This document shows positions 1 through 64,000 of a DNA stretch of 64,000 nucleotides, piece by piece. A program made the position numbers and the translations under genes. The notes under the pieces were generated by a model that was not told the origin of the DNA, searched no databases, and saw nothing but the letters and a program-made list of their open reading frames with translations. The stretch is from Sedimenticola sp. (GTDB taxonomy: Bacteria; Pseudomonadota; Gammaproteobacteria; Chromatiales; Chromatiaceae): the NCBI GenBank assembly GCA_002869585.1, contig PKUO01000045.1, forward strand, positions 1 through 64,000. Reading direction: 5' to 3'. Each line of letters starts with the position of its first letter. The first letter of the stretch is position 1.

Positions 1-683
1 CCTACCCGCAGACGCCAATAGGTTTCGTCTCGCTGTCTACCGTCCTTTTCGTACACGCGGATGGTCGCCGGTGGTAACTTCCGGATACCCTTCAGAATGG
101 TGTGGGGCGCTGGCACCACGGCGTGGAAGCTCATGTAGTAGTTCAGCGCTATGGGATCGATCCCTTTGTCGATGTCATCAAGTTCAAGTAGCGCGGGCAG
201 GGTTGATGCGAATGCGATCTGCTTGGCCGATTCGGCGATGTACAGCGGTTTGATGCCCAGGCGATCGCGGGCCAGTATCAGTCGTCCGGTATCCCGTTCG
301 TGGATGGCGAACGCGAACATGCCGTGGAAATGATTGACGCACTCGGTCCCCCAAGCGTGATAGGCCTTCAGAATCACTTCCGTATCACCGTGGGAGAAGA
401 AGTTGTAGCCAAGACCGATCAGCTTTTCCCGCAGTTCCCGATAGTTGTAGATGCAACCATTGAAGACGATGTCCAGGCCAAAGTCTGGATCTGACATCGG
501 CTGCTGGGCCTGTTCGGTAAGATCGATGATTTTCAGTCGGCGATGCCCGAGCGCAATGCCGTTTTTGACCAATATCCCCTCGGCATCAGGCCCTCTGGGG
601 GCAAGCTTGTTGGTCATGCGTTCCAATAACGAAACGTCCATTTTGGGGGTCGCAGGCGAATAAAGCCCGGCAAAACCGCACAT
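1..683 (-). CDS. N-acetylglutaminylglutamine-amide type amidotransferase (asparagine synthase family), 5' part
   Basis: Partial gene running off the left edge; 227 codons are visible. It starts MCGFAG, so Cys2 is the nucleophile of a class II (Ntn) glutaminase domain, which fills the visible part (GPDAEG, FNGCIYNYRELR, HGDTEVILKAYHAWG, ARDRLGIKPLY). The text NYYMSFHAVVPAPHTILKG shortly before the edge is typical, in my memory, of the subfamily that amidates N-acetylglutaminylglutamine to the osmoprotectant NAGGN, rather than of AsnB proper. The ATP-dependent synthetase half is outside the window. An AGGAG ribosome site sits 6 bases before the ATG. It is divergent from a MarR gene, as in Pseudomonas NAGGN loci, which supports a role in salt stress. 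Amidotransferase is certain; the NAGGN assignment is likely. Confidence 0.85.
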   Translation of the reverse strand, partial: MCGFAGLYSPATPKMDVSLLERMTNKLAPRGPDAEGILVKNGIALGHRRLKIIDLTEQAQQPMSDPDFGLDIVFNGCIYNYRELREKLIGLGYNFFSHGDTEVILKAYHAWGTECVNHFHGMFAFAIHERDTGRLILARDRLGIKPLYIAESAKQIAFASTLPALLELDDIDKGIDPIALNYYMSFHAVVPAPHTILKGIRKLPPATIRVYEKDGRQRDETYWRLRV

Positions 684-743
684 AAAAGCTCCTAAAATAT
701 TAATAATATTAACAGAACTAAATGTTACAGATCTAATAATTAG

Positions 744-762
744 AGGTCAAATAACTTGACCT
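744..762. promoter_or_regulatory. Perfect inverted repeat, candidate MarR operator
   Basis: AGGTCAA-ATAAC-TTGACCT, two perfect 7-base arms with a 5-base spacer. It lies in the AT-rich divergent region, 61 bases from the amidotransferase start and about 150 bases upstream of the marR start. A second short palindrome (CTAATAATTAG, 733-743) abuts it. MarR dimers bind palindromes of this size next to their own genes. Assignment as the operator is inference. Confidence 0.5.
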
Positions 763-908
763 GTTATTGCAAATGTGACAAAGATATCAGATGGGTTTTG
801 GCGACGGGCTTGCCCGCACGAGGCATGTCGATGCCGGTAGCCCATTCCGTGAAGAAAAAAACTACCTGCTACCGGCTTTGTAATAATGCAGAACAGAACG
901 TTTTTTAT

Positions 909-1397
909 ATGACGAAAGATCTTTATTGGCGTGAAGTCCTGGTCTCACTGCGGAGAATTATCCGCGCAACCGACTTGCAATCAAAACGGATGGTAAAGAC
1001 CTGTGGCCTGACCATTCCCCAGGTAATGGTGCTGAGCGCTATCGATACTCTGGGTGATGTGACGGTGAAGCGAATCTCAGACGATGTGTCGCTGAGTCAG
1101 GCCACCGTTACAACCATTCTTGATCGTCTTGAAGACAGAAAATTCGTGGAACGAGCGCGTGCTCAGCACGATAAGCGTGTTGTCAATGCACGGCTCACCG
1201 ATGCTGGAAAAGTGGTTTTGCGTTCATCTCCACCCCTGCTGCATGAAAAGTTTATCCAGCGATTCGGAAACCTGGAGGACGAGAAAAAGGTGCAGATACT
1301 ATCGGCATTGCAGCAGGTTGCCACGATGATGGATGCAGAGTCGATTGATGCGGCCCCGCTGCTCGATATCCCCTCGCCGATGCAGGTTGGGTCATAA
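909..1397 (+). CDS. MarR family transcriptional regulator
   Basis: A 162-residue protein from the ATG at 909 (MTKDLYWREVL), the usual MarR length. The winged helix is visible: TIPQVMVLSAI, VKRISDDVSLSQATVTTILDRLEDR (recognition helix) and the wing RARAQHDKRVVNARLTDAG. The frame is open further upstream to a TTG at 756, but that would add 51 residues of non-MarR sequence and start inside the inverted repeat, so 909 is preferred; there is no strong ribosome site there. It is divergent from the NAGGN-type amidotransferase, so it probably controls compatible-solute synthesis, comparable to the MarR gene beside NAGGN genes in Pseudomonas. Ligand and sign of regulation are unknown. Confidence 0.85.
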   Translation: MTKDLYWREVLVSLRRIIRATDLQSKRMVKTCGLTIPQVMVLSAIDTLGDVTVKRISDDVSLSQATVTTILDRLEDRKFVERARAQHDKRVVNARLTDAGKVVLRSSPPLLHEKFIQRFGNLEDEKKVQILSALQQVATMMDAESIDAAPLLDIPSPMQVGS

Positions 1398-1429
1398 CGC
1401 CTCCTGCTCGGGTAAAGAGCATCATCGGT

Positions 1430-1666
1430 CTAGAGCCACTCCACGAGGTAGAAAAGCCTAAATCCCTCGGATGAACGACAAGGGCCATAGACATAGGCTG
1501 GGTGGCGGTTCTGCGCTGGGTCGGCGTGTTGCAGCGCTTCTTCCTGTGTCGGAAAAACCTCCACGCAATTTTCCGGGAACCGCTCGCGCTGTTTGCGCGG
1601 TGTGTAGATTACGGCGTATTGTCTTTCGACAATGTCCGTTTCGGGGTCAACGAGATATTTGGGCAT
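1430..1666 (-). CDS. Small conserved-looking hypothetical protein
   Basis: A 78-residue soluble protein from the ATG at 1666 (MPKYLVDPETDIVERQYAVIY). The frame is open back to a GTG at 1723, but that adds a low-complexity stretch. Acidic and aromatic-rich, with no signal peptide, membrane segment or cysteine cluster; ends FRLFYLVEWL. I do not recognise the family. It lies between marR (convergent) and the ScfR-type regulator on the same strand; it could be cotranscribed with the latter but nothing shows this. Codon use looks normal for the neighbourhood, so it is probably a real gene. Confidence 0.55.
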   Translation of the reverse strand: MPKYLVDPETDIVERQYAVIYTPRKQRERFPENCVEVFPTQEEALQHADPAQNRHPAYVYGPCRSSEGFRLFYLVEWL

Positions 1667-1778
1667 CAGGTGCTGCCGTGTGTTGCTGGAATTCGACAAT
1701 ATATTCTGCCGTTGAGATTGCACGGATTACAAGCGAAAGTTCCGTCTGTGCCAGCAGATGACCCTATTTTTGCTGTGT

Positions 1779-3221
1779 CTAGGTCTCATCCTCTGATTTT
1801 TCAAAGGGGTAGGGGAAGGTGCTGCGGGTATTCTCGCTGATGGTCAGACGCCGTGACAGGGGTGGAAAGGCGCGTTGCGGGCAGTTGATGCGCTCGCACA
1901 CACGACAACTGACACCGATGGGCTCCACCGCTTCGGGATTGTCAAGATCGAGACCGGTGGAGTAGACCAGCTTGCTGGCGTGGCGAATCTCACAGCCAAG
2001 GCCGATGGCAAATTTTCTCTCGGGCTGCAGATAGCGGCCGCCACTTTCATAGACCGTCCGCGCCAGACATAGGTAGGTCTTGCCATCGGGCATCTCCGCC
2101 AATTGGCGCAGAATTTTACCCGGAGATGAGAAGGCCTCATGAACATTCCACAGTGGGCAAACGCCTCCCAGCCGGGCAAAGTGGAAACTGGTGGCGCTCT
2201 GGCGTTTGGATATGTTGCCGGCGATATCCACACGCACGAAATAGAAGGGAACGCCCTTGTTGCCGGGCCGTTGCAGGGTGCTCAGGCGATGACAAACCTG
2301 CTCGAAACTGTTGCCGTAGAAACCGCAGAGACCCTCGATGTCGTAGCGGAATTGCCGGGCATCATTGAGAAAACGTGTGTAGGGCATCAAAAGGGCGCCG
2401 GCAAAGTAGTTCGCCAGTGCGACCCGGCAGATCGCCCGGGCCTGGGTGCTGACCAGGTCAGAGACCTCGATTTCCCGGTCGATCAGATCGCCGTAGATCA
2501 GCAGGGCAATCTGATGGGCGATGTGAAAGGCCCGGCGTGAAGGAGAGGATGGTTTACCGATGCAGAGTGTCCGGGTCTCCTCGTCGTAACGCTTTTGCAG
2601 ATTGCTGCCATCCTGGGCGGTGGCCAACTTGACCTTTATGCCGTGTTTTTGCAGCAGATAGTTCGCCAGATCGCCCTGGATTTCATCGATGTTGAATCCC
2701 TGTTCCTCAAACAGCCGTTCTGCCGCATGGTCCAGGGACTCGATGTGGTTGTTGCGCCGATAGAAGAAGTCGCGAACATCTTCATAGGGAAACTGGGCGC
2801 CATGCAGTGCCTTGATGCGTTCCTCACCGGCGATCGATTCCGCCAGTGTCTGATAATCACTCTGCAACCGCTGGTGGGCACGGAACAGCTGGAGAAACCG
2901 ATCGGCCATTCGCGGCGATGCGGATACCGCCTCGCGCAGTTCATGGGTAGGTATATCGGCCCCTCTGAACAGCGGGTCATCCAGCGCTTCGCGCAGCAGG
3001 TTTGCGCGCCGGTCCTCATCGTCCGCCCAGTCGGCGAAATCGATACCGACGGCCAGTTCCAACTTGGTCAGAACCAGTTTGTTGAGCGGCCGGGTATCGT
3101 TCTCTATCTGATTGAGGTAGCTGGGGGAGATGGCCATCTTTTCCGCCAGGGCCGCTTGGGTAAGTCCGCGCTGCTCACGTAACTTGCGGACTCGTCGACC
3201 GTAATTGACCAGATGCGACAT
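1779..3221 (-). CDS. XRE-family regulator of the ScfR/MccR type (HTH + IrrE-like + DUF2083)
   Basis: 480 residues. Residues ~8-62 are a Cro/CI helix-turn-helix (LREQRGLTQAALAEKMAISPS...). The middle (~190-310) is an ImmA/IrrE-like domain in which the metalloprotease HExxH is replaced by HIAHQ, so no peptidase activity is expected. The C-terminus carries a Cys-rich segment, CRVCERINCPQ, typical of the family. Members (ScfR, RamB-like) control short-chain fatty acid, propionate, glyoxylate or methylcitrate genes and may sense acyl-CoA. No such target genes are adjacent; the divergent gene is thrC. The ATG at 3221 (MSHLVNYGRR) is the natural start. Confidence 0.85.
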   Translation of the reverse strand: MSHLVNYGRRVRKLREQRGLTQAALAEKMAISPSYLNQIENDTRPLNKLVLTKLELAVGIDFADWADDEDRRANLLREALDDPLFRGADIPTHELREAVSASPRMADRFLQLFRAHQRLQSDYQTLAESIAGEERIKALHGAQFPYEDVRDFFYRRNNHIESLDHAAERLFEEQGFNIDEIQGDLANYLLQKHGIKVKLATAQDGSNLQKRYDEETRTLCIGKPSSPSRRAFHIAHQIALLIYGDLIDREIEVSDLVSTQARAICRVALANYFAGALLMPYTRFLNDARQFRYDIEGLCGFYGNSFEQVCHRLSTLQRPGNKGVPFYFVRVDIAGNISKRQSATSFHFARLGGVCPLWNVHEAFSSPGKILRQLAEMPDGKTYLCLARTVYESGGRYLQPERKFAIGLGCEIRHASKLVYSTGLDLDNPEAVEPIGVSCRVCERINCPQRAFPPLSRRLTISENTRSTFPYPFEKSEDET

Positions 3222-3341
3222 GCATGCCTCCCGGTGGCAGGAAAATCAGTACTCGCTGAATTGTGAATATGATTGCATATTTCTTTATATCAAACAGTAT
3301 GTTATGTATTTATTTCCGGTTCTACAAGATTATCTTCAGAT

Positions 3342-3351
3342 ATTTGCAAAT
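3342..3351. promoter_or_regulatory. ATTTGCAAAT palindrome in the ScfR-thrC divergent region
   Basis: The 310-base gap 3222-3531 contains no credible gene. It is AT-rich near 3260-3350 and holds this 10-base palindrome. RamB/ScfR-type regulators bind TTTGCAAA-containing sites (as I recall for RamB), so this may be the autoregulatory operator. A small hairpin GAGAC-TCCGG-GTCTC (3461-3475) lies in the thrC leader; it has no U-run. Confidence 0.35.
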
Positions 3352-3531
3352 TTTCCCTGAGAGGCTGGTTCCGAGAGACGGTAAATCATTGGAACAAGCC
3401 GCATCTGAGGCTGATATAATGCAATGTTTTACAAGGCATGCTGGTTAAGATTGTGGCAATGAGACTCCGGGTCTCGATCCAGGACAACCGGCTGCCAATA
3501 ACTAAAGAATCACGTGTTGAGGACATAGGCT

Positions 3532-4917
3532 ATGCGCTATATCAGTACCCGCGGTGGTGTTGATCCAGTTACTTTTTCTCAGGCGGTCATGATGGGACTG
3601 GCCACCGATGGCGGCTTGCTGTTGCCTGAGTCTTTTCCTGCCATAGACCAAGCCACGCTGCAGCGCTGGGCGAAGCTCGGTTTCAAGGAGTTGGCCATCG
3701 AGGTGATATGGCCCTATGTCGGAGAAGATCTCACCCGTGAGGAATTGACTGATCTGGTTGTGCGCTCCTATTCAACCTTTGACCATCCGGAAGTGACGCC
3801 GTTGGTGGAGACGGGCGGTCGCCGAATTCTCGAACTGTTTCATGGTCCCACCGCCGCGTTCAAGGATGTGGCGCTGCAGTTTCTCGGCAACCTGTTCGAA
3901 CTGCTGCTGGAACGCTCTGGCGGTCATCTGAATATACTGGGCGCCACTTCCGGTGATACCGGCTCTGCGGCAATCTATGGGGTGCGTGGACAGCAACGCA
4001 TCGATATTTTCATTCTCCACCCCTACAAGCGCGTATCGCCTATTCAGGAGCGGCAGATGACTACCGTTCTGGATGCGAATGTCCATAACATCGCGATTCA
4101 GGGCACCTTCGATGACGGACAGCGTATCGTCAAGGAGCTGTTCAACGACCTGACCTTCAAGGATGAATACACCCTGGGGGCAGTGAATTCGATCAACTGG
4201 GCGCGAATCCTGGCGCAGGTGGTTTATTACTTCTATGCCTGGGGGCGTGTTACAGGCGGCGATACGCAGCAGCAGGTGAGCTTCTCGGTGCCGACCGGAA
4301 ATTTCGGTGATATTTTTGCCGGCTATGTCGCCAAACGCATGGGGTTGCCGGTGAATCGTCTGATTCTTGCCACCAACCGCAATGATATCCTTTCGCGCTT
4401 TGTGAACAGCGGTGTCTATCAACTGGGGGATGTGCAGCCGACCATCAGTCCCTCGATGGATATCCAGATCTCATCGAATTTCGAGCGCTACCTCTACTAC
4501 CTTATGGATCAGAACCCGGCCAAGGTCAAGGAACTGATGAAGCAGATGGCCACCACCGGCAAGCTGGAGGTCCCGGAAGATAAACGCCGCGAGGTTGAAA
4601 GCGTATTTCACGCGGAATCTGTTACCGAGGCGGAGACCAGGGCACAGATTACCGAGACCTATCAAAAATCCGGTTATATTCTCGATCCGCACACCGCTGT
4701 TGGCGTGAAAGCCGCGGCCAATTTCCCCGAGGCGATCTGCCTGGCCACCGCTCATCCGGCCAAGTTCGGCGATGCCGTCAAGGAAGCGATCGGTATCGAG
4801 GCGCCACCTCCGGTTTCGCTGCAGGGTCTGATGGAGAAAGAGACGCGCTGCGAAATTCTGAGTGCGGATGCAGGTGTGATTCAGGACTACATCAAATCAA
4901 CCCTTGCCAAGCGCTGA
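3532..4917 (+). CDS. thrC: Threonine synthase
   Basis: 461 residues. It converts O-phosphohomoserine to threonine with pyridoxal phosphate. The N-terminal MRYISTRGG and the PLP-lysine motif GPTAAFKDVALQFLGN (Lys111) are diagnostic of the long ThrC class; GATSGDTGSAA and SVPTGNFGDIFAGY follow. Full family length with an intact C-terminus. Start ATG is preceded by GAGG at about -13. A rho-independent terminator follows at 4947-4978. Neither hom nor thrB is adjacent. Confidence 0.97.
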   Translation: MRYISTRGGVDPVTFSQAVMMGLATDGGLLLPESFPAIDQATLQRWAKLGFKELAIEVIWPYVGEDLTREELTDLVVRSYSTFDHPEVTPLVETGGRRILELFHGPTAAFKDVALQFLGNLFELLLERSGGHLNILGATSGDTGSAAIYGVRGQQRIDIFILHPYKRVSPIQERQMTTVLDANVHNIAIQGTFDDGQRIVKELFNDLTFKDEYTLGAVNSINWARILAQVVYYFYAWGRVTGGDTQQQVSFSVPTGNFGDIFAGYVAKRMGLPVNRLILATNRNDILSRFVNSGVYQLGDVQPTISPSMDIQISSNFERYLYYLMDQNPAKVKELMKQMATTGKLEVPEDKRREVESVFHAESVTEAETRAQITETYQKSGYILDPHTAVGVKAAANFPEAICLATAHPAKFGDAVKEAIGIEAPPPVSLQGLMEKETRCEILSADAGVIQDYIKSTLAKR

Positions 4918-4946
4918 TCGGCGATAGCCCTGCTGAATACGATCTC

Positions 4947-4978
4947 AAGACCGCCCGGTGATACGGCTGGTCTTTTTT
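4947..4978 (+). terminator. Rho-independent terminator after thrC
   Basis: Imperfect stem whose outer arms are AAGACC and GGTCTT, followed by a run of six T, 30 bases downstream of the thrC stop. Confidence 0.7.
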
Positions 4979-5035
4979 CAGCGGCTGCCGTGCGTTAGTG
5001 TCACACATCAACCCGTTTAATTTTGGAATAGCTTC

Positions 5036-6586
5036 ATGGCAAAGAAAAACCGGCACATCAGTATCCTCGACACCACGTTGCGTGACGGCGAGCAGACCCA
5101 GGGGGTCTCCTTTTCGCCGGCAGAGAAGCTGAACATTGCCAAGGCCCTGCTCGAATTGCTCCAGGTCGATCGCGTGGAAGTGGCCTCTGCCCGGGTCTCA
5201 GAGGGGGAGAAGGAGGCCGTGGCCAATATCATCGAGTGGGCCGAGACAGTGGGGGTGGCGGAAAAGGTCGAAGTGCTGGGTTTTGTCGATTACAAACGCA
5301 GTGTCGACTGGATCAAAGACGCCGGGGGGCATGTCATTAATCTGTTGGCGAAGGGCAGTGAAAATCACTGTAAAAATCAGCTCAACAAAACTCTGGTCCA
5401 GCATGTCAGTGATATCAAAAAGACCATCAACTACGCCCATAAGCAGAAGTTGGGAGTCAATCTCTACCTGGAAGACTGGTCAAACGGCTACCGTGACAAC
5501 CCGCAGTATGTCTATGACCTGATGACTCGTCTGCAGGATGTCGGCATCAACCATTTCATGTTGCCTGACACCCTTGGCGTGTTGACCCCGGATGAAGTGT
5601 TCGCCAGCCTGCAGGATATGCTGCAGCGCTTTCCCGGCTGCAAGTTCGATTTCCACCCGCACAACGATTATGGACTGGGTACGGCGAATGCCCTGGCGGC
5701 GGTCAAGGCGGGCGTCTCTTCGGTCCACTGTACGGTCAACTGCCTGGGCGAGCGCGCCGGTAACGCATCCCTGGCCGAGGTCACGGTTAATATCCGTGAC
5801 CGCATGGGACTGGATCTCTCCATCGACGAGTCCCATTTGGTGCGTCTGAGCCAACTTGTGGAGAACTTTTCCAACAAGCGAATCGCGGACAATGCCCCGA
5901 TTGTCGGCGCCGATGTGTTTACCCAGACCAGCGGCATTCACGCCGATGGTGATAAGAAGGGGGGGCTTTACCAGACCAAGCTCAGCCCGGAACGCTTCTC
6001 GCGCCGCCGCAGCTACGCGCTGGGCAAAATGAGTGGCAAGGCATCTCTGCTGAAGAATCTGGAAAAACTGGATATCTCACTGTCCGATGAGAATGTCGAG
6101 AAGGTGCTCAGCCTGGTGGTCGAACTGGGTGATTCAAAAAAACGCATTACCTCTGAAGATCTGCCCTTCATCATTGCCGAGGCGCTGGAGAGCAAGGACT
6201 ACAACCACATCGAACTGATCAACTGCTCCATCACATCGGGTCTGGAGCTGGAATCCACCGCCAGCATCCGGGTAAGGATCGGTGATGAAGAGGCGCTGTC
6301 GGCGGGTATAGGCAACGGCGGTTTTGATGCCTTTATGAATGCCTTGTCCAAGGTGCTGAAAAAATATGAGATACCCCTGCCGGCGCTGGCTGATTTCGAG
6401 GTACGTATTCCCAAGGGCGGCAAGACCGATGCCCTGACCGAAGCAACCATCACCTGGGAGAATGAACAGGGTACCTTCAAGACCCGTGGCGTACATTCCA
6501 ACCAGGTGTTTGCCGCTATGGCCGCGACCATCCGCATGGTGAATATGCAGATTCACAAGCAAAAGGGATATGCCAAGGCCGTGTAA
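5036..6586 (+). CDS. 2-isopropylmalate synthase / citramalate synthase family protein
   Basis: 516 residues of the DRE-TIM LeuA/CimA family. Residues ~7-280 form the HMG-CoA-lyase-like barrel with LDTTLRDGEQTQGV and the metal-binding HPHNDYGLGTANAL; NCLGERAGNASLAE is the second signature. A LeuA-type allosteric (dimer) domain occupies ~375-510. The protein condenses acetyl-CoA with a 2-oxo acid in leucine (2-oxoisovalerate) or isoleucine (pyruvate) synthesis. The sequence belongs to the less common branch carrying a Lys/Gly-rich linker (ADGDKKGGLYQ) and I cannot decide the substrate by eye. The start MAKKNRHISILDTT is clear. Confidence 0.85.
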   Translation: MAKKNRHISILDTTLRDGEQTQGVSFSPAEKLNIAKALLELLQVDRVEVASARVSEGEKEAVANIIEWAETVGVAEKVEVLGFVDYKRSVDWIKDAGGHVINLLAKGSENHCKNQLNKTLVQHVSDIKKTINYAHKQKLGVNLYLEDWSNGYRDNPQYVYDLMTRLQDVGINHFMLPDTLGVLTPDEVFASLQDMLQRFPGCKFDFHPHNDYGLGTANALAAVKAGVSSVHCTVNCLGERAGNASLAEVTVNIRDRMGLDLSIDESHLVRLSQLVENFSNKRIADNAPIVGADVFTQTSGIHADGDKKGGLYQTKLSPERFSRRRSYALGKMSGKASLLKNLEKLDISLSDENVEKVLSLVVELGDSKKRITSEDLPFIIAEALESKDYNHIELINCSITSGLELESTASIRVRIGDEEALSAGIGNGGFDAFMNALSKVLKKYEIPLPALADFEVRIPKGGKTDALTEATITWENEQGTFKTRGVHSNQVFAAMAATIRMVNMQIHKQKGYAKAV

Positions 6587-6620
6587 TGCCTCTTCCCTTA
6601 CAACCCGGGATACAGATGAT

Positions 6621-7679
6621 ATGAAAGAGTTCGTGAAAGAGTATTACGGCAAGATCCTGCAGGGATCGGGCGATCTCAAAACGAATGCCTGTTGTACGAC
6701 TGACGCCAGCCCATCCTCGCCACTCAAGCAGCAGATGGCGAATATCCATCCCGAAGTGGCCTCACGATACTACGGTTGCGGGCTGGTTGCCCCCCAACGG
6801 CTTGAGGGTATGCGTATCCTTGATCTGGGCAGTGGTTCCGGTCGTGACTGTTACCTGCTCGCGCAGATGGTCGGGGAGAGCGGTTTCGTGCTGGGCGTGG
6901 ATATGACCGATGAACAGCTTGAGGTGGCCAATCGCCACCTGGAATGGCATCGGGAGAGGTTTGTTTTTGCCCAATCCAATCTCCGGTTTGTCAAAGGCTA
7001 TATCGAGCAGTTGGATCAGCTGGGCCTGGAGGACAACAGCTTCGATATCATCGTCTCCAACTGCGTTATCAACCTCTCTCCGGATAAGGAGGCGGTACTG
7101 CGCGAGGCCTATCGTCTGCTGAAGCCGGGTGGTGAGCTCTATTTTTCCGACGTCTATTCCGACCGGCGCGTTCCCGAAGCACTGATCAATGACCCGGTAC
7201 TCTATGGCGAGTGCCTGAGCGGCGCGCTCTACTGGAACGATTTTCACAGCCTGGCGAACAAGGTTGGTTTTATCGATCCGCGCCTGGTGGAGGATCGGCC
7301 GCTGGAGATCGGCAATGACGAGATTCACGAAAAAATAGGCCATATCGGTTTCTACTCCGCGACCTATCGACTGTTCAAACTGCAGGGGCTGGAGAGTCAC
7401 TGCGAGGATTATGGACAGGCGGTCATCTACAATGGCGGTATCCCTCATAGTGAGCAGGTGTTCACTCTGGATAAACATCACCAGATAGAAAAGGGCAGGA
7501 TGTTTCCGGTCTGCGGTAACACCTATCGCATGCTCAATGAGTCGCGTTTTGCACCCTATTTCACCTTTTACGGTGATCGAAGTACCCATTACGGCATCTA
7601 TGCCGACTGTGGAACCAGTATCCCCTTTGATTCGACCCCTTCAAGCGTCACCACAACCGGCTCAGGAGGGTGTTGCTGA
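6621..7679 (+). CDS. arsM: Arsenite S-adenosylmethionine methyltransferase
   Basis: 352 residues from ATG 6621 (MKEFVKEYYGK); an upstream in-frame ATG at 6570 overlaps the previous gene and is less likely. SAM-binding motif I is LDLGSGSGRD (68-77). The As(III)-binding cysteines are in place: Cys24/25, Cys53, Cys148 (VSNCVINL) and Cys198 (YGECLSGALYW). The 148-198 spacing equals the 174-224 spacing in algal ArsM. The C-terminus ends in GGCC, a second thiol pair often seen in ArsM. It detoxifies arsenite to methylated species. No arsR or other ars gene is adjacent. Confidence 0.92.
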   Translation: MKEFVKEYYGKILQGSGDLKTNACCTTDASPSSPLKQQMANIHPEVASRYYGCGLVAPQRLEGMRILDLGSGSGRDCYLLAQMVGESGFVLGVDMTDEQLEVANRHLEWHRERFVFAQSNLRFVKGYIEQLDQLGLEDNSFDIIVSNCVINLSPDKEAVLREAYRLLKPGGELYFSDVYSDRRVPEALINDPVLYGECLSGALYWNDFHSLANKVGFIDPRLVEDRPLEIGNDEIHEKIGHIGFYSATYRLFKLQGLESHCEDYGQAVIYNGGIPHSEQVFTLDKHHQIEKGRMFPVCGNTYRMLNESRFAPYFTFYGDRSTHYGIYADCGTSIPFDSTPSSVTTTGSGGCC

Positions 7680-7691
7680 GGAGAATCCGGT

Positions 7692-8597
7692 TTATCGGCT
7701 GATGAACCGGATCTGATTTGACAGGGTGTCATTCACCGGCGTCGCTACCGCATGCTGTCTGCCCAATCTGGCAATGGCGCCATTGATGAACTCGATTTCG
7801 GTCCCGTGGCCGCGCTGTATATCCTGCAGCATGGATGAGTGGTGTCCTGCCGTTGCGGGTAATTGCAACTGCCTGAGATAAGTCAGGTACTCCCGGGGAT
7901 GGTTCCAGGGCAGTTGGACCTGCTCGTGCTGACAGACGCTGAATGCCTCCTCGATCACCTGCTCTATGATCTCCCAAGTGGCGGGATCGGCCAGTTCGCC
8001 GTAGGCTACGTTAAGTATTGCGCCCAGGGGGTTCAGGGCGCAGTTGTACAGGGTCTTGGCCCAGATATTCGAGCGTATGTCATCGCTGGCTTCGGTCTTC
8101 ATGCCAGCCTGTTGGAACAGATCCACCAGCCGGCTGGTTGCGTCATTGCTGCCATTGGGGAAGCGGCCCAGGCGGACGGGGCCGGCCTCCACGGTGACAT
8201 GGACCTGACCATCACCGCGCCATTCGAACCCCGTGATGATGGTGACACCGATCACATCAGCGCAGTATTCGCGGATAATCTCCTCATTGCCGATACCGTT
8301 CTGCAGGCTCACCACGCAACTGTCGGCCAGGATTTGCTGGTGCCGCTCACACAGTTCACGGGTGTTCTGTGATTTTGAGGTGATAATGCAATAATCATAA
8401 TGTGTCCCATCAGTCACCTCGCTGAGGGCGTCGAAGCGATAGACATCGTCTCCCCATATGCCGGACAGCCGGAAACCTTTCTGCTGTATGGCGGATGCAT
8501 GACGGGGCCGGCATAATGCCTGGACTGTGCAGACAGTGGAAAGCCGTGCAGCAATGCTCAGGCCAACCGCGCCTGCTGCCAGGATCAGTACTCTCAT
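7692..8597 (-). CDS. 2-dehydropantoate 2-reductase family protein
   Basis: 301 residues of the PanE/ApbA family (NADPH-dependent reduction of ketopantoate for pantothenate/CoA synthesis). The Rossmann start is LILAAGAVG, with Ala where GxGxxG is usual at the first Gly. SLQNGIGNEE and the catalytic-lysine segment NIWAKTLYNCALNPLGAI (Lys181) are present, and the C-terminal HHSSMLQDIQRGHGTEIEFINGAI signature is intact. Convergent with arsM (12 bases between stops). Assignment to the family is firm; whether it is the housekeeping PanE is not shown by context. Confidence 0.88.
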   Translation of the reverse strand: MRVLILAAGAVGLSIAARLSTVCTVQALCRPRHASAIQQKGFRLSGIWGDDVYRFDALSEVTDGTHYDYCIITSKSQNTRELCERHQQILADSCVVSLQNGIGNEEIIREYCADVIGVTIITGFEWRGDGQVHVTVEAGPVRLGRFPNGSNDATSRLVDLFQQAGMKTEASDDIRSNIWAKTLYNCALNPLGAILNVAYGELADPATWEIIEQVIEEAFSVCQHEQVQLPWNHPREYLTYLRQLQLPATAGHHSSMLQDIQRGHGTEIEFINGAIARLGRQHAVATPVNDTLSNQIRFISR

Positions 8598-8720
8598 CGG
8601 TCTAACGCTACAAAATTACCGTTCCAGTGAAATTGCGATTATCCTTGTCTCAGTGCTAAGTGAAAAGCCATGATTTGGCGATGCGTGTATTAATCTACTC
8701 AGAGTAGCGGCAGGGCGAAA

Positions 8721-9392
8721 ATGGAAGCGGATTTTTGGCATCAGCGTTGGAAAAACAACGAAATCGGATTTCATCAGAAAGAGATAAATTCTCATCTGCA
8801 ATCTTTCTGGCCTGAAATCCATGTCAAACCCAATGGCAGTGTATTTGTCCCGCTGTGTGGAAAAAGCCGGGATATGCTCTGGTTACGGGGTCAGGGCTAT
8901 CATGTCATCGGGGTGGAGATCAGCCCCTTGGCGGTGGAATCCTTCTTTGCTGAAAATGATCTGCAGCCCGAGATCCGGAAATTTGGTAGTTTCGAATACT
9001 GGGAGTGCGATGGCCTCTCCATTCTGCGCGGAGATTTCTTTGATCTCCAGCCTGCCGATCTGGCTGGGGTGGATGCGGTGTTCGACCGGGCCTCCCTGAT
9101 CGCTCTGCCACCGGAGATGCGCAGGCGTTATGCCCTGCATCTACATGCGCTGCTGCCGGAATCGGTAGAGATTCTGCTGGTTACCTTGCAGTATCCCCAG
9201 GATCAGATGCAGGGGCCGCCATTTGCGGTTGAGAGCCAGGAAGTGCATGATTTATATGCAAAATACTACCACATAGATTGCCTGTTCAGCCTCGATGTGT
9301 TGGCCGAGAACCACAAGTTCCGCGAGCGAGGCATTTCACACATGGATGAAAAGGTATTCCTGTTAAGAAACCATCAGAAGTTAAGCACTTAA
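8721..9392 (+). CDS. tpm: Thiopurine S-methyltransferase
   Basis: 223 residues, matching bacterial TPMT throughout: MEADFWHQRWKNNEIGFHQ at the start, then VFVPLCGKSRDMLWL (SAM site), GYHVIGVEISPLAVESFF, and DAVFDRASLIALPPEMR. Bacterial Tpm proteins methylate selenium, tellurium and thiopurine substrates with SAM; its place near arsM may be a loose metalloid-detoxification neighbourhood. Complete, alone on its strand, with panE divergent upstream. Confidence 0.95.
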   Translation: MEADFWHQRWKNNEIGFHQKEINSHLQSFWPEIHVKPNGSVFVPLCGKSRDMLWLRGQGYHVIGVEISPLAVESFFAENDLQPEIRKFGSFEYWECDGLSILRGDFFDLQPADLAGVDAVFDRASLIALPPEMRRRYALHLHALLPESVEILLVTLQYPQDQMQGPPFAVESQEVHDLYAKYYHIDCLFSLDVLAENHKFRERGISHMDEKVFLLRNHQKLST

Positions 9393-9446
9393 GTATTTTT
9401 CCAGCCTGACGCTATTATTCAATGACAGCCAGCTTGCGGGATACCG

Positions 9447-9959
9447 ATGGACAACCTTGAACGACTTTTAGAGACAATTGATGCCTGTGCCGATCGTCTC
9501 GATCAATTGAACGCGAAATTCCCAAACCTGACCCGCGATGACCTGCGTGAAAGTGTTGAGTACTGGCGTAAGAACCGACCGGTGGGAAGTATCGAGATAA
9601 TAGCACCTCAACCAAGGGCGAGATCTGAGGTGGAACTGGTGGCACGGGTGCCCGAGTCGGAGGCGGAAGATAACCGCGACAGGATCTGCCGTATTGCCAT
9701 TGAACTACTGCAAAGCAACGGTCTGGAAGATACCCTAGATATTCTGGACAGCGAGTACAAGGTCGAGCTTACTATCAAAAACCTGATTGTGCTGGTTGGG
9801 AAGCAGGTCTATGTCAAGGCGCTGCGCCGGGATGCGCTGTTGCTAAAGGAAAACGCAATCTCCTTCGATCAGATCGCCGATTTATGGAATGATCTGGATC
9901 GCCCGGCATTTGGTGGCGCGAGTTGGACATCGCGCAGTGTTTCGACGCTGTTGCAGTAG
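9447..9959 (+). CDS. Hypothetical protein with coiled N-terminus and recombinase-like helical tail
   Basis: 170 residues from ATG 9447 (MDNLERLLETIDACADRLDQL). The N-terminal ~50 residues are predicted helical and coiled-coil-like, followed by an Arg/Glu-rich linker. Residues ~130-170 (ISFDQIADLWNDLDRPAFGG, then SWTSRSVSTLL) resemble the small helical motif at the end of large serine recombinases, in which a helix-turn-helix is followed by a Trp and a second helix. There is no catalytic domain, so it is not a recombinase. It is soluble and has no known partner; it stands alone between tpm and an HDOD gene. Function unknown. Confidence 0.65.
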   Translation: MDNLERLLETIDACADRLDQLNAKFPNLTRDDLRESVEYWRKNRPVGSIEIIAPQPRARSEVELVARVPESEAEDNRDRICRIAIELLQSNGLEDTLDILDSEYKVELTIKNLIVLVGKQVYVKALRRDALLLKENAISFDQIADLWNDLDRPAFGGASWTSRSVSTLLQ

Positions 9960-10105
9960 GTTGGCTGGGTATACATCATCCCGGTTTTCTTGCGGATTTG
10001 TCAGTCATTGATGGGAATGAGATTTCAGACACCGACCGGCATTGAACGGATCGCTATAGTACACTTCCTGTTCCACTAATTATTTGAGCACATCATCGCT
10101 GTTAA

Positions 10106-10966
10106 ATGGCTACCGATACTGAGCAGACCTTCGATGTTAAAGCCTTCGCGTTGGAATTGCGCGAAGACATCGAAAAAAACCGGATAAAACTGCCGACCCT
10201 GCCTGCCATCTCCCTGGAGGCGCTGCTGGTAGTGAACGATGCCGGAAGTTCAATGGCGGATGTGGCCAGAATCATCAGCAAGGATACCTCGATGGCCGCC
10301 CGCCTGGTCAGGTATGCAAACAGCCCGCTCTACAGTGGCATCAACAAGGTTACCTCGGTAAAGACCGCCATTACCCGGATCGGTTTTGATGCGGTCAAGC
10401 ATGCCATCCTGAGTCTTGCCATGAAGGATGTGTTCACCTCCGCCTACAAGCCTATCCAGGAACGCATGGAGAGTCTCTGGGCGCATAGCGTCAAGGTGGC
10501 GTCCATTGCCACCATGCTCGCTACCAGGTTTACCCATCTGAACAAGGATGAGGCGATGCTCGCCGGTCTGATCCACGACGTTGGCGCCATTCCTATTTTG
10601 ATTAAGGCCAAGGATTACCCGGCACTGACGGATAATGAGAAAAACCTGGATAAGGTAATCCACGCCTTGCACATGTTGATCGGCAAACTTCTGCTGCAAC
10701 ACTGGAACTTTGACAAGACGCTGATTGCCGTTGCCGCAACACACGACAAGCTGGATCGCAAGCCTGCCAGCGACAAGGTCGACTATGTTGACATCATTCA
10801 GGTAGCCAACATCCTCAGCTATGAAGGGAGCGGGCATCAATATAGTGATATCGATTATTACCGGCTGCCAGCCTTCAAGAGGGTGGGGCGGGAAGTTGTC
10901 GACAGCATATTGTCAAACGCCGAGGCAAAGCAGACCGAAATGCAGATCAGCAGTTCGCTGTACTAG
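10106..10966 (+). CDS. HDOD domain signalling protein
   Basis: 286 residues. The HDOD domain spans ~25-225: LPTLPAISLEALLVVND, then ARIISKDTSMAARLVRYANS, and AGLIHDVGAIPIL in place of the canonical metal-binding HD phosphohydrolase motif. HDOD proteins are regulatory relatives of HD phosphodiesterases and usually lack catalysis. No second domain follows. It could act in c-di-GMP or stress signalling, but no neighbour supports a specific role. The 347 bases downstream (10967-11313) hold no credible gene; a CACGGT/ACCGTG inverted repeat (11110-11138) and the ribosome site of the next gene are all I see there. Confidence 0.88.
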   Translation: MATDTEQTFDVKAFALELREDIEKNRIKLPTLPAISLEALLVVNDAGSSMADVARIISKDTSMAARLVRYANSPLYSGINKVTSVKTAITRIGFDAVKHAILSLAMKDVFTSAYKPIQERMESLWAHSVKVASIATMLATRFTHLNKDEAMLAGLIHDVGAIPILIKAKDYPALTDNEKNLDKVIHALHMLIGKLLLQHWNFDKTLIAVAATHDKLDRKPASDKVDYVDIIQVANILSYEGSGHQYSDIDYYRLPAFKRVGREVVDSILSNAEAKQTEMQISSSLY

Positions 10967-11313
10967 TCCCCAAATTTCCTTTTTTACAATCATCTATCGG
11001 TACCTCCAGTAGCATCACTGAGCCAAAGTGGTCAGCAAGCATATTTGTGGTTGCTATATCCGGCTGCCGGTTCTACGCTTGGTGGAGAGATGTTTTCCAT
11101 CACATATTTCACGGTGTAAAAACCAAAGGGAAACCGTGTTCAGCGCCATTCGATCCATGATCGATATTTCTACACCGATATCACGTTTGCAGCCAGCCTT
11201 TAAGGTCTGTCCGGGTGGAATAGATAGGGAGCGGGCTGCCGGTCGGCGATCTTCGGTGCTGAACCTTACCTGTCAGTGAAAACGCGGTACTCAACCCGCA
11301 GGAGGAAATCTTA

Positions 11314-12390
11314 ATGTTCATTAAAAAAGGGAAATTATTGACGGGCATAATGCTCGGAACAGGCTTGATCTTGACAACCCTGCAGACCAACGCCGAGACC
11401 CTGCGTCTGCTCACCTGGGGTGGATATGCACCGGAAAAGGTGGTCGAGATGTTCAAGGCAGAGACCGGCATCAAGGTCGAGGTCACAAATTCCAATAACG
11501 AAGAGATGATCTCCAAGCTGCGCGCCACGGGCGGAGCAGGTTTTGATTTGGCCCAGCCATCCCAGGACCGTATCGCAGGTGCACAATCGGAATATGAAAT
11601 CTACAAGCCGATCGATCTCTCGAAGGTTGACGCCAGCAAGTTCATTACCTCGATGCTGGAAGGGACCAAAAAGAACACCACCGTGGATGGCAAGGTCTAT
11701 GGTGTTCCACACGTCTGGGGCACCAGTGCGTTGACTGTGAACACTAAGGTGGCCCCGGATGTTAAAGACTACCTGGATCTGTGTAATCCCAAGTACGCGG
11801 GCAAGGTCTCCTATCGGATGAAACGCCCCACCCTGATCGCATTTGCCTTTGCCATGGGGCTGGATCCCTTTGCCGCCTATGGCGATACCACCAGCTACAA
11901 GATGATCATGGACAAGGTTGAAGCCAAGCTGATTGAGTGTAAACCGAACGTCAAGGCTTACTGGAGCGGCGGCGATGCCCTGATCAACCTGATCCGCTCG
12001 GACGAAGTGGTCGCGGCCATGGCCTGGGACGGCTCCGGCTGGAAGGTGAACGCCGAAAAACCGGAGGTAAAGACCATCGCGCCAACCTCAGGCGCCTTGG
12101 GCTGGATCGACACCTTTGCGTTGCCGAAAAAGACCAAAGCCGAAAATGCGGCCTATCAGTGGATCAATTTTGTGATGCGTCCTGAAATAGCCGCAATGAT
12201 TACAGAAGCTGCCGGTAACTTCACGGCGGCCAAGGATGGTGACAAGTTTGTCGAGGAATCCAAACGCATGCGTTTTCAGGAGACCTTTCCTGCAGCCGCC
12301 ATTGACAATATCAAATGGTATCCACCGGTTCCAGCCGGTCTGGAAGACATGGAAGGCAAGGTTCTGGACCGTGTTCAGGCTGCCAAATAG
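11314..12390 (+). CDS. ABC transporter substrate-binding protein, PotD-like
   Basis: 358 residues with a Sec signal peptide (KKGKLLTGIMLGTGLILTT..., cleavage near NAE). The mature protein starts TLRLLTWGGYAPEKVVEMF, the hallmark of the spermidine/putrescine-binding group (PBP type 2). It has 28-residue-scale similarity in the hinge (VYGVPHVWGTSALTVNT) and PTSGALGWIDTFALPKK. Strong AGGAGG ribosome site 7 bases before the ATG at 11314. It is the first gene of an SBP-ATPase-permease-permease unit. A terminator-like hairpin separates it from the ATPase gene, which would give excess binding protein. The ligand could be a polyamine or another cationic amine. Confidence 0.9.
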   Translation: MFIKKGKLLTGIMLGTGLILTTLQTNAETLRLLTWGGYAPEKVVEMFKAETGIKVEVTNSNNEEMISKLRATGGAGFDLAQPSQDRIAGAQSEYEIYKPIDLSKVDASKFITSMLEGTKKNTTVDGKVYGVPHVWGTSALTVNTKVAPDVKDYLDLCNPKYAGKVSYRMKRPTLIAFAFAMGLDPFAAYGDTTSYKMIMDKVEAKLIECKPNVKAYWSGGDALINLIRSDEVVAAMAWDGSGWKVNAEKPEVKTIAPTSGALGWIDTFALPKKTKAENAAYQWINFVMRPEIAAMITEAAGNFTAAKDGDKFVEESKRMRFQETFPAAAIDNIKWYPPVPAGLEDMEGKVLDRVQAAK

Positions 12391-12407
12391 GCAGGTTTAA
12401 ACCAGGC

Positions 12408-12449
12408 AGGAGCGGCGTATTGGCGACGGCCATGCGCCTCTCCTTTTTC
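12408..12449 (+). terminator. Hairpin with T-run between SBP and ATPase genes (partial terminator)
   Basis: Arms AGGAG-c-GGCG and CGCC-t-CTCCT with a long loop, followed by TTTTT, 18 bases after the SBP stop. Located within the transport operon, it probably attenuates transcription so that binding protein is made in excess. Confidence 0.55.
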
Positions 12450-12474
12450 TGTTAGTTATAGGACAAGTATTCAG

Positions 12475-13617
12475 ATGACGGAACAAGGTCCGGGTGGCGG
12501 ACATGCACCAAGCTATGACCTGGAGTGCCGTAACCTGGTGTGTCGCTTTGGCGATTTTGTCGCGGTAAACGATGTCTCTTTTGGTGTGCCGGAAGGGGAT
12601 TTCTTTTCCATCCTCGGCCCTTCAGGCTGTGGTAAGACCACTATATTGCGAATGATGGCGGGATTTCTCCAGCCGACCTCGGGTGATTTTCTGATCAAGG
12701 GCAAATCGGTTATCGACATGCCGCCCAACCGGCGCCCAATCAATATGGTGTTTCAGCACCTGGCGCTTTTCCCGATGATGACGGTGGCGGAAAATATCGC
12801 TTATGGACTGTTGCGCCAGGGAATCAACAGGATCGATGCGCGTAAAAAGGTCGAGGATGCGCTGGAGCGAATCGGATTGCCGGGTTCAGGCGAAAAAAAG
12901 ATCAAACAGCTTTCAGGGGGGCAGCAGCAACGCGTCGCTATCGCCCGCTGTCTGGTGTTGGAACCTGCCGCGCTGTTGCTGGACGAACCGCTAGGCGCGC
13001 TCGATCTGAAATTGCGTGAACATATGAAGGTCGAGTTGAAGAAGATGCAGGATCAGTTTGGCACCACCTTCGTTTATATCACTCACGACCAGTCCGAGGC
13101 GCTGGTGATGTCAGACCATGTGGCGGTGATGAACCAGGGCCGGTTCGAGCAGATCGGCACCCCGCAGGATCTCTATTACCAACCGGCTACCGCGTTTGTT
13201 GCCGGGTTTGTCGGTGACACCAACCGCTGGCAAGGACGTGTGGAAAGCGTGGATAGAGATACAGTCAAGGTAATCACTCAGGATGGTGTGCAGCTATTGG
13301 CGACTGCCGCGGGTGGCGAAGCCCTGTCACAAGGCAGTCAGGTGGAGATTTTCGTGCGTCCGGAAGCGGTGGTGATCACGCTTGAGTCAGAGCGAATAAC
13401 CAGCCAGGATAACCGTATCACCGGAGAGTTGATCAGCGTGCTGTTCAATGGCGCCAATTCCCGTGCCCTGATCCGTGACCGTCACACCGGGGGTGAACTG
13501 GATGTCGCCCTGCCGCAGACCGGCGAGTTCTCCCATCTGCAGCGGGGCCAGGAGGTGCATCTTGGCTGGAGTCTCGCACATGCCAAGGCCTTCATACAGA
13601 AGGAGTCGGGTGGATGA
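12475..13617 (+). CDS. ABC transporter ATP-binding protein, PotA-like
   Basis: 380 residues. Walker A GPSGCGKTT (residues 48-56), signature LSGGQQQRVAIAR, Walker B LLLDEPLGALD and the H-loop THDQSEA are all intact. The C-terminal ~130 residues are a TOBE domain of the polyamine/Fe/molybdate group. The stop overlaps the next start (ATGA), indicating translational coupling with the first permease. Powers uptake of the ligand bound by the preceding PotD-like protein. Confidence 0.93.
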   Translation: MTEQGPGGGHAPSYDLECRNLVCRFGDFVAVNDVSFGVPEGDFFSILGPSGCGKTTILRMMAGFLQPTSGDFLIKGKSVIDMPPNRRPINMVFQHLALFPMMTVAENIAYGLLRQGINRIDARKKVEDALERIGLPGSGEKKIKQLSGGQQQRVAIARCLVLEPAALLLDEPLGALDLKLREHMKVELKKMQDQFGTTFVYITHDQSEALVMSDHVAVMNQGRFEQIGTPQDLYYQPATAFVAGFVGDTNRWQGRVESVDRDTVKVITQDGVQLLATAAGGEALSQGSQVEIFVRPEAVVITLESERITSQDNRITGELISVLFNGANSRALIRDRHTGGELDVALPQTGEFSHLQRGQEVHLGWSLAHAKAFIQKESGG

Positions 13618-14483
13618 GTCTCAGCCTCCGGTCGGCCGTACGATTGAACCTGATCCTGTTGTTGATCCCGGTTTTTCTCTGGTTGCTGCTGCTGATCATC
13701 CTGCCGCATATCGATATGTTGCTCGTCTCCACCCAGGTGAAAGTGAGGCCGCGTGTCTATGAGTTCAGTTTTGCCAATTATGGTGAGTTTTTTTCTGAAC
13801 CCCTCTATTGGCGCACCTTCGCCCGCACCGCGATTATGTCCATCGCCGCTACTTTGCTGACGCTCGTAATAGCCTTTCCTGTGGCCTATTACATCGCCAA
13901 GATGTTGCGTGGGCGCATGAAGAGCTTCCTTTTCCTGTTGTGCTTGGTGCCCTTTTGGGTGAGTGAACTGGTACGCACCTTCGGTTGGATGATACTGCTG
14001 CGAGAGAGTGGCGTGTTTTCCAATCTCTTTCAGTGGATTGGGTTTGCCGATGGTCCGGTAGAGATGCTCTACAACGATGCCACCATCATGGTGGGTCTCA
14101 TCTATACCTCGATGCTGTTCATGGTGGTGCCTCTGGTGACGATTCTGGACAGCCTGGACGACAGCCTGGTAGAGGCAGGTTACGACCTGGGTGGCAACGC
14201 CTTTACGGTGTTGCGCACGATCATCATCCCCCATGCGATGCCTGGAATAGTGTCGGGCTGTATCGTGGTCTTCATGCTGACACTGGGCAATTACCTGACG
14301 CCGGTGTTGCTGGGCGGTAAGGACAGTCTCTGGTTCACGGCGCAGATCTATACCCAGTTCATTACCCGTTTTAATTGGGAGTTGGGGGCGGCGTTTGGCT
14401 TCCTGCTACTGTTCCTGTCATCAATGATCGTCTGGATGGGGTTGAAACTCAGCCGCCAGACCCTCACCGAAACCATGGGGTAG
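13614..14483 (+). CDS. ABC transporter permease, PotB-like
   Basis: 289 residues with about six membrane segments. The EAA loop characteristic of BPD permeases reads LVEAGYDLGGNAFTVLRTI (cytoplasmic face, contacts the ATPase). Starts within the ATPase stop codon (ATGA overlap). Pairs with the PotC-like permease that follows after 14 bases. Confidence 0.92.
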   Translation: MSLSLRSAVRLNLILLLIPVFLWLLLLIILPHIDMLLVSTQVKVRPRVYEFSFANYGEFFSEPLYWRTFARTAIMSIAATLLTLVIAFPVAYYIAKMLRGRMKSFLFLLCLVPFWVSELVRTFGWMILLRESGVFSNLFQWIGFADGPVEMLYNDATIMVGLIYTSMLFMVVPLVTILDSLDDSLVEAGYDLGGNAFTVLRTIIIPHAMPGIVSGCIVVFMLTLGNYLTPVLLGGKDSLWFTAQIYTQFITRFNWELGAAFGFLLLFLSSMIVWMGLKLSRQTLTETMG

Positions 14484-14497
14484 GGCGGTAGAACTTC

Positions 14498-15352
14498 ATG
14501 ATTCCCTCTATCCCGCAACCGAAAAGCTTTCACGCCCTGTATGGCGCCTATGTAACCCTGTTCTTTATCTATCTGGTGCTGCCGCTGGTCGTGGTGGCGG
14601 TGTTCGCCTTTAACGATTCGATGTTTCCTTCTTTGCCGTGGAACGGCTTTACCCTGGACTGGTTTTTCAATCCGGATGAGCCGCGCCTGGGGTTGTTTCA
14701 TGATGGGCGTCTGTTACGAAGTATCTGGACCTCATTTTATATCGCCTGCTGGGTGACCCTGCTGTCGATCGCGGTGGGCATCAGCAACGCCTTTCTGTTC
14801 GAAAGGCATGACTTCCCATTCAAAAACATGCTGTACATGTTGATGCTGCTACCGCTGGTCATCCCTGGCGTCATCCTCGGCATTTCAATCCTGGTCTTCT
14901 CCAGCACCATAGCCAACTGGTTGGAAAACACCTTTGGCATTGAGGCAACCTTGCTGCGACCGAGCACCTTTCTGGTGATTCTGGGGCAGTTCTCCTTCAT
15001 TGCAACCATCTGTACCCTGGTGATCTCCGCGCGGTTGCGCAAGTTTGACACGGCCCTGGAAGAGGCGGCCCAAAGCCTGGGGGCATCGCAGCTGGTAGCG
15101 GTGTGGACGGTGACCATTCCCTATCTGAAACCAGCGATTGTCGGCGCGGCTATCGTGGCGTTTTTGATGTCATTCGAAAATTTTAATACCACACTGATGC
15201 TGGTCGGCTCCGATCAGCCGCTGACTATCGCCATGTACGGACGCTTGCGTGAGGGTTCGACCCCGGAACTCAATGCCCTCTCGCTGCTGCTGATGCTGCT
15301 TTCCGGCAGCCTTGCGCTGCTCAGCGTGTTCGTGCAGCGAGATAAAACCTGA
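14498..15352 (+). CDS. ABC transporter permease, PotC-like
   Basis: 284 residues, six membrane segments. EAA loop: LEEAAQSLGASQLVAVWTV. The N-terminal FIYLVLPLVVVAVFAFND is typical of PotC. Completes the importer with the PotB-like subunit. The gene downstream, a glycerophosphodiesterase, begins 27 bases later and may be in the same transcript. Confidence 0.92.
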   Translation: MIPSIPQPKSFHALYGAYVTLFFIYLVLPLVVVAVFAFNDSMFPSLPWNGFTLDWFFNPDEPRLGLFHDGRLLRSIWTSFYIACWVTLLSIAVGISNAFLFERHDFPFKNMLYMLMLLPLVIPGVILGISILVFSSTIANWLENTFGIEATLLRPSTFLVILGQFSFIATICTLVISARLRKFDTALEEAAQSLGASQLVAVWTVTIPYLKPAIVGAAIVAFLMSFENFNTTLMLVGSDQPLTIAMYGRLREGSTPELNALSLLLMLLSGSLALLSVFVQRDKT

Positions 15353-15379
15353 TCCGTAACTTTGTCCGGAGTGTTTGTT

Positions 15380-16129
15380 ATGAACCAGACTCACCCCGCC
15401 TATATGCCCAGGATTATTGGTCATCGCGGTGCTTGCGGCAGTGCGCCTGAGAATACCCTGGTATCGATACGGCGCGCCGCAGAGATGGGCGCCAAGGCGG
15501 TGGAGGTGGATGCCACGGTGAGCAGCGACGGCATCGCCCTGCTGGTGCACGACACCAATCTGGATCGTTGTTCCAATGGTCAGGGGCCGGTGGTGCTGAG
15601 AACCGCTGCGGAGATCGGAGCGCTGGACGCCGGCAGCTGGTTTGCCTCTGAATTCAAAGGGGAGTCGATTCCCCGATTGGAGCAGGCCCTGGCGCTAGTG
15701 GTCTCCCTGGGTATAAAGCTTAACCTGGAGATCAAGCCGACGCTGGGATGGGAAGAGGTCACGGTGCATTCTGTCGCTGAGACGCTACAACAGGCCATGC
15801 CTCCGGGAATGCCGATTTTGGTATCCTCCATGAATCTTTTGGCGCTTGAGTTGTTTCATGCCCTGATGCCGGATATGTCGTTGGGGTTGATTACCACGGC
15901 GGCGCCCAAAAACTGGCTGCAACGTCTGCAACGCTATCACTGCCAGGCACTGCATTGTCATCACGCCTTTGCCAGCCATGAACTGGTCGATGATATACAC
16001 GCCCATGATTATCGGATTCATGTCTACACCGTCAACGATGAGGGTCGTGCGCGAGAGTTGTTCGCCATGGGTGTGGATGCCATCTTCACCGATTATCCGG
16101 ATAGAATGTTATCTCTCGAGGAGGCCTGA
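15380..16129 (+). CDS. Glycerophosphodiester phosphodiesterase (UgpQ-like)
   Basis: 249 residues from ATG 15380 with GGAG at -11; a TTG six codons upstream is less likely. The GDPD active site is clear: RIIGHRGACGSAPENTL (His/Arg/Glu), VEVDATVSSDGIALLVHD (Glu-Asp metal ligands, general-acid His) and LNLEIKP. No signal peptide, so a cytoplasmic enzyme releasing sn-glycerol-3-phosphate from glycerophosphodiesters. Its position directly after the ABC importer suggests cotranscription, but a PotD-like protein is not the UgpB type expected for glycerophosphodiester uptake. Confidence 0.9.
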   Translation: MNQTHPAYMPRIIGHRGACGSAPENTLVSIRRAAEMGAKAVEVDATVSSDGIALLVHDTNLDRCSNGQGPVVLRTAAEIGALDAGSWFASEFKGESIPRLEQALALVVSLGIKLNLEIKPTLGWEEVTVHSVAETLQQAMPPGMPILVSSMNLLALELFHALMPDMSLGLITTAAPKNWLQRLQRYHCQALHCHHAFASHELVDDIHAHDYRIHVYTVNDEGRARELFAMGVDAIFTDYPDRMLSLEEA

Positions 16130-16211
16130 AACTGGGGGGTACAACGGATATCGGGATTAACCAGGCTGTATATCCCGGCTTCGCATAGGTGCTGTTCAGA
16201 GATCTTCAATC

Positions 16212-16287
<76 letters not shown>

Positions 16288-16349
16288 AGCGAGAGAAGAG
16301 CCGGTATTTTATGGTTTGAAAACAGCTTGTCAAGCGTGCAGGCGTCTTT

Positions 16350-17123
16350 TTACAGGATGCCGAAGTTGGATAGCAGTAGTTTCAGGCTGATTATGAGACT
16401 GACAGATACAATCATCGGTCGGACCAGTTTTGATCCCCGCATGAAGACCAGATGAGCGCCAACTCGCGCGCCAATGAACTGACCCACCGCCATGGTCAGT
16501 CCCAGTTGCCAGATGACATGACCGCCGATGATGAAAAACAGCAGAGAGGCGAGATTGCTGGTGAGATTGAGTATCTTGGTATGCGCGGTGGCGCGGGTCA
16601 GGTTGAAGCCGAGCAGGAGTACAAAACCCACGGCAAAGAATGAGCCGGCGCCCGGACCAAAAAAGCCATCATAAAAGCCGATTGAGAAACCCACTGTAAG
16701 CGCAAACAGGTTATGGCTGATACGCTGCCGGGTCTCATCGGCGCCGATATTCGGCGAAAGCCAGAAGTAGACGCCCACCAGGATCAGCAAGACCGGGATC
16801 AGGGATGATAGATACTCCAGAGATATGCTCTGGACCAGCAGGGTGCCGCTCATTGAACCGATGAAAGTGCATAACACCATGAACCAGACCTGGCGCAGGT
16901 TGATCAATCCCTTGCGGATAAAAAACAGGCTCGAGGAGAAGGTACCGAATTAACCTTGAAGCTTGTTGGTTGCCAGGGCCTGGGTTGGACTTATGCCGGT
17001 TGCCAGAAGCATGGGAAGTGCAATCAAGCCGCCGCCACCGGCAATTGCATCTATCGCGCCGGCGATCAGTCCGGTGGCAAACAGCAACGCCAGCAGTTCG
17101 ATGGAAAAGGATAGTTCCGGCAT
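16350..17123 (-). pseudogene. TSUP (TauE/SafE) family permease interrupted by an in-frame TAA
   Basis: The two halves are in the same frame and together make one ~257-residue TSUP protein. The N-terminal half contains the family's glycine-rich IDAIAGGGGLIALPML and ends ALATNKLQG. It is followed by TAA (16950-16952) and then FGTFSSSLFFIRKGLI, exactly where intact homologues continue, usually with Ser after LQG or LQS. TCA to TAA is a single change. The rest, including GAGSFFAVGFV and GARVGAHLVF, is intact. TSUP proteins export sulfite, sulfoacetate or other organosulfur anions. It may be a recent pseudogene, a sequence error, or a readthrough case. Confidence 0.8.
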
Positions 17124-17220
17124 GTCAGGGGAGGTCGTTGATCCTGGGTCGCAGAGATGCAATTATGGCCTGCATGATACGCGAAGCATCCAGCCGGGCA
17201 TATAACTTACGGGACCGAAT

Positions 17221-17703
17221 ATGAAAATCAAAATACTGACCACAGGCGGCACTATTGATAAAATTTATTTTGATCAGAAGAGCCAGTTTGAGGTCGGTGA
17301 CCCGCAGATTGAACAGCTGTTGTCTGAAGCGAATATCACCTTCGACTTCGAAGTCAGGCAATTGATGCGAAAAGACAGTCTTGAAATCACGGAGGCCGAC
17401 AGGCAACTGATCAAGCAGGCAGTAGCGGCTGAGCAGGCGGATAAGATCCTGATCACCCATGGTACCGATACCATGGTGGAGACCGCCCGTTCACTGGGAA
17501 ATATCAGCGATAAGACAGTGGTATTTGTCGGCTCGATGCAGCCCGCCCGGTTGCGGGTTAGCGATGCCTTTTTCAATGTGGGATATGCGGTTGCCGCCCT
17601 GCAGTTGTTGCCTGCGGGTGTCTATGTGGCGATGAACGGCAGGATTTTTGATCCGCTCAAAACCCATAAGAATGTTGCATTGAACCGCTTCGAACCTGAT
17701 TGA
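17221..17703 (+). CDS. Single-domain asparaginase-like protein
   Basis: 160 residues. All visible motifs are of the asparaginase N-terminal domain: LTTGGTIDK with the first catalytic Thr, ITHGTDTMVETA with the second Thr/Asp/Lys region, and VFVGSMQPARL. Normal L-asparaginases are ~330 residues with a second domain; here the frame ends naturally after NRFEPD and the next gene is convergent, so this is a short family member rather than a frameshift remnant. Asparagine or another amide is the likely substrate; activity without the C-terminal domain is uncertain. Confidence 0.8.
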   Translation: MKIKILTTGGTIDKIYFDQKSQFEVGDPQIEQLLSEANITFDFEVRQLMRKDSLEITEADRQLIKQAVAAEQADKILITHGTDTMVETARSLGNISDKTVVFVGSMQPARLRVSDAFFNVGYAVAALQLLPAGVYVAMNGRIFDPLKTHKNVALNRFEPD

Positions 17704-17725
17704 AACACTCAATCGGCTGTTCGGA

Positions 17726-18856
17726 TCAGATACCGATCAGTGTTTCGTCAATCAGCAGGTCGACCACCGCCCGCAGCGCCGATTCATGATCCGAACCGCT
17801 GGCAATAGCCTCGTTGTAGGTTCTGACCTGCCGGTGCGCACTGGTGCCCTGTACGAGGATGGTGCGCATGTGCTCGAGCTCGGAAACACAGCCGAAGTGT
17901 TCCGCATCCTCCCTGACCAGTTCGAGTACCTCTTCAATCAGTTCAGGAAAGGGCACAATCTCGCCCCGGCCGAAGTCGATTAACCCGGCGTCGATGCCAT
18001 AGCGGTGCGCCCGCCAGCGGTTTTCGTTGATCAGAAAGGAGGTGTAGCGGCGCCAGCGTTGATTGTTGGTTCGCAGACGGTAAAGCATATGCATCCAGCA
18101 GCGGTAGAAAGCGGCAATGCAGACCGCGTCGTCCAGGCGGGTGCAGACATCGGTGATGCGCATCTCCAGGGTCGGATAACGGTCGCTGGGGCGGATATCC
18201 CACCACACCTTGGTGGCATCCTCGATCACCCCTGCCTTGACCAGAACGTCGATGTGGCGCTTGTATTCACCGTAGCTGTCAAAATACTCCGGCAGGCCGG
18301 TTCTTGGCATGCTGTCCCAGATGGAGATCCGGTAGGATTTCAGTCCGGTATCACGGCCTCGCCAGAAGGGTGAGGAAGTGCTGAGGGCGAGCATATGGGG
18401 CAGGATATAGCTGGCCTGGCCCATCAGGTCGACGCGCAGGTCATCGTCATCGATACCGATATGAATGTGCATGCCGCTGATCACCAGCCGCCTGACCACC
18501 TCTTGCAGATCATTGGCCAGTTGGTCGTAACGGTCTTTTGGGGTGTGCTCCAGCGTTGATGGCTTGCTGAATGGGTGGCTGGATGCCGCAACCACGGCCA
18601 GCCCGTGTCGTTCGGCCACGGTTGCCACGGTTTTTCGCAGATGGGCCAGTTCATCTCTCGCCTCTTGCAGGGTCCCGCAAACGTGTGTCCCAACCTCGAT
18701 CTGACACTGCAAAAACTCCGGCGAGACCTGACCCTGAAGAAGTTCCTCGCACTCTGCCAGCATCGATTCCGGTGCATGGGGAATCAGGGTTCGGGATTCC
18801 CTGTCCACCAGCATGTATTCCTCTTCAATGCCGATAGTGAATTTGGGTGTGTTCAT
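17726..18856 (-). CDS. Carboxylate-amine ligase, glutamate-cysteine ligase family 2 (YbdK-like)
   Basis: 376 residues from ATG 18856 (MNTPKFTIGIEEEYMLVD). The frame is open to 18958, but that would overlap the upstream gene. IGIEEEYMLVD (ATP/Mg site), GTHVCGTLQEARDEL, SGMHIHIGID and RISIWDSMPRTGLPEYF are GCS2 signatures. Enzymes of this family ligate glutamate to amines weakly; the natural substrate is usually unknown. It follows an N-formylglutamate amidohydrolase gene on the same strand with 32 bases between them, forming a likely two-gene operon. Confidence 0.88.
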   Translation of the reverse strand: MNTPKFTIGIEEEYMLVDRESRTLIPHAPESMLAECEELLQGQVSPEFLQCQIEVGTHVCGTLQEARDELAHLRKTVATVAERHGLAVVAASSHPFSKPSTLEHTPKDRYDQLANDLQEVVRRLVISGMHIHIGIDDDDLRVDLMGQASYILPHMLALSTSSPFWRGRDTGLKSYRISIWDSMPRTGLPEYFDSYGEYKRHIDVLVKAGVIEDATKVWWDIRPSDRYPTLEMRITDVCTRLDDAVCIAAFYRCWMHMLYRLRTNNQRWRRYTSFLINENRWRAHRYGIDAGLIDFGRGEIVPFPELIEEVLELVREDAEHFGCVSELEHMRTILVQGTSAHRQVRTYNEAIASGSDHESALRAVVDLLIDETLIGI

Positions 18857-18888
18857 CGCAGGCCCTTTGTTATCTGAATCCCTGGTTT

Positions 18889-19698
18889 TTATGCCTGGGC
18901 GAGCAGCCCTTCCTGTTCGAACACACCTGAGAGGTGGCGATGCAGAAGGCTGGCCCAATAGTGCGCCTTCTCTTTATCATTGATCAGATCCTGGCGAATT
19001 TCCAGAAGAACGTGCGGATAGCCATTTCGCTCGCAGTGAACATCCATGGTGAATCCGAGCGGATTGCGCGCATGATAGGGTTCATTGTCGCCGATACAGA
19101 GGTCCGGCTCACTGCGCAGACGCTCCAGTAGGGGCTGTGAAATGCGCTGATCCTGATCCCAAAGCACGCCGACATGCCAGGGTCTCGCATGACCCCGATA
19201 CTCGGGGGTGAAGCTGTGTATCGATACCACGACCGGCATTGCCATATTCTCACCCAACCTTTGCAATTGCTCGGTCACGGCATTGTGATAGGGCCAGAAA
19301 AAGGTGTTTGCCCGCCGGGTGATCTCTTCTGGAGACAGGCCTCTGTTTGCCGGAACCTCAATGTCACCGCTGACCTCGGGTATCGATGAACCATCGCCAG
19401 GATGGCGGTTAAGATCGATGACAAGGCGCGAGTATCCAGCGATGAACAGTGAACAGTCGAACAGCCTGGCCAGTTCACGCGCGACATCTTCGCCGCCAAT
19501 GTCATAGGCAATATGTTTTTCAAAATCGCTTTGCACAAGGCCCATTAAACCCAGGCATCTGGGCGTGGTTTTTCTGGCGTGATCACAGAGAATGAGCAGG
19601 GGAGACGTCGTCCGGGGAAGAATCAGCTCAAAGGGTGGTGCTTCATCCACTTCCAGCAGAGATGGCAGAGTGTCGGGTATCTCAATGAGTGAATCCAT
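18889..19698 (-). CDS. N-formylglutamate amidohydrolase family protein
   Basis: 269 residues. Motifs of the FGase family are visible: LLILCDHARKTTPR (metal-binding Asp/His region), YDIGGEDVARELAR, YSRLVIDLNRHPGD, and VVSIHSFTPEYRG; the C-terminal FTMDVHCERNGYPHVLLEIRQDLI supplies further active-site residues. These Zn-dependent enzymes hydrolyse N-formyl-Glu in histidine degradation, but no hut genes are present. With the GCS2 ligase partner the pair may instead act on a glutamyl conjugate. Start ATG at 19698. Confidence 0.88.
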   Translation of the reverse strand: MDSLIEIPDTLPSLLEVDEAPPFELILPRTTSPLLILCDHARKTTPRCLGLMGLVQSDFEKHIAYDIGGEDVARELARLFDCSLFIAGYSRLVIDLNRHPGDGSSIPEVSGDIEVPANRGLSPEEITRRANTFFWPYHNAVTEQLQRLGENMAMPVVVSIHSFTPEYRGHARPWHVGVLWDQDQRISQPLLERLRSEPDLCIGDNEPYHARNPLGFTMDVHCERNGYPHVLLEIRQDLINDKEKAHYWASLLHRHLSGVFEQEGLLAQA

Positions 19699-19828
19699 AA
19701 TCTCAATTCAGTGTTGGCACATAATGTTTCGTGGATAGTTCGGCGATTATCGTACTTTGAAAAGGGTTGTTAGTGTAGTTGCTTTGACGTACTGTTTTTT
19801 ATAATAAGTACAGACTATGGTGGCGGCA

Positions 19829-20284
19829 ATGACAGCACAGGAAAAAAAGGGTTTCAGCAGACCAACAGATGAAGAGATCAAGAGCAGGTTGTCGGAAAAA
19901 CAGTACCAGGTGACACAAAACGAGGGGACTGAAAGACCCTTTGATAATGAATACTGGAATGAGAAACGGCAGGGAATCTATGTGGACGTTGTCACGGGTG
20001 AGCCGCTTTTTTCATCGAATCATAAATACGATTCGGGTACCGGCTGGCCCAGTTTCTACCAGCCGATTAACCAGGGTGTTCTCCAGGAAGACACCGACTA
20101 CAAACTGGGCTATGCCAGAACGGAACTGAAAAGCGCCATCGGGCATTCCCATCTTGGCCATGCCTTTGAAGATGGTCCTTTGCCAACGGGTGTGCGCTAC
20201 TGTATCAATTCAGCCGCTTTGCGGTTTATCCCGAAAGAGGATCTTGAAAGAGAGGGCTACGCCGATTTTTTGTCGATGTTTGAT
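19829..20284 (+). CDS. msrB: Peptide methionine (R)-S-oxide reductase, zinc-less form
   Basis: The coding frame runs to the TGA at 20285-20287 and gives 152 residues from ATG 19829 (GGTGG five bases upstream); an ATG four codons earlier is possible. SelR/MsrB core: [40 protein letters not shown]. Cys125 is the catalytic thiol. Against the E. coli protein all four zinc cysteines are replaced (Asp53, Thr56, Ser102, Gly105), and the resolving Cys of SGCGWPSF is Thr71. It reduces methionine-R-sulfoxide in proteins; regeneration must use a different thiol route. No msrA is adjacent. Confidence 0.92.
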
Positions 20285-20480
20285 TGAAAACCTGAGTGTT
20301 TCTCATAGCCACCAGATGCCCTGATTTCAGAAATAATTAATAGCAAAAACAATGTGGTAGAGATGTTCTCTGCAGTGCTTCACAAAAGGTTGCGATAGGC
20401 ATAAAGCGAAACAAATCGTAACAGTTGGTTTTGCCTGTTTCTTGTAATCTATCCCTAAATGAAGATTTGGGGAGCAAGAG

Positions 20481-20918
20481 ATGGCGCACTACCAATGGGA
20501 ACAGCAGTTGGACACGGGCATCGATACATTTGATCAACATCACCAGCGCATCATGGAATATGCCAATGCCATATTCGATGCCGTCAAGTACAACGACAGG
20601 AAGAAGGTCGGGCAATGCCTGGACCTGTTGCTGGAGTACACCGTGAGTGTATTTTCCTACGAGGATAACCTGATGGAACAGTCGGGCTATCCTTATGCCG
20701 AAGATCACAAGCAGGTACATCGCCGATTCACCGCAAAGATTGCCAACTACCGTGATCGACATTTGGCGGGCGAAGATATTTCCCGGCAGTTGCTCTCAGA
20801 TCTGAAGATTTGGATTACCAACCATGTTCAGCGTGACGACCGGGACTATGTGCCCTATGTGCGGAAGAAATTCTCCACCAGCTGGTTCATGAGGTTGATT
20901 GGAAAAAAGTGCGCATAG
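20481..20918 (+). CDS. Bacteriohemerythrin with one replaced iron-ligand position
   Basis: 145 residues, single hemerythrin domain. Ligands seen: His20/His21 region (FDQHHQRIM), bridging Glu61 (FSYEDNLME), His76 and His80 (DHKQVHRRF), His and Asp of ITNHVQRDDRDY. The His that normally precedes the Phe of the HFxxEExLM motif is Val57 (TVSVFSYED), so a canonical five-His di-iron site is incomplete. O2 or NO sensing or carriage is typical for the family. Good GGGGAG ribosome site; a strong terminator follows. Confidence 0.88.
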   Translation: MAHYQWEQQLDTGIDTFDQHHQRIMEYANAIFDAVKYNDRKKVGQCLDLLLEYTVSVFSYEDNLMEQSGYPYAEDHKQVHRRFTAKIANYRDRHLAGEDISRQLLSDLKIWITNHVQRDDRDYVPYVRKKFSTSWFMRLIGKKCA

Positions 20919-20945
20919 AGTACCAGAAGTAAAGGAAAAAAATGG

Positions 20946-20977
20946 AAGGGGTGGCCAAGAGGGCCACCCCTTTTTTT
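20946..20977 (+). terminator. Strong rho-independent terminator after bacteriohemerythrin
   Basis: Perfect stem GGGGTGGCC / GGCCACCCC with a 5-base loop AAGAG, flanked by AA/TT pairs and followed by seven T. Confidence 0.93.
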
Positions 20978-21158
20978 ATCTTCAAGCGACAGCTTTCTTA
21001 CCGGTGTTCTCGCTTGCGGCAGTGGGCGGTTGAACACTATCAGCCACCCCCCAATCGGGGTATTTAAACCGGGATAGCGATTCAAAGCTAAATTTCCTGC
21101 GACAGCAGCCGATAACCCCACTGTGATTTGGTGATTATCTGCATAAAAGGGGCATACG

Positions 21159-21671
21159 GTGAAAAATATAGGCAAAGCATTTCTGAGCGGTTTGATTCTC
21201 TGGACGGGTATGGCACTGGCAGGCAGCGAGACGCCATTTCCTGGTGACTGGCAGTCATGGAACAAGGCCTCAACTCCCCTGGCCTCAATCGGTGCACTGC
21301 CCGGCTGTGATGCCGATGTCAGCGCACTACCGCCAATCTACCAGGAGACAGTCGAGATCTATTGTGCCGTGCGTCCGGAAGGGCCAGGCGCTGTCGATAT
21401 TCTGGTAAAGCCTGCGGTTGCTGATGCCTATAAGGGCAGAAAGGGTGGATTTCCGGACGGCACCAATATGATTCTTCATCTGAAAGATCTGCAGTTGCTC
21501 TTCGTCACGGGGCATACCGGTGGCGCAGCCCAATACGGGGTGTACAAGGAAGACGGCACGGATGTAACGGATGCCGATGCCAGCAGCATCCTTGGAGTGA
21601 ATACCTGCCGAGTCTGCCATACCGGTTATGCCGATTTCTGTGTGGAAGGACAATGTGGGGCTAGTCAGTAA
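21159..21671 (+). CDS. Periplasmic monoheme cytochrome, P460/c'-beta-like
   Basis: 170 residues, GTG start with AAGGGG seven bases upstream. Signal peptide 1-21 (ends ALAG). A single heme site CRVCH lies near the C-terminus (150-154). [13 protein letters not shown] (98-110) and [13 protein letters not shown] resemble the beta-sheet part of the cytochrome P460 family, where the heme motif is also C-terminal; these proteins bind NO or oxidise hydroxylamine. Two further cysteines follow the heme (FCVEGQC). Family assignment is by pattern only. It sits between a bacteriohemerythrin and a chemoreceptor, consistent with gas or redox response. Confidence 0.65.
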
Positions 21672-21726
21672 CACGGCGGACTTTTGTCAAAGAAGGCGTG
21701 ATAACGCTGGGGTCAGGAGACTGAGT

Positions 21727-23316
21727 ATGAAGGGTTTTAGCATACACAGACTGGGTAATACCTTGCTGCTGGGCATGATGGCAGTAGGCTTTATCGCAGC
21801 ACTGGGATATGGGTTGGTGCTGTATAAAACCCTGGCAGATGGTGAGAGAAATGAACTGGAGAAGATCGCTGCCGCTGTCATGCGCCCGGTCAAGAACCTC
21901 GCCAGTCTGGGCATCAATGGCGGCAATATCATGAAGCTGAAAAGCACTGACGCCACCTCACTATACAGTTCCTCCGAAGTGCTGTATCTCGATGTCAACG
22001 GCACCTCTCAGGGCTCTCCGAAAACGGCCTTTTCCGCCGCGCTACCGCCACAACCGATAAGCTACCAGTACGTCGCTGAGGGTGTGGATGAACAGACAAT
22101 AGAAGCACTGCTTGCGGATACATCGAATGTGGGTGTGATTGAGCAGCAGTGGCTCTATGTTATCAGGTCTGATCTGCCCGATGTGGTAAACGGTGGGCAG
22201 ATTGTGGCGGTGTTTTCTGCGGAGCAACTCAAGGGTTCTATTGCGCGCACCCTGAAATCTGTTTCCATGATCTCGGCTGTGATTTTCATAGTTACAGTTC
22301 TGGGGGCGCACTTTGTGGGCCTGCTGATCACCCGGCCTATAATCCGGGTTTCCAAGGGTATTGGTGAAATCAGCAAGTCGCTTGACCTGTCAAAAAGGGT
22401 GAATGACAAGTGCCGCAATGAAGTAGGCGATACCGCGCGCACATTCAATCACCTGATAGAGCGCATTCAAAGCATGATTGCCAATGTAGACAGCTCAATT
22501 TCAGGTCTGTCTCACTCTTCGCAGCATTTGACTGAAATGACCCACGCCTCAAACAAACAGGTTAACGAGCAGGAGAGCCAGACAGAACAGGTAGCCACTG
22601 CGATGACGGAAATGGCGGCGGTTGTTGACGAAGTGGCCCAAAATGCAAAATCGGCAGCCGATTTTGCCAGTAAGGCCAACCAAGACGCGGAATCGGGTAG
22701 ACTGGTAGTTGAAAATACGGTTTCGATCATCAATGAGGTTGCCAGAGAAGTGGATAACACCTCATCTGTGGTACAGAACCTGGTAGAACAGAGTAACACT
22801 ATCGGTAGTGTGCTGGATGTGATTCGCGGTATCGCCGAGCAGACCAATCTGTTGGCCCTGAATGCGGCGATTGAGGCGGCGCGTGCAGGTGAACAGGGAC
22901 GCGGTTTTGCGGTGGTGGCCGATGAGGTGCGTACTCTGGCGGGTCGTACCCAACAGTCGACCGAAGAGATCCAGAAGATGATCGAACAGCTTCAGGTGGG
23001 GGCTACAGCCGCCAAGAATGCCATGCTAAAGGGCCAGGAACAGGTGAGTATCGCCGTTACTCAGGCCAATTCGGCCGGTGAATCACTCTCGGAAATCACC
23101 AAATCCATCGCCTCGATCAGTATGATGAACCAGCATATTGCGATCAGTGTCGATGAGCAGGCAAAGGTTGCCGAGGAGATCAATAAAAACATCGTGCGAA
23201 TCAGGGAACTCACCGAGCTCACCGCAGAGGTTTCCAGGACTACGGAAGATGAAAGTACACAGTTGACCCGGATGTCTGAGGAGCTCAAACTGCTGGTCAG
23301 GCAGTTTCATATTTGA
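21727..23316 (+). CDS. Methyl-accepting chemotaxis protein
   Basis: 529 residues from ATG 21727 ([16 protein letters not shown] nine bases upstream); the open frame before it overlaps the previous gene. TM1 ~14-36, periplasmic sensor ~37-178, TM2 ~180-203, HAMP ~204-260, then the cytoplasmic hairpin with the invariant tip [20 protein letters not shown]. The sensor domain is ~140 residues with no family I can name. No che genes are adjacent. Confidence 0.92.
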
Positions 23317-23429
23317 GGTCATGCTTGTCGTTCAGCCGTGAATTAACTACCGAAAACTTGACAAGCCCCCCATACATTCCAGTATTGTTTTAGACACTGT
23401 CTGAAAGCTTTCTATTTTGCAGGTGATTT

Positions 23430-24023
23430 ATGCTCAGAAGTGTGTCGCTGTTCTTCGTAATCTCTTTTGTTTCCGTCCTGTCAATGGCTGACAGCAGCGA
23501 AAGGGCGCGTGAAATCGTCACCGAGAGGTGTTATCTCTGTCATGGTGCAGAGGGTGAGGCATCCAGCGCCATCTACCCGCGATTGGCCGGACAAAATGCC
23601 AAATACATCGCCAAACAGCTGTCTGATTTCAAGCAGGGGCTGCGTAAAGGCACCATGAATGAGATGGCTGCCGATCTCGCGGAAGAAGAGATGCTTGCCC
23701 TAGGTGAATACTTTGCAAGTAAACCGCCTCAGGCACATCGCGTTCGGGATAAAGAGTTTTCTGCTGTAGGCTCCTATCTCTACCACAACGGCAACCAGTT
23801 TTCCGGAGTGGCCGCCTGTAAATCCTGTCATGGTGAAAGTGGCAGTGGGACGGAACAGCTTCCCCGCCTTGCCGGTCAGCACAAGCGCTATGTGGTGGAG
23901 CAGCTGCAGGCGTTCAACAATGGCGCACGTACCAATGACCACGCCATTATGCACTCCATCGCATCAAAACTGACGGAGTTCGAGATGCAGGCCCTGGCGC
24001 AATATATCAGCGGAATGGAATAA
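23430..24023 (+). CDS. Diheme cytochrome c4-like protein
   Basis: 197 residues with a signal peptide (1-20). Two c-type heme motifs, CYLCH (34-38) and CKSCH (130-134), each in a domain of ~90 residues with YPRLAGQNAKYI / LPRLAGQHKRYV repeats. This duplication is typical of cytochrome c4. Candidate axial Met residues are in GTMNEMA and HAIMHSIAS. A periplasmic electron carrier toward terminal oxidases or anaerobic reductases. Confidence 0.9.
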   Translation: MLRSVSLFFVISFVSVLSMADSSERAREIVTERCYLCHGAEGEASSAIYPRLAGQNAKYIAKQLSDFKQGLRKGTMNEMAADLAEEEMLALGEYFASKPPQAHRVRDKEFSAVGSYLYHNGNQFSGVAACKSCHGESGSGTEQLPRLAGQHKRYVVEQLQAFNNGARTNDHAIMHSIASKLTEFEMQALAQYISGME

Positions 24024-24071
24024 GGGTACCGACAGAATAGACGGTCTTGTCAGGGTTTGCTGTTGATCAGC

Positions 24072-24698
24072 TCAGGCGCTTTTATTCTGTTCCCGAAGCA
24101 CCTTGATCTGAAACAGCATGTTTCTCTCTTCCTCTTCGAGCACTGATTCTATATAGCGAATCGTGTTTCTGTAGCGCGGAATAATGTTGTACTTCAGGGC
24201 ATTCACCCGCTTTTGAGCCTTGCGCTGCTCATTGATCAGCCGTGATAAAGCCATTTCTGATTCACCCAGCCGGGTCAGCAGAATGGTGGCGTCGGTCAGG
24301 CTTTTACGCGTCTCGTCGAAGCTGGCGTCGGTGCCGAGTAAACCGACAGGCTCCATGGGCAGTTTTTCTGCCGAAACGGCCGGGTATTCAACACCGAGAC
24401 TGCGCTTGGGGATGATATCCACCCGTATGCTGGACTTGGTGCCCAGACCAGCCTGTTTCAAGGCGCGGCTCCCCATCGAGAGGTGGGAGACGGATAGCCA
24501 GTGGTAGGCGGACTTGATCGCCTCGTGGGTCTGCTGCCTGATGTTCCGGTATTCACCAATCCGCTCGTAGACGAGACGCGTGAGCAGTTCCCGCTTTCTT
24601 TCCAGCAGTGCATGGCCATCTTCAAGAAACGCCACCTGCCGCTTCAGGCTTAGCAGCGTGTTCTTGGTTGGGGCTACTTTGATGATCTTATTGTTCAT
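24072..24698 (-). CDS. V/A-type ATPase subunit D (central stalk)
   Basis: 208 residues; starts VAPTKNTLLSLKRQVAFLEDGHALLERKRE, the subunit D signature, and ends in a long helical hairpin. Forms the rotor shaft with subunit F. Last gene of the operon, one base after the B subunit gene. In place of a clear terminator only weak inverted repeats follow. Confidence 0.93.
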   Translation of the reverse strand: MNNKIIKVAPTKNTLLSLKRQVAFLEDGHALLERKRELLTRLVYERIGEYRNIRQQTHEAIKSAYHWLSVSHLSMGSRALKQAGLGTKSSIRVDIIPKRSLGVEYPAVSAEKLPMEPVGLLGTDASFDETRKSLTDATILLTRLGESEMALSRLINEQRKAQKRVNALKYNIIPRYRNTIRYIESVLEEEERNMLFQIKVLREQNKSA

Positions 24699-26081
24699 CT
24701 ACTTCTTGCTGCTGTGATGATATTTCGCCAGGTCCGTTTCACTGACCCGGGTCAGTGCCGATTTCGGAAACAGGCTCAACAACTCCCAGGACAGATTCAG
24801 TGTTTCGATAATCGAGCGATCTTCGTCTTCATGTTGGCCGACGAATTTCTGATCGAATTCATCGGCGAATTTCAGATAGCGACGGTCTCGCTCTGACAGC
24901 TCATCCGCGCCAATGATGGACGCCAGGTTGCGCGTCTCCTGCGCCTTGGCATACATGGCGTAGAGCTGGTTGGCAACACGGGGATGGTCTTCGCGGGTAT
25001 CATCCTTGCCAATACCATCTTTCATCAGTCGCGAGAGCGAGGGGGAAATGTGTACAGGGGGATAAATTCCCTGGTTGTTCAGCTCACGACTGAGCACAAT
25101 CTGGCCCTCGGTGATGTAGCCGGTGAGGTCGGGAATCGGATGAGTTATGTCGTCCGATGGCATGCTGACCACAGGCACCAGGGTGATCGAGCCATGCCGG
25201 TCCTTGATGCGCCCGGAGCGTTCATAGATCTCGGCAAGGTCCGAATAGAGATAGCCGGGATAGCCCTTCCTCGAAGGTACATCGCCTTTTGCAGTCGCCA
25301 CTTCGCGCAGCGCTTCGGCGTAGTTGGTCATATCGGTCATGACCACCAGCACATGCCGATCCAGATCGAAGGCCAGATACTCCGCCGCCGTCAGGGCGAC
25401 ACGGGGCAGGGCGAGACGTTCCACCGGTGGATCGTCTGCCTGGTTTATGTACATCACCACATTGCCGAGCACGCCGGAGGAGGCAAACTCCTCCTGGAAA
25501 AACCGGGCGTCGGCATAGGAGACGCCCATGGCGGCAAACACAATGGAAAAGCTCGATTCTTCATCGACCAATTTTGCCTGGCGAACGATCTGCGCGGCCA
25601 GCCTGTTGTGGGGCAGGCCGGATGCGGAGAAAATCGGCAGTTTCTGACCGCGCACCAGAGAGTTTAATCCGTCGATTGTCGATATCCCTGTCTGAATGAA
25701 CTCTCTGGGATAGGTACGGGCCGCCGGATTCAGCGCTGAACTGTTGACGTTGCGGCGTATATTGGACGTAATCGGAGGACGGTCATCCTTGGGTTCGCCA
25801 ATGCCATTGAAAACACGCCCGAGCAGTTCCGGCGAGAGACTTATCTCCAGGGGCTCATCGAGAAATCTAACCCAGGTGTTCTCGAGATCCAGGTCCTCGG
25901 TCCCCTCATAGATTTGAATCAGAACTTCATTGTCCGTGGTCCGGATAACCTGTCCGTTTCTTTTGTGATCTCGGTGGTCTTTGATCAGCACCCGGTCGCC
26001 GAAGGCGATATTGGGCACGTCCTTGACTATCAGAAGTCCACCCTTTGCCGATGCGCTGGTTCGATATTCCTTCGCGCTCAT
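24699..26081 (-). CDS. V/A-type ATPase subunit B (non-catalytic)
   Basis: 460 residues, full length. ATPase alpha/beta family with degenerate P-loop (PIFSASGLPHNRLAAQI) as expected for B. VLVVMTDMTNYAEALREVA, RKGYPGYLYSDLAEIYERSG and PDLTGYITEGQIVLSREL are diagnostic. It forms the A3B3 head with subunit A. The start follows directly on the A stop (TGA, then ATG at 26081). Confidence 0.96.
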   Translation of the reverse strand: MSAKEYRTSASAKGGLLIVKDVPNIAFGDRVLIKDHRDHKRNGQVIRTTDNEVLIQIYEGTEDLDLENTWVRFLDEPLEISLSPELLGRVFNGIGEPKDDRPPITSNIRRNVNSSALNPAARTYPREFIQTGISTIDGLNSLVRGQKLPIFSASGLPHNRLAAQIVRQAKLVDEESSFSIVFAAMGVSYADARFFQEEFASSGVLGNVVMYINQADDPPVERLALPRVALTAAEYLAFDLDRHVLVVMTDMTNYAEALREVATAKGDVPSRKGYPGYLYSDLAEIYERSGRIKDRHGSITLVPVVSMPSDDITHPIPDLTGYITEGQIVLSRELNNQGIYPPVHISPSLSRLMKDGIGKDDTREDHPRVANQLYAMYAKAQETRNLASIIGADELSERDRRYLKFADEFDQKFVGQHEDEDRSIIETLNLSWELLSLFPKSALTRVSETDLAKYHHSSKK

Positions 26082-27880
26082 TGGGCATGCTCCTTGAATT
26101 TAGCGTATTCAAGACGGATTTCATCGAATGTCTTATTGAAATCCACCATCAGTTCACGCAGTTTGTCACACTGCTCACTGCTATAAACCTGTTTTGCACG
26201 ACGTACCTTGGATAGCATCGGGAGCGAGGTCAACTCCTGCACGGGCACGCCCAGTTCTATCAATTCGGCACCTTTTTCAAAGATGGTCAGCACTATGTTC
26301 AATAGCAGATACTGCTTCTCCGGGGAGGAGAAGGTGTCGACCGGGTCGAGGGCGCTCTGCTGTAGTACGCTCTCCTTGATCAGGGCTGCACCTTCCAGTT
26401 CCCAGCGTTGAGCCGATGAGAGCGCCTCGGGGCCAACCAGGTTGACGATACGTGATAGCTCGGCATCCTTGGCCAAGAGCGCCAGTGCCTGAGCGCGTCG
26501 GCGTTGCCAGTCCGTATCGATCTTCTCATGCCACCAGACTGCTGCCGTGCTGACATGCTCGGAAAAACTGCCCACCCAATCGACCGCCGGGTAGTGACGG
26601 GCATCGGCCAACTCCTTGGACAAGGCCCAGAAGGTTTGAATAATCTCTTTGGTGTGTGCCGTGACCGGTTCAGAGAAATCGCCGCCAGGAGGAGAGACTG
26701 CGCCAATCAGGGTGACTGAACCCTTGCCGCAGCCGTTCGTTTCCACCCGTCCGGCGCGTTCGTAGATAGCTGCCAGTCTCGAGGCGAGATAGGCAGGATA
26801 ACCCTCTTCGACAGGCATCTGACCCAAGCGTCCTGATACCTCTCGCAGCGCCTCGGCCCAGCGACTGGTTGAGTCGGCCAGCATCACCACGTCGTAGCCC
26901 TGGTCACGATAGAATTCAGCGATGGTCATGCCCACGTAGATGGATGCCTCACGCGCCACTACCGGCATGTTCGAGGTATTGGCAACCAGCAGGGTTCGTT
27001 CCATCAGCTTTCGACCGGAATAGGGGTCCTGCAGGGCGGGGAAGGTCTCCAGCACATCCACCAGTTCGTTGCCGCGTTCCCCGCAGCCCACGTAGATCAC
27101 GATATCGGCGTTCGACCAGCGCGCCACCTGTTGCTGGACAACGGTTTTACCTGCGCCGAACGGACCGGGAACCGCGCCCTTTCCGCCTTTCAGCAGCGGG
27201 AAAAAGGTATCAAGAATACGCTGCCCGGTGATTAGCGGCGATACGCCGTGATCGCGTTGCACATAGGGGCGGGGAGTGCGTACCGGCCAGCGGTGATAGA
27301 GCCGGATCTTCTGTATTTTCCCATTCGGCAGCTTGATTCGGGCAATGACATCTTCCAGGGTATAGAGACCCTCTGGGGCCAGTTCGATCAGTTCACAGCG
27401 CGGATGATGAGGCGGAACCAGCACCCTGAGTTCGATGGTCTCGGTCTCCTGTACGGTACCAAGCAGGCTGTTGGCGCTGATCCAGGTTCCTATCTCCAGG
27501 TCTGGCTGCGGTTTGAATGTCCACTCTTTCTCACGATCAAGGGCCGGGATGTTCAGGCCGCGCGGAATATGGTCGCCAGACTCCAGAAATATCTTCTCCA
27601 GCGGACGTTGCACACCATCGAAGATACTGCCGAGCAGGCCAGGGCCAAGCTCGACCGACAGGGGTAGCCCCAGTCCTTCGACTGACTCGCCGGGTCTCAG
27701 GCCCTCGGTTGATTCGTAGGCCTGGACAATGGCGTACTCCTGCTCCAGGGCGATCACCTCGCCGTAAAGGCCGATATCGCCAATCTTCACCTGTTCACCG
27801 TTGCGCACCCCGGGCAGCCTGATGGTGACGATCGGGCCGTTGATTTCGCGAATGATGCCGCTTCTGCTGCGTTCGTTCAT
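26078..27880 (-). CDS. V/A-type ATPase subunit A (catalytic)
   Basis: 600 residues from ATG 27880 (MNERSRSGIIREINGPIV); an in-frame TTG four codons earlier is possible. Walker A is GPFGAGKTVVQ, followed by CGERGNELVDVLETFP and MLADSTSRWAEALREVSGRLG, and the long A-specific non-homologous insert (~110-190) is present. Hydrolyses or makes ATP in the A3B3 head. Overlaps subunit E by a few bases. Confidence 0.96.
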   Translation of the reverse strand: MNERSRSGIIREINGPIVTIRLPGVRNGEQVKIGDIGLYGEVIALEQEYAIVQAYESTEGLRPGESVEGLGLPLSVELGPGLLGSIFDGVQRPLEKIFLESGDHIPRGLNIPALDREKEWTFKPQPDLEIGTWISANSLLGTVQETETIELRVLVPPHHPRCELIELAPEGLYTLEDVIARIKLPNGKIQKIRLYHRWPVRTPRPYVQRDHGVSPLITGQRILDTFFPLLKGGKGAVPGPFGAGKTVVQQQVARWSNADIVIYVGCGERGNELVDVLETFPALQDPYSGRKLMERTLLVANTSNMPVVAREASIYVGMTIAEFYRDQGYDVVMLADSTSRWAEALREVSGRLGQMPVEEGYPAYLASRLAAIYERAGRVETNGCGKGSVTLIGAVSPPGGDFSEPVTAHTKEIIQTFWALSKELADARHYPAVDWVGSFSEHVSTAAVWWHEKIDTDWQRRRAQALALLAKDAELSRIVNLVGPEALSSAQRWELEGAALIKESVLQQSALDPVDTFSSPEKQYLLLNIVLTIFEKGAELIELGVPVQELTSLPMLSKVRRAKQVYSSEQCDKLRELMVDFNKTFDEIRLEYAKFKEHAQ

Positions 27881-27884
27881 GATG

Positions 27885-28529
27885 CTATCCAATGAAAAGT
27901 GTGCCGCTTTCGGGGCCGGTAGGCATCAGCCGTTCAACGATCACGCGGTTGAGTTGCTCGTTCAGCCGCTCCAATCGTCCCTCGAAGGTATTGTTGAGTC
28001 GCACCCGATTGTCTTCGCTGTGGAGAAGGATGCCACCCAGCGACTCCAGTGGTGCACTGTACAGGCTGATCGTCTTGTCCGGAGCGGCTTCCTTGGCGAC
28101 TGTCTCCCAGATGGGAGTGAGGATCTTCAGGTCGCGATGATTGACCTCGGCGATGAGGGTGTTGCGCTCAAATTGCCTGGCGCTGGTGTGCAATAGTCTT
28201 TTCAGGAAAGCCAGATAGCTTGCTTCATCCTTGGTGAACTGCTGAATTTTGTCCGCCAGCCTCTCCTGCACGCTCTGCACCAGGCTCCAGCGCAGATGGT
28301 CCATCTCCTTGTGGAATCTCAGCTCATTGGCCTGAACCCTGCGCCGGTAAGTGCGCTCGGCCTTTGCCTTGGCGAGCAGCACTTCACGCTCTTCCCGCAG
28401 ATGCAGTCGTTCATGAGCATCTCTGAGAATATTGTCCCGGCTGCGCTTGGCCCGTTCCCGGTACTCGGTGGCCAGACGATTAGCCCTTGCCAAAATGGCG
28501 GATTCAAGGTCGTAGACTTGGTCGACCAT
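27885..28529 (-). CDS. V/A-type ATPase subunit E (peripheral stalk)
   Basis: 214 residues. The N-terminal ~110 residues are a charged coiled coil; the C-terminal part (SLYSAPLESLGGILLHSEDNRVRLNNTFEGRLERL) is the E-specific globular domain. Forms the stator with the small G/H protein encoded first in the operon. Start ATG overlaps the F stop (28529). Confidence 0.9.
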   Translation of the reverse strand: MVDQVYDLESAILARANRLATEYRERAKRSRDNILRDAHERLHLREEREVLLAKAKAERTYRRRVQANELRFHKEMDHLRWSLVQSVQERLADKIQQFTKDEASYLAFLKRLLHTSARQFERNTLIAEVNHRDLKILTPIWETVAKEAAPDKTISLYSAPLESLGGILLHSEDNRVRLNNTFEGRLERLNEQLNRVIVERLMPTGPESGTLFIG

Positions 28530-28879
28530 TACACATGTCCTTTCGGTTCAGTGCCGCCGAGCAGGCTATGCACCTTGTCATCGACGTCGAAGTGAAAGTT
28601 CTCAGGGTCATTGAGAGAAGGCACCTTGGTTACGATGATACGGCCGCCTTCAGCACGTACCCTTTTCAATTGCTCGCTCCCGCTCGAAGCAAGCCGGTTA
28701 TCCAGGATGACCAACGCATTCTGCTTTTCATCAACCAGAGAACCCAGGACCCGATCCATCGTCTCTTGCGAGGGGTCGGCGATGGTCTCGAAACCGATGA
28801 GCTTGAATCCATCGGTCAGGGTTGCATCACCCATGAAGATCATCCGGGTTGTTGAAATGTCATCGTGCAGTTCGCTCAT
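28529..28879 (-). CDS. V/A-type ATPase subunit F (rotor)
   Basis: 116 residues; MIFMGDATLTDGFKLIGFETI is the typical F start (Rossmann-like), with NALVILDNRLA in the middle. Binds subunit D. Twelve bases after the K stop; coupled to E by one overlapping base. Confidence 0.9.
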   Translation of the reverse strand: MSELHDDISTTRMIFMGDATLTDGFKLIGFETIADPSQETMDRVLGSLVDEKQNALVILDNRLASSGSEQLKRVRAEGGRIIVTKVPSLNDPENFHFDVDDKVHSLLGGTEPKGHV

Positions 28880-28891
28880 CGGAGGTTGCGC

Positions 28892-29335
28892 TCAGAGCTT
28901 ATCAAGCAACAGGATACTGACAACCAGACCATAGATCGCGATACCTTCCGCGAGACCGAGATAGATCAGGGTACGTCCAAAAATCTCTGGTTTTTCAGCC
29001 AGCACCGCCAGGGATGCCGCGCCGATCGGACCCACGGCAATACCGGCGCCCACGGTACTGAATGCGGTAGGAATGCCCACGCCGATGATCGCCAGGCCCA
29101 TGCCCAGGGTGATCTCTTTACCGATCTCGGCAACGGCTGCCTGGGCCATGACCTCCTGGGTACCGAACAGCAGTAACGCCGCCTGGGCGATAACGAACAG
29201 CGTCAGGTTCGTACCAATTGCGGGTTTGAACCAGCGCCGGTTTGTAACACCTTTGTCCGGTTGCAGTTCCATGTAGATACCGGTCAGGATCATGCCTGCA
29301 ATACCGAGTGTCATTACACCAATCAGCCAATACAT
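28892..29335 (-). CDS. V/A-type ATPase subunit K (membrane rotor ring)
   Basis: 147 residues, four membrane segments. The second hairpin is a classic proteolipid: AIIGVGIPTAFSTVGAGIAVGPIGAASLAVL, polar loop AEKPEIFGR, and the ion-binding Glu in YLGLAEGIAIYGLVV. The first hairpin (WLIGVMTLGIAGMILTGIYM... LFVIAQAALLLF) lacks the glycine-rich pattern and has a long charged loop with NRRWFKP, so there is probably one carboxylate per four helices. Whether H+ or Na+ is carried cannot be read by eye. Confidence 0.9.
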   Translation of the reverse strand: MYWLIGVMTLGIAGMILTGIYMELQPDKGVTNRRWFKPAIGTNLTLFVIAQAALLLFGTQEVMAQAAVAEIGKEITLGMGLAIIGVGIPTAFSTVGAGIAVGPIGAASLAVLAEKPEIFGRTLIYLGLAEGIAIYGLVVSILLLDKL

Positions 29336-29423
29336 GAGAAGCTCCTTGTTGCTTGCTTGACAGTAGATAGTGAGAAAAGAGTTGCAGCTGAACTATGCCC
29401 AGTGCGAGTGGTTAAAAATCTGC

Positions 29424-31319
29424 TCATACCCGCTTCTCCAAGTGAAGATGCAGCGGTTTGAACTCCTTGCCATCGCCGGAGAAAAAGCGTGAAAAGCCTT
29501 CGTAGTACTCGAGGCGCAGCGCCTGAATGGTGACGATAGCCCCCTCCAGCACCAGAATGAAGATATTGCCGCAGATTACGGTAATCCAGTGCCCGGTGCT
29601 CTCCATCATCTCGGCCAGGGTGAATACGGCAATCGCCAGCGCGGCGTGATTCAGGCTGAATGCCGCAACACGCAGAAACGACAGGGTGTTGGAGATGTAC
29701 CCGGTGAGTGTCTCCAGGGTCTCGATGGCTGCAACCAGCATGCGCTCCCCGGGTGGTGCATGGGTTTCGATCAACTTGTAGCCGAGCAGGGTCAGCAGTG
29801 CGGTGATACTGATGATCGCGGTGATGATCCCGAAGTGTCCGTTGTTGTAAAAGCTGTAAATCCCGAATAGCACCGAGACATAGAGCACGATGCTGACTAT
29901 GCCGTTATTGTCGAACACGGCGCGGGTCAGGTCATTGTCCATGATGCGGTTGTTGATACTGATCAGGGTGATGAGCAATAGAAAGCCGATGCCCCATCCA
30001 AGGGCGACGGTCAGCATATAAATCGGGTCTGACAGGGGCGCGATCCACAGCGCATGCATAATCTCCTCGTAGCCGAAGATGCTGCCGTAGAGCGCTCCGA
30101 AAATAGTCGCTGAAATACCCGTGGATACAGCGAACAAGGTGAAGCTTTTCAGTTTTTTGCGTGCCAGCCACGCGGCCAGGATGATGATCAGGCCGTGTCC
30201 GATGTCCCCGAACATCATGCCTAACATGGCGATAAAGGTGAGCGCGAATATACCGGTCGGATCGATTTCACCGTAGCGTGGAATGCCATACTGTTTGATC
30301 AGTGTGGCAAAGGGCGCCATCAGGCGGCTTTTCGGCATGTAGCTGGGAACCAGTTCCCGCTCTTCAGCGGTCGGGTCGCGCGTGTCTATACTGAACGGAT
30401 TTTTAAGGGTCTGTTGCAGAACCTTCTCTGTGTTCTTGATATCCCGCGCCGGAATCCAGCCGGTGATTATCGAAAGATAGCCTGAGGAGCGCGCCGAGGC
30501 GTCGATCTGCACAAAGGGTTCAGCGGTGATCAGAATTTTGCGGCAACGCTCCAGTTCCTTGCGGATCTCATCCGCGCAGGCAGTCATGTTTCGGTTTTCC
30601 TGGTCGCGCTGGCGGATCAGTGTCTGACGCTTCTCCTGCAATTCGCGCCGCACTTTGTCTGGCTCGGCGTGCAACTCTTCAGGGACAGGCAGCGTATGAA
30701 AGCCTGCGGTATCCAATACCGAGGTGATCTCGTTTTCCCGCTCACCCTTGAGGCCCAGGACGATGATGTGAATATTCTCATCATGGATCATGTAGTTGAA
30801 CATCAGGTAGCCGGCGAGATTCAAGGCCTCGCTAAGCTGTGAGGCATTCTGCTTCGGGATAATACCGACGCGGATATCCAGAAAGTGCTTGTCGCCGTGC
30901 AGCAGGCTCAGGTCTATCTTAAGTTCAGCGAAGTTGTCCAGCGCCTGGTCGAGTTGATCCAGCATGCGCTCCTCGTCCGAGAGCTTCCGGAAGGTCTCTT
31001 CGTAGGATGAACAGCGCTCCCACATCTCGCCCAGCCAGGCATTGGTCTCGGCCAGCACCGCTTCCGAAGGCACCGTATCTTCGCTCAGATCGATGTTGTC
31101 ACCCAAGCCGACATGCTTGCGGATCTTCTCCAGACGGGAAGACGCCTGATGATAGAGTTCGCGGTAGTGATCCCCGGGGATGACCGGAAACTGATCGATA
31201 TAGGCGGCCCGGTTATCGGGGCTGAACACCGATAGCTCGGCCAGGGTCAGTGATACCTGGGGAAGGTCCTCGGTGAGCACCTGGATCAGGACATGTTTCA
31301 TCCGCAGTGGCCTAAACAT
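29424..31319 (-). CDS. V/A-type ATPase subunit I/a (membrane stator)
   Basis: 631 residues. N-terminal ~340 residues are the cytoplasmic arm with two coiled coils; the C-terminal ~290 hold about 7-8 membrane segments with LTFIAMLGMMFGDIGHG and the ion-pathway segment TLSFLRVAAFSLNHAALA containing the essential Arg. Couples ring rotation to ion flow. Its start overlaps the C stop by eight bases. Confidence 0.93.
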   Translation of the reverse strand: MFRPLRMKHVLIQVLTEDLPQVSLTLAELSVFSPDNRAAYIDQFPVIPGDHYRELYHQASSRLEKIRKHVGLGDNIDLSEDTVPSEAVLAETNAWLGEMWERCSSYEETFRKLSDEERMLDQLDQALDNFAELKIDLSLLHGDKHFLDIRVGIIPKQNASQLSEALNLAGYLMFNYMIHDENIHIIVLGLKGERENEITSVLDTAGFHTLPVPEELHAEPDKVRRELQEKRQTLIRQRDQENRNMTACADEIRKELERCRKILITAEPFVQIDASARSSGYLSIITGWIPARDIKNTEKVLQQTLKNPFSIDTRDPTAEERELVPSYMPKSRLMAPFATLIKQYGIPRYGEIDPTGIFALTFIAMLGMMFGDIGHGLIIILAAWLARKKLKSFTLFAVSTGISATIFGALYGSIFGYEEIMHALWIAPLSDPIYMLTVALGWGIGFLLLITLISINNRIMDNDLTRAVFDNNGIVSIVLYVSVLFGIYSFYNNGHFGIITAIISITALLTLLGYKLIETHAPPGERMLVAAIETLETLTGYISNTLSFLRVAAFSLNHAALAIAVFTLAEMMESTGHWITVICGNIFILVLEGAIVTIQALRLEYYEGFSRFFSGDGKEFKPLHLHLEKRV

Positions 31320-32364
31320 GTGCAGTCTCCGTTTGCAGGCTATCGAGTCCGGCTGCCTCGCGAATCAGGGCAACGTCCAGATTCAGCACTTTGCCCTGGA
31401 TGATCGCGAACAGTCGTCCAAGATCCATCTCCCGCAGTATCAGGTAGGCGAGCGACCGGGTAATCGCTGAGGTACTGTATTTCAGGCTCTTTTGCGCCTG
31501 CTGCGCGGTCATGGCTTCCAGGGTCTTTTCGATGTCCATGTGTGAAAGCAACTGCCCGAGGTCCGCCAGCATGCTTTCCGGCAAGGATTCCATGACCTGT
31601 TGGGTGTTGTTCAGATTGACCAGCGCGACCAGATTTTCCCGTTGTAGATGATGGCCGAAAGGCAGCAGCAGATAATAGGTCTCGGAGGGGGAGAGTTCGT
31701 AGTTGAAACGATAGCGCAGCAACCACAGCAGATTTTGTTGGTCGATGACCGCCCCGATCAGTTGCATCAGCGGTGCACGATCCTCGGCGGGAATCAGCCT
31801 GGCGCGTTTCAGCAGACCGGCGTAATAACGTTGATCGATGGTCGCGTCCAGCGAGAAGGGTTCGTTTTTGTCTTCGTAGACCTTGCGTGCCTGAATCGCG
31901 ATATCGCCATACTGGCCCACTTCCAGCTGGCGCAGCAACTCTGCGATATTCTCGGTTCTGAGCAGATTCTCGTGGGGGAGGCTGATCAGGGCCGGTAGTT
32001 CATGCAGGTTTCCCCGGAGCTCATCATAGGAGAGGCCCAGCAGCTTGCCCCGGATCAGTGCCTTGAGATTGTACAGCTCATATTTACGCGTCCAGTGAAC
32101 CAGAATGTCTCTGGCCGGACCCACCAGGGGGCGCATCAGGATCGAGAGTTCGTGCATCAGGGTATTGATCAGCGCGCGTTCCACTGCCAGATTGAGCTTC
32201 GACTCGTCGGCCCCGGTGTCGAGCAGTTCGCTGAGATTGCTCTGGGCGCACACCTCCTCCAGGGACAGTTGCAGGAGATCATCGAACAGCTGCGGTGAAT
32301 AGAGCCGATCGGCCATAACCGCGGTGCGCGCTTTGAGGTAGGTGTGTGTTTCTTGCACAGACAT
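31312..32364 (-). CDS. V/A-type ATPase subunit C (V0D/AC39 family)
   Basis: 350 residues, all-helical. Links the central stalk to the membrane ring. Recognisable helical repeats with HWTRKYELYNLKALIRGKL and RYRFNYELSPSETYYLLLPFGHHL. Position between the G/H-type gene and subunit I is standard for bacterial V/A operons. Confidence 0.88.
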   Translation of the reverse strand: MSVQETHTYLKARTAVMADRLYSPQLFDDLLQLSLEEVCAQSNLSELLDTGADESKLNLAVERALINTLMHELSILMRPLVGPARDILVHWTRKYELYNLKALIRGKLLGLSYDELRGNLHELPALISLPHENLLRTENIAELLRQLEVGQYGDIAIQARKVYEDKNEPFSLDATIDQRYYAGLLKRARLIPAEDRAPLMQLIGAVIDQQNLLWLLRYRFNYELSPSETYYLLLPFGHHLQRENLVALVNLNNTQQVMESLPESMLADLGQLLSHMDIEKTLEAMTAQQAQKSLKYSTSAITRSLAYLILREMDLGRLFAIIQGKVLNLDVALIREAAGLDSLQTETAHV

Positions 32365-32386
32365 CGTCTAAAACAGCAAGTCGCGG

Positions 32387-32710
32387 TCAGTCAATGATTT
32401 CGGGATCGATCAGGATCGCAAAAGCGGCGTCGAGGGCGTCTTCCTCACGCTCTTCGGCGAGGTTGCGGATTTGGGTGTGGCGTTCATCGTATCGGCGCTT
32501 CAGTTCGTTGACGGTCTGTTCCGCCCTGATTTCCGCCTTTTCGATGAACGAGTTATGCAGTTCCGGTATTCTCGATTCGAAGCGCTCATCCTCGGCGCGT
32601 CCTTCGAGAATAGCGCCCTGGATGATGCGCTCACGCTCCTCATCAGCCTGTTTGGCTATCTGCTCGGCGCGCACTTCTGCTTCGAGAAGACGCTGTAGTG
32701 TTTTGTCCAT
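32387..32710 (-). CDS. V/A-type ATPase small stalk subunit (G/H-type)
   Basis: 107 residues from ATG 32710, with GAGG nine bases upstream; an in-frame TTG at 32743 is less likely. Almost entirely charged coiled coil (LLEAEVRAEQIAKQADEERE... QTVNELKRRYDERHTQIRNLAEE). First gene of the nine-gene ATPase operon. Sequence identity in this family is low; the assignment rests on length, coiled coil and position. Confidence 0.82.
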   Translation of the reverse strand: MDKTLQRLLEAEVRAEQIAKQADEERERIIQGAILEGRAEDERFESRIPELHNSFIEKAEIRAEQTVNELKRRYDERHTQIRNLAEEREEDALDAAFAILIDPEIID

Positions 32711-32935
32711 ATCAATCGGCCTCGCGATGGATAAGTCAGACAATTCAGGTTGCTAATAGTCTGTATTACTAAATTATGAAGTAGTGTAGCAGCAGGTTTT
32801 CCGATTAGCCTTGCTGTAGATCAGACTCGGGCGCGAAATTCGGGTTATTTCCCTCAATAAGACCTTTTGTGGGGGGTAATTCAGAGATCTCCGCAGCCAA
32901 TTTTTCACTGGCCTTGTCCTGCCAATACAAGAGCC

Positions 32936-33310
32936 TCATAAAAGCGGTGAACGCTTCAGGGCGACAAGCACGATATAGCCAACCGTGAGCAGCGCCAGCA
33001 GTGCCGAGATTGTGCGGCTCTTTTTCGATTTTCCCAGGCGCAGGGCATGCATGCCAAGCAGGATATAGACCAGGAGGGCGATCAGCTTCGCGGTCAACCA
33101 GGGTGATTGCAGGGGGTATTGATGGAGGATTATCGCCAGGGTGATACCAGCACCCAGCAACAGGGTGTCGTTCAGCACGGAGAGATACCGGACCCACTTT
33201 TTTCTAACCAGGCCCGGATTGTAGAGCATCCAGAAAAAGCGCAGGGCAAAAAAGCCGATGGTGAACACCACCGTGCTGACATGCAAGGTTTTAACCCAGT
33301 AATACAACAT
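32936..33310 (-). CDS. SirB2 family membrane protein
   Basis: 124 residues, four hydrophobic segments. MLYYWVKTLHVSTVVFTIGFFALRFFWML with conserved His10 and Arg24 is typical of SirB2 (YchQ-like). Role unknown; often near heme or membrane biogenesis genes. Isolated between the ATPase promoter region and the divergent octaheme cytochrome gene. The 192 bases 32744-32935 show no gene I can support. Confidence 0.85.
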   Translation of the reverse strand: MLYYWVKTLHVSTVVFTIGFFALRFFWMLYNPGLVRKKWVRYLSVLNDTLLLGAGITLAIILHQYPLQSPWLTAKLIALLVYILLGMHALRLGKSKKSRTISALLALLTVGYIVLVALKRSPLL

Positions 33311-33426
33311 CTCTTATCAAGCCGATTGCTGAAAAACCGCAAGCATAGCGTTTTGTGGCGAATGATCCAAATTTGCCCAGGGGTGGGTATTCGGTTTCCG
33401 GGTCCAGCGAAGACAGGAGGCGGTTA

Positions 33427-33440
33427 TTGATCTGGAACAA
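33427..33440. promoter_or_regulatory. FNR/ANR-like site upstream of octaheme cytochrome
   Basis: TTGAT-CTGG-AACAA matches 9 of 10 consensus positions (second arm ATCAA). It is 153 bases before the cytochrome start at 33593. An anaerobically induced tetrathionate-reductase-type gene is a plausible FNR target; binding is not shown. Confidence 0.45.
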
Positions 33441-33592
33441 AAACCTATGGGAAATTGGTAGTCACTTTACAAATCATTCGCATGTGTCAATGAAAATTGT
33501 CAATCCATTGGCTAGGGTTAGTGTGAGCTTTGCAGAAATGTTCAAGGAGCTGTTGACCGAGGGATCTGTTTACCTGACCAAGGAGGTTGAAG

Positions 33593-35188
33593 ATGAGGCG
33601 TTTTAGTATTGTTTGCTGGGGAGTCGCTCTGGTTACTCTCACCAGCTGGCTGCCTGCAGGTCTGTGGGCAGCAACGGGGGATGGTAAGTCTACAGCGGAT
33701 CACAGCAAGTTTGAACAACTGCAACAGACGTTTCAGTCCGGTCCTGAGGTGACGGCGGCCTGTCTCGAATGCCATACGGAAGCCGCCTCGCAACTGCATA
33801 AGACCTCGCACTGGACCTGGGCCTTTGAAAATCCGGTCACGGGGCAGACTCTGGGCAAGAAAAACGTAATCAATAACTTCTGTGTGGCAACCGCCACCAA
33901 CTGGCCGCGCTGCACCAGTTGTCATATCGGTTATGGCTGGAAAGACGAGACTTTCGATCTCACATCTGAAAAAAATGTCGACTGCCTGGTTTGCCACGAC
34001 ACCACCACAACCTATAAGAAATTTCCGGTCGGGGCCGGTCATCCCAACTACGAACCCAAGGAGTGGCCACCAAAGAGTGGCAAGATCCGTCAGCCGCCTG
34101 ATTTGACCAAGATAGCCCAAAGTGTTGGCAAACCCAGCCGCGATACCTGTGGCGCCTGCCATTTCTATGGTGGTGGCGGCAACGGTGTCAAACATGGTCA
34201 TCTGGATTCGTCCATGCACAAACCAACCCGGGAGACCGATGTGCACATGGATGCGGCGGGTTTGAATTTCACCTGTCAGACTTGCCATACCACCGGTGGT
34301 AATGAGATCTCCGGCAGTCGCTATGTGACCAAGGCATCAGACAACCGGGGGGTGGTGATTCCTGGCCAGGCGGATCAGAACCGTGCAAGTTGCGAGTCCT
34401 GTCATAGCAATACACCCCATGCGGAAGCAGCCAATCCAAAACTCAACCAGCATACCGACAAGATCGCCTGTGTCACCTGTCATGTACCTGAGTTCGCACG
34501 GGGCGGTCGCAAGACCAAGATGTGGTGGGACTGGTCATCCGCCGGTAAGAAAGATGAGCAGGGCAAACCCTTGCTGATCAATGATGAGGATGGCTACCCG
34601 ATCTACGATTTCAAAAAAGGCGACTTCAAGTGGGAGGCTAATGTTGTCCCCACCTACCGCTGGTTTGACGGGGATGTGCGCTACACGCTGTTGAGCGACA
34701 CCATCGATGATACGGCCGTGGTGCCGATCAACTCGGTGAAAGGCAGTTATGCCGACCCGAACTCAAGAATCTGGCCGTTCAAAGTGATGCGTGGACGTCA
34801 ACCCTATGACAAACAACAGAAGATACTCGCAGTGCCGCATCTGTTCGGAAAGGATGAAGATGCCTACTGGAAGAGCTTCGATTGGGGCAAGGCGGTGACG
34901 GCAGGGCTGGCAGCCCGTGGATATGAATTCAGTGGTGATCTCGGTTTCGTTGAAACTGAGTATTACTGGCCGGTGACACATATGGTCGCACCGAAAGAGA
35001 ATACCCTGGGTTGCGATGACTGTCACAGCCGCAATGGCCGACTCGCCGGTGTGGAAGGTTTTTATATGCCAGGACGCGATCGCTTCGAGTGGATCGATAT
35101 GATCGGCTGGCTGCTGGTGGTTGGCACCTTTGGCGGGGTGAGTCTGCATGGCCTGGCCCGCATCTTCACCGCCAGGAAGGGAGGATAA
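33593..35188 (+). CDS. Octaheme tetrathionate-reductase-type cytochrome c (OTR)
   Basis: 531 residues from ATG 33593, six bases after a perfect AGGAGG; signal peptide 1-27. Eight CXXCH motifs: CLECH, CTSCH, CLVCH, CGACH, CQTCH, CESCH, CVTCH, CDDCH, with the OTR-typical spacing and PHLFGKDEDAYWKSFDW and EYYWPVTHMVAP near the C-terminus. OTR of Shewanella reduces tetrathionate, nitrite and hydroxylamine in vitro; the physiological substrate is uncertain. Unlike the soluble Shewanella protein it ends in a membrane anchor (MIGWLLVVGTFGGVSLHGLARIF). The next gene is its likely membrane cytochrome b. Confidence 0.93.
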   Translation: MRRFSIVCWGVALVTLTSWLPAGLWAATGDGKSTADHSKFEQLQQTFQSGPEVTAACLECHTEAASQLHKTSHWTWAFENPVTGQTLGKKNVINNFCVATATNWPRCTSCHIGYGWKDETFDLTSEKNVDCLVCHDTTTTYKKFPVGAGHPNYEPKEWPPKSGKIRQPPDLTKIAQSVGKPSRDTCGACHFYGGGGNGVKHGHLDSSMHKPTRETDVHMDAAGLNFTCQTCHTTGGNEISGSRYVTKASDNRGVVIPGQADQNRASCESCHSNTPHAEAANPKLNQHTDKIACVTCHVPEFARGGRKTKMWWDWSSAGKKDEQGKPLLINDEDGYPIYDFKKGDFKWEANVVPTYRWFDGDVRYTLLSDTIDDTAVVPINSVKGSYADPNSRIWPFKVMRGRQPYDKQQKILAVPHLFGKDEDAYWKSFDWGKAVTAGLAARGYEFSGDLGFVETEYYWPVTHMVAPKENTLGCDDCHSRNGRLAGVEGFYMPGRDRFEWIDMIGWLLVVGTFGGVSLHGLARIFTARKGG

Positions 35189-35192
35189 TAGA

Positions 35193-35795
35193 ATGGCAAA
35201 AGTGATGATGTATGCGCGTTTTGAACGCTTCTGGCACTGGTCACAGGCAGCCTTGATTATTACCATGCTGGTGACGGGATTCAATATTCATGGCAGCATC
35301 AGTCTGATGAGTTTTGAACAGGCGATAGATATTCACACACTCTGTGCCTGGACACTGATTGGACTGTGGGTGTTTGCCTGGTTCTGGCATATCACGACCG
35401 GAGAGTGGCGGCAGTATATTCCCTCTACGCCTGAACGTATCCTGGCCATGGTGCGCTATTACGCCTTCGGCATATTTCAGGGCAAGAGCCATCCGTTTCA
35501 CAAGGATCGCAGCCACAAGCACAATCCGCTGCAGCGTCTGGCGTATCTGGGGCTGCATATCCTGATAGGTCCAGCCATCTGGATCAGCGGTCTGTTCTAC
35601 CTGTTCTTTGGGGATCTGAAGGCGCTGGGGTTGGATGGTTTGTCGCTGGAAGTCGTGGCTATAACCCATACGGCTGCTGCCTTTCTCATGTTGGTGTTTC
35701 TTATTGCTCATCTCTATCTGGCACTGACCATGAGTGATAAGTTCGGCGCCTATGTAAAGGCCATGATCACTGGTTATGAAGAGGTGGATGAGTAA
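35193..35795 (+). CDS. Cytochrome b561-type membrane subunit, partner of OTR
   Basis: 200 residues from ATG 35193 with GGAGG upstream. Four membrane segments with heme b histidines in RFERFWHWSQA, IHTLCAWTLIG, and AITHTAAAFLMLVFLIAHLYLALTM. Homologous to the cytochrome b of formate dehydrogenase, thiosulfate reductase and hydrogenases. Four bases after the OTR stop, so quinol-to-OTR electron transfer is the evident role. Confidence 0.9.
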   Translation: MAKVMMYARFERFWHWSQAALIITMLVTGFNIHGSISLMSFEQAIDIHTLCAWTLIGLWVFAWFWHITTGEWRQYIPSTPERILAMVRYYAFGIFQGKSHPFHKDRSHKHNPLQRLAYLGLHILIGPAIWISGLFYLFFGDLKALGLDGLSLEVVAITHTAAAFLMLVFLIAHLYLALTMSDKFGAYVKAMITGYEEVDE

Positions 35796-35821
35796 CGTTT
35801 TAATTGCGTAGTGATTGATTC

Positions 35822-35854
35822 GGGGTAGTGCCAGTGGGCACTGCCCTGTTTTTT
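35822..35854 (+). terminator. Rho-independent terminator after the OTR-cytochrome b pair
   Basis: Stem AGTGCC / GGCACT with loop AGTG, extended by GGG/CCC pairs, followed by TGTTTTTT. Confidence 0.85.
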
Positions 35855-35868
35855 GGGATTTTAATATG

Positions 35869-35956
35869 TCGCGCCTTCAGGCGCGAACAGGTCGAAGCTA
35901 AAGCATCTCCTACAGCGCACCATCAAATTGTAGGCGCGCATTCAGGCGCGAATGCG
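35869..35956. repeat. REP-like palindromes between convergent genes
   Basis: First unit: TCGCGCC-TTCA-GGCGCGA (35869-35886). Second: GCGCGC-ATTCA-GGCGCG with an overlapping CGCATTC/GAATGCG. Between them CTCCTAC and TTGTAGG, the arrangement of gammaproteobacterial REP pairs (GTAGGNGCG ... TTCAGGCGCGA). The second unit overlaps the 3' end of the protease gene. No transposase of the RAYT type is in the window. Confidence 0.6.
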
Positions 35957-36385
35957 TGCCAATATAATCTGTTCGGCCTGATCCAAGACATTATTGACTT
36001 GTGGTGTCAGCTCCTCTCCGTAGCCGAAATTCTCACCTTCGATCCCCACCAGCCATAACTGATCAGGCAGGCGTTTCAGGGTGCGCGCCATCTCTATCGC
36101 CTCGGCCACGCCGAACTGGTGACTGGAGTAGTGGAACAGGTCAGTGGGTACCGTTTGCTCAATGGCATTGATCTGGTGGATTGTGCCTGGTTTGGCATCA
36201 GACCGGGTGGCATCGATCAACAGGACTCTGGGATAGGCCTCCCAGGCACTGATCAGGCCAGCACCCTCGCCACTGTGTTCCTGGCACTGTAAACCACGTT
36301 TTTCCAGACGATCGACAACTCGCGGGCCGACTGCGTCATCCCGGCGCAGACGGTTACCGATGCCAATAATCAGCCAGTCATTCAC
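35942..36385 (-). CDS. Hydrogenase maturation protease
   Basis: 147 residues of the HyaD/HycI peptidase M52 family: [20 protein letters not shown] (metal-binding Asp), VLLIDAT (second ligand) and the His of HYSSHQFGV. Removes the C-terminal tail of the large subunit after Ni insertion. It overlaps the large-subunit gene by eight bases as last gene of the hydrogenase operon. Confidence 0.92.
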
Positions 36386-37668
36386 GCTCGATAGTCAGCT
36401 TCAGAAAATGCGTGGCGCAGGAGATGCAGGGGTCGTAGTTACGTATGGTCTGCTCACAGCGCCAGGTCAGTTCGTCGTCGCCCAGAGCGAGGTTCTGTTC
36501 GACAACCCCGCGCAGATCGGTTTCGATCTGCTTCTGATTCTGCGCAGTGGGCGGCACGATGGTTGCCAGTGTCACCCGGCCTTCCTCGTCCAGACGGTAG
36601 CGGTGGAAGCAGATCCCTCTCGGTGCCTCGGTGCAGCCATAGCCTTCACCTGCGCCGGGGGTGATTTCTACGGCGGGTTTCCCCGGGCGCTGGTAGTGCT
36701 CGATGATTCTCATCGACTCTTCACAGGCATAGTAGGTCTCCACCATGCGCACCAAAATGCTCTTGTAGGGGTTGTTCACCACCGGTCCGAGTCCACAATC
36801 CGCTGCCAGCTTCCGGGCGTTTTTTGAGAGCTGTTTAAAGTTGTTGTTGTAGCGGGCTATCGGCCCCACCAGATAGGGCTCGCCGTTTTTGAATTTGCCC
36901 TGCAGGGCGTTGGAGTGGGCAACATGCTCCTCCCCGAAGTGATCAAAAAACTGCGCGAGGGGAATGTCGAGGCCACGGTTGGAGATGATCGTGCCACGGT
37001 TGATGGCGTATTCATCCGGATGCTGCAAGGATACGCAGGTGTAGTCGTATTCAAAATCCGGATAGTCGAATTGGGCGAAGGCGAGGGCGATCTCGCGGCA
37101 GGTTTTCAAGGCCCAATCGAGAGTCGGCAGCAGGGTCTCCAGCTCTGCCTTTTTCGGCGCCTTGTAAAATCCCCCGACCTTCATATTTATCGGATGCACG
37201 GCGCGCCCACCGACCAGGTCCATGATGTCGTTGCCCAGCTTTTTCAGTTGCAGGGCGTCAGTCACCAGTTGCGGGTTCTCCTTGGCGATCTGCAGGGCGT
37301 CGTCCAGGCCGAGAAAGTCTGGCGCGTGCAGCATGGCGGCATGCAACACATGGCTTTCGATCCACTCGCCGCAGTAGATGAGCCGACGCAGGTTCTGCAG
37401 TTCGCCCTCGACGCGGATGTTCAGGGCGTCTTCCATTGCCTGACTGGCGCCCAGCATGTAGGCGATTGGGCAGATGCCGCAGATGCGGGCGGTGATGTCG
37501 GGTACTTCATGGAAACGGCGTCCCTGCAGAAAGGCCTCAAAAAAACGCGGGGGTTCAAAGATGCGGAATTTGACATCCTTGACGATATTGCCCTTGACCC
37601 TGACATGCAGTGCCCCTTCGCCCTCGACGCGGGCCAGGGCATCCACCTTCAGCGTTCTGGTTTGTGTG

Positions 37669-37685
<17 letters not shown>
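36378..37685 (-). CDS. Group 3b [NiFe] hydrogenase (sulfhydrogenase) large/alpha subunit
   Basis: 435 residues. N-terminal nickel motif [10 protein letters not shown] (the CxxC pair, with Tyr where many groups have His) and C-terminal DPCISCATH, both typical of NADP-linked cytoplasmic group 3b. [11 protein letters not shown] starts the core. The tail after the last His is FLKLTIERE, short. Catalyses reversible H2 oxidation/production, and in archaea S0 reduction to H2S. Overlaps the small subunit. Confidence 0.95.
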
Positions 37686-38457
<772 letters not shown>

Positions 38458-38460
38458 TTT

Positions 38461-39294
38461 TCACAGCTCCCTGATGCGGAATGCCGAACTGATCTGACTG
38501 TACGGGAACACCGGGCCGTCCTTGCAGACGAACTGGCTGCCGAGCTGGCAGTGGCCGCAAAAGCCGATCGCACACTTCATGTTACGTTCCATCGAGACAT
38601 AGATATGGTCCTCTTTGACGCCCCTCTCCTGAAGCGCCTTGACGCTGAAGCGCATCATGATCTCCGGCCCACAGATCAGCGCCGTGGTCTCTTCCGGGGC
38701 AAAATCGGCGCGGTTGATCAGTTTCGGGACTACGCCGACGCGTCCGCTCCAGTTGCTTACTGCCTGGTCGACAGTGACCTCGACGCTGATATCGAAACGC
38801 GAGCGCCATCGCTCCAGCTCTTTGCGAAAGAGGATGTCGGCCGGGGTGCGTGCGCCATAAAGAATGACGATTTTGCCGTAGCGTTGGCGATTGGCCAGAA
38901 GGTGATAGATCGCCGGGCGCAGTGGCGCAAGGCCGATGCCGCCGGTGATGATGACAATATCCTGCCCCGTTGCCTGCTCGACCGGCCAGGCGCTGCCAAA
39001 CGGGCCGCGGATACCGAGCATGTCGCCCGATTTGCAGCTTTTCAGTCCCTCGGTGACGCTACCCACTGCACGGATGGTGTGAATCAACCGATTGGGCTGG
39101 GCCGGGTCGCCGCTGATGGAGATCGGCACCTCACCACTGCCAAACAGATAGATCATGTTGAACTGACCCGGAAGAAACGGGAACTCGTTGTTGGACTCCG
39201 CAGTCAGTTCCAGGGTGAAGGTGTCGGCGAGTTCCCGGCGTATGCGCTGCACCTGAAACAGGTTGGGGGTCATCGGATCCTGGCTCGTCTTCAT
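38461..39294 (-). CDS. Sulfhydrogenase gamma subunit (FAD/NAD(P)-binding)
   Basis: 278 residues from ATG 39294 ([15 protein letters not shown]); an upstream ATG at 39312 gives six more. Ferredoxin-NADP-reductase fold: [22 protein letters not shown] (flavin), [17 protein letters not shown] (nicotinamide), and a C-terminal 2Fe-2S site [17 protein letters not shown]. Links the hydrogenase to NAD(P)H. Confidence 0.93.
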
Positions 39295-39308
39295 GGTAAC
39301 CCTGTCCC

Positions 39309-39788
39309 TCATTGACCCTTGCGGGGTGATCCGTAGAGATCGAGCAGTCTGAGCCGGGCCGCACTCAGGCGTTCTGACATGACCGGCATGATGCGCGAGT
39401 AGAGTTCATAGCCCAGGCTGTGATCGGCCTCCGCCTTCTCCCGAAGGCAGGCGGCATCGATGGCAATCACCCGGGTGAGCTGGATTGCGCGGGCGTCAAA
39501 CAGCCAGTGGTAGGGCGGAACCAGCCAAGACCAGCCGAGCACATCCCCTTCGTGCAGGGTTTCCAGCGTAACGCTGGTCTGTCCCTGGGTATGCACCTCG
39601 ATTGCCACTGCCCCATGGCGGATCAGATAGAAGTGGTCGGCGTTATCGCCTTCCCGAATCAGATACTGGCCAGCCTCGAAACTCTGATTGCTGGCGCAAC
39701 CGGCAATCATCGCCTGGTAGCCGGGTTCCATGCCGCTAAAGAAAGGGTGTTCGCTGATCATCCTGTCGATACCTTCAACCGAAACCAT
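39309..39788 (-). CDS. Cyclic nucleotide-binding domain protein in hydrogenase operon
   Basis: 159 residues: a CAP-type effector domain alone ([61 protein letters not shown]), without a DNA-binding helix-turn-helix. The phosphate-binding-cassette arginine pattern is not canonical (GWSWLVPP). One base separates it from the beta-subunit gene upstream and it overlaps the gamma gene. A direct regulatory or structural role in the hydrogenase is suggested by position only. Confidence 0.88.
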
Positions 39789-39789
39789 G

Positions 39790-40911
39790 TCAGCTCCTTT
39801 TATCTATTTCGCAAAATGTTGCCGCTTCTTCGGTGATGTCGATACCGACAGGGCACCAAGTGATGCAGCGGCCGCACCCGGTACAACCCGAGGTGCCGAA
39901 CTGTTTATGCCAATAGGAGAGTTTGTGAGTGATCCATTGGCGATAGCGGGCCGCACCGCTCTGGCGGATGCTGCCCCCATGTATGTAGGAGAAATCGGTA
40001 TTGAAGCAGGAGTCCCAGTAGCGCCAGCGCTCGGCATGCTGTCCGGTCAGGTCGGTTGTGTCCTCCACGGTGCTGCAGAAGCAGGTGGGGCAGACCAGGG
40101 TGCAGTTGCTGCAATTCAGGCAGCGCGACTCAATCGTTTGCCAGTGCTCGTCTTGCAGATGCCGCTCCAGCACCTCCGGGATGTTGCTCGGCATCCGGCG
40201 TTGGATCGATGCCTCGGTTGCGGCGAGCTGGGCATCGGCCTCAGCAAAGTCCTGGTCCTCGGCCTTTCGGGTAACCAGCTCCTTCAATAGCGCTTCACCG
40301 TTCGCCGAGCCGGTTTCGATCAGAAAATCGTGTCGTCCCTGCTGCAGTTCGGTCAGGGCCAGGTCAAAACCTTCCGTGACCCGCGGCCCCGCATCCATTG
40401 AACTGCAAAAGCAGGTATCGGCCGCGCGGCTGCAATTGACGGCGATGATCAGGCAGTTCTGGCGCTTTTCGCCATAGCCGTTGTCGGTAAAGGGCCCCTG
40501 GGAGAAGACCCGGTCCTGCATCTGCAGGGCCTTGATTTCACAGGCGCGTACCCCGATGAAGGCCAGCTTCGTCTCATCTTCGGGAGTTTGGATACTGAAT
40601 CCCTGGTCCACGCGGGTGGCAGACCAAAGCTTTTGCGCGGCTGGGAAAAGAAAGCGCTTCCAGCTGTGAGGCCCGACGACATGGGCAAAATAGCCGGCAG
40701 AAGGGTCATCTTCCAGTCGATAATTGCCAGGAGATTGTCGGTCACTGATGCCCAGTGGCAGATTTTCCACATTCTCCAGATCATCATAGACAATAGCGTT
40801 GTCCTCCAGGGTCGGACCAATCAGCCGATAGCCCTGGCTATGCACAACATCGATCAATGTCTGCAGTGACTGGGCAGGCAATATTGCCCGGCCTCCAGAA
40901 GTTTTACCCAT
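39790..40911 (-). CDS. Sulfhydrogenase beta subunit (4Fe-4S protein)
   Basis: 373 residues from ATG 40911 ([16 protein letters not shown]); the open frame extends to 40995 but without support. HydB / anaerobic sulfite reductase A family. Two ferredoxin clusters in the C-terminal part ([16 protein letters not shown] and [21 protein letters not shown]), plus Cys in [11 protein letters not shown]. Carries electrons between the gamma subunit and the small subunit, or sulfur as acceptor. First gene of the operon. The 321 bases 40912-41232 hold both promoters; a weak FNR-like TTGCC-GTAG-ATCAA (8/10) is at 41002-41015. Confidence 0.9.
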
Positions 40912-41232
40912 GATTTCACATCCCGAGATCGCAAAACCTAAATACAAGTCTAGAAGGTCTTTTGGTAAATATGTGAGATTCACGGCAGTTGTCATAAGTT
41001 ATTGCCGTAGATCAAAAAAACACTCAACTGCCAGTGCTTCTGTGTCCGGGCAGCCGTCAGGGGATAGCGCAAATAAAGCAGAAAATCCTTAAAGAACGGT
41101 GTCTGTATGCCGATAACTAGAAATAGGATCCCATGGGATAGGCCCTAGAATTACTAAAAAAATGGAAAATTTTCAGTACATTAGCCTGTTTTGGCAGGTC
41201 AAATTCGAATACCAACCCTCTGGCAAACACGA

Positions 41233-43062
41233 ATGAGGAATGAACGGCTTGGGTTGATTATGATTCTGGCCTCTCTGCTGGTCATCGGGGTTATAGCGAC
41301 CTTATTGCTCAATAACCAACTATCCAGCCGGGAGGATCGCATTCGCTCCCAGGGTACCAACCTGGCGCGTCTGCTCGGTGAAATACCCTGGGAACAGCTG
41401 GCCAATACCGACGAGCGGCAAAGCCCGCTACAGATTATGGGCGAGAGTCAGGGTGATCCCGATTTTGCCTACGGGGTGGTAGTTTCGGCCGACGGTCAGG
41501 CGAGGCGGCAGGTCACAGAGCCGGGGGTGATTATTCCATCTGACCCACTTCCCCAGGAGCCGAGCGGCTGGCTGGGTGAGCGGATAATAGACCAGGGTGA
41601 TTCACGCAGGCCTTTTATCGAGTTCCATGCGCCGCTCTTTTCACAAGGTGAGTTCAGCGGTTATATCCGCCTGGGTTACTTCAAACCCTCATTTGGGCTG
41701 AGCCAGCAGGAGATCTCGTTTGTAGCAACCCTGGCGTTGCCCATTTTCTTACTCACACCGCTCTTCTATTTCATGCTGCGGATGGAGGTTCGTCCGCTCA
41801 GACAGGTGAACCAACGGGTTGAACAGTTGCTGGAGGAGGGGGGCGCGAACCGGGTAGAACTTCACGCCAGCGGTGAACTGAGTGAATTCATCGATCGATT
41901 TACCAATTATATAGAGTTTTCCCGTTCGCGAATCGCGGATCTGGAGAATGAGCAGAGAGGCCTGGTTACCTCAACCAAGCTGCTGAGTTACCGACAATCA
42001 CGTGTCGAGTCAGTTCTTAAAACAATACCCGATGCCATCGTGGTTCTGGATGAGGCCGGGGCGATCAGTTACGTCAATCCAAAGGTATCGATGATGCTTG
42101 GTATCGATGCCGAGGATCTACGGGGTAAGACTGCTAGCGAATGGTGTATCAGCCCGGAGATTCTCAGTTACCTGTCACGTTTCGAGTCAGGACATCTCTC
42201 GGGCAATGTTCCTGACCCCATCCGTTTTACACCTGAGCTAAACAAAAGTATTACCGTTGAGATGCGGGCCTATCCACTGTTTTCACCCAAAAACGAGGCT
42301 GACGTGCTGGGTACACTGGTGGTGTTGCATGATGTCAGTAAAGAGCAGCAGAGTGATCGAAGTCGCGGTGAATTTGTGGCCCAGGTGGCTCATGAGTTGA
42401 AAACGCCTTTGAATGTGCTTTCCCTGTATAGCGAATCTCTGATCGGAGAAGACGGTGGGGATGAGGCGTTTCGGGTTGAGGCAGTCAATATCATCCATGA
42501 CGAAGTGGAACGACTGGCGTCGCTGATCAACAATCTGCTGGCCATCACCAATTTCGAACTGGGCAGCTCACCTTTGAATAAACAGCGCATCAGGATCAGT
42601 GAATTTCTGGAAGATGCATTTAACAATATTTCACAAAGTGGCAAAGGAAAGGGTCTTCAGTTCACCATGGATCTGCCGAAAGAGGTGAATGCGATCAATG
42701 CCGATAAGGAGATGCTGCGAATCGCGGTGAACAACCTTTTGACCAATGCAATAAAATACAACCGTCCCAACGGCAGTGTCATCCTGGCGCTGGAAGAGGC
42801 TGATAAATATATCGATATTATCGTTACTGACACCGGAATAGGCATCTCTCCGGAGGATCAGAAAAACATCTACGAGAAATTCTATCGCTCCGACAATGAA
42901 GATGTGCGGGCACAACCCGGGCATGGCCTGGGATTGTCACTGGTTCAGGAGATTGTCCTGCTGCATGGTGGCAGGCTGATTCTTGACAGTGCCCCAGGCA
43001 AGGGAAGCCGCTTTACCATTCGGCTGAACAAGTCTTCCGGAAATATGGGATTTGTGGCATGA
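41233..43062 (+). CDS. PAS-containing membrane histidine kinase
   Basis: 609 residues from ATG 41233 (MRNERLGLIMILASL); a TTG at 41191 is an alternative and neither has a clear ribosome site. TM1 ~6-26, periplasmic sensor ~27-165, TM2 ~170-195, a PAS domain ~255-375, HisKA with VAQVAHELKTPLN (phosphorylated His387), and a full HATPase_c (NNLLTNAIKYN, DTGIGISPEDQ, GHGLGLSLVQEIV). Coupled to a stand-alone receiver by ATGA overlap. Confidence 0.92.
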   Translation: MRNERLGLIMILASLLVIGVIATLLLNNQLSSREDRIRSQGTNLARLLGEIPWEQLANTDERQSPLQIMGESQGDPDFAYGVVVSADGQARRQVTEPGVIIPSDPLPQEPSGWLGERIIDQGDSRRPFIEFHAPLFSQGEFSGYIRLGYFKPSFGLSQQEISFVATLALPIFLLTPLFYFMLRMEVRPLRQVNQRVEQLLEEGGANRVELHASGELSEFIDRFTNYIEFSRSRIADLENEQRGLVTSTKLLSYRQSRVESVLKTIPDAIVVLDEAGAISYVNPKVSMMLGIDAEDLRGKTASEWCISPEILSYLSRFESGHLSGNVPDPIRFTPELNKSITVEMRAYPLFSPKNEADVLGTLVVLHDVSKEQQSDRSRGEFVAQVAHELKTPLNVLSLYSESLIGEDGGDEAFRVEAVNIIHDEVERLASLINNLLAITNFELGSSPLNKQRIRISEFLEDAFNNISQSGKGKGLQFTMDLPKEVNAINADKEMLRIAVNNLLTNAIKYNRPNGSVILALEEADKYIDIIVTDTGIGISPEDQKNIYEKFYRSDNEDVRAQPGHGLGLSLVQEIVLLHGGRLILDSAPGKGSRFTIRLNKSSGNMGFVA

Positions 43063-43430
43063 AACGTGTTCTGATTGCTGACGATGAACCACACGTTATC
43101 CGCGTTTTGAAGCAGGTGCTGATGCGTGCCGGCTACCATGTCGATTCTGTCAACAATGGCAATGAGGCACTGAACTACCTACTGGAAAATCCACTGGATA
43201 TCCTTATTACCGATATCCAGATGCAGAAGATGAGCGGTGATCAACTGTGCCGGGTGATCGATGCGAACATGCCCGATCGGGAATTCGCCATCATCGTAAT
43301 GACCTCGAGGACGGAACGTGAGCACAGAGCTTGGGCAAGTAAAATCGGGAATCTGACTTTTCTGGAAAAGCCGATAAGCATCAGACAGTTGCTGTCTGAG
43401 TTGGAAGTCTGTTCCAGCAGGGTGGGCTAG
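43059..43430 (+). CDS. Stand-alone response regulator receiver
   Basis: 123 residues, only a CheY-like receiver. Asp9/Asp10 acidic pair (ADDEP), phosphoacceptor Asp52 (LITDIQM), Thr in MTSRTE and Lys in FLEKPIS. No output domain; it could act on the following EAL protein or on the pilus ATPase, like CheY-like modulators in other pilus systems. Nine bases before the next gene. Confidence 0.92.
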   Translation: MKRVLIADDEPHVIRVLKQVLMRAGYHVDSVNNGNEALNYLLENPLDILITDIQMQKMSGDQLCRVIDANMPDREFAIIVMTSRTEREHRAWASKIGNLTFLEKPISIRQLLSELEVCSSRVG

Positions 43431-43438
43431 GAAGTAGC

Positions 43439-45625
43439 ATGGAGAACCTCGCACATACTCTTTCCCAGGTCAACTTCGAAATTCATGCACGCCTGATGCA
43501 TCGATTATTTCCGGATATCTCGGCAATTGTCGTGTTGACCCAGGGTGGAGAGGTGGTTTGGCAGGAAGGCATAGTCAGTGATGATATGCACAAGCAAACG
43601 CTTTCCTGTCTATTCAAGTTTCCAGGGACTGACTCTGCGTCAAAACCGGCTAACATGTACCGTTTTACCGAGAGCAGGTTGTTATGCTGTAGCCCACTGA
43701 ATGATGTGCATGGTTTACCACTGGCGGTCATTGGCATACTGTTCCGCGGGATGTAATTAAAAAATCTACAGGAAGAGATCGAAAATCAGGTCGCAGAGAT
43801 CGCATCAATTCTGCAAAATGATATGCAGATGAACCTTGAATTGGCAACCATGGCGGATGATCTTTCAGAACGCTACGAAGAGTTGAATCTCATTTTTCGT
43901 TCTGATGACCATGTTCTGGAAATCAACAAGGGCAGGGAGATGTTGAATCGTTTGGTTGATAGTTGCATCATGTTCCTGGATGTTGCCGCAGTTTCCTTGT
44001 TGCTTCCGGGAAAAGACATTGAAATCATGAAGATAAATCCTGGACAGGAATTTATCTATCCAGCGACACTTATCAGTTTTATCAAACGTGAACTTATACC
44101 GGCGATATTTGATCAACGCAATCCAATCGTCATTAACTCCCTTTCAGATTTCCAGTCGGCAGGCGCCTACCCGGATATTTTTAAGGCTTACCGTGTGTTG
44201 TCGGTACCTGTAGAAACAGGTGAGCACGAGTGTGCAGGAGTTTTGAGTGTAGTTATCCCAACGCAAAAGCGGGACTTCACCAACAGTGACAGAAATCTGT
44301 TGGGAAATGTCGCAAAAAAAGTTGCCTCCGTGATTTTGACCAGCTTCGATAAGCTGACCGGACTTGCAAATAGAGCCTTACTCGAGTCCGAAATTGAACG
44401 GTTGCTGCAGACAAGCAAAGAACTGGCCATCGATCACGCTATTATCGATTGTGATGTGGATAAACTGCAGATAGTCAACGATATCTGCGGCAATAGCGCG
44501 GGTGATGATTTGCTGCGACTGATCGGTAAAACCATCCGGAAAGAGGTGGGTGAGGGGGGGCTGGTCAGCCGTGTGGGTAGCGACGAGTTCTGTATTCTAT
44601 TGGAACAGACTACCTTGAGTCAGGCTTTTGAATTGGCCCGTGTTATTCGCTCCCGGGTTAACAGTCTTATATTTGAGCGAGAAGGTTATACTTTTGAAGT
44701 CAACTTAAGCATTGGTGTGGCGCCTATCACCGGTGAGTGTGAATCGGCAAGTACCCTGCTCAGCTCGGTTGAAGTGGCATGCAATGCGGCCAAGGATAAG
44801 GGGAGAAACCAGATACAGATGTATGTGCCGGATGATTCGGAACTTTTGCGTCGACGTGGTGAGATGCACTGGGTCAGCCGGATCCAAAAGGCTTTGCATG
44901 AAGATCGCTTCATTCTCTATGCGCAACCGATTTGTCCGACAGACGGGTCGGACGAACATAAGCATTACGAAATTCTCCTGCGTCTTCGAGATGAGGAGGG
45001 TCAGATTCTTTCGCCAGGTGCATTCATCCCTGCTGCGGAACATTTTAATCTGATGCCCGCGATAGATCGTTGGGTTATAAGGAATACCTTTCAACTGCTT
45101 GCCCGCGTTTGGCAAAAACTACCGAAACAACAACACACCTTTTCCCTGAATCTCTCTGGTCAGTCCCTGACCGACGAAGGGTTTGATGACTTTCTGGTAC
45201 AGCAGATTGAACAGAGCACAATTCCTAATGACTGGCTCTGTTTTGAAATTACTGAGTCTGCGGCCATTTCCAACCTTAAACAGGCCAAGGCCTTGATCGC
45301 GAAGGTGAAGCGTTTAGGGTGTCAAATTTCACTGGATGATTTTGGATCAGGTCTCAGTTCATACAGCTACCTCAGGGATTTTGATGTCGATTGTCTGAAA
45401 ATTGATGGTGCTTTTATCCGTAATATAGTCACTGATAATGTTACCCGCACCATGGTCTCTGCGATGAACCAGATTGGCCATGCAATGGGGTTGTCTACCG
45501 TAGGAGAGTGGGTGGAGAATCCGGAGATATTTGAACAGTTACGTTTGATCGGTGTGGATTTCGCCCAGGGTTATGAATTAGGCAGGCCCCAACAACTGAT
45601 AGATATTCTGGATTGCACTAAGTAG
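43439..45625 (+). pseudogene. GAF-like/GGDEF/EAL c-di-GMP protein interrupted by in-frame TAA
   Basis: A 105-residue N-terminal part (MENLAHTLSQVNFEIHARL) ends at TAA 43754-43756, but the same frame continues without any shift through a coiled coil (LKNLQEEIENQVAEIAS), GAF-like sensor, GGDEF and EAL domains. GGDEF reads RVGSDEF, acceptable for activity; the EAL set is YEILLRL (EIL), FEITES, SLDDFGSG, KIDGAFI and AQGYELGRP, so a phosphodiesterase is likely. Translation could restart at the ATG at 43823 to give 600 residues. The stop is one substitution away from a sense codon. The gene is directly followed by the pilus ATPase gene. Confidence 0.75.
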
Positions 45626-47734
45626 ATGAATACCATGAGCCAGAATTTTGATGCCAAAACTGAAGATCGGATCGAGGGAAAAGCCAACCACGAAGCCACG
45701 TATGACTCCCTAAATCGTACGCGCATTGGCACCATGACCTATCTGGCACCAAGTCATCTGAATACCACGGAAGAGCAGGAAACTGTCAGACAGGCTATAG
45801 ATGAATGCGTCAATCAGCAGGAATTGCAGATTGTAATCGACCTCGCCGAAATTGGTGTTCTAAGAAGTACCATCCTGGAACTTTTTCTGGATTGCCAGGA
45901 GATGCTGGCCCGCAGGGGTGGTTGGTTGAGACTGACCAACCTGAATGCAATACTCAGAGAAGTCCTGCGTATGACCGGATTGAATCACTCCATAGGGGTA
46001 ATCTCGGTCGATGATGTAGAACAAACTGCGCCACCGCATACAGCCAGCGACGCCAGAAATCGTCGCATGGGTGATTTGCTGATCGACAGAGGATTGATCA
46101 CCGAGGCGCGCGTCAAAGAGGCAATCGGTTTGCAGGGAAAACTCGGCAAACGCATGGGACAGATACTGGTTGATCGTGGCTGGGTTGCCGAACAGGATAT
46201 GCTGATGGCCCTGGCCGGGCAGTTATCATTGCCGTTTGTTCGGTTGAGATCCGGGTTGTTCGATCCAGATATCGCTGGACAACTGCCCAGAGAGGTAGCG
46301 CGTCGGCTCAAGGTTTTACCTCTGTTCAAGATTCGTGATGATCTCTTTCTTGCTACATCAGATCCCCAGGCGGTTGCCACTGTCGAGGAGGTTGTCGAGC
46401 GCACGGGTTGTAATATTCTTCTGGTTATCACCAAGCGTGATGAAATTATCAAGACGATCAATGACGCCTATGGTGATGCCGATTTCGCAGCGGATTTTAT
46501 CGGCGATTTTGATGAAGACCTGGAACTGGTCGAAACCGCGCAGTTGGAAGATTATACAACCATTGACGAACTTGCCGCCGGCAGCCCGGTTATCAACCTT
46601 GTCAATTCGATTATTCAGCGCGCTATTCATGATGGGGCCAGCGACATCCATATCGAGCCAGCGCGGGGCAAGTGTCGAGTGCGTTTTCGTATCGATGGTT
46701 TGCTCTATGAGGTTTTCAGCCCGAAAATCGAACTGCATCCAGCGCTGGTTTCGCGCCTCAAGGTCATGGCAAATCTGGATATTGCCGAGCGTCGCATGCC
46801 TCAGGATGGACGCATACAGGTGCATACTAACGGGCGTTCTGTTGATCTACGTTTCAGTTCACTACCTGGCCTCTATGGCGAAAAGGTGGTGCTGCGTGTC
46901 CTGGACAAGAATCAGGCGATTCTTGATGTCAATAAACTGGGTATGACCGACGAGAATCTGCATATCTACAAAAACCTGCTGGATCGCAGTTACGGACTTA
47001 TTCTGGTAACCGGGCCAACTGGAAGCGGTAAGACCACCAGCCTGTATGCAGCGATTAACTATCTCAACAGCATCGAGAAAAACATCGTCACCATCGAAGA
47101 TCCGGTAGAGTATCAGATCGATATCATCAATCAGAATGAAGTCAGGGCAAACATCGGCCTGACCTTCGCCAAGATGCTCAAGCATGTTCTCCGGCAGGAT
47201 CCGGATGTAGTGATGGTGGGCGAGATCCGCGAACGTGAGACAGCGGAAATTGCCGTTCAGGCGGCCCTGACTGGCCATCTGGTTCTCTCGACCCTTCATA
47301 CTAATGACAGTGTCGGGGCGGTATCACGCATGATCGATATGGGGGTTGAGCCCTATCTGCTCTCATCGGCATTGATCGGCGTGGTGGCTCAGCGACTTGT
47401 TCGTCAGGTCTGCCCCAGTTGTAAAACCACATACCTGGCATCACCCGACATGATCGAACGCTATGGCTGGCAGGATCAGGGGCAGGTGCGTTTGGTCAAG
47501 GGCAGGGGTTGTGTCGAGTGTTACGATTCCGGTTACCGGGGGCGCATGGGGCTGCATGAAATTGTTGAGGCTAATGGGGATCTTCAGAGATTGATTATCT
47601 CGAACCCCAGCCGTGATCAGCTGACTCAGTATATGCAGGAGGCCGGCATCAAAACACTCTATAGCGATGGTCTTGGCAGGGTGCTCGAGGGCAGAACCTC
47701 ATTGGAAGAGGTCCACCGGGTTGTGAATATATAG
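45626..47734 (+). CDS. Type IV pilus/MSHA-like assembly ATPase with STAS and MshEN domains
   Basis: 702 residues; ATG directly follows the upstream stop. Residues ~30-130 are a STAS (anti-anti-sigma-like) domain: TYLAPSHLNTTEEQETVRQ, IVIDLAEIGVLRSTILEL. Residues 147-200 hold two MshEN c-di-GMP motifs, RMGDLLIDRGLITEARVKEA and RMGQILVDRGWVAEQDMLMA, each closing with Gln. The GspE/PilB ATPase (310-702) has Walker A GPTGSGKTT, Asp box, DPDVVMVGEIRERETAEIA (Walker B), GHLVLSTLHTND (His box) and a zinc site Cys596/599/629/632. It powers fibre extension. The STAS fusion is unusual. Confidence 0.95.
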   Translation: MNTMSQNFDAKTEDRIEGKANHEATYDSLNRTRIGTMTYLAPSHLNTTEEQETVRQAIDECVNQQELQIVIDLAEIGVLRSTILELFLDCQEMLARRGGWLRLTNLNAILREVLRMTGLNHSIGVISVDDVEQTAPPHTASDARNRRMGDLLIDRGLITEARVKEAIGLQGKLGKRMGQILVDRGWVAEQDMLMALAGQLSLPFVRLRSGLFDPDIAGQLPREVARRLKVLPLFKIRDDLFLATSDPQAVATVEEVVERTGCNILLVITKRDEIIKTINDAYGDADFAADFIGDFDEDLELVETAQLEDYTTIDELAAGSPVINLVNSIIQRAIHDGASDIHIEPARGKCRVRFRIDGLLYEVFSPKIELHPALVSRLKVMANLDIAERRMPQDGRIQVHTNGRSVDLRFSSLPGLYGEKVVLRVLDKNQAILDVNKLGMTDENLHIYKNLLDRSYGLILVTGPTGSGKTTSLYAAINYLNSIEKNIVTIEDPVEYQIDIINQNEVRANIGLTFAKMLKHVLRQDPDVVMVGEIRERETAEIAVQAALTGHLVLSTLHTNDSVGAVSRMIDMGVEPYLLSSALIGVVAQRLVRQVCPSCKTTYLASPDMIERYGWQDQGQVRLVKGRGCVECYDSGYRGRMGLHEIVEANGDLQRLIISNPSRDQLTQYMQEAGIKTLYSDGLGRVLEGRTSLEEVHRVVNI

Positions 47735-47743
47735 GTAACTACC

Positions 47744-48871
47744 TTGGCACTGGAACTTAAAACCGAGAATACTGATGTCGTGGATCGGGGCCGCCGTTCG
47801 GGTTGGGAAACCCTGAATAACTTCCGAATGGGCAAGCGGATTACCAACCGGGATCGGATGTTTTTCACCGAGCAGTTGGCGCTGCTGCTGGAGACTGGCA
47901 CCAATCTGCATGCCAGTCTGCAGGCGCTTCGCCGGCAGGTGGGCGACACGCCATTGGCGTTGCTGATCGAAAAGCTGATCGAGGATGTATCTGAGGGCAA
48001 GACCTTCTCCTTTGCCCTCTCACGTCATCCCACCGTATTCAGCCGGACCTATGTGAATGTGATAGCAGCCAGTGAAGCCGGTGGCTTCATGCACCAGATG
48101 CTCCAGCAACTCCAGGAGATGGAAGAGAAGCGCGATCGGCTACGCAGCACCCTGGTCTCGGCACTAGCATATCCGGTATTTCTGATCCTGTTTTCCATTG
48201 CGGTGGTGATTTTCGTGCTGGCGGTGGTTTTTCCGAAATTCGCCGAACTTTTCGCCTCCATCGAGAATCAGTTGCCGGTAACCACGAAATGGCTGATGTC
48301 AGCGAGTGATCTGCTGGTCAACCACTGGCCCTGGTTACTGCTGGGGATTGGACTGGTGATGGTGCTGATGCGCGCCTGGCTACTCACAGAAAGTGGTAAA
48401 CTGACCATCGATCGGACGAAGCTCGGGTTACCCGGGCTTCGAAGCATATTTGTAAAACTTTATATGGTTCAGTCGCTTCGGGTGATGGGACTCTCAATGG
48501 GTAATGGAGTCGGCGTCATGGATACCCTCCAGGCCTGTCGTGAGCTGATCCAGAACCGACTGTTTGAGGCCTTCATTATTGATGTTGAAACACGCGTTCG
48601 CCAGGGTTCGGGCATAGCCTCGGGTTTTGCCAGTTCCTCATTCGTACCGCAGGTTGTGGCGCAGATGGTGACCACCGGTGAAGAGACCGGAAACCTGTCC
48701 AAGGTTATGCGGCGATTGGCAGACCACTATGAAAAAGAGCTGGAGCGGAGTCTGACACTGTTCTCCAAGATGGTAGAGCCGGTGATGTTGCTGGTAATGG
48801 GATTGATTGTGGGGTTGCTGGCCAGTTCCCTGATTCTGCCGATTTTCAAACTCTCGCGCGCGGTGCAATGA
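47744..48871 (+). CDS. PilC/GspF-type inner-membrane platform protein
   Basis: 375 residues from TTG 47744 (GGTAACTACC upstream); a later ATG is possible. Two GspF domains of ~120 residues (FFTEQLALLLETGTNLHASL ... / YMVQSLRVMGLSMGNGVGVMDTL...) and three membrane segments. Organises pseudopilin addition with the ATPase encoded just upstream. Confidence 0.93.
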   Translation: MALELKTENTDVVDRGRRSGWETLNNFRMGKRITNRDRMFFTEQLALLLETGTNLHASLQALRRQVGDTPLALLIEKLIEDVSEGKTFSFALSRHPTVFSRTYVNVIAASEAGGFMHQMLQQLQEMEEKRDRLRSTLVSALAYPVFLILFSIAVVIFVLAVVFPKFAELFASIENQLPVTTKWLMSASDLLVNHWPWLLLGIGLVMVLMRAWLLTESGKLTIDRTKLGLPGLRSIFVKLYMVQSLRVMGLSMGNGVGVMDTLQACRELIQNRLFEAFIIDVETRVRQGSGIASGFASSSFVPQVVAQMVTTGEETGNLSKVMRRLADHYEKELERSLTLFSKMVEPVMLLVMGLIVGLLASSLILPIFKLSRAVQ

Positions 48872-48936
48872 AAAAAAACTAAAGGTTTGGGCAAAACCGT
48901 CGCTAATCAGAATGTATAAATCAAAAGGACAGTAAA

Positions 48937-49518
48937 GTGGGGCCTACTAACATGCTTGGGAAATATAGCCAAAAGGGTTTTACCCTGGTTGAAGTACTGA
49001 TTGTCGTGATTATCCTGGCAATTTTGGCGGCAATCGTTGTGCCACAATTCTCCTCATCCACACAGGATGCGAAGGTGTCATCGCTCGACACCAGTCTGGC
49101 GAATATGCGTTCAGCAATTGATCTCTATCATCAGCAGCATGGTGATTACCCCAGTGCCAAAACCGCGGTGCCGGGTAACTGTGCAGGTACTGCGGGCACC
49201 GGTGCGATCAACACACCTGCGGCCTTCCAGGATCAGCTGGCCTACTATACGAATGCAACGGGGCAGGCCTGTACCACCAAGGATGATGGCGCGGGCGACA
49301 CCAACGCCTATCCTTTTGGCCCCTATCTGAAGAAACGTGACTTGCCCACAAATCCGATCAGTTTGGATGCCACCCTGGTAGTGGTGAATGCTGGGGATCT
49401 GAATATGGCGGGTTCCAATCCGGCAGGCGGCTGGCGTTTTGACAACAAGACCGGCAAATTCATTGCTGATGATTCGGTGAATACAGACGCCAATAGTGTT
49501 ACTTACGATAAACACTGA
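48937..49518 (+). CDS. Major pseudopilin, GspG/MshA-like
   Basis: 193 residues from GTG 48937 (AAAGGA upstream) or ATG 48952. Prepilin signal KG^FTLVEVLIVVIILAILAA with Glu5. The rest is soluble, with one Cys pair (NCAGTAG, QACTTK) and a C-terminal PAGGWRFDNKTGKF as in GspG/MshA family. Likely the main fibre subunit. Prepilin peptidase is not in the window. Confidence 0.88.
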   Translation: MGPTNMLGKYSQKGFTLVEVLIVVIILAILAAIVVPQFSSSTQDAKVSSLDTSLANMRSAIDLYHQQHGDYPSAKTAVPGNCAGTAGTGAINTPAAFQDQLAYYTNATGQACTTKDDGAGDTNAYPFGPYLKKRDLPTNPISLDATLVVVNAGDLNMAGSNPAGGWRFDNKTGKFIADDSVNTDANSVTYDKH

Positions 49519-49568
49519 TTGGTAGCTGATGGTGGTTTCGCTATGGACACTGACACTTGCATTTCAGC

Positions 49569-50129
49569 ATGAAAAGTCAGAATGGTCTGAGCCTGGTTGA
49601 ACTCACTGTCGTCATCATGATCCTGGTGATTGTCGCTGTGGTGGCAATCCCTCATCTTGCTTCCACAGATCCCCACAGAATCGAATTGGCTGCCAAGCAA
49701 GTGGCCGGAGCGATTCGCTTTGCCCGCTCGGAATCGATTCGCACAGGAGAGGTCCACGGGGTTGCCGTGGACTACAACCAGAGTGATGCCGCGGGTAAGG
49801 AGATCACCGTCTACAAGGCTGATCTGGCCCAGAGTCCGTTTGCCGTTGACAGCATCGCTTATCACCCGGTCGATAAACAGCCTTATGATCGGATGATCAC
49901 AGAAACCTACCTTACGCGGGGGATTGGCTTTCTTAACACCGCCCATGTATTCGACATTCAGGGGCAGGGCAGAAAGGCCCATCTGCACTTCACCGCTCAA
50001 GGGGTTCCCGTCTATTTCGTTGCAGGGAAACCTTATCGCCTGATTAACGGCACTATTCGTATAGGTGACAGCACATTTGAAAAAGTGGTCACTGTGGCTC
50101 CCCTGGTTGGCCGGGTAAAGGTGCAATGA
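49569..50129 (+). CDS. Minor pseudopilin, GspH/MshC-like
   Basis: 186 residues from ATG 49569; a TTG four codons upstream is less likely. Prepilin signal NG^LSLVELTVVIMILVIVAVVAI, then GspH-type core with ELAAKQVAGAIRFARSESIRTGE. The last codon overlaps the next ATG (AATGA). Confidence 0.85.
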   Translation: MKSQNGLSLVELTVVIMILVIVAVVAIPHLASTDPHRIELAAKQVAGAIRFARSESIRTGEVHGVAVDYNQSDAAGKEITVYKADLAQSPFAVDSIAYHPVDKQPYDRMITETYLTRGIGFLNTAHVFDIQGQGRKAHLHFTAQGVPVYFVAGKPYRLINGTIRIGDSTFEKVVTVAPLVGRVKVQ

Positions 50130-50557
50130 ACCGGAAAAGGTCAATGATCCAACAAGGTTTCTCCTACATGGAGATGCTGGTTGCTATCGCTCTGATTACG
50201 GTCACGTTGATACCTGCCCTGGATTCCCTGCAGTCGGGTATCCAGGGTAGTGGCATTTATAGCGCAGAGACCGACAGCCACTATTGGCTGCGCTCGAAGG
50301 TGGATGAACTCATGGCCATGAATTACTCGATGCTTGTCGAACAGGCCACTGACATCGATGATCCACTGAATATAGAGGATAACCTGTCCGATGCCTTGGG
50401 CAGTGATAAGCGTCGACTGGTCTATCTGGCCCACTACGATGGGGATAACAAAGACGGCGATAATGATCCCTTTACCGGTGTTGACCACGGTCTGTTATGG
50501 ATTCGGGTAGAGCTTGCAGGGCAGCATCATTTCCTTGAAACTCTGATCCGGCGCTGA
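50126..50557 (+). CDS. Minor pseudopilin, PilV/MshD-like
   Basis: 143 residues. Prepilin signal QG^FSYMEMLVAIALITVTLIP with Glu5, short soluble domain rich in Asp (YDGDNKDGDNDPFTGVD, a Ca2+-binding-loop-like stretch). Overlaps the previous stop. Confidence 0.85.
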   Translation: MNRKRSMIQQGFSYMEMLVAIALITVTLIPALDSLQSGIQGSGIYSAETDSHYWLRSKVDELMAMNYSMLVEQATDIDDPLNIEDNLSDALGSDKRRLVYLAHYDGDNKDGDNDPFTGVDHGLLWIRVELAGQHHFLETLIRR

Positions 50558-50567
50558 AGGTGGACTC

Positions 50568-51557
50568 GTGACGATGCTGATCAGAAATCCAAGATACCAG
50601 CAAGGCGTCACCTTTATCGAGGTACTGATCGTTGCTGTTATCGCGGGTCTGCTGATTGTCGGGCTGAATGGAATCGTCGGCCAGGCGTTGCAGTCCAAAC
50701 AGCAGACCGAATCAAGGAACCAGCTTTCCCGGGATGCGAATTTTGCCCTGCAGCGGATGATCCAGGCCCTTTCACATACCCGCTTGCTGCTACTTCCTTT
50801 TCCCGATAAGCCCTCGACCAATGATACGGAGAATATCCGGGAACAGACTGATCCTTCCTCACTGAAAACAGATACCAATGCCCTGGATACTGCGGTCTTG
50901 GCCATGACGCTCCCTGCCTATGTTGATCTCAATGCCGATGGTGTAGCTGATGCAGATAACGACGGTGACGGTCGGTTTGATGAGGATCTGCCCGCAGATT
51001 CTACAAATGATGATGCACCGGGTATCAGGGGGATTGATGACGATGATGACGGTTGGCTCGACGGCTGGTTTGTCAAAGAGAATGACGATGAAGAGTTTTA
51101 TGTAAGAGATGAAGATCCCATCAACGGCAATGATGATGATGGAGACGTCAGTATAGATGAGGATCCACCGGCCGACATGAATGCTGATGGTTGTCCGGGT
51201 GACTGTTATGTGGATGATGACGGTGATGGGGCGGTCGATGAAGGGGATGTGGCCGATGACGATGAGGATGGCAGCACGAACGAGGATTGGTACGATCCAC
51301 TGGTTTTCTACTTCAATAACGGCACGTTGATTGAGCGTACACCGGTGCCCTGGGACGAAAGTGGTAATGGCAGCATTACTGGTCAGGATTACGTCACCTC
51401 GGTCATTGCGGAGCATGTGCGGCGTTTCCGAGTGGAGCGGATTGCTCAGGGCACTGATCCAGGATTGCGGGTGGATATCCTTCTTGAACTACATGATCCT
51501 GAGACCGGTGAGACAGCCAGTTTGCGCACCCAGGTACTGGTGGGAAGCGCCTTGTGA
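50568..51557 (+). CDS. Pseudopilin (GspJ/PilW-like) with Asp-rich calcium-binding-type repeats
   Basis: 329 residues from GTG 50568 or ATG 50574. Prepilin signal QG^VTFIEVLIVAVIAGLLIVG with Glu5. Residues ~120-245 are extremely acidic with repeated DxNxDGxxD / DxDxDGxxDE loops (DLNADGVADADNDGDGRFDE, DDDDDGWLDGW, DDDGDGAVDEG), as in thrombospondin type 3/dockerin Ca2+ loops; most minor pilins lack this. The C-terminal domain returns to GspJ-like strands. Its stop overlaps the adhesin start (GTGA). Confidence 0.85.
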   Translation: MTMLIRNPRYQQGVTFIEVLIVAVIAGLLIVGLNGIVGQALQSKQQTESRNQLSRDANFALQRMIQALSHTRLLLLPFPDKPSTNDTENIREQTDPSSLKTDTNALDTAVLAMTLPAYVDLNADGVADADNDGDGRFDEDLPADSTNDDAPGIRGIDDDDDGWLDGWFVKENDDEEFYVRDEDPINGNDDDGDVSIDEDPPADMNADGCPGDCYVDDDGDGAVDEGDVADDDEDGSTNEDWYDPLVFYFNNGTLIERTPVPWDESGNGSITGQDYVTSVIAEHVRRFRVERIAQGTDPGLRVDILLELHDPETGETASLRTQVLVGSAL

Positions 51558-54500
51558 GGCAAATGCACCTCATGCCCTATCGACAGGGCTTTATCCTGCT
51601 GCCGGTTATGCTGACACTGGTGCTGGTGGCGGTGGTAGCGCTGATGTTGAACCAGCAGTCGGCCATGGACACCAGCCGTGTCGGCAGTGAAATGGAGGCC
51701 CAGCAGACTGAATTAATCGCAAAGGCTGGCTTGAAACACGCTGAATGGCTGCTCCAGGAGAGTGTCTGCTCCGGTGATATCACCCTGCCACAGACTGCGT
51801 TTTCCGGAGGCAGCTACAGCGCCCAAATCGATACCGGCTACACTTCCACGGCGTATACGATCGATGTTGATCAGGATGCCTTCCTGAGTGAAATAGCACC
51901 AGACACCAACTATGGTTTTAATAGTGAACTACTGGTTGAGGCAACCACCAACCAGCAGAAACGGGCGGTATACCGTTACGATCTATCCGCCATAGCCCTG
52001 AATGCGGAGATTCTGTCGGCCACCGCCTGGTTCTATGTCAACCAGAATGACGATCAGGCTGCGGTATCACTCTATGCCATCAATGCCGATTGGGCCGAAA
52101 ACGGTGCGACCTGGAACAACTTGTCTACAGCCTATGACCCGCAGCCCTTCAGTGCCATACCACGCCAGACTGCCAGTGGCAATCTGGTGTCGGTGAACAT
52201 CACGTCACTGGTACAGGGCTGGGTGAATGGGACCAAGCCCAACAATGGGGTCATGCTGATTGGTGCTTCAGATGGGGTGTCTGGGTATGGCAGCCAGGAG
52301 TGGGCTGTTTTAAACCAACGGCCCCATCTGGAAGTGCAGGTGGGAAATGCCAGTGGTAACCCAGTATCTATAGATGTGGATGGGACGCATGCCGGTGGCA
52401 ATAAGCGCGTTTTGACTTACGACGATGCGAGGCAGTTGCAACAGCCGGTAACAATCACCATTCAGGGAGGGGCGATTGTTGCTGATACTTACATTGATGA
52501 AAACGATATATCACACCATACCGGTGCAAATGAAGACCTGCGATCAAATTCTGCCAGCGGTGAGCGCAAGGCGCCACTGATAAAATTCAATCTAGGTTCT
52601 TTACCTGTTGGTGCAAAGGTAGGGTCTGCCAAATTTGATATTTACCTCTATGACAGTGGTGGTTCGGCTACTGATGTTGTTGAGGCTCATAGGCTGACAC
52701 GAGATTGGCAGGAAGGACCAGATGGGTATCTGACCGGAGCAACTTGGAATAGATATGATGATACCAATGATTGGGATACTCCTGGTGGAGACTACGAAGC
52801 CGAAATACAGGGATCATTTATAGCGAATACACCAGGTTGGAAAACTATTGACGTTAGCCATATGGTTCAGTTTTGGCTTGATCATCCAAAGCAGAATTAT
52901 GGCATGATTCTACTGTCACCGATTGCTGCAGGTTACAATGAAAAACGTTACCACAGTAGCGATTATAGTGATCCAAATCTTCTTCCGCGTCTTCACGTAA
53001 CCCTGGCCTGTGACTGTGGCGAGATCTGCATCAATCCCCGGGATCAGGGCAATCTGCTGCTGGTGGTTTCCGATGCGGCTGCACCGGAAAGTTCGGATCT
53101 GCAGAAAAAGGCGGTGTTCGAGAGCTGGGGCTATACAGTCACACTGATCTCGGAGGATGCGAGCCAGATTAGCTTGAATGCCGAAATGGGAAATAACGAT
53201 GTGGTCTATGTGTCGGCAACTGTCGATGAAACCATCATGGGGACAAAGCTGACCTATGCCTCCATTGGCGTGGTGAGTGAGCATCCCGCATTGGTGGATG
53301 AACTGGGGTTTGCTGCGGCCCAGGCTTCGGTAGTGGGAGCGGCAATGGATATCATGGATGCCAGCCATCCGGTTTCAACACTCTTTCCGCAGAGAATGAT
53401 TGATCTCTACAGCGCCAACATGAAGCTGTCGATGCTTCAGGCGCCTTTATCCACAGATCTCACCGTGCTAGGAACGGTTGGTGGAACCGCCGCCTTCGCA
53501 GTGTTGAGTCCAGGGGACCTCCTGCAGTCCGGGGGCTATGTCTCATCACGCCGAGTCGCTTTGCCGTTCGACCAAAGTGCTAATAATAACTGGGCCCATT
53601 TCAACAGCAATGCACTGGCTCTGATCTCCCAGGCGGTGCGCTGGGCGGCTGAAAAGGGCAGTACGCTCATGGTCTACTGGACCGATGATGTGGCGCGGAA
53701 AGTTCAGCGTGCGGATGTCATGACCCCGGTGGTGGAGTACCTGGTCATTAATCTCACAGCACCGACCGGGCTTGATGTGGATGTGGAAAATGGCCTGATC
53801 TATTTTACTGATAACCTGCAGATCAAACGCGCGAATCTTGATGGATCGGGAGTCACCACGCTTATCAACCAGTTTTTTTATCCTCAGGATGTGAAACTGG
53901 ACAGGGTCAAAGGCAACCTCTACTGGACAGTGCCGAATCTTAATGCAGTTTACAGTTCTAAAATCGATGGCAGTTCGACGACCCTACTCACAACCTCAGT
54001 CAACGGCCCTGCCTATCTCAGTTTTGATGAAGCCGGCAAATTGATCTATTTTAGTGAATATGTTGACAATTCTGTCTCGCGTTGCGAATCGAATGGAAAC
54101 AACTGCACGCGGCTGGTCAAAGATCTTTCCAGTCCCATCGGCCACGCGCTGGACCTTGCTGGCGGAAAAGTTTACTGGAGCGATGGTAGTGGTGGCGACA
54201 AGATTTGGCGTGCCAACCTGAATGGTACTGGCCAGGAGTTGGTTATCGGTGGAGAGCAGGCACCCCAGGACATAGCTGTAGATACCACTGGCGGAAAAAT
54301 CTACTGGGCCGCAGCCGATGCAGGAAAAATCAGGAGGGCAAACCTGGATGGCAGCAACCCCGAGGATGTGGTTACCGGGCTGAATCGTCCTCGGGGTGTA
54401 GTACTGGCCTTGGTTTCGGAAGGGGTAGGGGCACCGGTTGCACCACCTTCAGAAGATTGTAATGGTGTCTTTCGTGATGAGTTCAATACAGTCAGCTTTA

Positions 54501-54931
54501 GTGGTAACGATGGTACTCTGGCCTGGAGCAATGACTGGCAGGAGATCGGTGAGAGTGATGGTCCAGGCAGTGGTGACATTGTTGTGTCGAATAATCTGCG
54601 GCTTCAGGATAACGATAACGGTGGAGAAGGGGTGATGCGTACCGCTGACCTAAGTCGCGCGCAAAAGGCTGCGTTGAGCATGGATGCCACTACCAGTGGC
54701 TTGGACAGCAGCTCAGATTATGTGGATGTGCTCATCTCCGCCGATGGAGAATCCGGTCCCTGGGAGCAATTACAACGCATTGCGGGTCCCAGCAACACTG
54801 TTGATATTAAGGTCAGTCACGATATCAGCAAGTTTCTCTCTGCCAACACCACTGTGCGGTTGATTACCTCACCCAGCATGGGAGGTAGTGACCGGGTCTA
54901 TTTCGATAATGTCCAGATTGAGTGTAAGTGA
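51554..54931 (+). CDS. Large PilX/MshP-headed multidomain adhesin candidate
   Basis: 1125 residues, GTG start coupled to the previous stop. Type IV pilin-like N-terminus QG^FILLPVMLTLVLVAVVALM (no Glu5, as in PilX/GspK). Then two DNRLRE-type modules (~103-269 and ~310-486: ADTYIDEN..., LIKFNLGSLPVGAKVGSA), a Rossmann-like or alpha/beta module (~490-735, NLLLVVSDAAAPESSD, with GYTVTLISED), a YWTD/LDLR-type six-bladed propeller (~735-956, repeated GKIYWAAADAGKIRRANLDG), and a C-terminal jelly-roll-like domain (~968-1125, DEFNTVSFSGNDGTLAW). It may sit at the fibre tip and bind surfaces or host glycans/proteins. Confidence 0.85.
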   Translation: MRQMHLMPYRQGFILLPVMLTLVLVAVVALMLNQQSAMDTSRVGSEMEAQQTELIAKAGLKHAEWLLQESVCSGDITLPQTAFSGGSYSAQIDTGYTSTAYTIDVDQDAFLSEIAPDTNYGFNSELLVEATTNQQKRAVYRYDLSAIALNAEILSATAWFYVNQNDDQAAVSLYAINADWAENGATWNNLSTAYDPQPFSAIPRQTASGNLVSVNITSLVQGWVNGTKPNNGVMLIGASDGVSGYGSQEWAVLNQRPHLEVQVGNASGNPVSIDVDGTHAGGNKRVLTYDDARQLQQPVTITIQGGAIVADTYIDENDISHHTGANEDLRSNSASGERKAPLIKFNLGSLPVGAKVGSAKFDIYLYDSGGSATDVVEAHRLTRDWQEGPDGYLTGATWNRYDDTNDWDTPGGDYEAEIQGSFIANTPGWKTIDVSHMVQFWLDHPKQNYGMILLSPIAAGYNEKRYHSSDYSDPNLLPRLHVTLACDCGEICINPRDQGNLLLVVSDAAAPESSDLQKKAVFESWGYTVTLISEDASQISLNAEMGNNDVVYVSATVDETIMGTKLTYASIGVVSEHPALVDELGFAAAQASVVGAAMDIMDASHPVSTLFPQRMIDLYSANMKLSMLQAPLSTDLTVLGTVGGTAAFAVLSPGDLLQSGGYVSSRRVALPFDQSANNNWAHFNSNALALISQAVRWAAEKGSTLMVYWTDDVARKVQRADVMTPVVEYLVINLTAPTGLDVDVENGLIYFTDNLQIKRANLDGSGVTTLINQFFYPQDVKLDRVKGNLYWTVPNLNAVYSSKIDGSSTTLLTTSVNGPAYLSFDEAGKLIYFSEYVDNSVSRCESNGNNCTRLVKDLSSPIGHALDLAGGKVYWSDGSGGDKIWRANLNGTGQELVIGGEQAPQDIAVDTTGGKIYWAAADAGKIRRANLDGSNPEDVVTGLNRPRGVVLALVSEGVGAPVAPPSEDCNGVFRDEFNTVSFSGNDGTLAWSNDWQEIGESDGPGSGDIVVSNNLRLQDNDNGGEGVMRTADLSRAQKAALSMDATTSGLDSSSDYVDVLISADGESGPWEQLQRIAGPSNTVDIKVSHDISKFLSANTTVRLITSPSMGGSDRVYFDNVQIECK

Positions 54932-55076
54932 GGTTATAAGCTGTTTCAGGGGTCGGGATTGTGTGGTGGTGACTCTGACTACATTATCACTATTTCTTCC
55001 TAAAGAATTCCAGATTCTGCACGCTATATTCACTGAATAGATGAATTCTGTGTCATCAGGGGAATAATAATTAAAA

Positions 55077-56267
55077 ATGCACCATTTTACATCAGGTACT
55101 GATGCCGGGGGGCTGAATCAGTACTTTAAGAAATTATCCAGACTCTGGTCTCTGTCCCGCTACGGGCAGTCCGAGCTTTCCGCCTATGCCGAACAACTAC
55201 TCTACTTGGATGCTAGAAGTGGCGTTATCCTGTTGTGTTCGGTCACTTTTTTGCTTTTGGGCTCGTCCGCGCTGCTCTATGCCTTACTCGGATTTGACCA
55301 GATCTATATCTATACCAGCGGTCTGTTAGGGTTTTTGGCGCTGCACCTGGCGATCTCTGCCAGAACGGTGAATGACACCAAGGTGCTCTATCTGCTGGGT
55401 ATTACGCTGATTGTCATCGTGGGTGTAGCCTTTGTGCTGCTCGCACACCATTCCCAGGGATTTACCGCGGAGTTGTTTTCCAGCGTGGTTCTGTTGTTTC
55501 TGCTGCTGCCGCTGGTTCCTTGGGGATTGCGCGAGGCCCTGATTATCGTGCTGCTGATTTACCTGGTGTTTACCCTGTCGACATTGACGGTGGAGGGGCG
55601 TTTCAGCAATCAGACACTCTGGACGTTGCAGTTTGTAATGGTTGGTTCTGCACTGACCTCGCTGACGGTGATCGCACGCAGTATTCTTGTGCGAAAGCAT
55701 GACGTGTTGACGCGCTTTGAGCTTGAGAAGGCGCGTCACCGCATGGAGTTGTTGTCGTTGAAAGATCCGTTAACCGGTGCCTGGAACAGGCGTTTTCTGG
55801 AGCAGCGTTTCCCAGAGTTTCTCGAAAAATATCGCGAACAACAACAGCCGTTCCACTTTGCCCTTATCGATATCGATAATTTCAAGCGTATTAATGACAC
55901 CCAGGGGCATGACTACGGTGATCTGGTGTTAAAGCGCCTGGTGGCAAACCTGGTAACCCGTTTCTCCGGCGGTGAACACCTGGTCAGGGTTGGCGGTGAC
56001 GAGTTTGCGTTGATGTGTGATTGTGATCCGCCAACGGTGTTGTTGCAAAGAGTGTCAGAGGCATTGAAAACCGATCCGGAACTCTTTGGCGCGAGCGCGG
56101 ATATTCAAGTATCCATCAGCGCAGGTATTGCCACCTTCGAGCCACAAGACGATATCAGCCTGGAAACCATCTACCGCGAGGCAGATAAGGCGCTCTATCG
56201 CGCCAAGGCGCGGGGTGATGGCAGTAGACGGGATAGTGGCTATGAGCATGTATTGCATCAGGCGTAG
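55077..56267 (+). CDS. Membrane-bound diguanylate cyclase (GGDEF)
   Basis: 396 residues: about five to six membrane segments in ~45-210 (with no named sensor), then GGDEF ~225-390. Active site RVGGDEF (306-310), with DIDNFKRINDTQGHDYGD. The inhibitory RxxD site upstream is absent (FSGGEHLVRV). Likely makes c-di-GMP for the MshEN ATPase in the same locus. ATG at 55077. Confidence 0.9.
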   Translation: MHHFTSGTDAGGLNQYFKKLSRLWSLSRYGQSELSAYAEQLLYLDARSGVILLCSVTFLLLGSSALLYALLGFDQIYIYTSGLLGFLALHLAISARTVNDTKVLYLLGITLIVIVGVAFVLLAHHSQGFTAELFSSVVLLFLLLPLVPWGLREALIIVLLIYLVFTLSTLTVEGRFSNQTLWTLQFVMVGSALTSLTVIARSILVRKHDVLTRFELEKARHRMELLSLKDPLTGAWNRRFLEQRFPEFLEKYREQQQPFHFALIDIDNFKRINDTQGHDYGDLVLKRLVANLVTRFSGGEHLVRVGGDEFALMCDCDPPTVLLQRVSEALKTDPELFGASADIQVSISAGIATFEPQDDISLETIYREADKALYRAKARGDGSRRDSGYEHVLHQA

Positions 56268-56270
56268 ATA

Positions 56271-57404
56271 ATGTTTTCACTGAAACGACGCACATTGGCT
56301 TCGCGCCGGTTGACGGTTTCGCCGAAAACGGTTGGTCCCATCGGTGTGGATCTCGCGTATGGGAAACTCTATATGGTGCAACTCCAGCGTGATAGTCAGA
56401 AACAGATCTTGCTGTTGGCCTGCTGCCACATTGATTACGATATCTCCCGTGATGAGTTGCTGGAGAGTCCGGTTGTTTTCAAATCGCTGATCAAGGCAGC
56501 GCTTAAAAAAGGACCATTTCATGGCAGGTAGGTGGTCGCTGCATTGCCCTCGACCGATGTACGGATTCTCCCAATCGCCTATCAAAAGAGCCCGCAGGGT
56601 GATGCGAAGAGCATAATCGATCAGTTGCAGCAACGCATCGACGGAAGTCTGGATGATTATGTGATCGATTATCGACTGTTGCGCTCCAATCCCTCAGATG
56701 AGGAGAATCTGGCGCTGGTGGTGATGGCGAAACGGGAGAAAGTCATAAGCTATCTGCAGATTTATGAGCAGGCAGGTCTCAGACCAAAGGCGCTGGATGT
56801 TGGGCCTACCGCGATCCAGCGTCTGATTAGTGCCATTCCCACAACAAAGCAGGAGACGGTGCTGGTCATCAATACCGCACGTACCAAGAGTTATCTGACT
56901 ATTGTCTCGGTGCAGCGCCTCTTGTTGGATCAGGAGATTCAGTTCAGTGAATTTCAGGTGCTGAACAAGCTTGCCGAAGCGCTGGATATTGATTATTCGA
57001 TGGCGGAGGAGTTGATCAGAAAAAATGGTCTGATTAATGACAGAAAAAGTAACAGCGGTACACTTTCTCTGGATATCAATGACGTTTCCGTCGTTATTCA
57101 TGAAATATGCAAGCCCCAGTTCCTGAAGTTGGTTGAGTCGATCAACCGATTGCTGGTATTCAGCGCCTCTGAGACACGGGGTGTTCCTGTTTCCAGGGTA
57201 TATCTGCTCGGTGCTGTGGGGCGCTGGAAAGGCTCAGATCTGTTGCTCAGGTCCATGCTGAATATCGAAGTGGCACCAATCCGCGAGGAGGATGATTTCT
57301 ACGCCTGTTTCCCCATTGTCAAGGGAAAGTCGGTGAATGGCATTGTCCCGGAGATGGTGAAGGCCACAGGTTACGCATTGCGGGGTCTGGTGGGCGATGC
57401 ATGA
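56271..57404 (+). pseudogene. PilM/MshI-like protein with in-frame TAG after 86 codons
   Basis: N-terminal 86 residues (MFSLKRRTLASRRL...VGPIGVDLAYGKLYMVQL, ATPase-fold phosphate-1 strand) end FHGR-TAG at 56529-56531. The same frame goes on at once with VVAALPSTDVRILPIAY, the usual PilM continuation; homologues read GRKVV, so AAG to TAG is one substitution. The remaining 290 residues are an actin-like PilM core ending ATGYALRGLVGDA. A GTG directly follows the TAG. The protein normally recruits PilN/O to the inner-membrane ring. Pseudogene, error, or readthrough. Confidence 0.75.
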
Positions 57405-58053
57405 TATTGACCTGATTCCTGAGGATTACCGCAGAGGCAAAAGCCAGTCACGACGGCTGCGTGGCGTCTTGATCGCTGGGATATTGATCTTGCTCGCCAA
57501 TGGCATCGGCTTTGCCGTGATCAAATATCTGAGTCAACAGGTTGAAACAGATATCCGCTTACTTGAAGGCCAGCGCAATATCTCCAACCAGCAACACAGT
57601 GAACTGAATCGTCTGCAAGATGAGCATAGGGGTTTGGATGTGCAGTGGCAGTTGTTGAAAGGTCTGCAGGGTGGCGTTTCCGCTGAGCGCATACTGTTGA
57701 CCGTGGATCGCGCCCTCAAGGGTGATGATGTCTGGTTTATGAATTGGCAGTTCACGCGGGCGGGGGTGATGACCCGGCTCGAGGATGAGGCAATCAACAG
57801 CGGGTATTTCATCGTAGTACCCAGAAGTGGTACCGGCAAGAGTGAAGAAGGGCTGAAGATTGAAACGCACATGACCATTGATGGGCAGGCGGTCGATCAT
57901 TCCGCATTGTCTGAGTTCGTTTCCAGGCTCATTGATCAACCGGGCATTACCAATGTCAAGGTGCTGCGTACAACACTGCGTGAACAGCAAGAGGCCAAAC
58001 TGGTTGACTTCAGCCTGGCCATCAGTGTTTTCGGAAAGGCGGGGCAGGGCTGA
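57397..58053 (+). CDS. PilN-like inner-membrane alignment protein
   Basis: 218 residues: short N-terminal tail DLIPEDYRRGKSQSRRLRG with the PilM-binding motif, one membrane segment ~25-45 (VLIAGILILLANGIGFAVIKY), then coiled coil and a ferredoxin-like fold. Overlaps the PilM stop and the next start. Confidence 0.88.
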   Translation: MHDIDLIPEDYRRGKSQSRRLRGVLIAGILILLANGIGFAVIKYLSQQVETDIRLLEGQRNISNQQHSELNRLQDEHRGLDVQWQLLKGLQGGVSAERILLTVDRALKGDDVWFMNWQFTRAGVMTRLEDEAINSGYFIVVPRSGTGKSEEGLKIETHMTIDGQAVDHSALSEFVSRLIDQPGITNVKVLRTTLREQQEAKLVDFSLAISVFGKAGQG

Positions 58054-58610
58054 TGCGCGGGGTGATCTCCAGGCAGGAACCCCGGACCCTTGGCATGTTG
58101 CTGGTCATGTTATTGCTCGCCATAACTGTGTTGCTGTTTACCTTTGTACAGTGGCCAGCGATCAAGAACTATCGCGCAGCATTGGAGAGCCGTGAACATC
58201 TCGGCGCCAATATTCGTACCAGTGAACAGCTTGTCGAACGTCTGGCAATGGAAAAGGCCTCGATCGAGGCGCTGAACAAGCGACTGCATGGTGATATGAC
58301 GGGTTTGCCCATTGAGCAGATGGAGGCCTATGTCATTGGGCGTTTGCAGAAGCTTTCCTGGAATGCGGGTGTTGAGCTGATCGGGGTCAGGCCCCGTGAG
58401 GGGCAGCAGGTGGAGATCTTTCGCGAGATCCTATTCGATGTTGAGGTGACCGGGCGTTATTTCGATTTCTTCAACTGGCTGCGTTCGGTGGGTAATGATC
58501 TGGGATTTGTCGTGGTGAAAAGCTTTGAGATCAGGCCGGTGAACACCACTCAGGAGGATCCTGAATTGCGGGTTGTTCTGGGTATGGCGGCGTATCGGGT
58601 GGAACGATGA
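58053..58610 (+). CDS. PilO-like inner-membrane alignment protein (MshJ-like)
   Basis: 185 residues: one N-terminal membrane segment (TLGMLLVMLLLAITVLLFTFVQWP), coiled coil, then a PilO-like ferredoxin fold (YFDFFNWLRSVGNDLGFVVVKSFEIRP). One base overlaps the PilN stop. Pairs with PilN in the alignment subcomplex. Confidence 0.87.
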   Translation: MRGVISRQEPRTLGMLLVMLLLAITVLLFTFVQWPAIKNYRAALESREHLGANIRTSEQLVERLAMEKASIEALNKRLHGDMTGLPIEQMEAYVIGRLQKLSWNAGVELIGVRPREGQQVEIFREILFDVEVTGRYFDFFNWLRSVGNDLGFVVVKSFEIRPVNTTQEDPELRVVLGMAAYRVER

Positions 58611-58987
58611 TCAGGCCAATCTTATCAAGAGTTTCAATGCTCCTGCCGCTAGTTGTTATGAGTGTCATGGTTTATGCAGAGGATGCCGGCCTGGTTCCTG
58701 GTCACAACCCGTTTATGCGTCCCGGTGTTTTGCCGCAGAAAACGGTGGATGAGCATGTGGGCGCGGTCCGGACATCCGTAGCGCCGAAATTCAGATTGCG
58801 AGCCGTGATGCTGGCTGGAGCTCAAGGCATGGTGCTGATAGATGAAAACCTGATCGCCATCGGTGAAGAGGTGGATGGTTATCGGTTACTGTCTGTCAGC
58901 GAGCGGATGGCGGTATTTCAGGGCGAAGATAAGCAGTATCAGATTTCACTAGATCAGGGTGCAACAGATAATAATGATGTTTTCTAA
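58607..58987 (+). CDS. PilP/MshK-like pilotin-type connector
   Basis: 126 residues: signal peptide or anchor (MLLPLVVMSVMVYA), the C-terminal ~75 residues form the small beta domain that contacts the secretin in PilP/GspC/MshK (FRLRAVMLAGAQGMVLIDENLIAIGEEV...). Overlaps the PilO stop. Confidence 0.82.
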   Translation: MIRPILSRVSMLLPLVVMSVMVYAEDAGLVPGHNPFMRPGVLPQKTVDEHVGAVRTSVAPKFRLRAVMLAGAQGMVLIDENLIAIGEEVDGYRLLSVSERMAVFQGEDKQYQISLDQGATDNNDVF

Positions 58988-59018
58988 TTCAGTCGATTGC
59001 AGGGTAAAACTTCCTCGC

Positions 59019-60431
59019 ATGCGTTCTGTAAGGCACGGATACTGGCTATGCACGGCTGTGTTTCTCTGGGCCCTGATTTTTCCTGTAATATCGGCGGCGG
59101 AGTCACTGACTCTGTCACTCCAGGAGGTGGAGCTGCGCGAGGTGATGCAGATGCTGTCGCGCCAGGGACGGACCAATATTCTGGTGGCAGATGGGGTTGA
59201 TGGTGAGGTTTCTATCAACCTCTATGATGTCGAGCTGGAACAGGCGATCTACTCTATTGTCGATGCCGCCGGTTTTGCAGTAGAGAAGCGTGGCAACAAC
59301 TATTTCATTATTCCGCGCGAAGATGCTGGGAAATACAATGCCGGGGGCATGACCCAGCTGCGTACCTACAAAATCCAGTACTCCAGTACCAATGAGATGG
59401 AGACCATCGTCAGGAATCATCTCTCCAGCTATGGCAAGATCACCAAGCTGAATGAGCGCAAGATGCTGGTGGTTGAGGATACCCCGGAGTTTCTTGATCG
59501 CATCGATCAGTTGCTCAAGGAACTTGATCGTGAACCCAGGCAGATTCTCATTGAGGCAAAAATCCTGCAGGTGACCTTACAGGACAATGAATCTTATGGC
59601 CTGGACTGGTCGAAACTGTTCACCAGTGATGGCGGAGAGGGCCGGTTTGGTACACGCGGACTCTCCGGTTCTTCGACCAACGGGTTCTATTTTGAACTGC
59701 TGACGCCGAATATCGAGGTACTGCTCGATACCCTGAAAACCCGAGGTCGTCTGCGCACGCTTTCAACCCCGAAGCTGTTGACGATCGAGGACAAAGAGGC
59801 CTCTGCCGTCGTAGGTGACCGGATTGGCTTCAAGGTGACAACTACCACTAACCAGGTGACTACCGAGAGTATTGAATTCCTGGAATCTGGTGTCATTCTA
59901 AAAGTCACCCCTTCAGTCAATGAGCACGGACAGGTTCTGCTGAAGATCGCCCCCGAGGTGAGTACCGGAACCGTCTCAGACGATGGTATTCCCTCAAAAA
60001 ACACCACCCAGGTGATGACCAATATGCTGGTGCCGGATGGACAGACAGTCTTCATTGGTGGCTTGATGAAGCAAAGCATCGATGAGAGCCGCGAGGGGGT
60101 GCCGATTCTGGGTGATATTCCTGCTATTGGTTTGCTCTTTTCGAATCGCGCCAAGAATATCGTCAACACAGAGACGGTTGTGCTGATCACGCCTAAAATT
60201 GTGGGCCAGCAATTCCACGATGTAGATTCGGAGATACAGTCGACAAGGGACACCGAGGGTGTGTTGAAACACACCGCCAATGGCATGAAGCTGCGCCTGG
60301 ATACATTGCTGGATGGTAAATCACGGGTTGTAACACCGACTGAACCGATGAATCCTCCGGAACCGCCTGTGGTGGCGCCATCAGCAGCGACCAACGGTGC
60401 GGAGAGAATTTTTTCAATGGGAGAGCACTGA
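59019..60431 (+). CDS. mshL: MshL-type secretin
   Basis: 470 residues from ATG 59019, which gives the best signal peptide (MRSVRHGYWLCTAVFLWALI..., cleavage after SAA); in-frame ATGs at 58974 and 58977 are alternatives overlapping the previous gene. N0/STN domain (EVELREVMQMLSRQGRTNIL), secretin N1-like domain, then the secretin core (AILVEAK-like RQILIEAKILQVTL, DTLKTRGRLRTLSTPKLLT, VPDGQTVFIGGLMKQSIDESREGVPILGDIP, VVLITPKIV). Forms the outer-membrane pore for the fibre. Closing gene of the locus. Confidence 0.93.
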   Translation: MRSVRHGYWLCTAVFLWALIFPVISAAESLTLSLQEVELREVMQMLSRQGRTNILVADGVDGEVSINLYDVELEQAIYSIVDAAGFAVEKRGNNYFIIPREDAGKYNAGGMTQLRTYKIQYSSTNEMETIVRNHLSSYGKITKLNERKMLVVEDTPEFLDRIDQLLKELDREPRQILIEAKILQVTLQDNESYGLDWSKLFTSDGGEGRFGTRGLSGSSTNGFYFELLTPNIEVLLDTLKTRGRLRTLSTPKLLTIEDKEASAVVGDRIGFKVTTTTNQVTTESIEFLESGVILKVTPSVNEHGQVLLKIAPEVSTGTVSDDGIPSKNTTQVMTNMLVPDGQTVFIGGLMKQSIDESREGVPILGDIPAIGLLFSNRAKNIVNTETVVLITPKIVGQQFHDVDSEIQSTRDTEGVLKHTANGMKLRLDTLLDGKSRVVTPTEPMNPPEPPVVAPSAATNGAERIFSMGEH

Positions 60432-60489
60432 TCCGGCTCTACGGCAGAATGCCAACGCCAGTACCCTATCTTGGCTAAATCAAGAATGA

Positions 60490-60503
60490 TTGATTTCTAT
60501 CAA
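60490..60503. promoter_or_regulatory. Perfect FNR/ANR box upstream of yhcC-ubiU-ubiV
   Basis: TTGAT-TTCT-ATCAA, an exact match to the FNR consensus, 113 bases before the GTG of the radical SAM gene. ubiUV in E. coli are anaerobically expressed and FNR-controlled, so the match of site and function is coherent. Confidence 0.75.
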
Positions 60504-60615
60504 TTACCCTGTGGTGGTGGTGTGGGAAGCTCCTGTGCCCATTATCAGTGATGTTTTCACCTGTAGGGTGAGTATCGCTCCGGGTTAATCGACAGGCTAT
60601 GTTTTTGAGGAGCTG

Positions 60616-61587
60616 GTGGCGCTATCCGAGGTAATCAACACATTTGTCCAGGATCTGCTTCGACGTTATGGCGAGCGGGTTCACAAGCTGGCGATCAATG
60701 CCGGGTTCACCTGTCCCAACCGGGACGGTAATAAAGGACTTGGCGGCTGTACTTTCTGTAACAACGCCACATTCAACCCCAATACACGTCAACCGCCTTC
60801 GGTATCAGAACAGATTGCCGCAGGTCGCCAGGTAGTCCAGCGACGCACCGGCGCCCGGCGCTATATCGCCTATTTTCAGGCCTACACCAACACCTACGCC
60901 GATGTGAGGCATCTTGCAGAGCTGTATCGTCAGGCGTTGAGTGAGCCCGACGTGGTCGGAATTTCGGTAGGTACTCGTCCGGACTGTGTGCCGGACCAGG
61001 TGCTGGACCTGCTTGTCGGGCTGAAAGAGAAGGGGCATGAGGTTTGGCTTGAGTTGGGACTGCAGTCGGCACGCGATGACGCCCTTGAGCGCGTCAACCG
61101 TGGCCACGGATTTGCTGAATACCAGGATGCCATGCGCCGGGCTCAACTGCGCGATCTCCCGGTCTGTACCCATCTGATCGTGGGGCTGCCCGGCGAGGGC
61201 AGGGCAGAGGCGTTGTACAGCCTGGAGAGGGTTTTGGCGCTCGGGGTAGAGGGGCTGAAACTGCATCCCCTGCATGTGGTCAAGGGAACTCAGCTTGCCA
61301 ATCAGTGGCGTCGCGGAGACTACCTGCCTCTGGCGGTGGAGGACTACATCAGTATCGCCGCCGATATGATCGAGCGCACGCCGGCTGAGGTGATCTATCA
61401 TCGCGCGACTGGCACGGCTTCAGAACAACTGTTGTTGGCACCCGACTGGTGTTCAAAAAAATGGATGGTTCTGAATGGCATCGAAGCCGAGTTGAAGCGG
61501 CGAGGCAGCTCTCAGGGAACAAAACTGGAATCACCATTTTTAGATGACTGCAACGTGTCTGTAAAACGTCGGGCAGCCATCGGATAA
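60616..61587 (+). CDS. yhcC: YhcC-family radical SAM protein (TIGR01212)
   Basis: 323 residues, GTG start four bases after GAGGAG. Radical SAM 4Fe-4S cysteines are Cys33, Cys45 and Cys48 in CPNRDGNKGLGGCTFCNN, the family's CxxxDGxxGxGGCxFC signature. TRPDCVPDQVLDLL, GLQSARDDALERVNRGH and GLPGEGRAEAL follow as in elongator-type radical SAM enzymes. Function not settled; probably tRNA or cofactor related. Located in front of ubiU with 77 bases between, so shared FNR control is likely. Confidence 0.9.
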   Translation: MALSEVINTFVQDLLRRYGERVHKLAINAGFTCPNRDGNKGLGGCTFCNNATFNPNTRQPPSVSEQIAAGRQVVQRRTGARRYIAYFQAYTNTYADVRHLAELYRQALSEPDVVGISVGTRPDCVPDQVLDLLVGLKEKGHEVWLELGLQSARDDALERVNRGHGFAEYQDAMRRAQLRDLPVCTHLIVGLPGEGRAEALYSLERVLALGVEGLKLHPLHVVKGTQLANQWRRGDYLPLAVEDYISIAADMIERTPAEVIYHRATGTASEQLLLAPDWCSKKWMVLNGIEAELKRRGSSQGTKLESPFLDDCNVSVKRRAAIG

Positions 61588-61667
61588 TATTAACGGGAGG
61601 ATTGGCGTCGCGAATGGGCGACTCGATCTCTACCCACGACATTTTGACTTGATCGGGTATCGTGATG

Positions 61668-62663
61668 ATGGAACTGGTTTGTCCTGCAGGTAACCTGCCT
61701 TCACTCAAGGCAGCGGTGGATAACGGCGCCAATGCCGTCTATTTGGGTTTCAAGGATGATACCAACGCCCGCCACTTTGCCGGTCTCAATTTCGACAAGG
61801 CGAAGATGACCCAGGGGATCGATTATGCCCGACAGCGTGGAGTGCGGGTGTTTTTGGCATTGAACACCTACCCGCAACCGGCGAACTGGTCGCGTTGGCA
61901 GTTTGCCGTGGATCAGGCGGCAGACCTTGGGGTGGATGCAATGATCGCCGCGGATCTCGGGGTGCTTGACTATGCGGCTGAGCGGCATCCCAATCTGCCT
62001 CTCCATCTGTCTGTTCAGGGTTCAGCCACCAATTACGAGGCGCTGAGCTTCTACCGGGAGAATTTTGGCATCCGGCGGGCGGTGTTACCCCGTGTGCTGT
62101 CGCTGCCCCAGGTAAAGCATGTGGTGGAAAACAGCCCGGTAGAGATCGAAATTTTCGGATTTGGCAGTCTCTGCGTGATGGTCGAGGGACGTTGTATTCT
62201 CTCCTCCTATGCCACAGGGCGATCACCGAACACCTTTGGCGCCTGTTCCCCCGCCAGTCATGTCGAGTGGCGTGAGACGCCCCAGGGACTCGAGACGCGC
62301 CTGGGCGGCGTGCTCATTGAACGCGCCGGCCAGGGAGAGAGCGCCGGTTATCCCACCCTGTGCAAGGGACGCTTTCAGGTGGGGGCGAACACCTACCATG
62401 CCATCGAGGAACCCACCAGCCTGAATACCCTCGAGCTATTGCCCCAACTGATCGAGGCGGGGGTGGTGGCGATCAAGATCGAGGGACGCCAGCGCAGTCC
62501 GGTCTATGTCAAACAGGTGACCCAGGTTTGGCGACAGGCGATCGATGCCTGTATACGCAATCCTGATGGCTATCAGACCCGGGCGGACTGGATGTCCCAG
62601 CTGGACAAGGTTTCTGAAGGGAGTCAGACCACGTTGGGTGCCTACAGCCGGCCCTGGCAATAA
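61668..62663 (+). CDS. ubiU: O2-independent ubiquinone hydroxylation protein UbiU
   Basis: 331 residues from ATG 61668 (MELVCPAGNLP), matching the E. coli start; earlier ATG/GTG codons abut it. Peptidase U32 fold. The four 4Fe-4S cysteines are at 169, 176, 193 and 232, the same numbers as in E. coli UbiU. Works with UbiV as a heterodimer in anaerobic ubiquinone synthesis, using prephenate as O donor per published work. Immediately followed by ubiV. Confidence 0.96.
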   Translation: MELVCPAGNLPSLKAAVDNGANAVYLGFKDDTNARHFAGLNFDKAKMTQGIDYARQRGVRVFLALNTYPQPANWSRWQFAVDQAADLGVDAMIAADLGVLDYAAERHPNLPLHLSVQGSATNYEALSFYRENFGIRRAVLPRVLSLPQVKHVVENSPVEIEIFGFGSLCVMVEGRCILSSYATGRSPNTFGACSPASHVEWRETPQGLETRLGGVLIERAGQGESAGYPTLCKGRFQVGANTYHAIEEPTSLNTLELLPQLIEAGVVAIKIEGRQRSPVYVKQVTQVWRQAIDACIRNPDGYQTRADWMSQLDKVSEGSQTTLGAYSRPWQ

Positions 62664-62685
62664 TCAGAGACTCCAGGATTCAACT

Positions 62686-63600
62686 ATGTCAGCTAAACCC
62701 AAGCTCTCCGTCGGCCCGATTCTCTACTATTGGGATAGGGATAAGATTTTTGATTTTTATCGGGAGATCGCCCAGTCTGCTGCAGATATCGTCTATCTGG
62801 GCGAGACCGTCTGTGCCAAGCGCACCCTGATTCGCCTGGAGGAGTGGTTCGAGATTGCCGATACCCTGGCTGCTGCAGGTAAGGAGGTGGTGCTCTCGAG
62901 TATGGCGCTACTGGAAGCGGATTCCGAACTCAAGCGGTTGAAACGGATTTGCGAGAATGACCGCTACTGGGTTGAGGCCAACGATATGGGCGCGGTCAAT
63001 CTGATGCAGGGCAGGCCTTTTGTCAGCGGCCATAGTGTGAATGTCTACAATGAGCGAACACTAAAGCTGTTGGCGCAAAAGGGGATGCGCCGCTGGGTGT
63101 TGCCGGTGGAGTTGTCCCACGAGACCCTGGCGGCAATGCAGGCGCAGCGGCCAGAGGGGGTAGAGACCGAGGTGTTTGCCTATGGGCGTTTGCCTCTGGC
63201 CTATTCCGCCCGCTGCTTTACCGCGCGTGCGCACAATCTGCCGAAAGATGATTGCCAGTATCGCTGTCTCGATTATCCCGATGGTCTGACCCTTTCCGCT
63301 CAGGATGACACAAGATTTCTTGCGCTGAATGGCATTCAGACCCAGTCGGCTCAGACCTTCAATCTCTTGCCTGAACTGGACCGACTGGTCGAGCTCAAGG
63401 TGGATGTGCTGAGAATCAGCCCGCAATCAAACCGCACCCTGCAGATCATCGATATCTTCAATCGCGCGATCAACGGTGAACTGGATGCCGCCGAGGGTGC
63501 TGCACAACTCTCCCGCTGGATGCCGGTGGGACCCTGTGACGGTTACTGGTTTGGGGACGCGGGCATGATCGAGCATGCCCGAAACAGGATCGCTGGTTAA
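62686..63600 (+). CDS. ubiV: O2-independent ubiquinone hydroxylation protein UbiV
   Basis: 304 residues from ATG 62686 (MSAKPKLSVGPILYYW). U32 fold; cluster cysteines Cys43, Cys177, Cys190, Cys194 keep the 13 and 4 spacing of E. coli UbiV (180/193/197). Heterodimer partner of UbiU. Lies 22 bases after ubiU. Confidence 0.96.
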   Translation: MSAKPKLSVGPILYYWDRDKIFDFYREIAQSAADIVYLGETVCAKRTLIRLEEWFEIADTLAAAGKEVVLSSMALLEADSELKRLKRICENDRYWVEANDMGAVNLMQGRPFVSGHSVNVYNERTLKLLAQKGMRRWVLPVELSHETLAAMQAQRPEGVETEVFAYGRLPLAYSARCFTARAHNLPKDDCQYRCLDYPDGLTLSAQDDTRFLALNGIQTQSAQTFNLLPELDRLVELKVDVLRISPQSNRTLQIIDIFNRAINGELDAAEGAAQLSRWMPVGPCDGYWFGDAGMIEHARNRIAG

Positions 63601-63608
63601 CCCAGGTA

Positions 63609-64000
63609 CTATGTGCCGAGGGGTCTTCTGGGCAGCTTGGGCAACCGGTTGATCAGATCTGTCGCGCCATTCAGTAATTTCAGAAAGGGCCCCAGGCGGT
63701 CGTCCAGCTCCAAGGCATCAAGAAAGTTTTTTACATAGAGACCCAGCTCAGTGCTGCCGCCGAGTCGCAACCGGCGGTTGAAGAACAGGGTATCGGCATC
63801 CTCTCTGCGCGTCGCCAGCAGCAGGAAATCGTAGATCGATCCCTCGATGGATAGGTCATGGGGGAGTCTTTTGTCGGCCGCTTTCAGCTTACCGTTAGCG
63901 AGTGTCAGGCGATAGGTGAGACGGGCGTCACTGATGTTGATCAGCATCACATGACCTTCCAGAAACTCCAGTTCACCTTCAGTCAGTTCAGGTGCAAACA
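63609..64000 (-). CDS. ubiT: SCP2-domain ubiquinone accessory protein UbiT, 3' part
   Basis: Continues past the right edge; the open frame runs to the window end (FAPELTEGELEFLEGH...), so the N-terminus is missing. SCP2 domain with DLSIEGSIYDFLLLATRREDAD and the strongly conserved TLFFNRRLRLGGSTELGLYVKNFLDALEL. UbiT binds the lipid for the UbiUV hydroxylase. Convergent with ubiV, whereas in E. coli it is divergent. Confidence 0.93.
   Translation of the reverse strand, partial: FAPELTEGELEFLEGHVMLINISDARLTYRLTLANGKLKAADKRLPHDLSIEGSIYDFLLLATRREDADTLFFNRRLRLGGSTELGLYVKNFLDALELDDRLGPFLKLLNGATDLINRLPKLPRRPLGT

Follow-up and report, generated by a model that had tools for sequence, protein, structure and literature searches.

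In the available parts of the papers cited here, binding of c-di-GMP by a motor was first reported for MshE (PMC11656802), and MshEN receptors are described as two 24-residue motifs, separated by a 5-residue spacer, with key R/G/Q residues (Wang et al. 2016, PMC5013675). The MSHA model of Denise et al. treats mshM as mandatory, together with mshA, E, G and L (PMC6668835). Modular pilins are exemplified by PilB and PilC of Streptococcus sanguinis, and such pilins are surveyed in PMC8179133.

The window, that is, the whole stretch of 64,000 nucleotides analysed here (Sedimenticola sp., assembly GCA_002869585.1, contig PKUO01000045.1, positions 1 to 64,000), contains a block of 16 genes, all on the + strand, at 41191/41233-60431 (Table 1). 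It appears to represent a conserved variant within the type IV pilus family that has not been described so far. Every part listed in the initial annotation (kinase, receiver, GGDEF/EAL protein, ATPase, platform, four pilins, adhesin, cyclase, PilM/N/O/P and secretin) is present, and a profile search of the window ORFs added a STAS domain on the motor that had been overlooked. The majority of the locus proteins have Pfam matches over the curated cut-off; the third pilin and the PilP-like protein score below theirs and were assigned by position and homologues. An ATPase, a platform and a pilin with a class III signal are present, with a secretin as in diderms, which is the core of the type IV filament superfamily. 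These sequence comparisons support the original proposal of attachment-type fibre genes with local c-di-GMP enzymes, kept as one unit.

Table 1. Features of the locus and the matches on which their assignment is based.
Feature	Position	Strand	Evidence
PAS sensor histidine kinase (HK)	41233..43062	+	HisKA 55.9 bits, HATPase_c 97.1 bits; ATG 41233, frame open from TTG 41191
Single-domain response regulator, receiver only	43059..43430	+	Response_reg 85.9 bits
N-domain/GAF/GGDEF/EAL gene, split by in-frame TAA	43439..45625	+	EAL 226.5 bits, GGDEF 108.4 bits; pieces 43439-43756 and 43823-45625 in one reading frame, second open from ATG 43823
In-frame TAA in GAF-GGDEF-EAL gene	43754..43756	+	sequence; stop absent from relatives' frames
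Motor ATPase, STAS + MshEN + T2SSE core	45626..47734	+	T2SSE 466 bits, MshEN 52.3, STAS 31.7 (cut-off 22.6)
Platform, GspF/PilC family	47744..48871	+	T2SSF 167.6 bits, two stretches
GspG-like pilin, probable major subunit, Glu5 present	48937..49518	+	N_methyl 36.8 bits; GspG 56.1 (cut-off 88.85)
H-type minor pilin	49557..50129	+	N_methyl 22.8 bits, GspH weak 15.7
I-type minor pilin, by position	50126..50557	+	N_methyl 15.2 bits, below cut-off 21.2
J-type minor pilin, acidic DxDxDG repeats	50568..51557	+	N_methyl 24.8 bits; repeats visible in sequence
Putative K-type tip pilin fused to large adhesin, 1125 aa	51554..54931	+	CBM96 94.5, Ldl_recept_b 39.6, DNRLRE 168.8 bits
Diguanylate cyclase, canonical GGDEF, hydrophobic N-terminal half	55077..56267	+	GGDEF 119.6 bits
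pilM, split by in-frame TAG	56271..57404	+	PilM_2 47.9 bits; pieces 56271-56531 and 56532-57404, second open from GTG 56532
In-frame TAG in pilM, codon 87	56529..56531	+	sequence; stop absent from relatives' frames
PilN-like inner-membrane protein	57397..58053	+	PilN 25.6 bits (cut-off 22.8)
PilO-like protein	58053..58610	+	PilO 35.6 bits (cut-off 22)
PilP/GspB-like periplasmic protein	58607..58987	+	T2SSB 13.1 bits (cut-off 28.4); positional homologues in relatives
Secretin	58959..60431	+	Secretin 140.3 bits, Secretin_N 36.9

The gene-neighbourhood search suggested with the initial annotation was run and mapped 43 other distinct loci, nearly all in the gene order of the window; because the same core order recurs in all of these, the arrangement far exceeds chance. 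Among evaluable loci, the kinase is present in 31/32, the receiver in 39/40, the EAL gene in 40/42, the PilC-type platform and the first pilin in all (34/34 and 30/30), and the second, third and fourth pilins in 23/29 (one only through an overlapping match of the first), 23/28 and 22/26. The EAL gene is missing from loci L197 and L200, the latter also being without kinase and receiver. Of the 23 loci evaluable for it, 19 carry an adhesin-type gene downstream, one of these by a short C-terminal match only, and the other four have none there. The STAS-type motor occurs in 16 of the 369 genomes of the class sampled, spread over 13 families. The carriers are scattered and mostly marine, including symbionts of tubeworms, lucinids and gutless worms as well as free-living or sediment MAGs, and since they come from both kinds of source, host binding and sediment binding cannot be separated.

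In the motor, a STAS domain (about residues 28-128) and an MshEN domain (about 142-285) precede the T2SSE core. The MshEN domain contains two 24-residue RLGxx...LxxQ motifs and thus shares the two motifs, the 5-residue spacer and the key R/G/Q residues with the MshEN described in the available text of Wang et al. 2016 (PMC5013675), while differing from it in the STAS domain ahead, with a conserved serine (Ser81, in 41/44 rows), and in position 11 of motif 2, which is Trp in 39/44 motor rows and L/V/I in the published motif. Structural models of the motor and the adhesin, weak outside the STAS/MshEN and first adhesin jelly-roll regions (mean pLDDT 57.7 and 56.2), give fold matches for the MshEN, STAS and CBM96 regions, and the motor model superposes on V. 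cholerae MshE with c-di-GMP (5htl_A) at an rmsd of 1.8 A (TMt 0.88). Motifs and fold suggest that the motor binds c-di-GMP via its MshEN domain. In the ATPase tree, a branch with SH-aLRT 100 separates 44 STAS-type rows from the others, as it does when ATPase-core columns alone are used, and the genome's own MSHA motor forms a separate branch with four neighbours, again with SH-aLRT 100; the STAS rows were gathered by similarity to the window, so that the grouping is partly built in, references in the trees are few, the known rows have long branches, and a first ATPase tree did not join even the T2SS pair (own GspE and that of E. coli) or the T4aP-type pair.

The signalling genes keep the residues relevant to their predicted activities. 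The phospho-acceptor His of the kinase is conserved in 37/37 aligned rows, and the kinase/receiver pair is a probable sensory input. In the GAF-GGDEF-EAL protein, eight catalytic EAL positions (metal and substrate binding) are kept in 41/41 rows, window included, and the GG(D/E)EF motif is kept in 8 and degenerate in 33 of these; with the residues of an active EAL domain in place, the protein is a predicted phosphodiesterase. GGDE(F/Y) is present in 13 of the 15 aligned cyclase rows, and the remaining two stop short of the motif. Of 19 loci with at least 9.9 kb downstream, some of them cut short, only 11 showed the cyclase, so it may not be an obligatory part of the locus.

The best NCBIfam model for the probable major pilin is GspG, at a score below the cut-off. 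The DxDxDG repeats of the J-type pilin, presumably Ca-binding-like, were also counted in its relatives. The large adhesin has the make-up of a modular pilin: a pilin helix at the N-terminus with a sub-threshold GspK match (E 3.9e-6, 26.6 bits, cut-off 130), and grafted behind it two DNRLRE/CBM96-type jelly rolls, an alpha/beta segment, an LDL-receptor-B-type propeller and a C-terminal jelly roll. At position +5, relatives have Pro in 19 of 22 N-termini and otherwise Ala, Thr or Ser, never Glu, and the missing Glu5 would place this K-type subunit at the tip. CBM96 was found in 11/11 aligned members and Laminin_G_3 in 7/11; in the model, residues 96-264 resemble a chondroitin-sulfate CBM (Z 20.8, 165 aligned, 3.1 A) and residues 102-262 an alginate CBM (Z 17.9, 156 aligned, 2.4 A), so that domains and fold point to a tip adhesin that probably binds carbohydrate. 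Grafted binding modules are shared with the modular pilins in the available part of the survey (PMC8179133), Laminin_G_3/ConA-type lectin modules (PF13385) occurring in both, whereas here the modules stand on a Glu5-less K-type subunit, with CBM96 jelly rolls, a propeller in the window and a c-di-GMP operon around them.

The genome's own MSHA, T2SS and T4aP loci are separate from this locus, and each of their secretins passes its own model (MshL 282.9 bits, cut-off 250.2; GspD 488, 351.35; PilQ 531.2, 284.35), as does the own GspE (671.2, 630.25). The secretin of the locus falls below all three cut-offs (PilQ 206.8 of 284.35, GspD 201.6 of 351.35, MshL (TIGR02519) 143.2 of 250.2 bits), and its motor below those of GspE (593.8 of 630.25 bits) and PilB (577.4 of 675.65 bits). 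In the secretin tree the locus rows stand apart from known rows, with an SH-aLRT of only 88.

A divergent MSHA pilus, with its genes reshuffled and signalling genes added, is a very improbable reading and largely refuted. The MshEN-type domain of the motor, c-di-GMP binding by a motor having first been described for MshE (PMC11656802, available part), and the partial similarity of the secretin to MshL are in its favour, but the PilQ and GspD models score higher than MshL, the locus with the MshL-passing secretin sits on another contig, and the ATPase does not group with the own MSHA motor and its four neighbours. Neither MshM nor MshN was found among the 17 ORFs scanned (41191-60431), where the motor is the sole AAA-type match, mshM being sought through generic AAA-type matches. 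The Vibrio/Shewanella-type MSHA pilus shares with this locus the MshEN-type motor domain, secretin, platform, pilins and the lack of a retraction ATPase in the locus; the present locus differs in the STAS domain and in its local kinase, receiver, phosphodiesterase and, often, cyclase. The label MSHA-like given at first fits the c-di-GMP domain of the motor, in motif and fold, and is unsupported as a statement of kinship.

A variant type II secretion system, with the K-type protein as a secretion-tip adaptor and not an adhesin, is unlikely. Common to both are the GspG-like major pilin, the H-I-J-K set with a K-type tip subunit lacking Glu5, the GspF-like platform, for which T2SS rows are the closest known ones in the tree, and a GspE-like motor score. 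Against this, the locus has PilM/N/O families in place of GspC/L/M (the PilO-like protein reaches 17.7 of 21.7 bits with T2SSM_b, below the cut-off), misses the GspD and GspE cut-offs met by the own T2SS, and bears carbohydrate-binding-type modules on the tip subunit in all aligned members. The initial annotation had named an ordinary T2SS locus, without the adhesin in relatives, as the contrary case, and the frequency of the adhesin-type gene together with these scores speaks otherwise.

A sub-branch of T4aP used for attachment, with PilM/N/O/P and a PilQ-like secretin and no separate subtype, is a possible reading of lesser but real weight. PilM, PilN and PilO families are matched and form the inner-membrane complex typical of T4aP (pilM being interrupted in the window), the H-I-J-K-type minor pilins are shared, PilQ is the best secretin model, and T4aP are termed diverse and paraphyletic in the available text of PMC6668835. 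On the other hand, the PilQ and PilB cut-offs are missed, pilT- and pilY1-type matches are absent from the scanned ORFs of the locus, the adhesin is fused to a K-type pilin, and the genome has its T4aP genes elsewhere, on other contigs; shorter, PilT-size ATPase matches elsewhere in the genome could serve the locus for retraction. The reading that we consider probable is a distinct kind of type IV filament.

The gene list of the initial annotation stands, although one in-frame stop in each of two genes, the EAL gene and pilM, had been missed. EAL relatives scoring at least 250 bits have a single frame of at least 690 aa in 39 of 40 cases, the 40th (687 aa) ending at a contig end, and pilM relatives a single frame of at least 370 aa in 15 of 16, the last being truncated where its stretch ends. 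The two nonsense codons, one in the phosphodiesterase gene and one in pilM, probably impair the system in this genome; both stops could also be assembly errors, and then there would be no impairment. Chances are even that the window copy is a dead remnant, with real stops and no fibre made in the organism: the two stops without counterpart in relatives, two further ones in the own T4aP pilB and the low background inside matches (0/68 ABC_tran, 2/48 GGDEF) argue for it, while the open frames of all other locus genes, the downstream EAL part, which begins at an ATG and retains the entire GGDEF-EAL region, and the possible assembly error argue against it.

In an intact filament of the proposed kind, the GspF-like platform and the STAS-MshEN ATPase would polymerise the GspG-like pilin into a fibre primed by the H-I-J-K minor-pilin set, which would cross the envelope through the PilM/N/O/P-type complex and the dedicated secretin. 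The K-type subunit would act as a modular adhesin, its pilin part joined to CBM96-type jelly rolls and to C-terminal modules that can be exchanged. The most likely gate of assembly is c-di-GMP, which the local GGDEF enzyme would make, the EAL enzyme remove and the ATPase bind via MshEN, and the STAS domain may be a second, unexplained control point on the motor.

A c-di-GMP maker, breaker and receptor beside the machine that they would control offer a clean test case for local signalling. Since it occurs in symbionts of tubeworms, lucinids and gutless worms and in other marine MAGs, the locus is a candidate for an attachment organelle used in host contact. Tentatively, it may represent a further type IV filament subtype, whose motor would take two inputs, c-di-GMP through MshEN and a second one through a STAS switch whose serine is conserved, encoded in an operon with a phosphodiesterase, often a cyclase, and a K-type tip adhesin that is frequently re-modelled, and which free-living and symbiotic marine gammaproteobacteria may use for regulated attachment to polysaccharide-covered surfaces.

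The locus is real and conserved, and it encodes a type IV filament with a predicted modular tip adhesin and built-in predicted c-di-GMP enzymes. Its genes are ordered as histidine kinase, receiver, GAF-GGDEF-EAL protein, motor ATPase, platform protein (PilC), GspG-like pilin and three more pilins (pil1 to pil4, of the G, H, I and J types), followed by a large tip protein, a GGDEF protein, PilM, PilN, PilO, a PilP-like protein and a secretin, which bears out the gene list of the initial annotation. Absent from that list were a STAS domain at the N-terminus of the ATPase (31.7 bits against a cut-off of 22.6) and the interruption of two genes, the EAL gene and pilM, by one in-frame stop each. Downstream of the locus, Pfam identifies a radical-SAM gene and then two U32 peptidase genes, and an operon of NiFe-hydrogenase type, which includes cNMP-binding and Fe-S genes, lies upstream on the opposite strand. 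This operon is adjoined by genes for a multihaem-type cytochrome and cytochrome b561, and the window also contains V-type ATPase genes for A-type catalytic, I and C/AC39 subunits, the family being gammaproteobacterial.

Coordinates of the filament locus, its in-frame stops and neighbouring features in the window
Feature	Position	Strand	Basis
V-type ATPase genes	26078-32364	-	Pfam
Multihaem-type cytochrome and cytochrome b561 genes	33587-35795		
NiFe-hydrogenase-type operon	36378-40995	-	
Type IV filament locus	41191/41233-60431	+	ORF listing, Pfam/NCBIfam scans
In-frame TAA inside EAL gene	43754-43756	+	sequence
J-type pilin gene	50568-51557	+	
Tip adhesin gene	51554-54931	+	
In-frame TAG inside pilM	56529-56531	+	sequence

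The locus was at first described as MSHA-like, a label that should be dropped. Three further filament systems are present in the same genome: MSHA (contig C93), a type II secretion system (T2SS, C36) and type IVa pilus (T4aP) genes (C85 and C76). Their secretins, on C93, C36 and C76, pass the MshL (282.9 against a cut-off of 250.2), GspD (488 against 351.35) and PilQ (531.2 against 284.35) models, respectively, and the window secretin lies under all these cut-offs (MshL 143.2, GspD 201.6, PilQ 206.8). The window ATPase is under the cut-offs of GspE (593.8 against 630.25, which the T2SS ATPase passes with 671.2) and PilB (577.4 against 675.65); the genome's own MSHA motor also fails both models, so that the ATPase score by itself is no sufficient argument against MSHA. 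In the ATPase tree, 44 rows of the STAS type form one side of a branch with an SH-aLRT of 100, also on ATPase-core columns alone, and the own MSHA motor is placed elsewhere, grouped with four others. Locus rows are likewise apart from known rows in the platform (SH-aLRT 100) and secretin (SH-aLRT 88) trees. All trees were quick, with few references, long branches and rows picked by similarity to the window, and one ATPase tree joined neither the own and Escherichia coli GspE nor the own PilB and E. coli HofB. MSHA membership is rejected on the basis of the secretin score, the separate MSHA locus in the same genome and the position of the ATPase outside the MSHA-motor group, and an ordinary T2SS on that of the secretin and ATPase scores together with the PilM/N/O set.

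The motor ATPase contains both 24-residue MshEN motifs, as defined in PMC5013675, separated by a spacer of 5 residues. Key residues of motif 1 are kept as Arg147 in 35, Gly149 in 42 and Gln170 in 43 of the 44 ATPase rows, and those of motif 2 as Arg176 in 40, Gly178 in 42 and Gln199 in 43. The modelled MshEN region superposes on c-di-GMP-bound Vibrio cholerae MshE with an rmsd of 1.8 A (TM 0.88 on target), in a model whose ATPase core is weak and whose mean pLDDT is 57.7 over all. The STAS region (residues 31-120) is modelled well, with block means of 86-93, and the ATPase model matches the fold of TM1081 (2ka5) with an E value of 4.3e-4, a match that we infer from its length to fall in the STAS part. 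Ser81, conserved in 41/44 rows, occupies the position that is phosphorylated in anti-sigma-antagonists.

In the EAL protein, eight catalytic positions are kept in 41/41 rows and GG(D/E)EF in just 8/41, a pattern of retention and loss that predicts phosphodiesterase activity. The separate GGDEF protein carries GGDE(F/Y) in 13 of 15 aligned rows, the other two stopping short of the motif, and on our reading of the alignment none of the 13 cyclase rows has Asp at the usual place of the RxxD product-inhibition site. The genome holds 48 GGDEF matches in 3.9 Mb, so the local cyclase would act against a busy c-di-GMP background.

The predicted tip adhesin is a K-type pilin fused to a large adhesin. 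At its +5 residue, Pro is found in 19 of 22 listed N-termini, the others having Ala, Thr or Ser, and Glu in 0/22; according to PMC10191384, the subunit that caps the minor-pilin complex as a rule lacks Glu5. CBM96 and Disaggr_repeat match all 11 aligned adhesin members, Laminin_G_3 matches seven of them, and an LDL-receptor-B propeller is present, among these 11, only in the window's protein; this patchy occurrence of Laminin_G_3 and the window-only propeller show that the outer modules are exchanged. Adhesin-type genes in two collected loci, L189 (12344-14845) and L200 (10792-12804, reversed), resemble the window adhesin only past the first CBM96 module, which suggests replacement of a module inside the pilin part. 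The adhesin model aligns with two carbohydrate-binding modules, a chondroitin-sulfate CBM over residues 96-264 (Z 20.8, 165 residues, 3.1 A) and an alginate CBM over residues 102-262 (Z 17.9, 156 residues, 2.4 A); this predicted common fold is no proof of ligand. The alpha/beta segment (about 500-710) and the propeller are poorly modelled, and the alpha/beta part is given no fold. Toxin-like matches in the comparisons are the tetanus toxin heavy chain with the alignment profile, iota toxin chains, and a clostridial receptor-binding family in one member; they are put down to common beta-sandwich folds and not taken as a sign of toxin function. Matches to a TGF-beta prodomain count only as similarity between jelly rolls. 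The J-type pilin has 2-6 acidic DxDxDG repeats per copy in all listed relatives without a contig-end cut. These repeats resemble calcium loops, and calcium may be relevant to the fibre tip.

The distribution of the motor was searched with the STAS-MshEN part of the window ATPase. In the window's family, 170/194 genomes match at E 0.001, mostly through other MshEN-type motors, and only 7/194, own genome included, reach an E value of 2e-76 or lower, followed by a match at 1e-24. At E 1e-30, 16/369 genomes of the class sample match, own included, representing 13 families, and the phylum sample gives 2/398, the own genome and one from another class. Within genus g20 the STAS-type motor is patchy, being present in G020 and G098 with no close match in G067, G119, G137 and G151. 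A non-exhaustive scan of named genomes with six short peptide patterns gave 288 loci; among the best 80 of these, 24 (L079-L101, L111) match at 57-67% identity, with the STAS part largely covered in 22 and less so in L098 and L099. Carriers among these 24 include symbionts from Escarpia, Lamellibrachia, Olavius and lucinids (two Thiodiazotropha), as well as Woeseia, Ectothiorhodospiraceae, further MAGs and one genome labelled Rhodospirillales.

Window proteins were mapped on the collected loci, of which 43 are distinct after removal of duplicates, and presence was counted only in loci long enough to judge: histidine kinase 31/32, receiver 39/40, EAL gene 40/42, PilC 34/34, pil1 30/30, pil2 23/29 (L201 only via an overlapping pil1 match), pil3 23/28 and pil4 22/26. 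An adhesin-type gene lies downstream in 19/23 (L094 only via a short C-terminal match). Among the 19 loci with at least 9.9 kb downstream, the cyclase is present in at least 11, PilM in at least 11 and the secretin in at least 10, lower bounds because several stretches stop before these genes. A chance collection of ORFs is ruled out by this synteny across distinct loci. The minor-pilin/adhesin cassette is mobile, as if swapped as a module: it precedes the histidine kinase in L071, pil2-4 follow the secretin in L093, and an adhesin-type match precedes the histidine kinase in L201. L197 is without the EAL gene, and L200 without histidine kinase, receiver and EAL gene. The flanking radical-SAM gene and the filament locus are on different contigs in G098 (locus contig 313 kb) and also in G020 and G030, two assemblies too fragmented to tell, and a search for this flank in G143, G144 and G037 gave no match. 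No empty site was readable in relatives, and the sole same-genus genome gave a match of only 36%.

The two stops concern this copy of the locus, whose remaining genes are open frames. The EAL gene is a single frame of at least 690 aa in 39/40 relatives and pilM one of at least 370 aa in 15/16, the remaining copies being cut by their own contig end and by the end of the stretch, respectively, and relatives show N-terminal homology. A reading of 43439-43756 and 43823-45625 as two proteins is ruled out because relatives have one frame. Close to the 3' end of the genome's own T4aP pilB (C85:260931-262586; L004 / L186), two further in-frame stops are separated by about 24 codons, so this second pilus motor gene also seems to be broken. 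Relaxed selection on pilus genes would fit these stops, and so would local assembly errors. The genomic background of stops is 0/68 for ABC_tran matches and 2/48 for GGDEF matches, of which one lies close to a contig end and the other is weak. An alternative genetic code looks unlikely, given that the locus stops include both TAA and TAG types and that the ABC_tran matches have none inside.

In the open-licence literature, no paper joins MshEN, the STAS domain and type IV pili, nor the STAS domain, PilB and c-di-GMP, nor tubeworm symbionts, type IV pili and c-di-GMP, and DNRLRE with pilin gives only papers that seem unrelated by title. PMC5013675, PMC6668835 and PMC11656802 do not mention STAS in their main text. 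For Woeseiaceae, the accessible part of PMC12175321 lists genes of tad and type IV pili and does not describe the locus, and that of PMC10902248, searched for Woeseia and type IV pili, has the term in a reference only. Judged from this literature, the locus is provisionally considered so far undescribed. It represents a newly recognised variant within the known type IV filaments.
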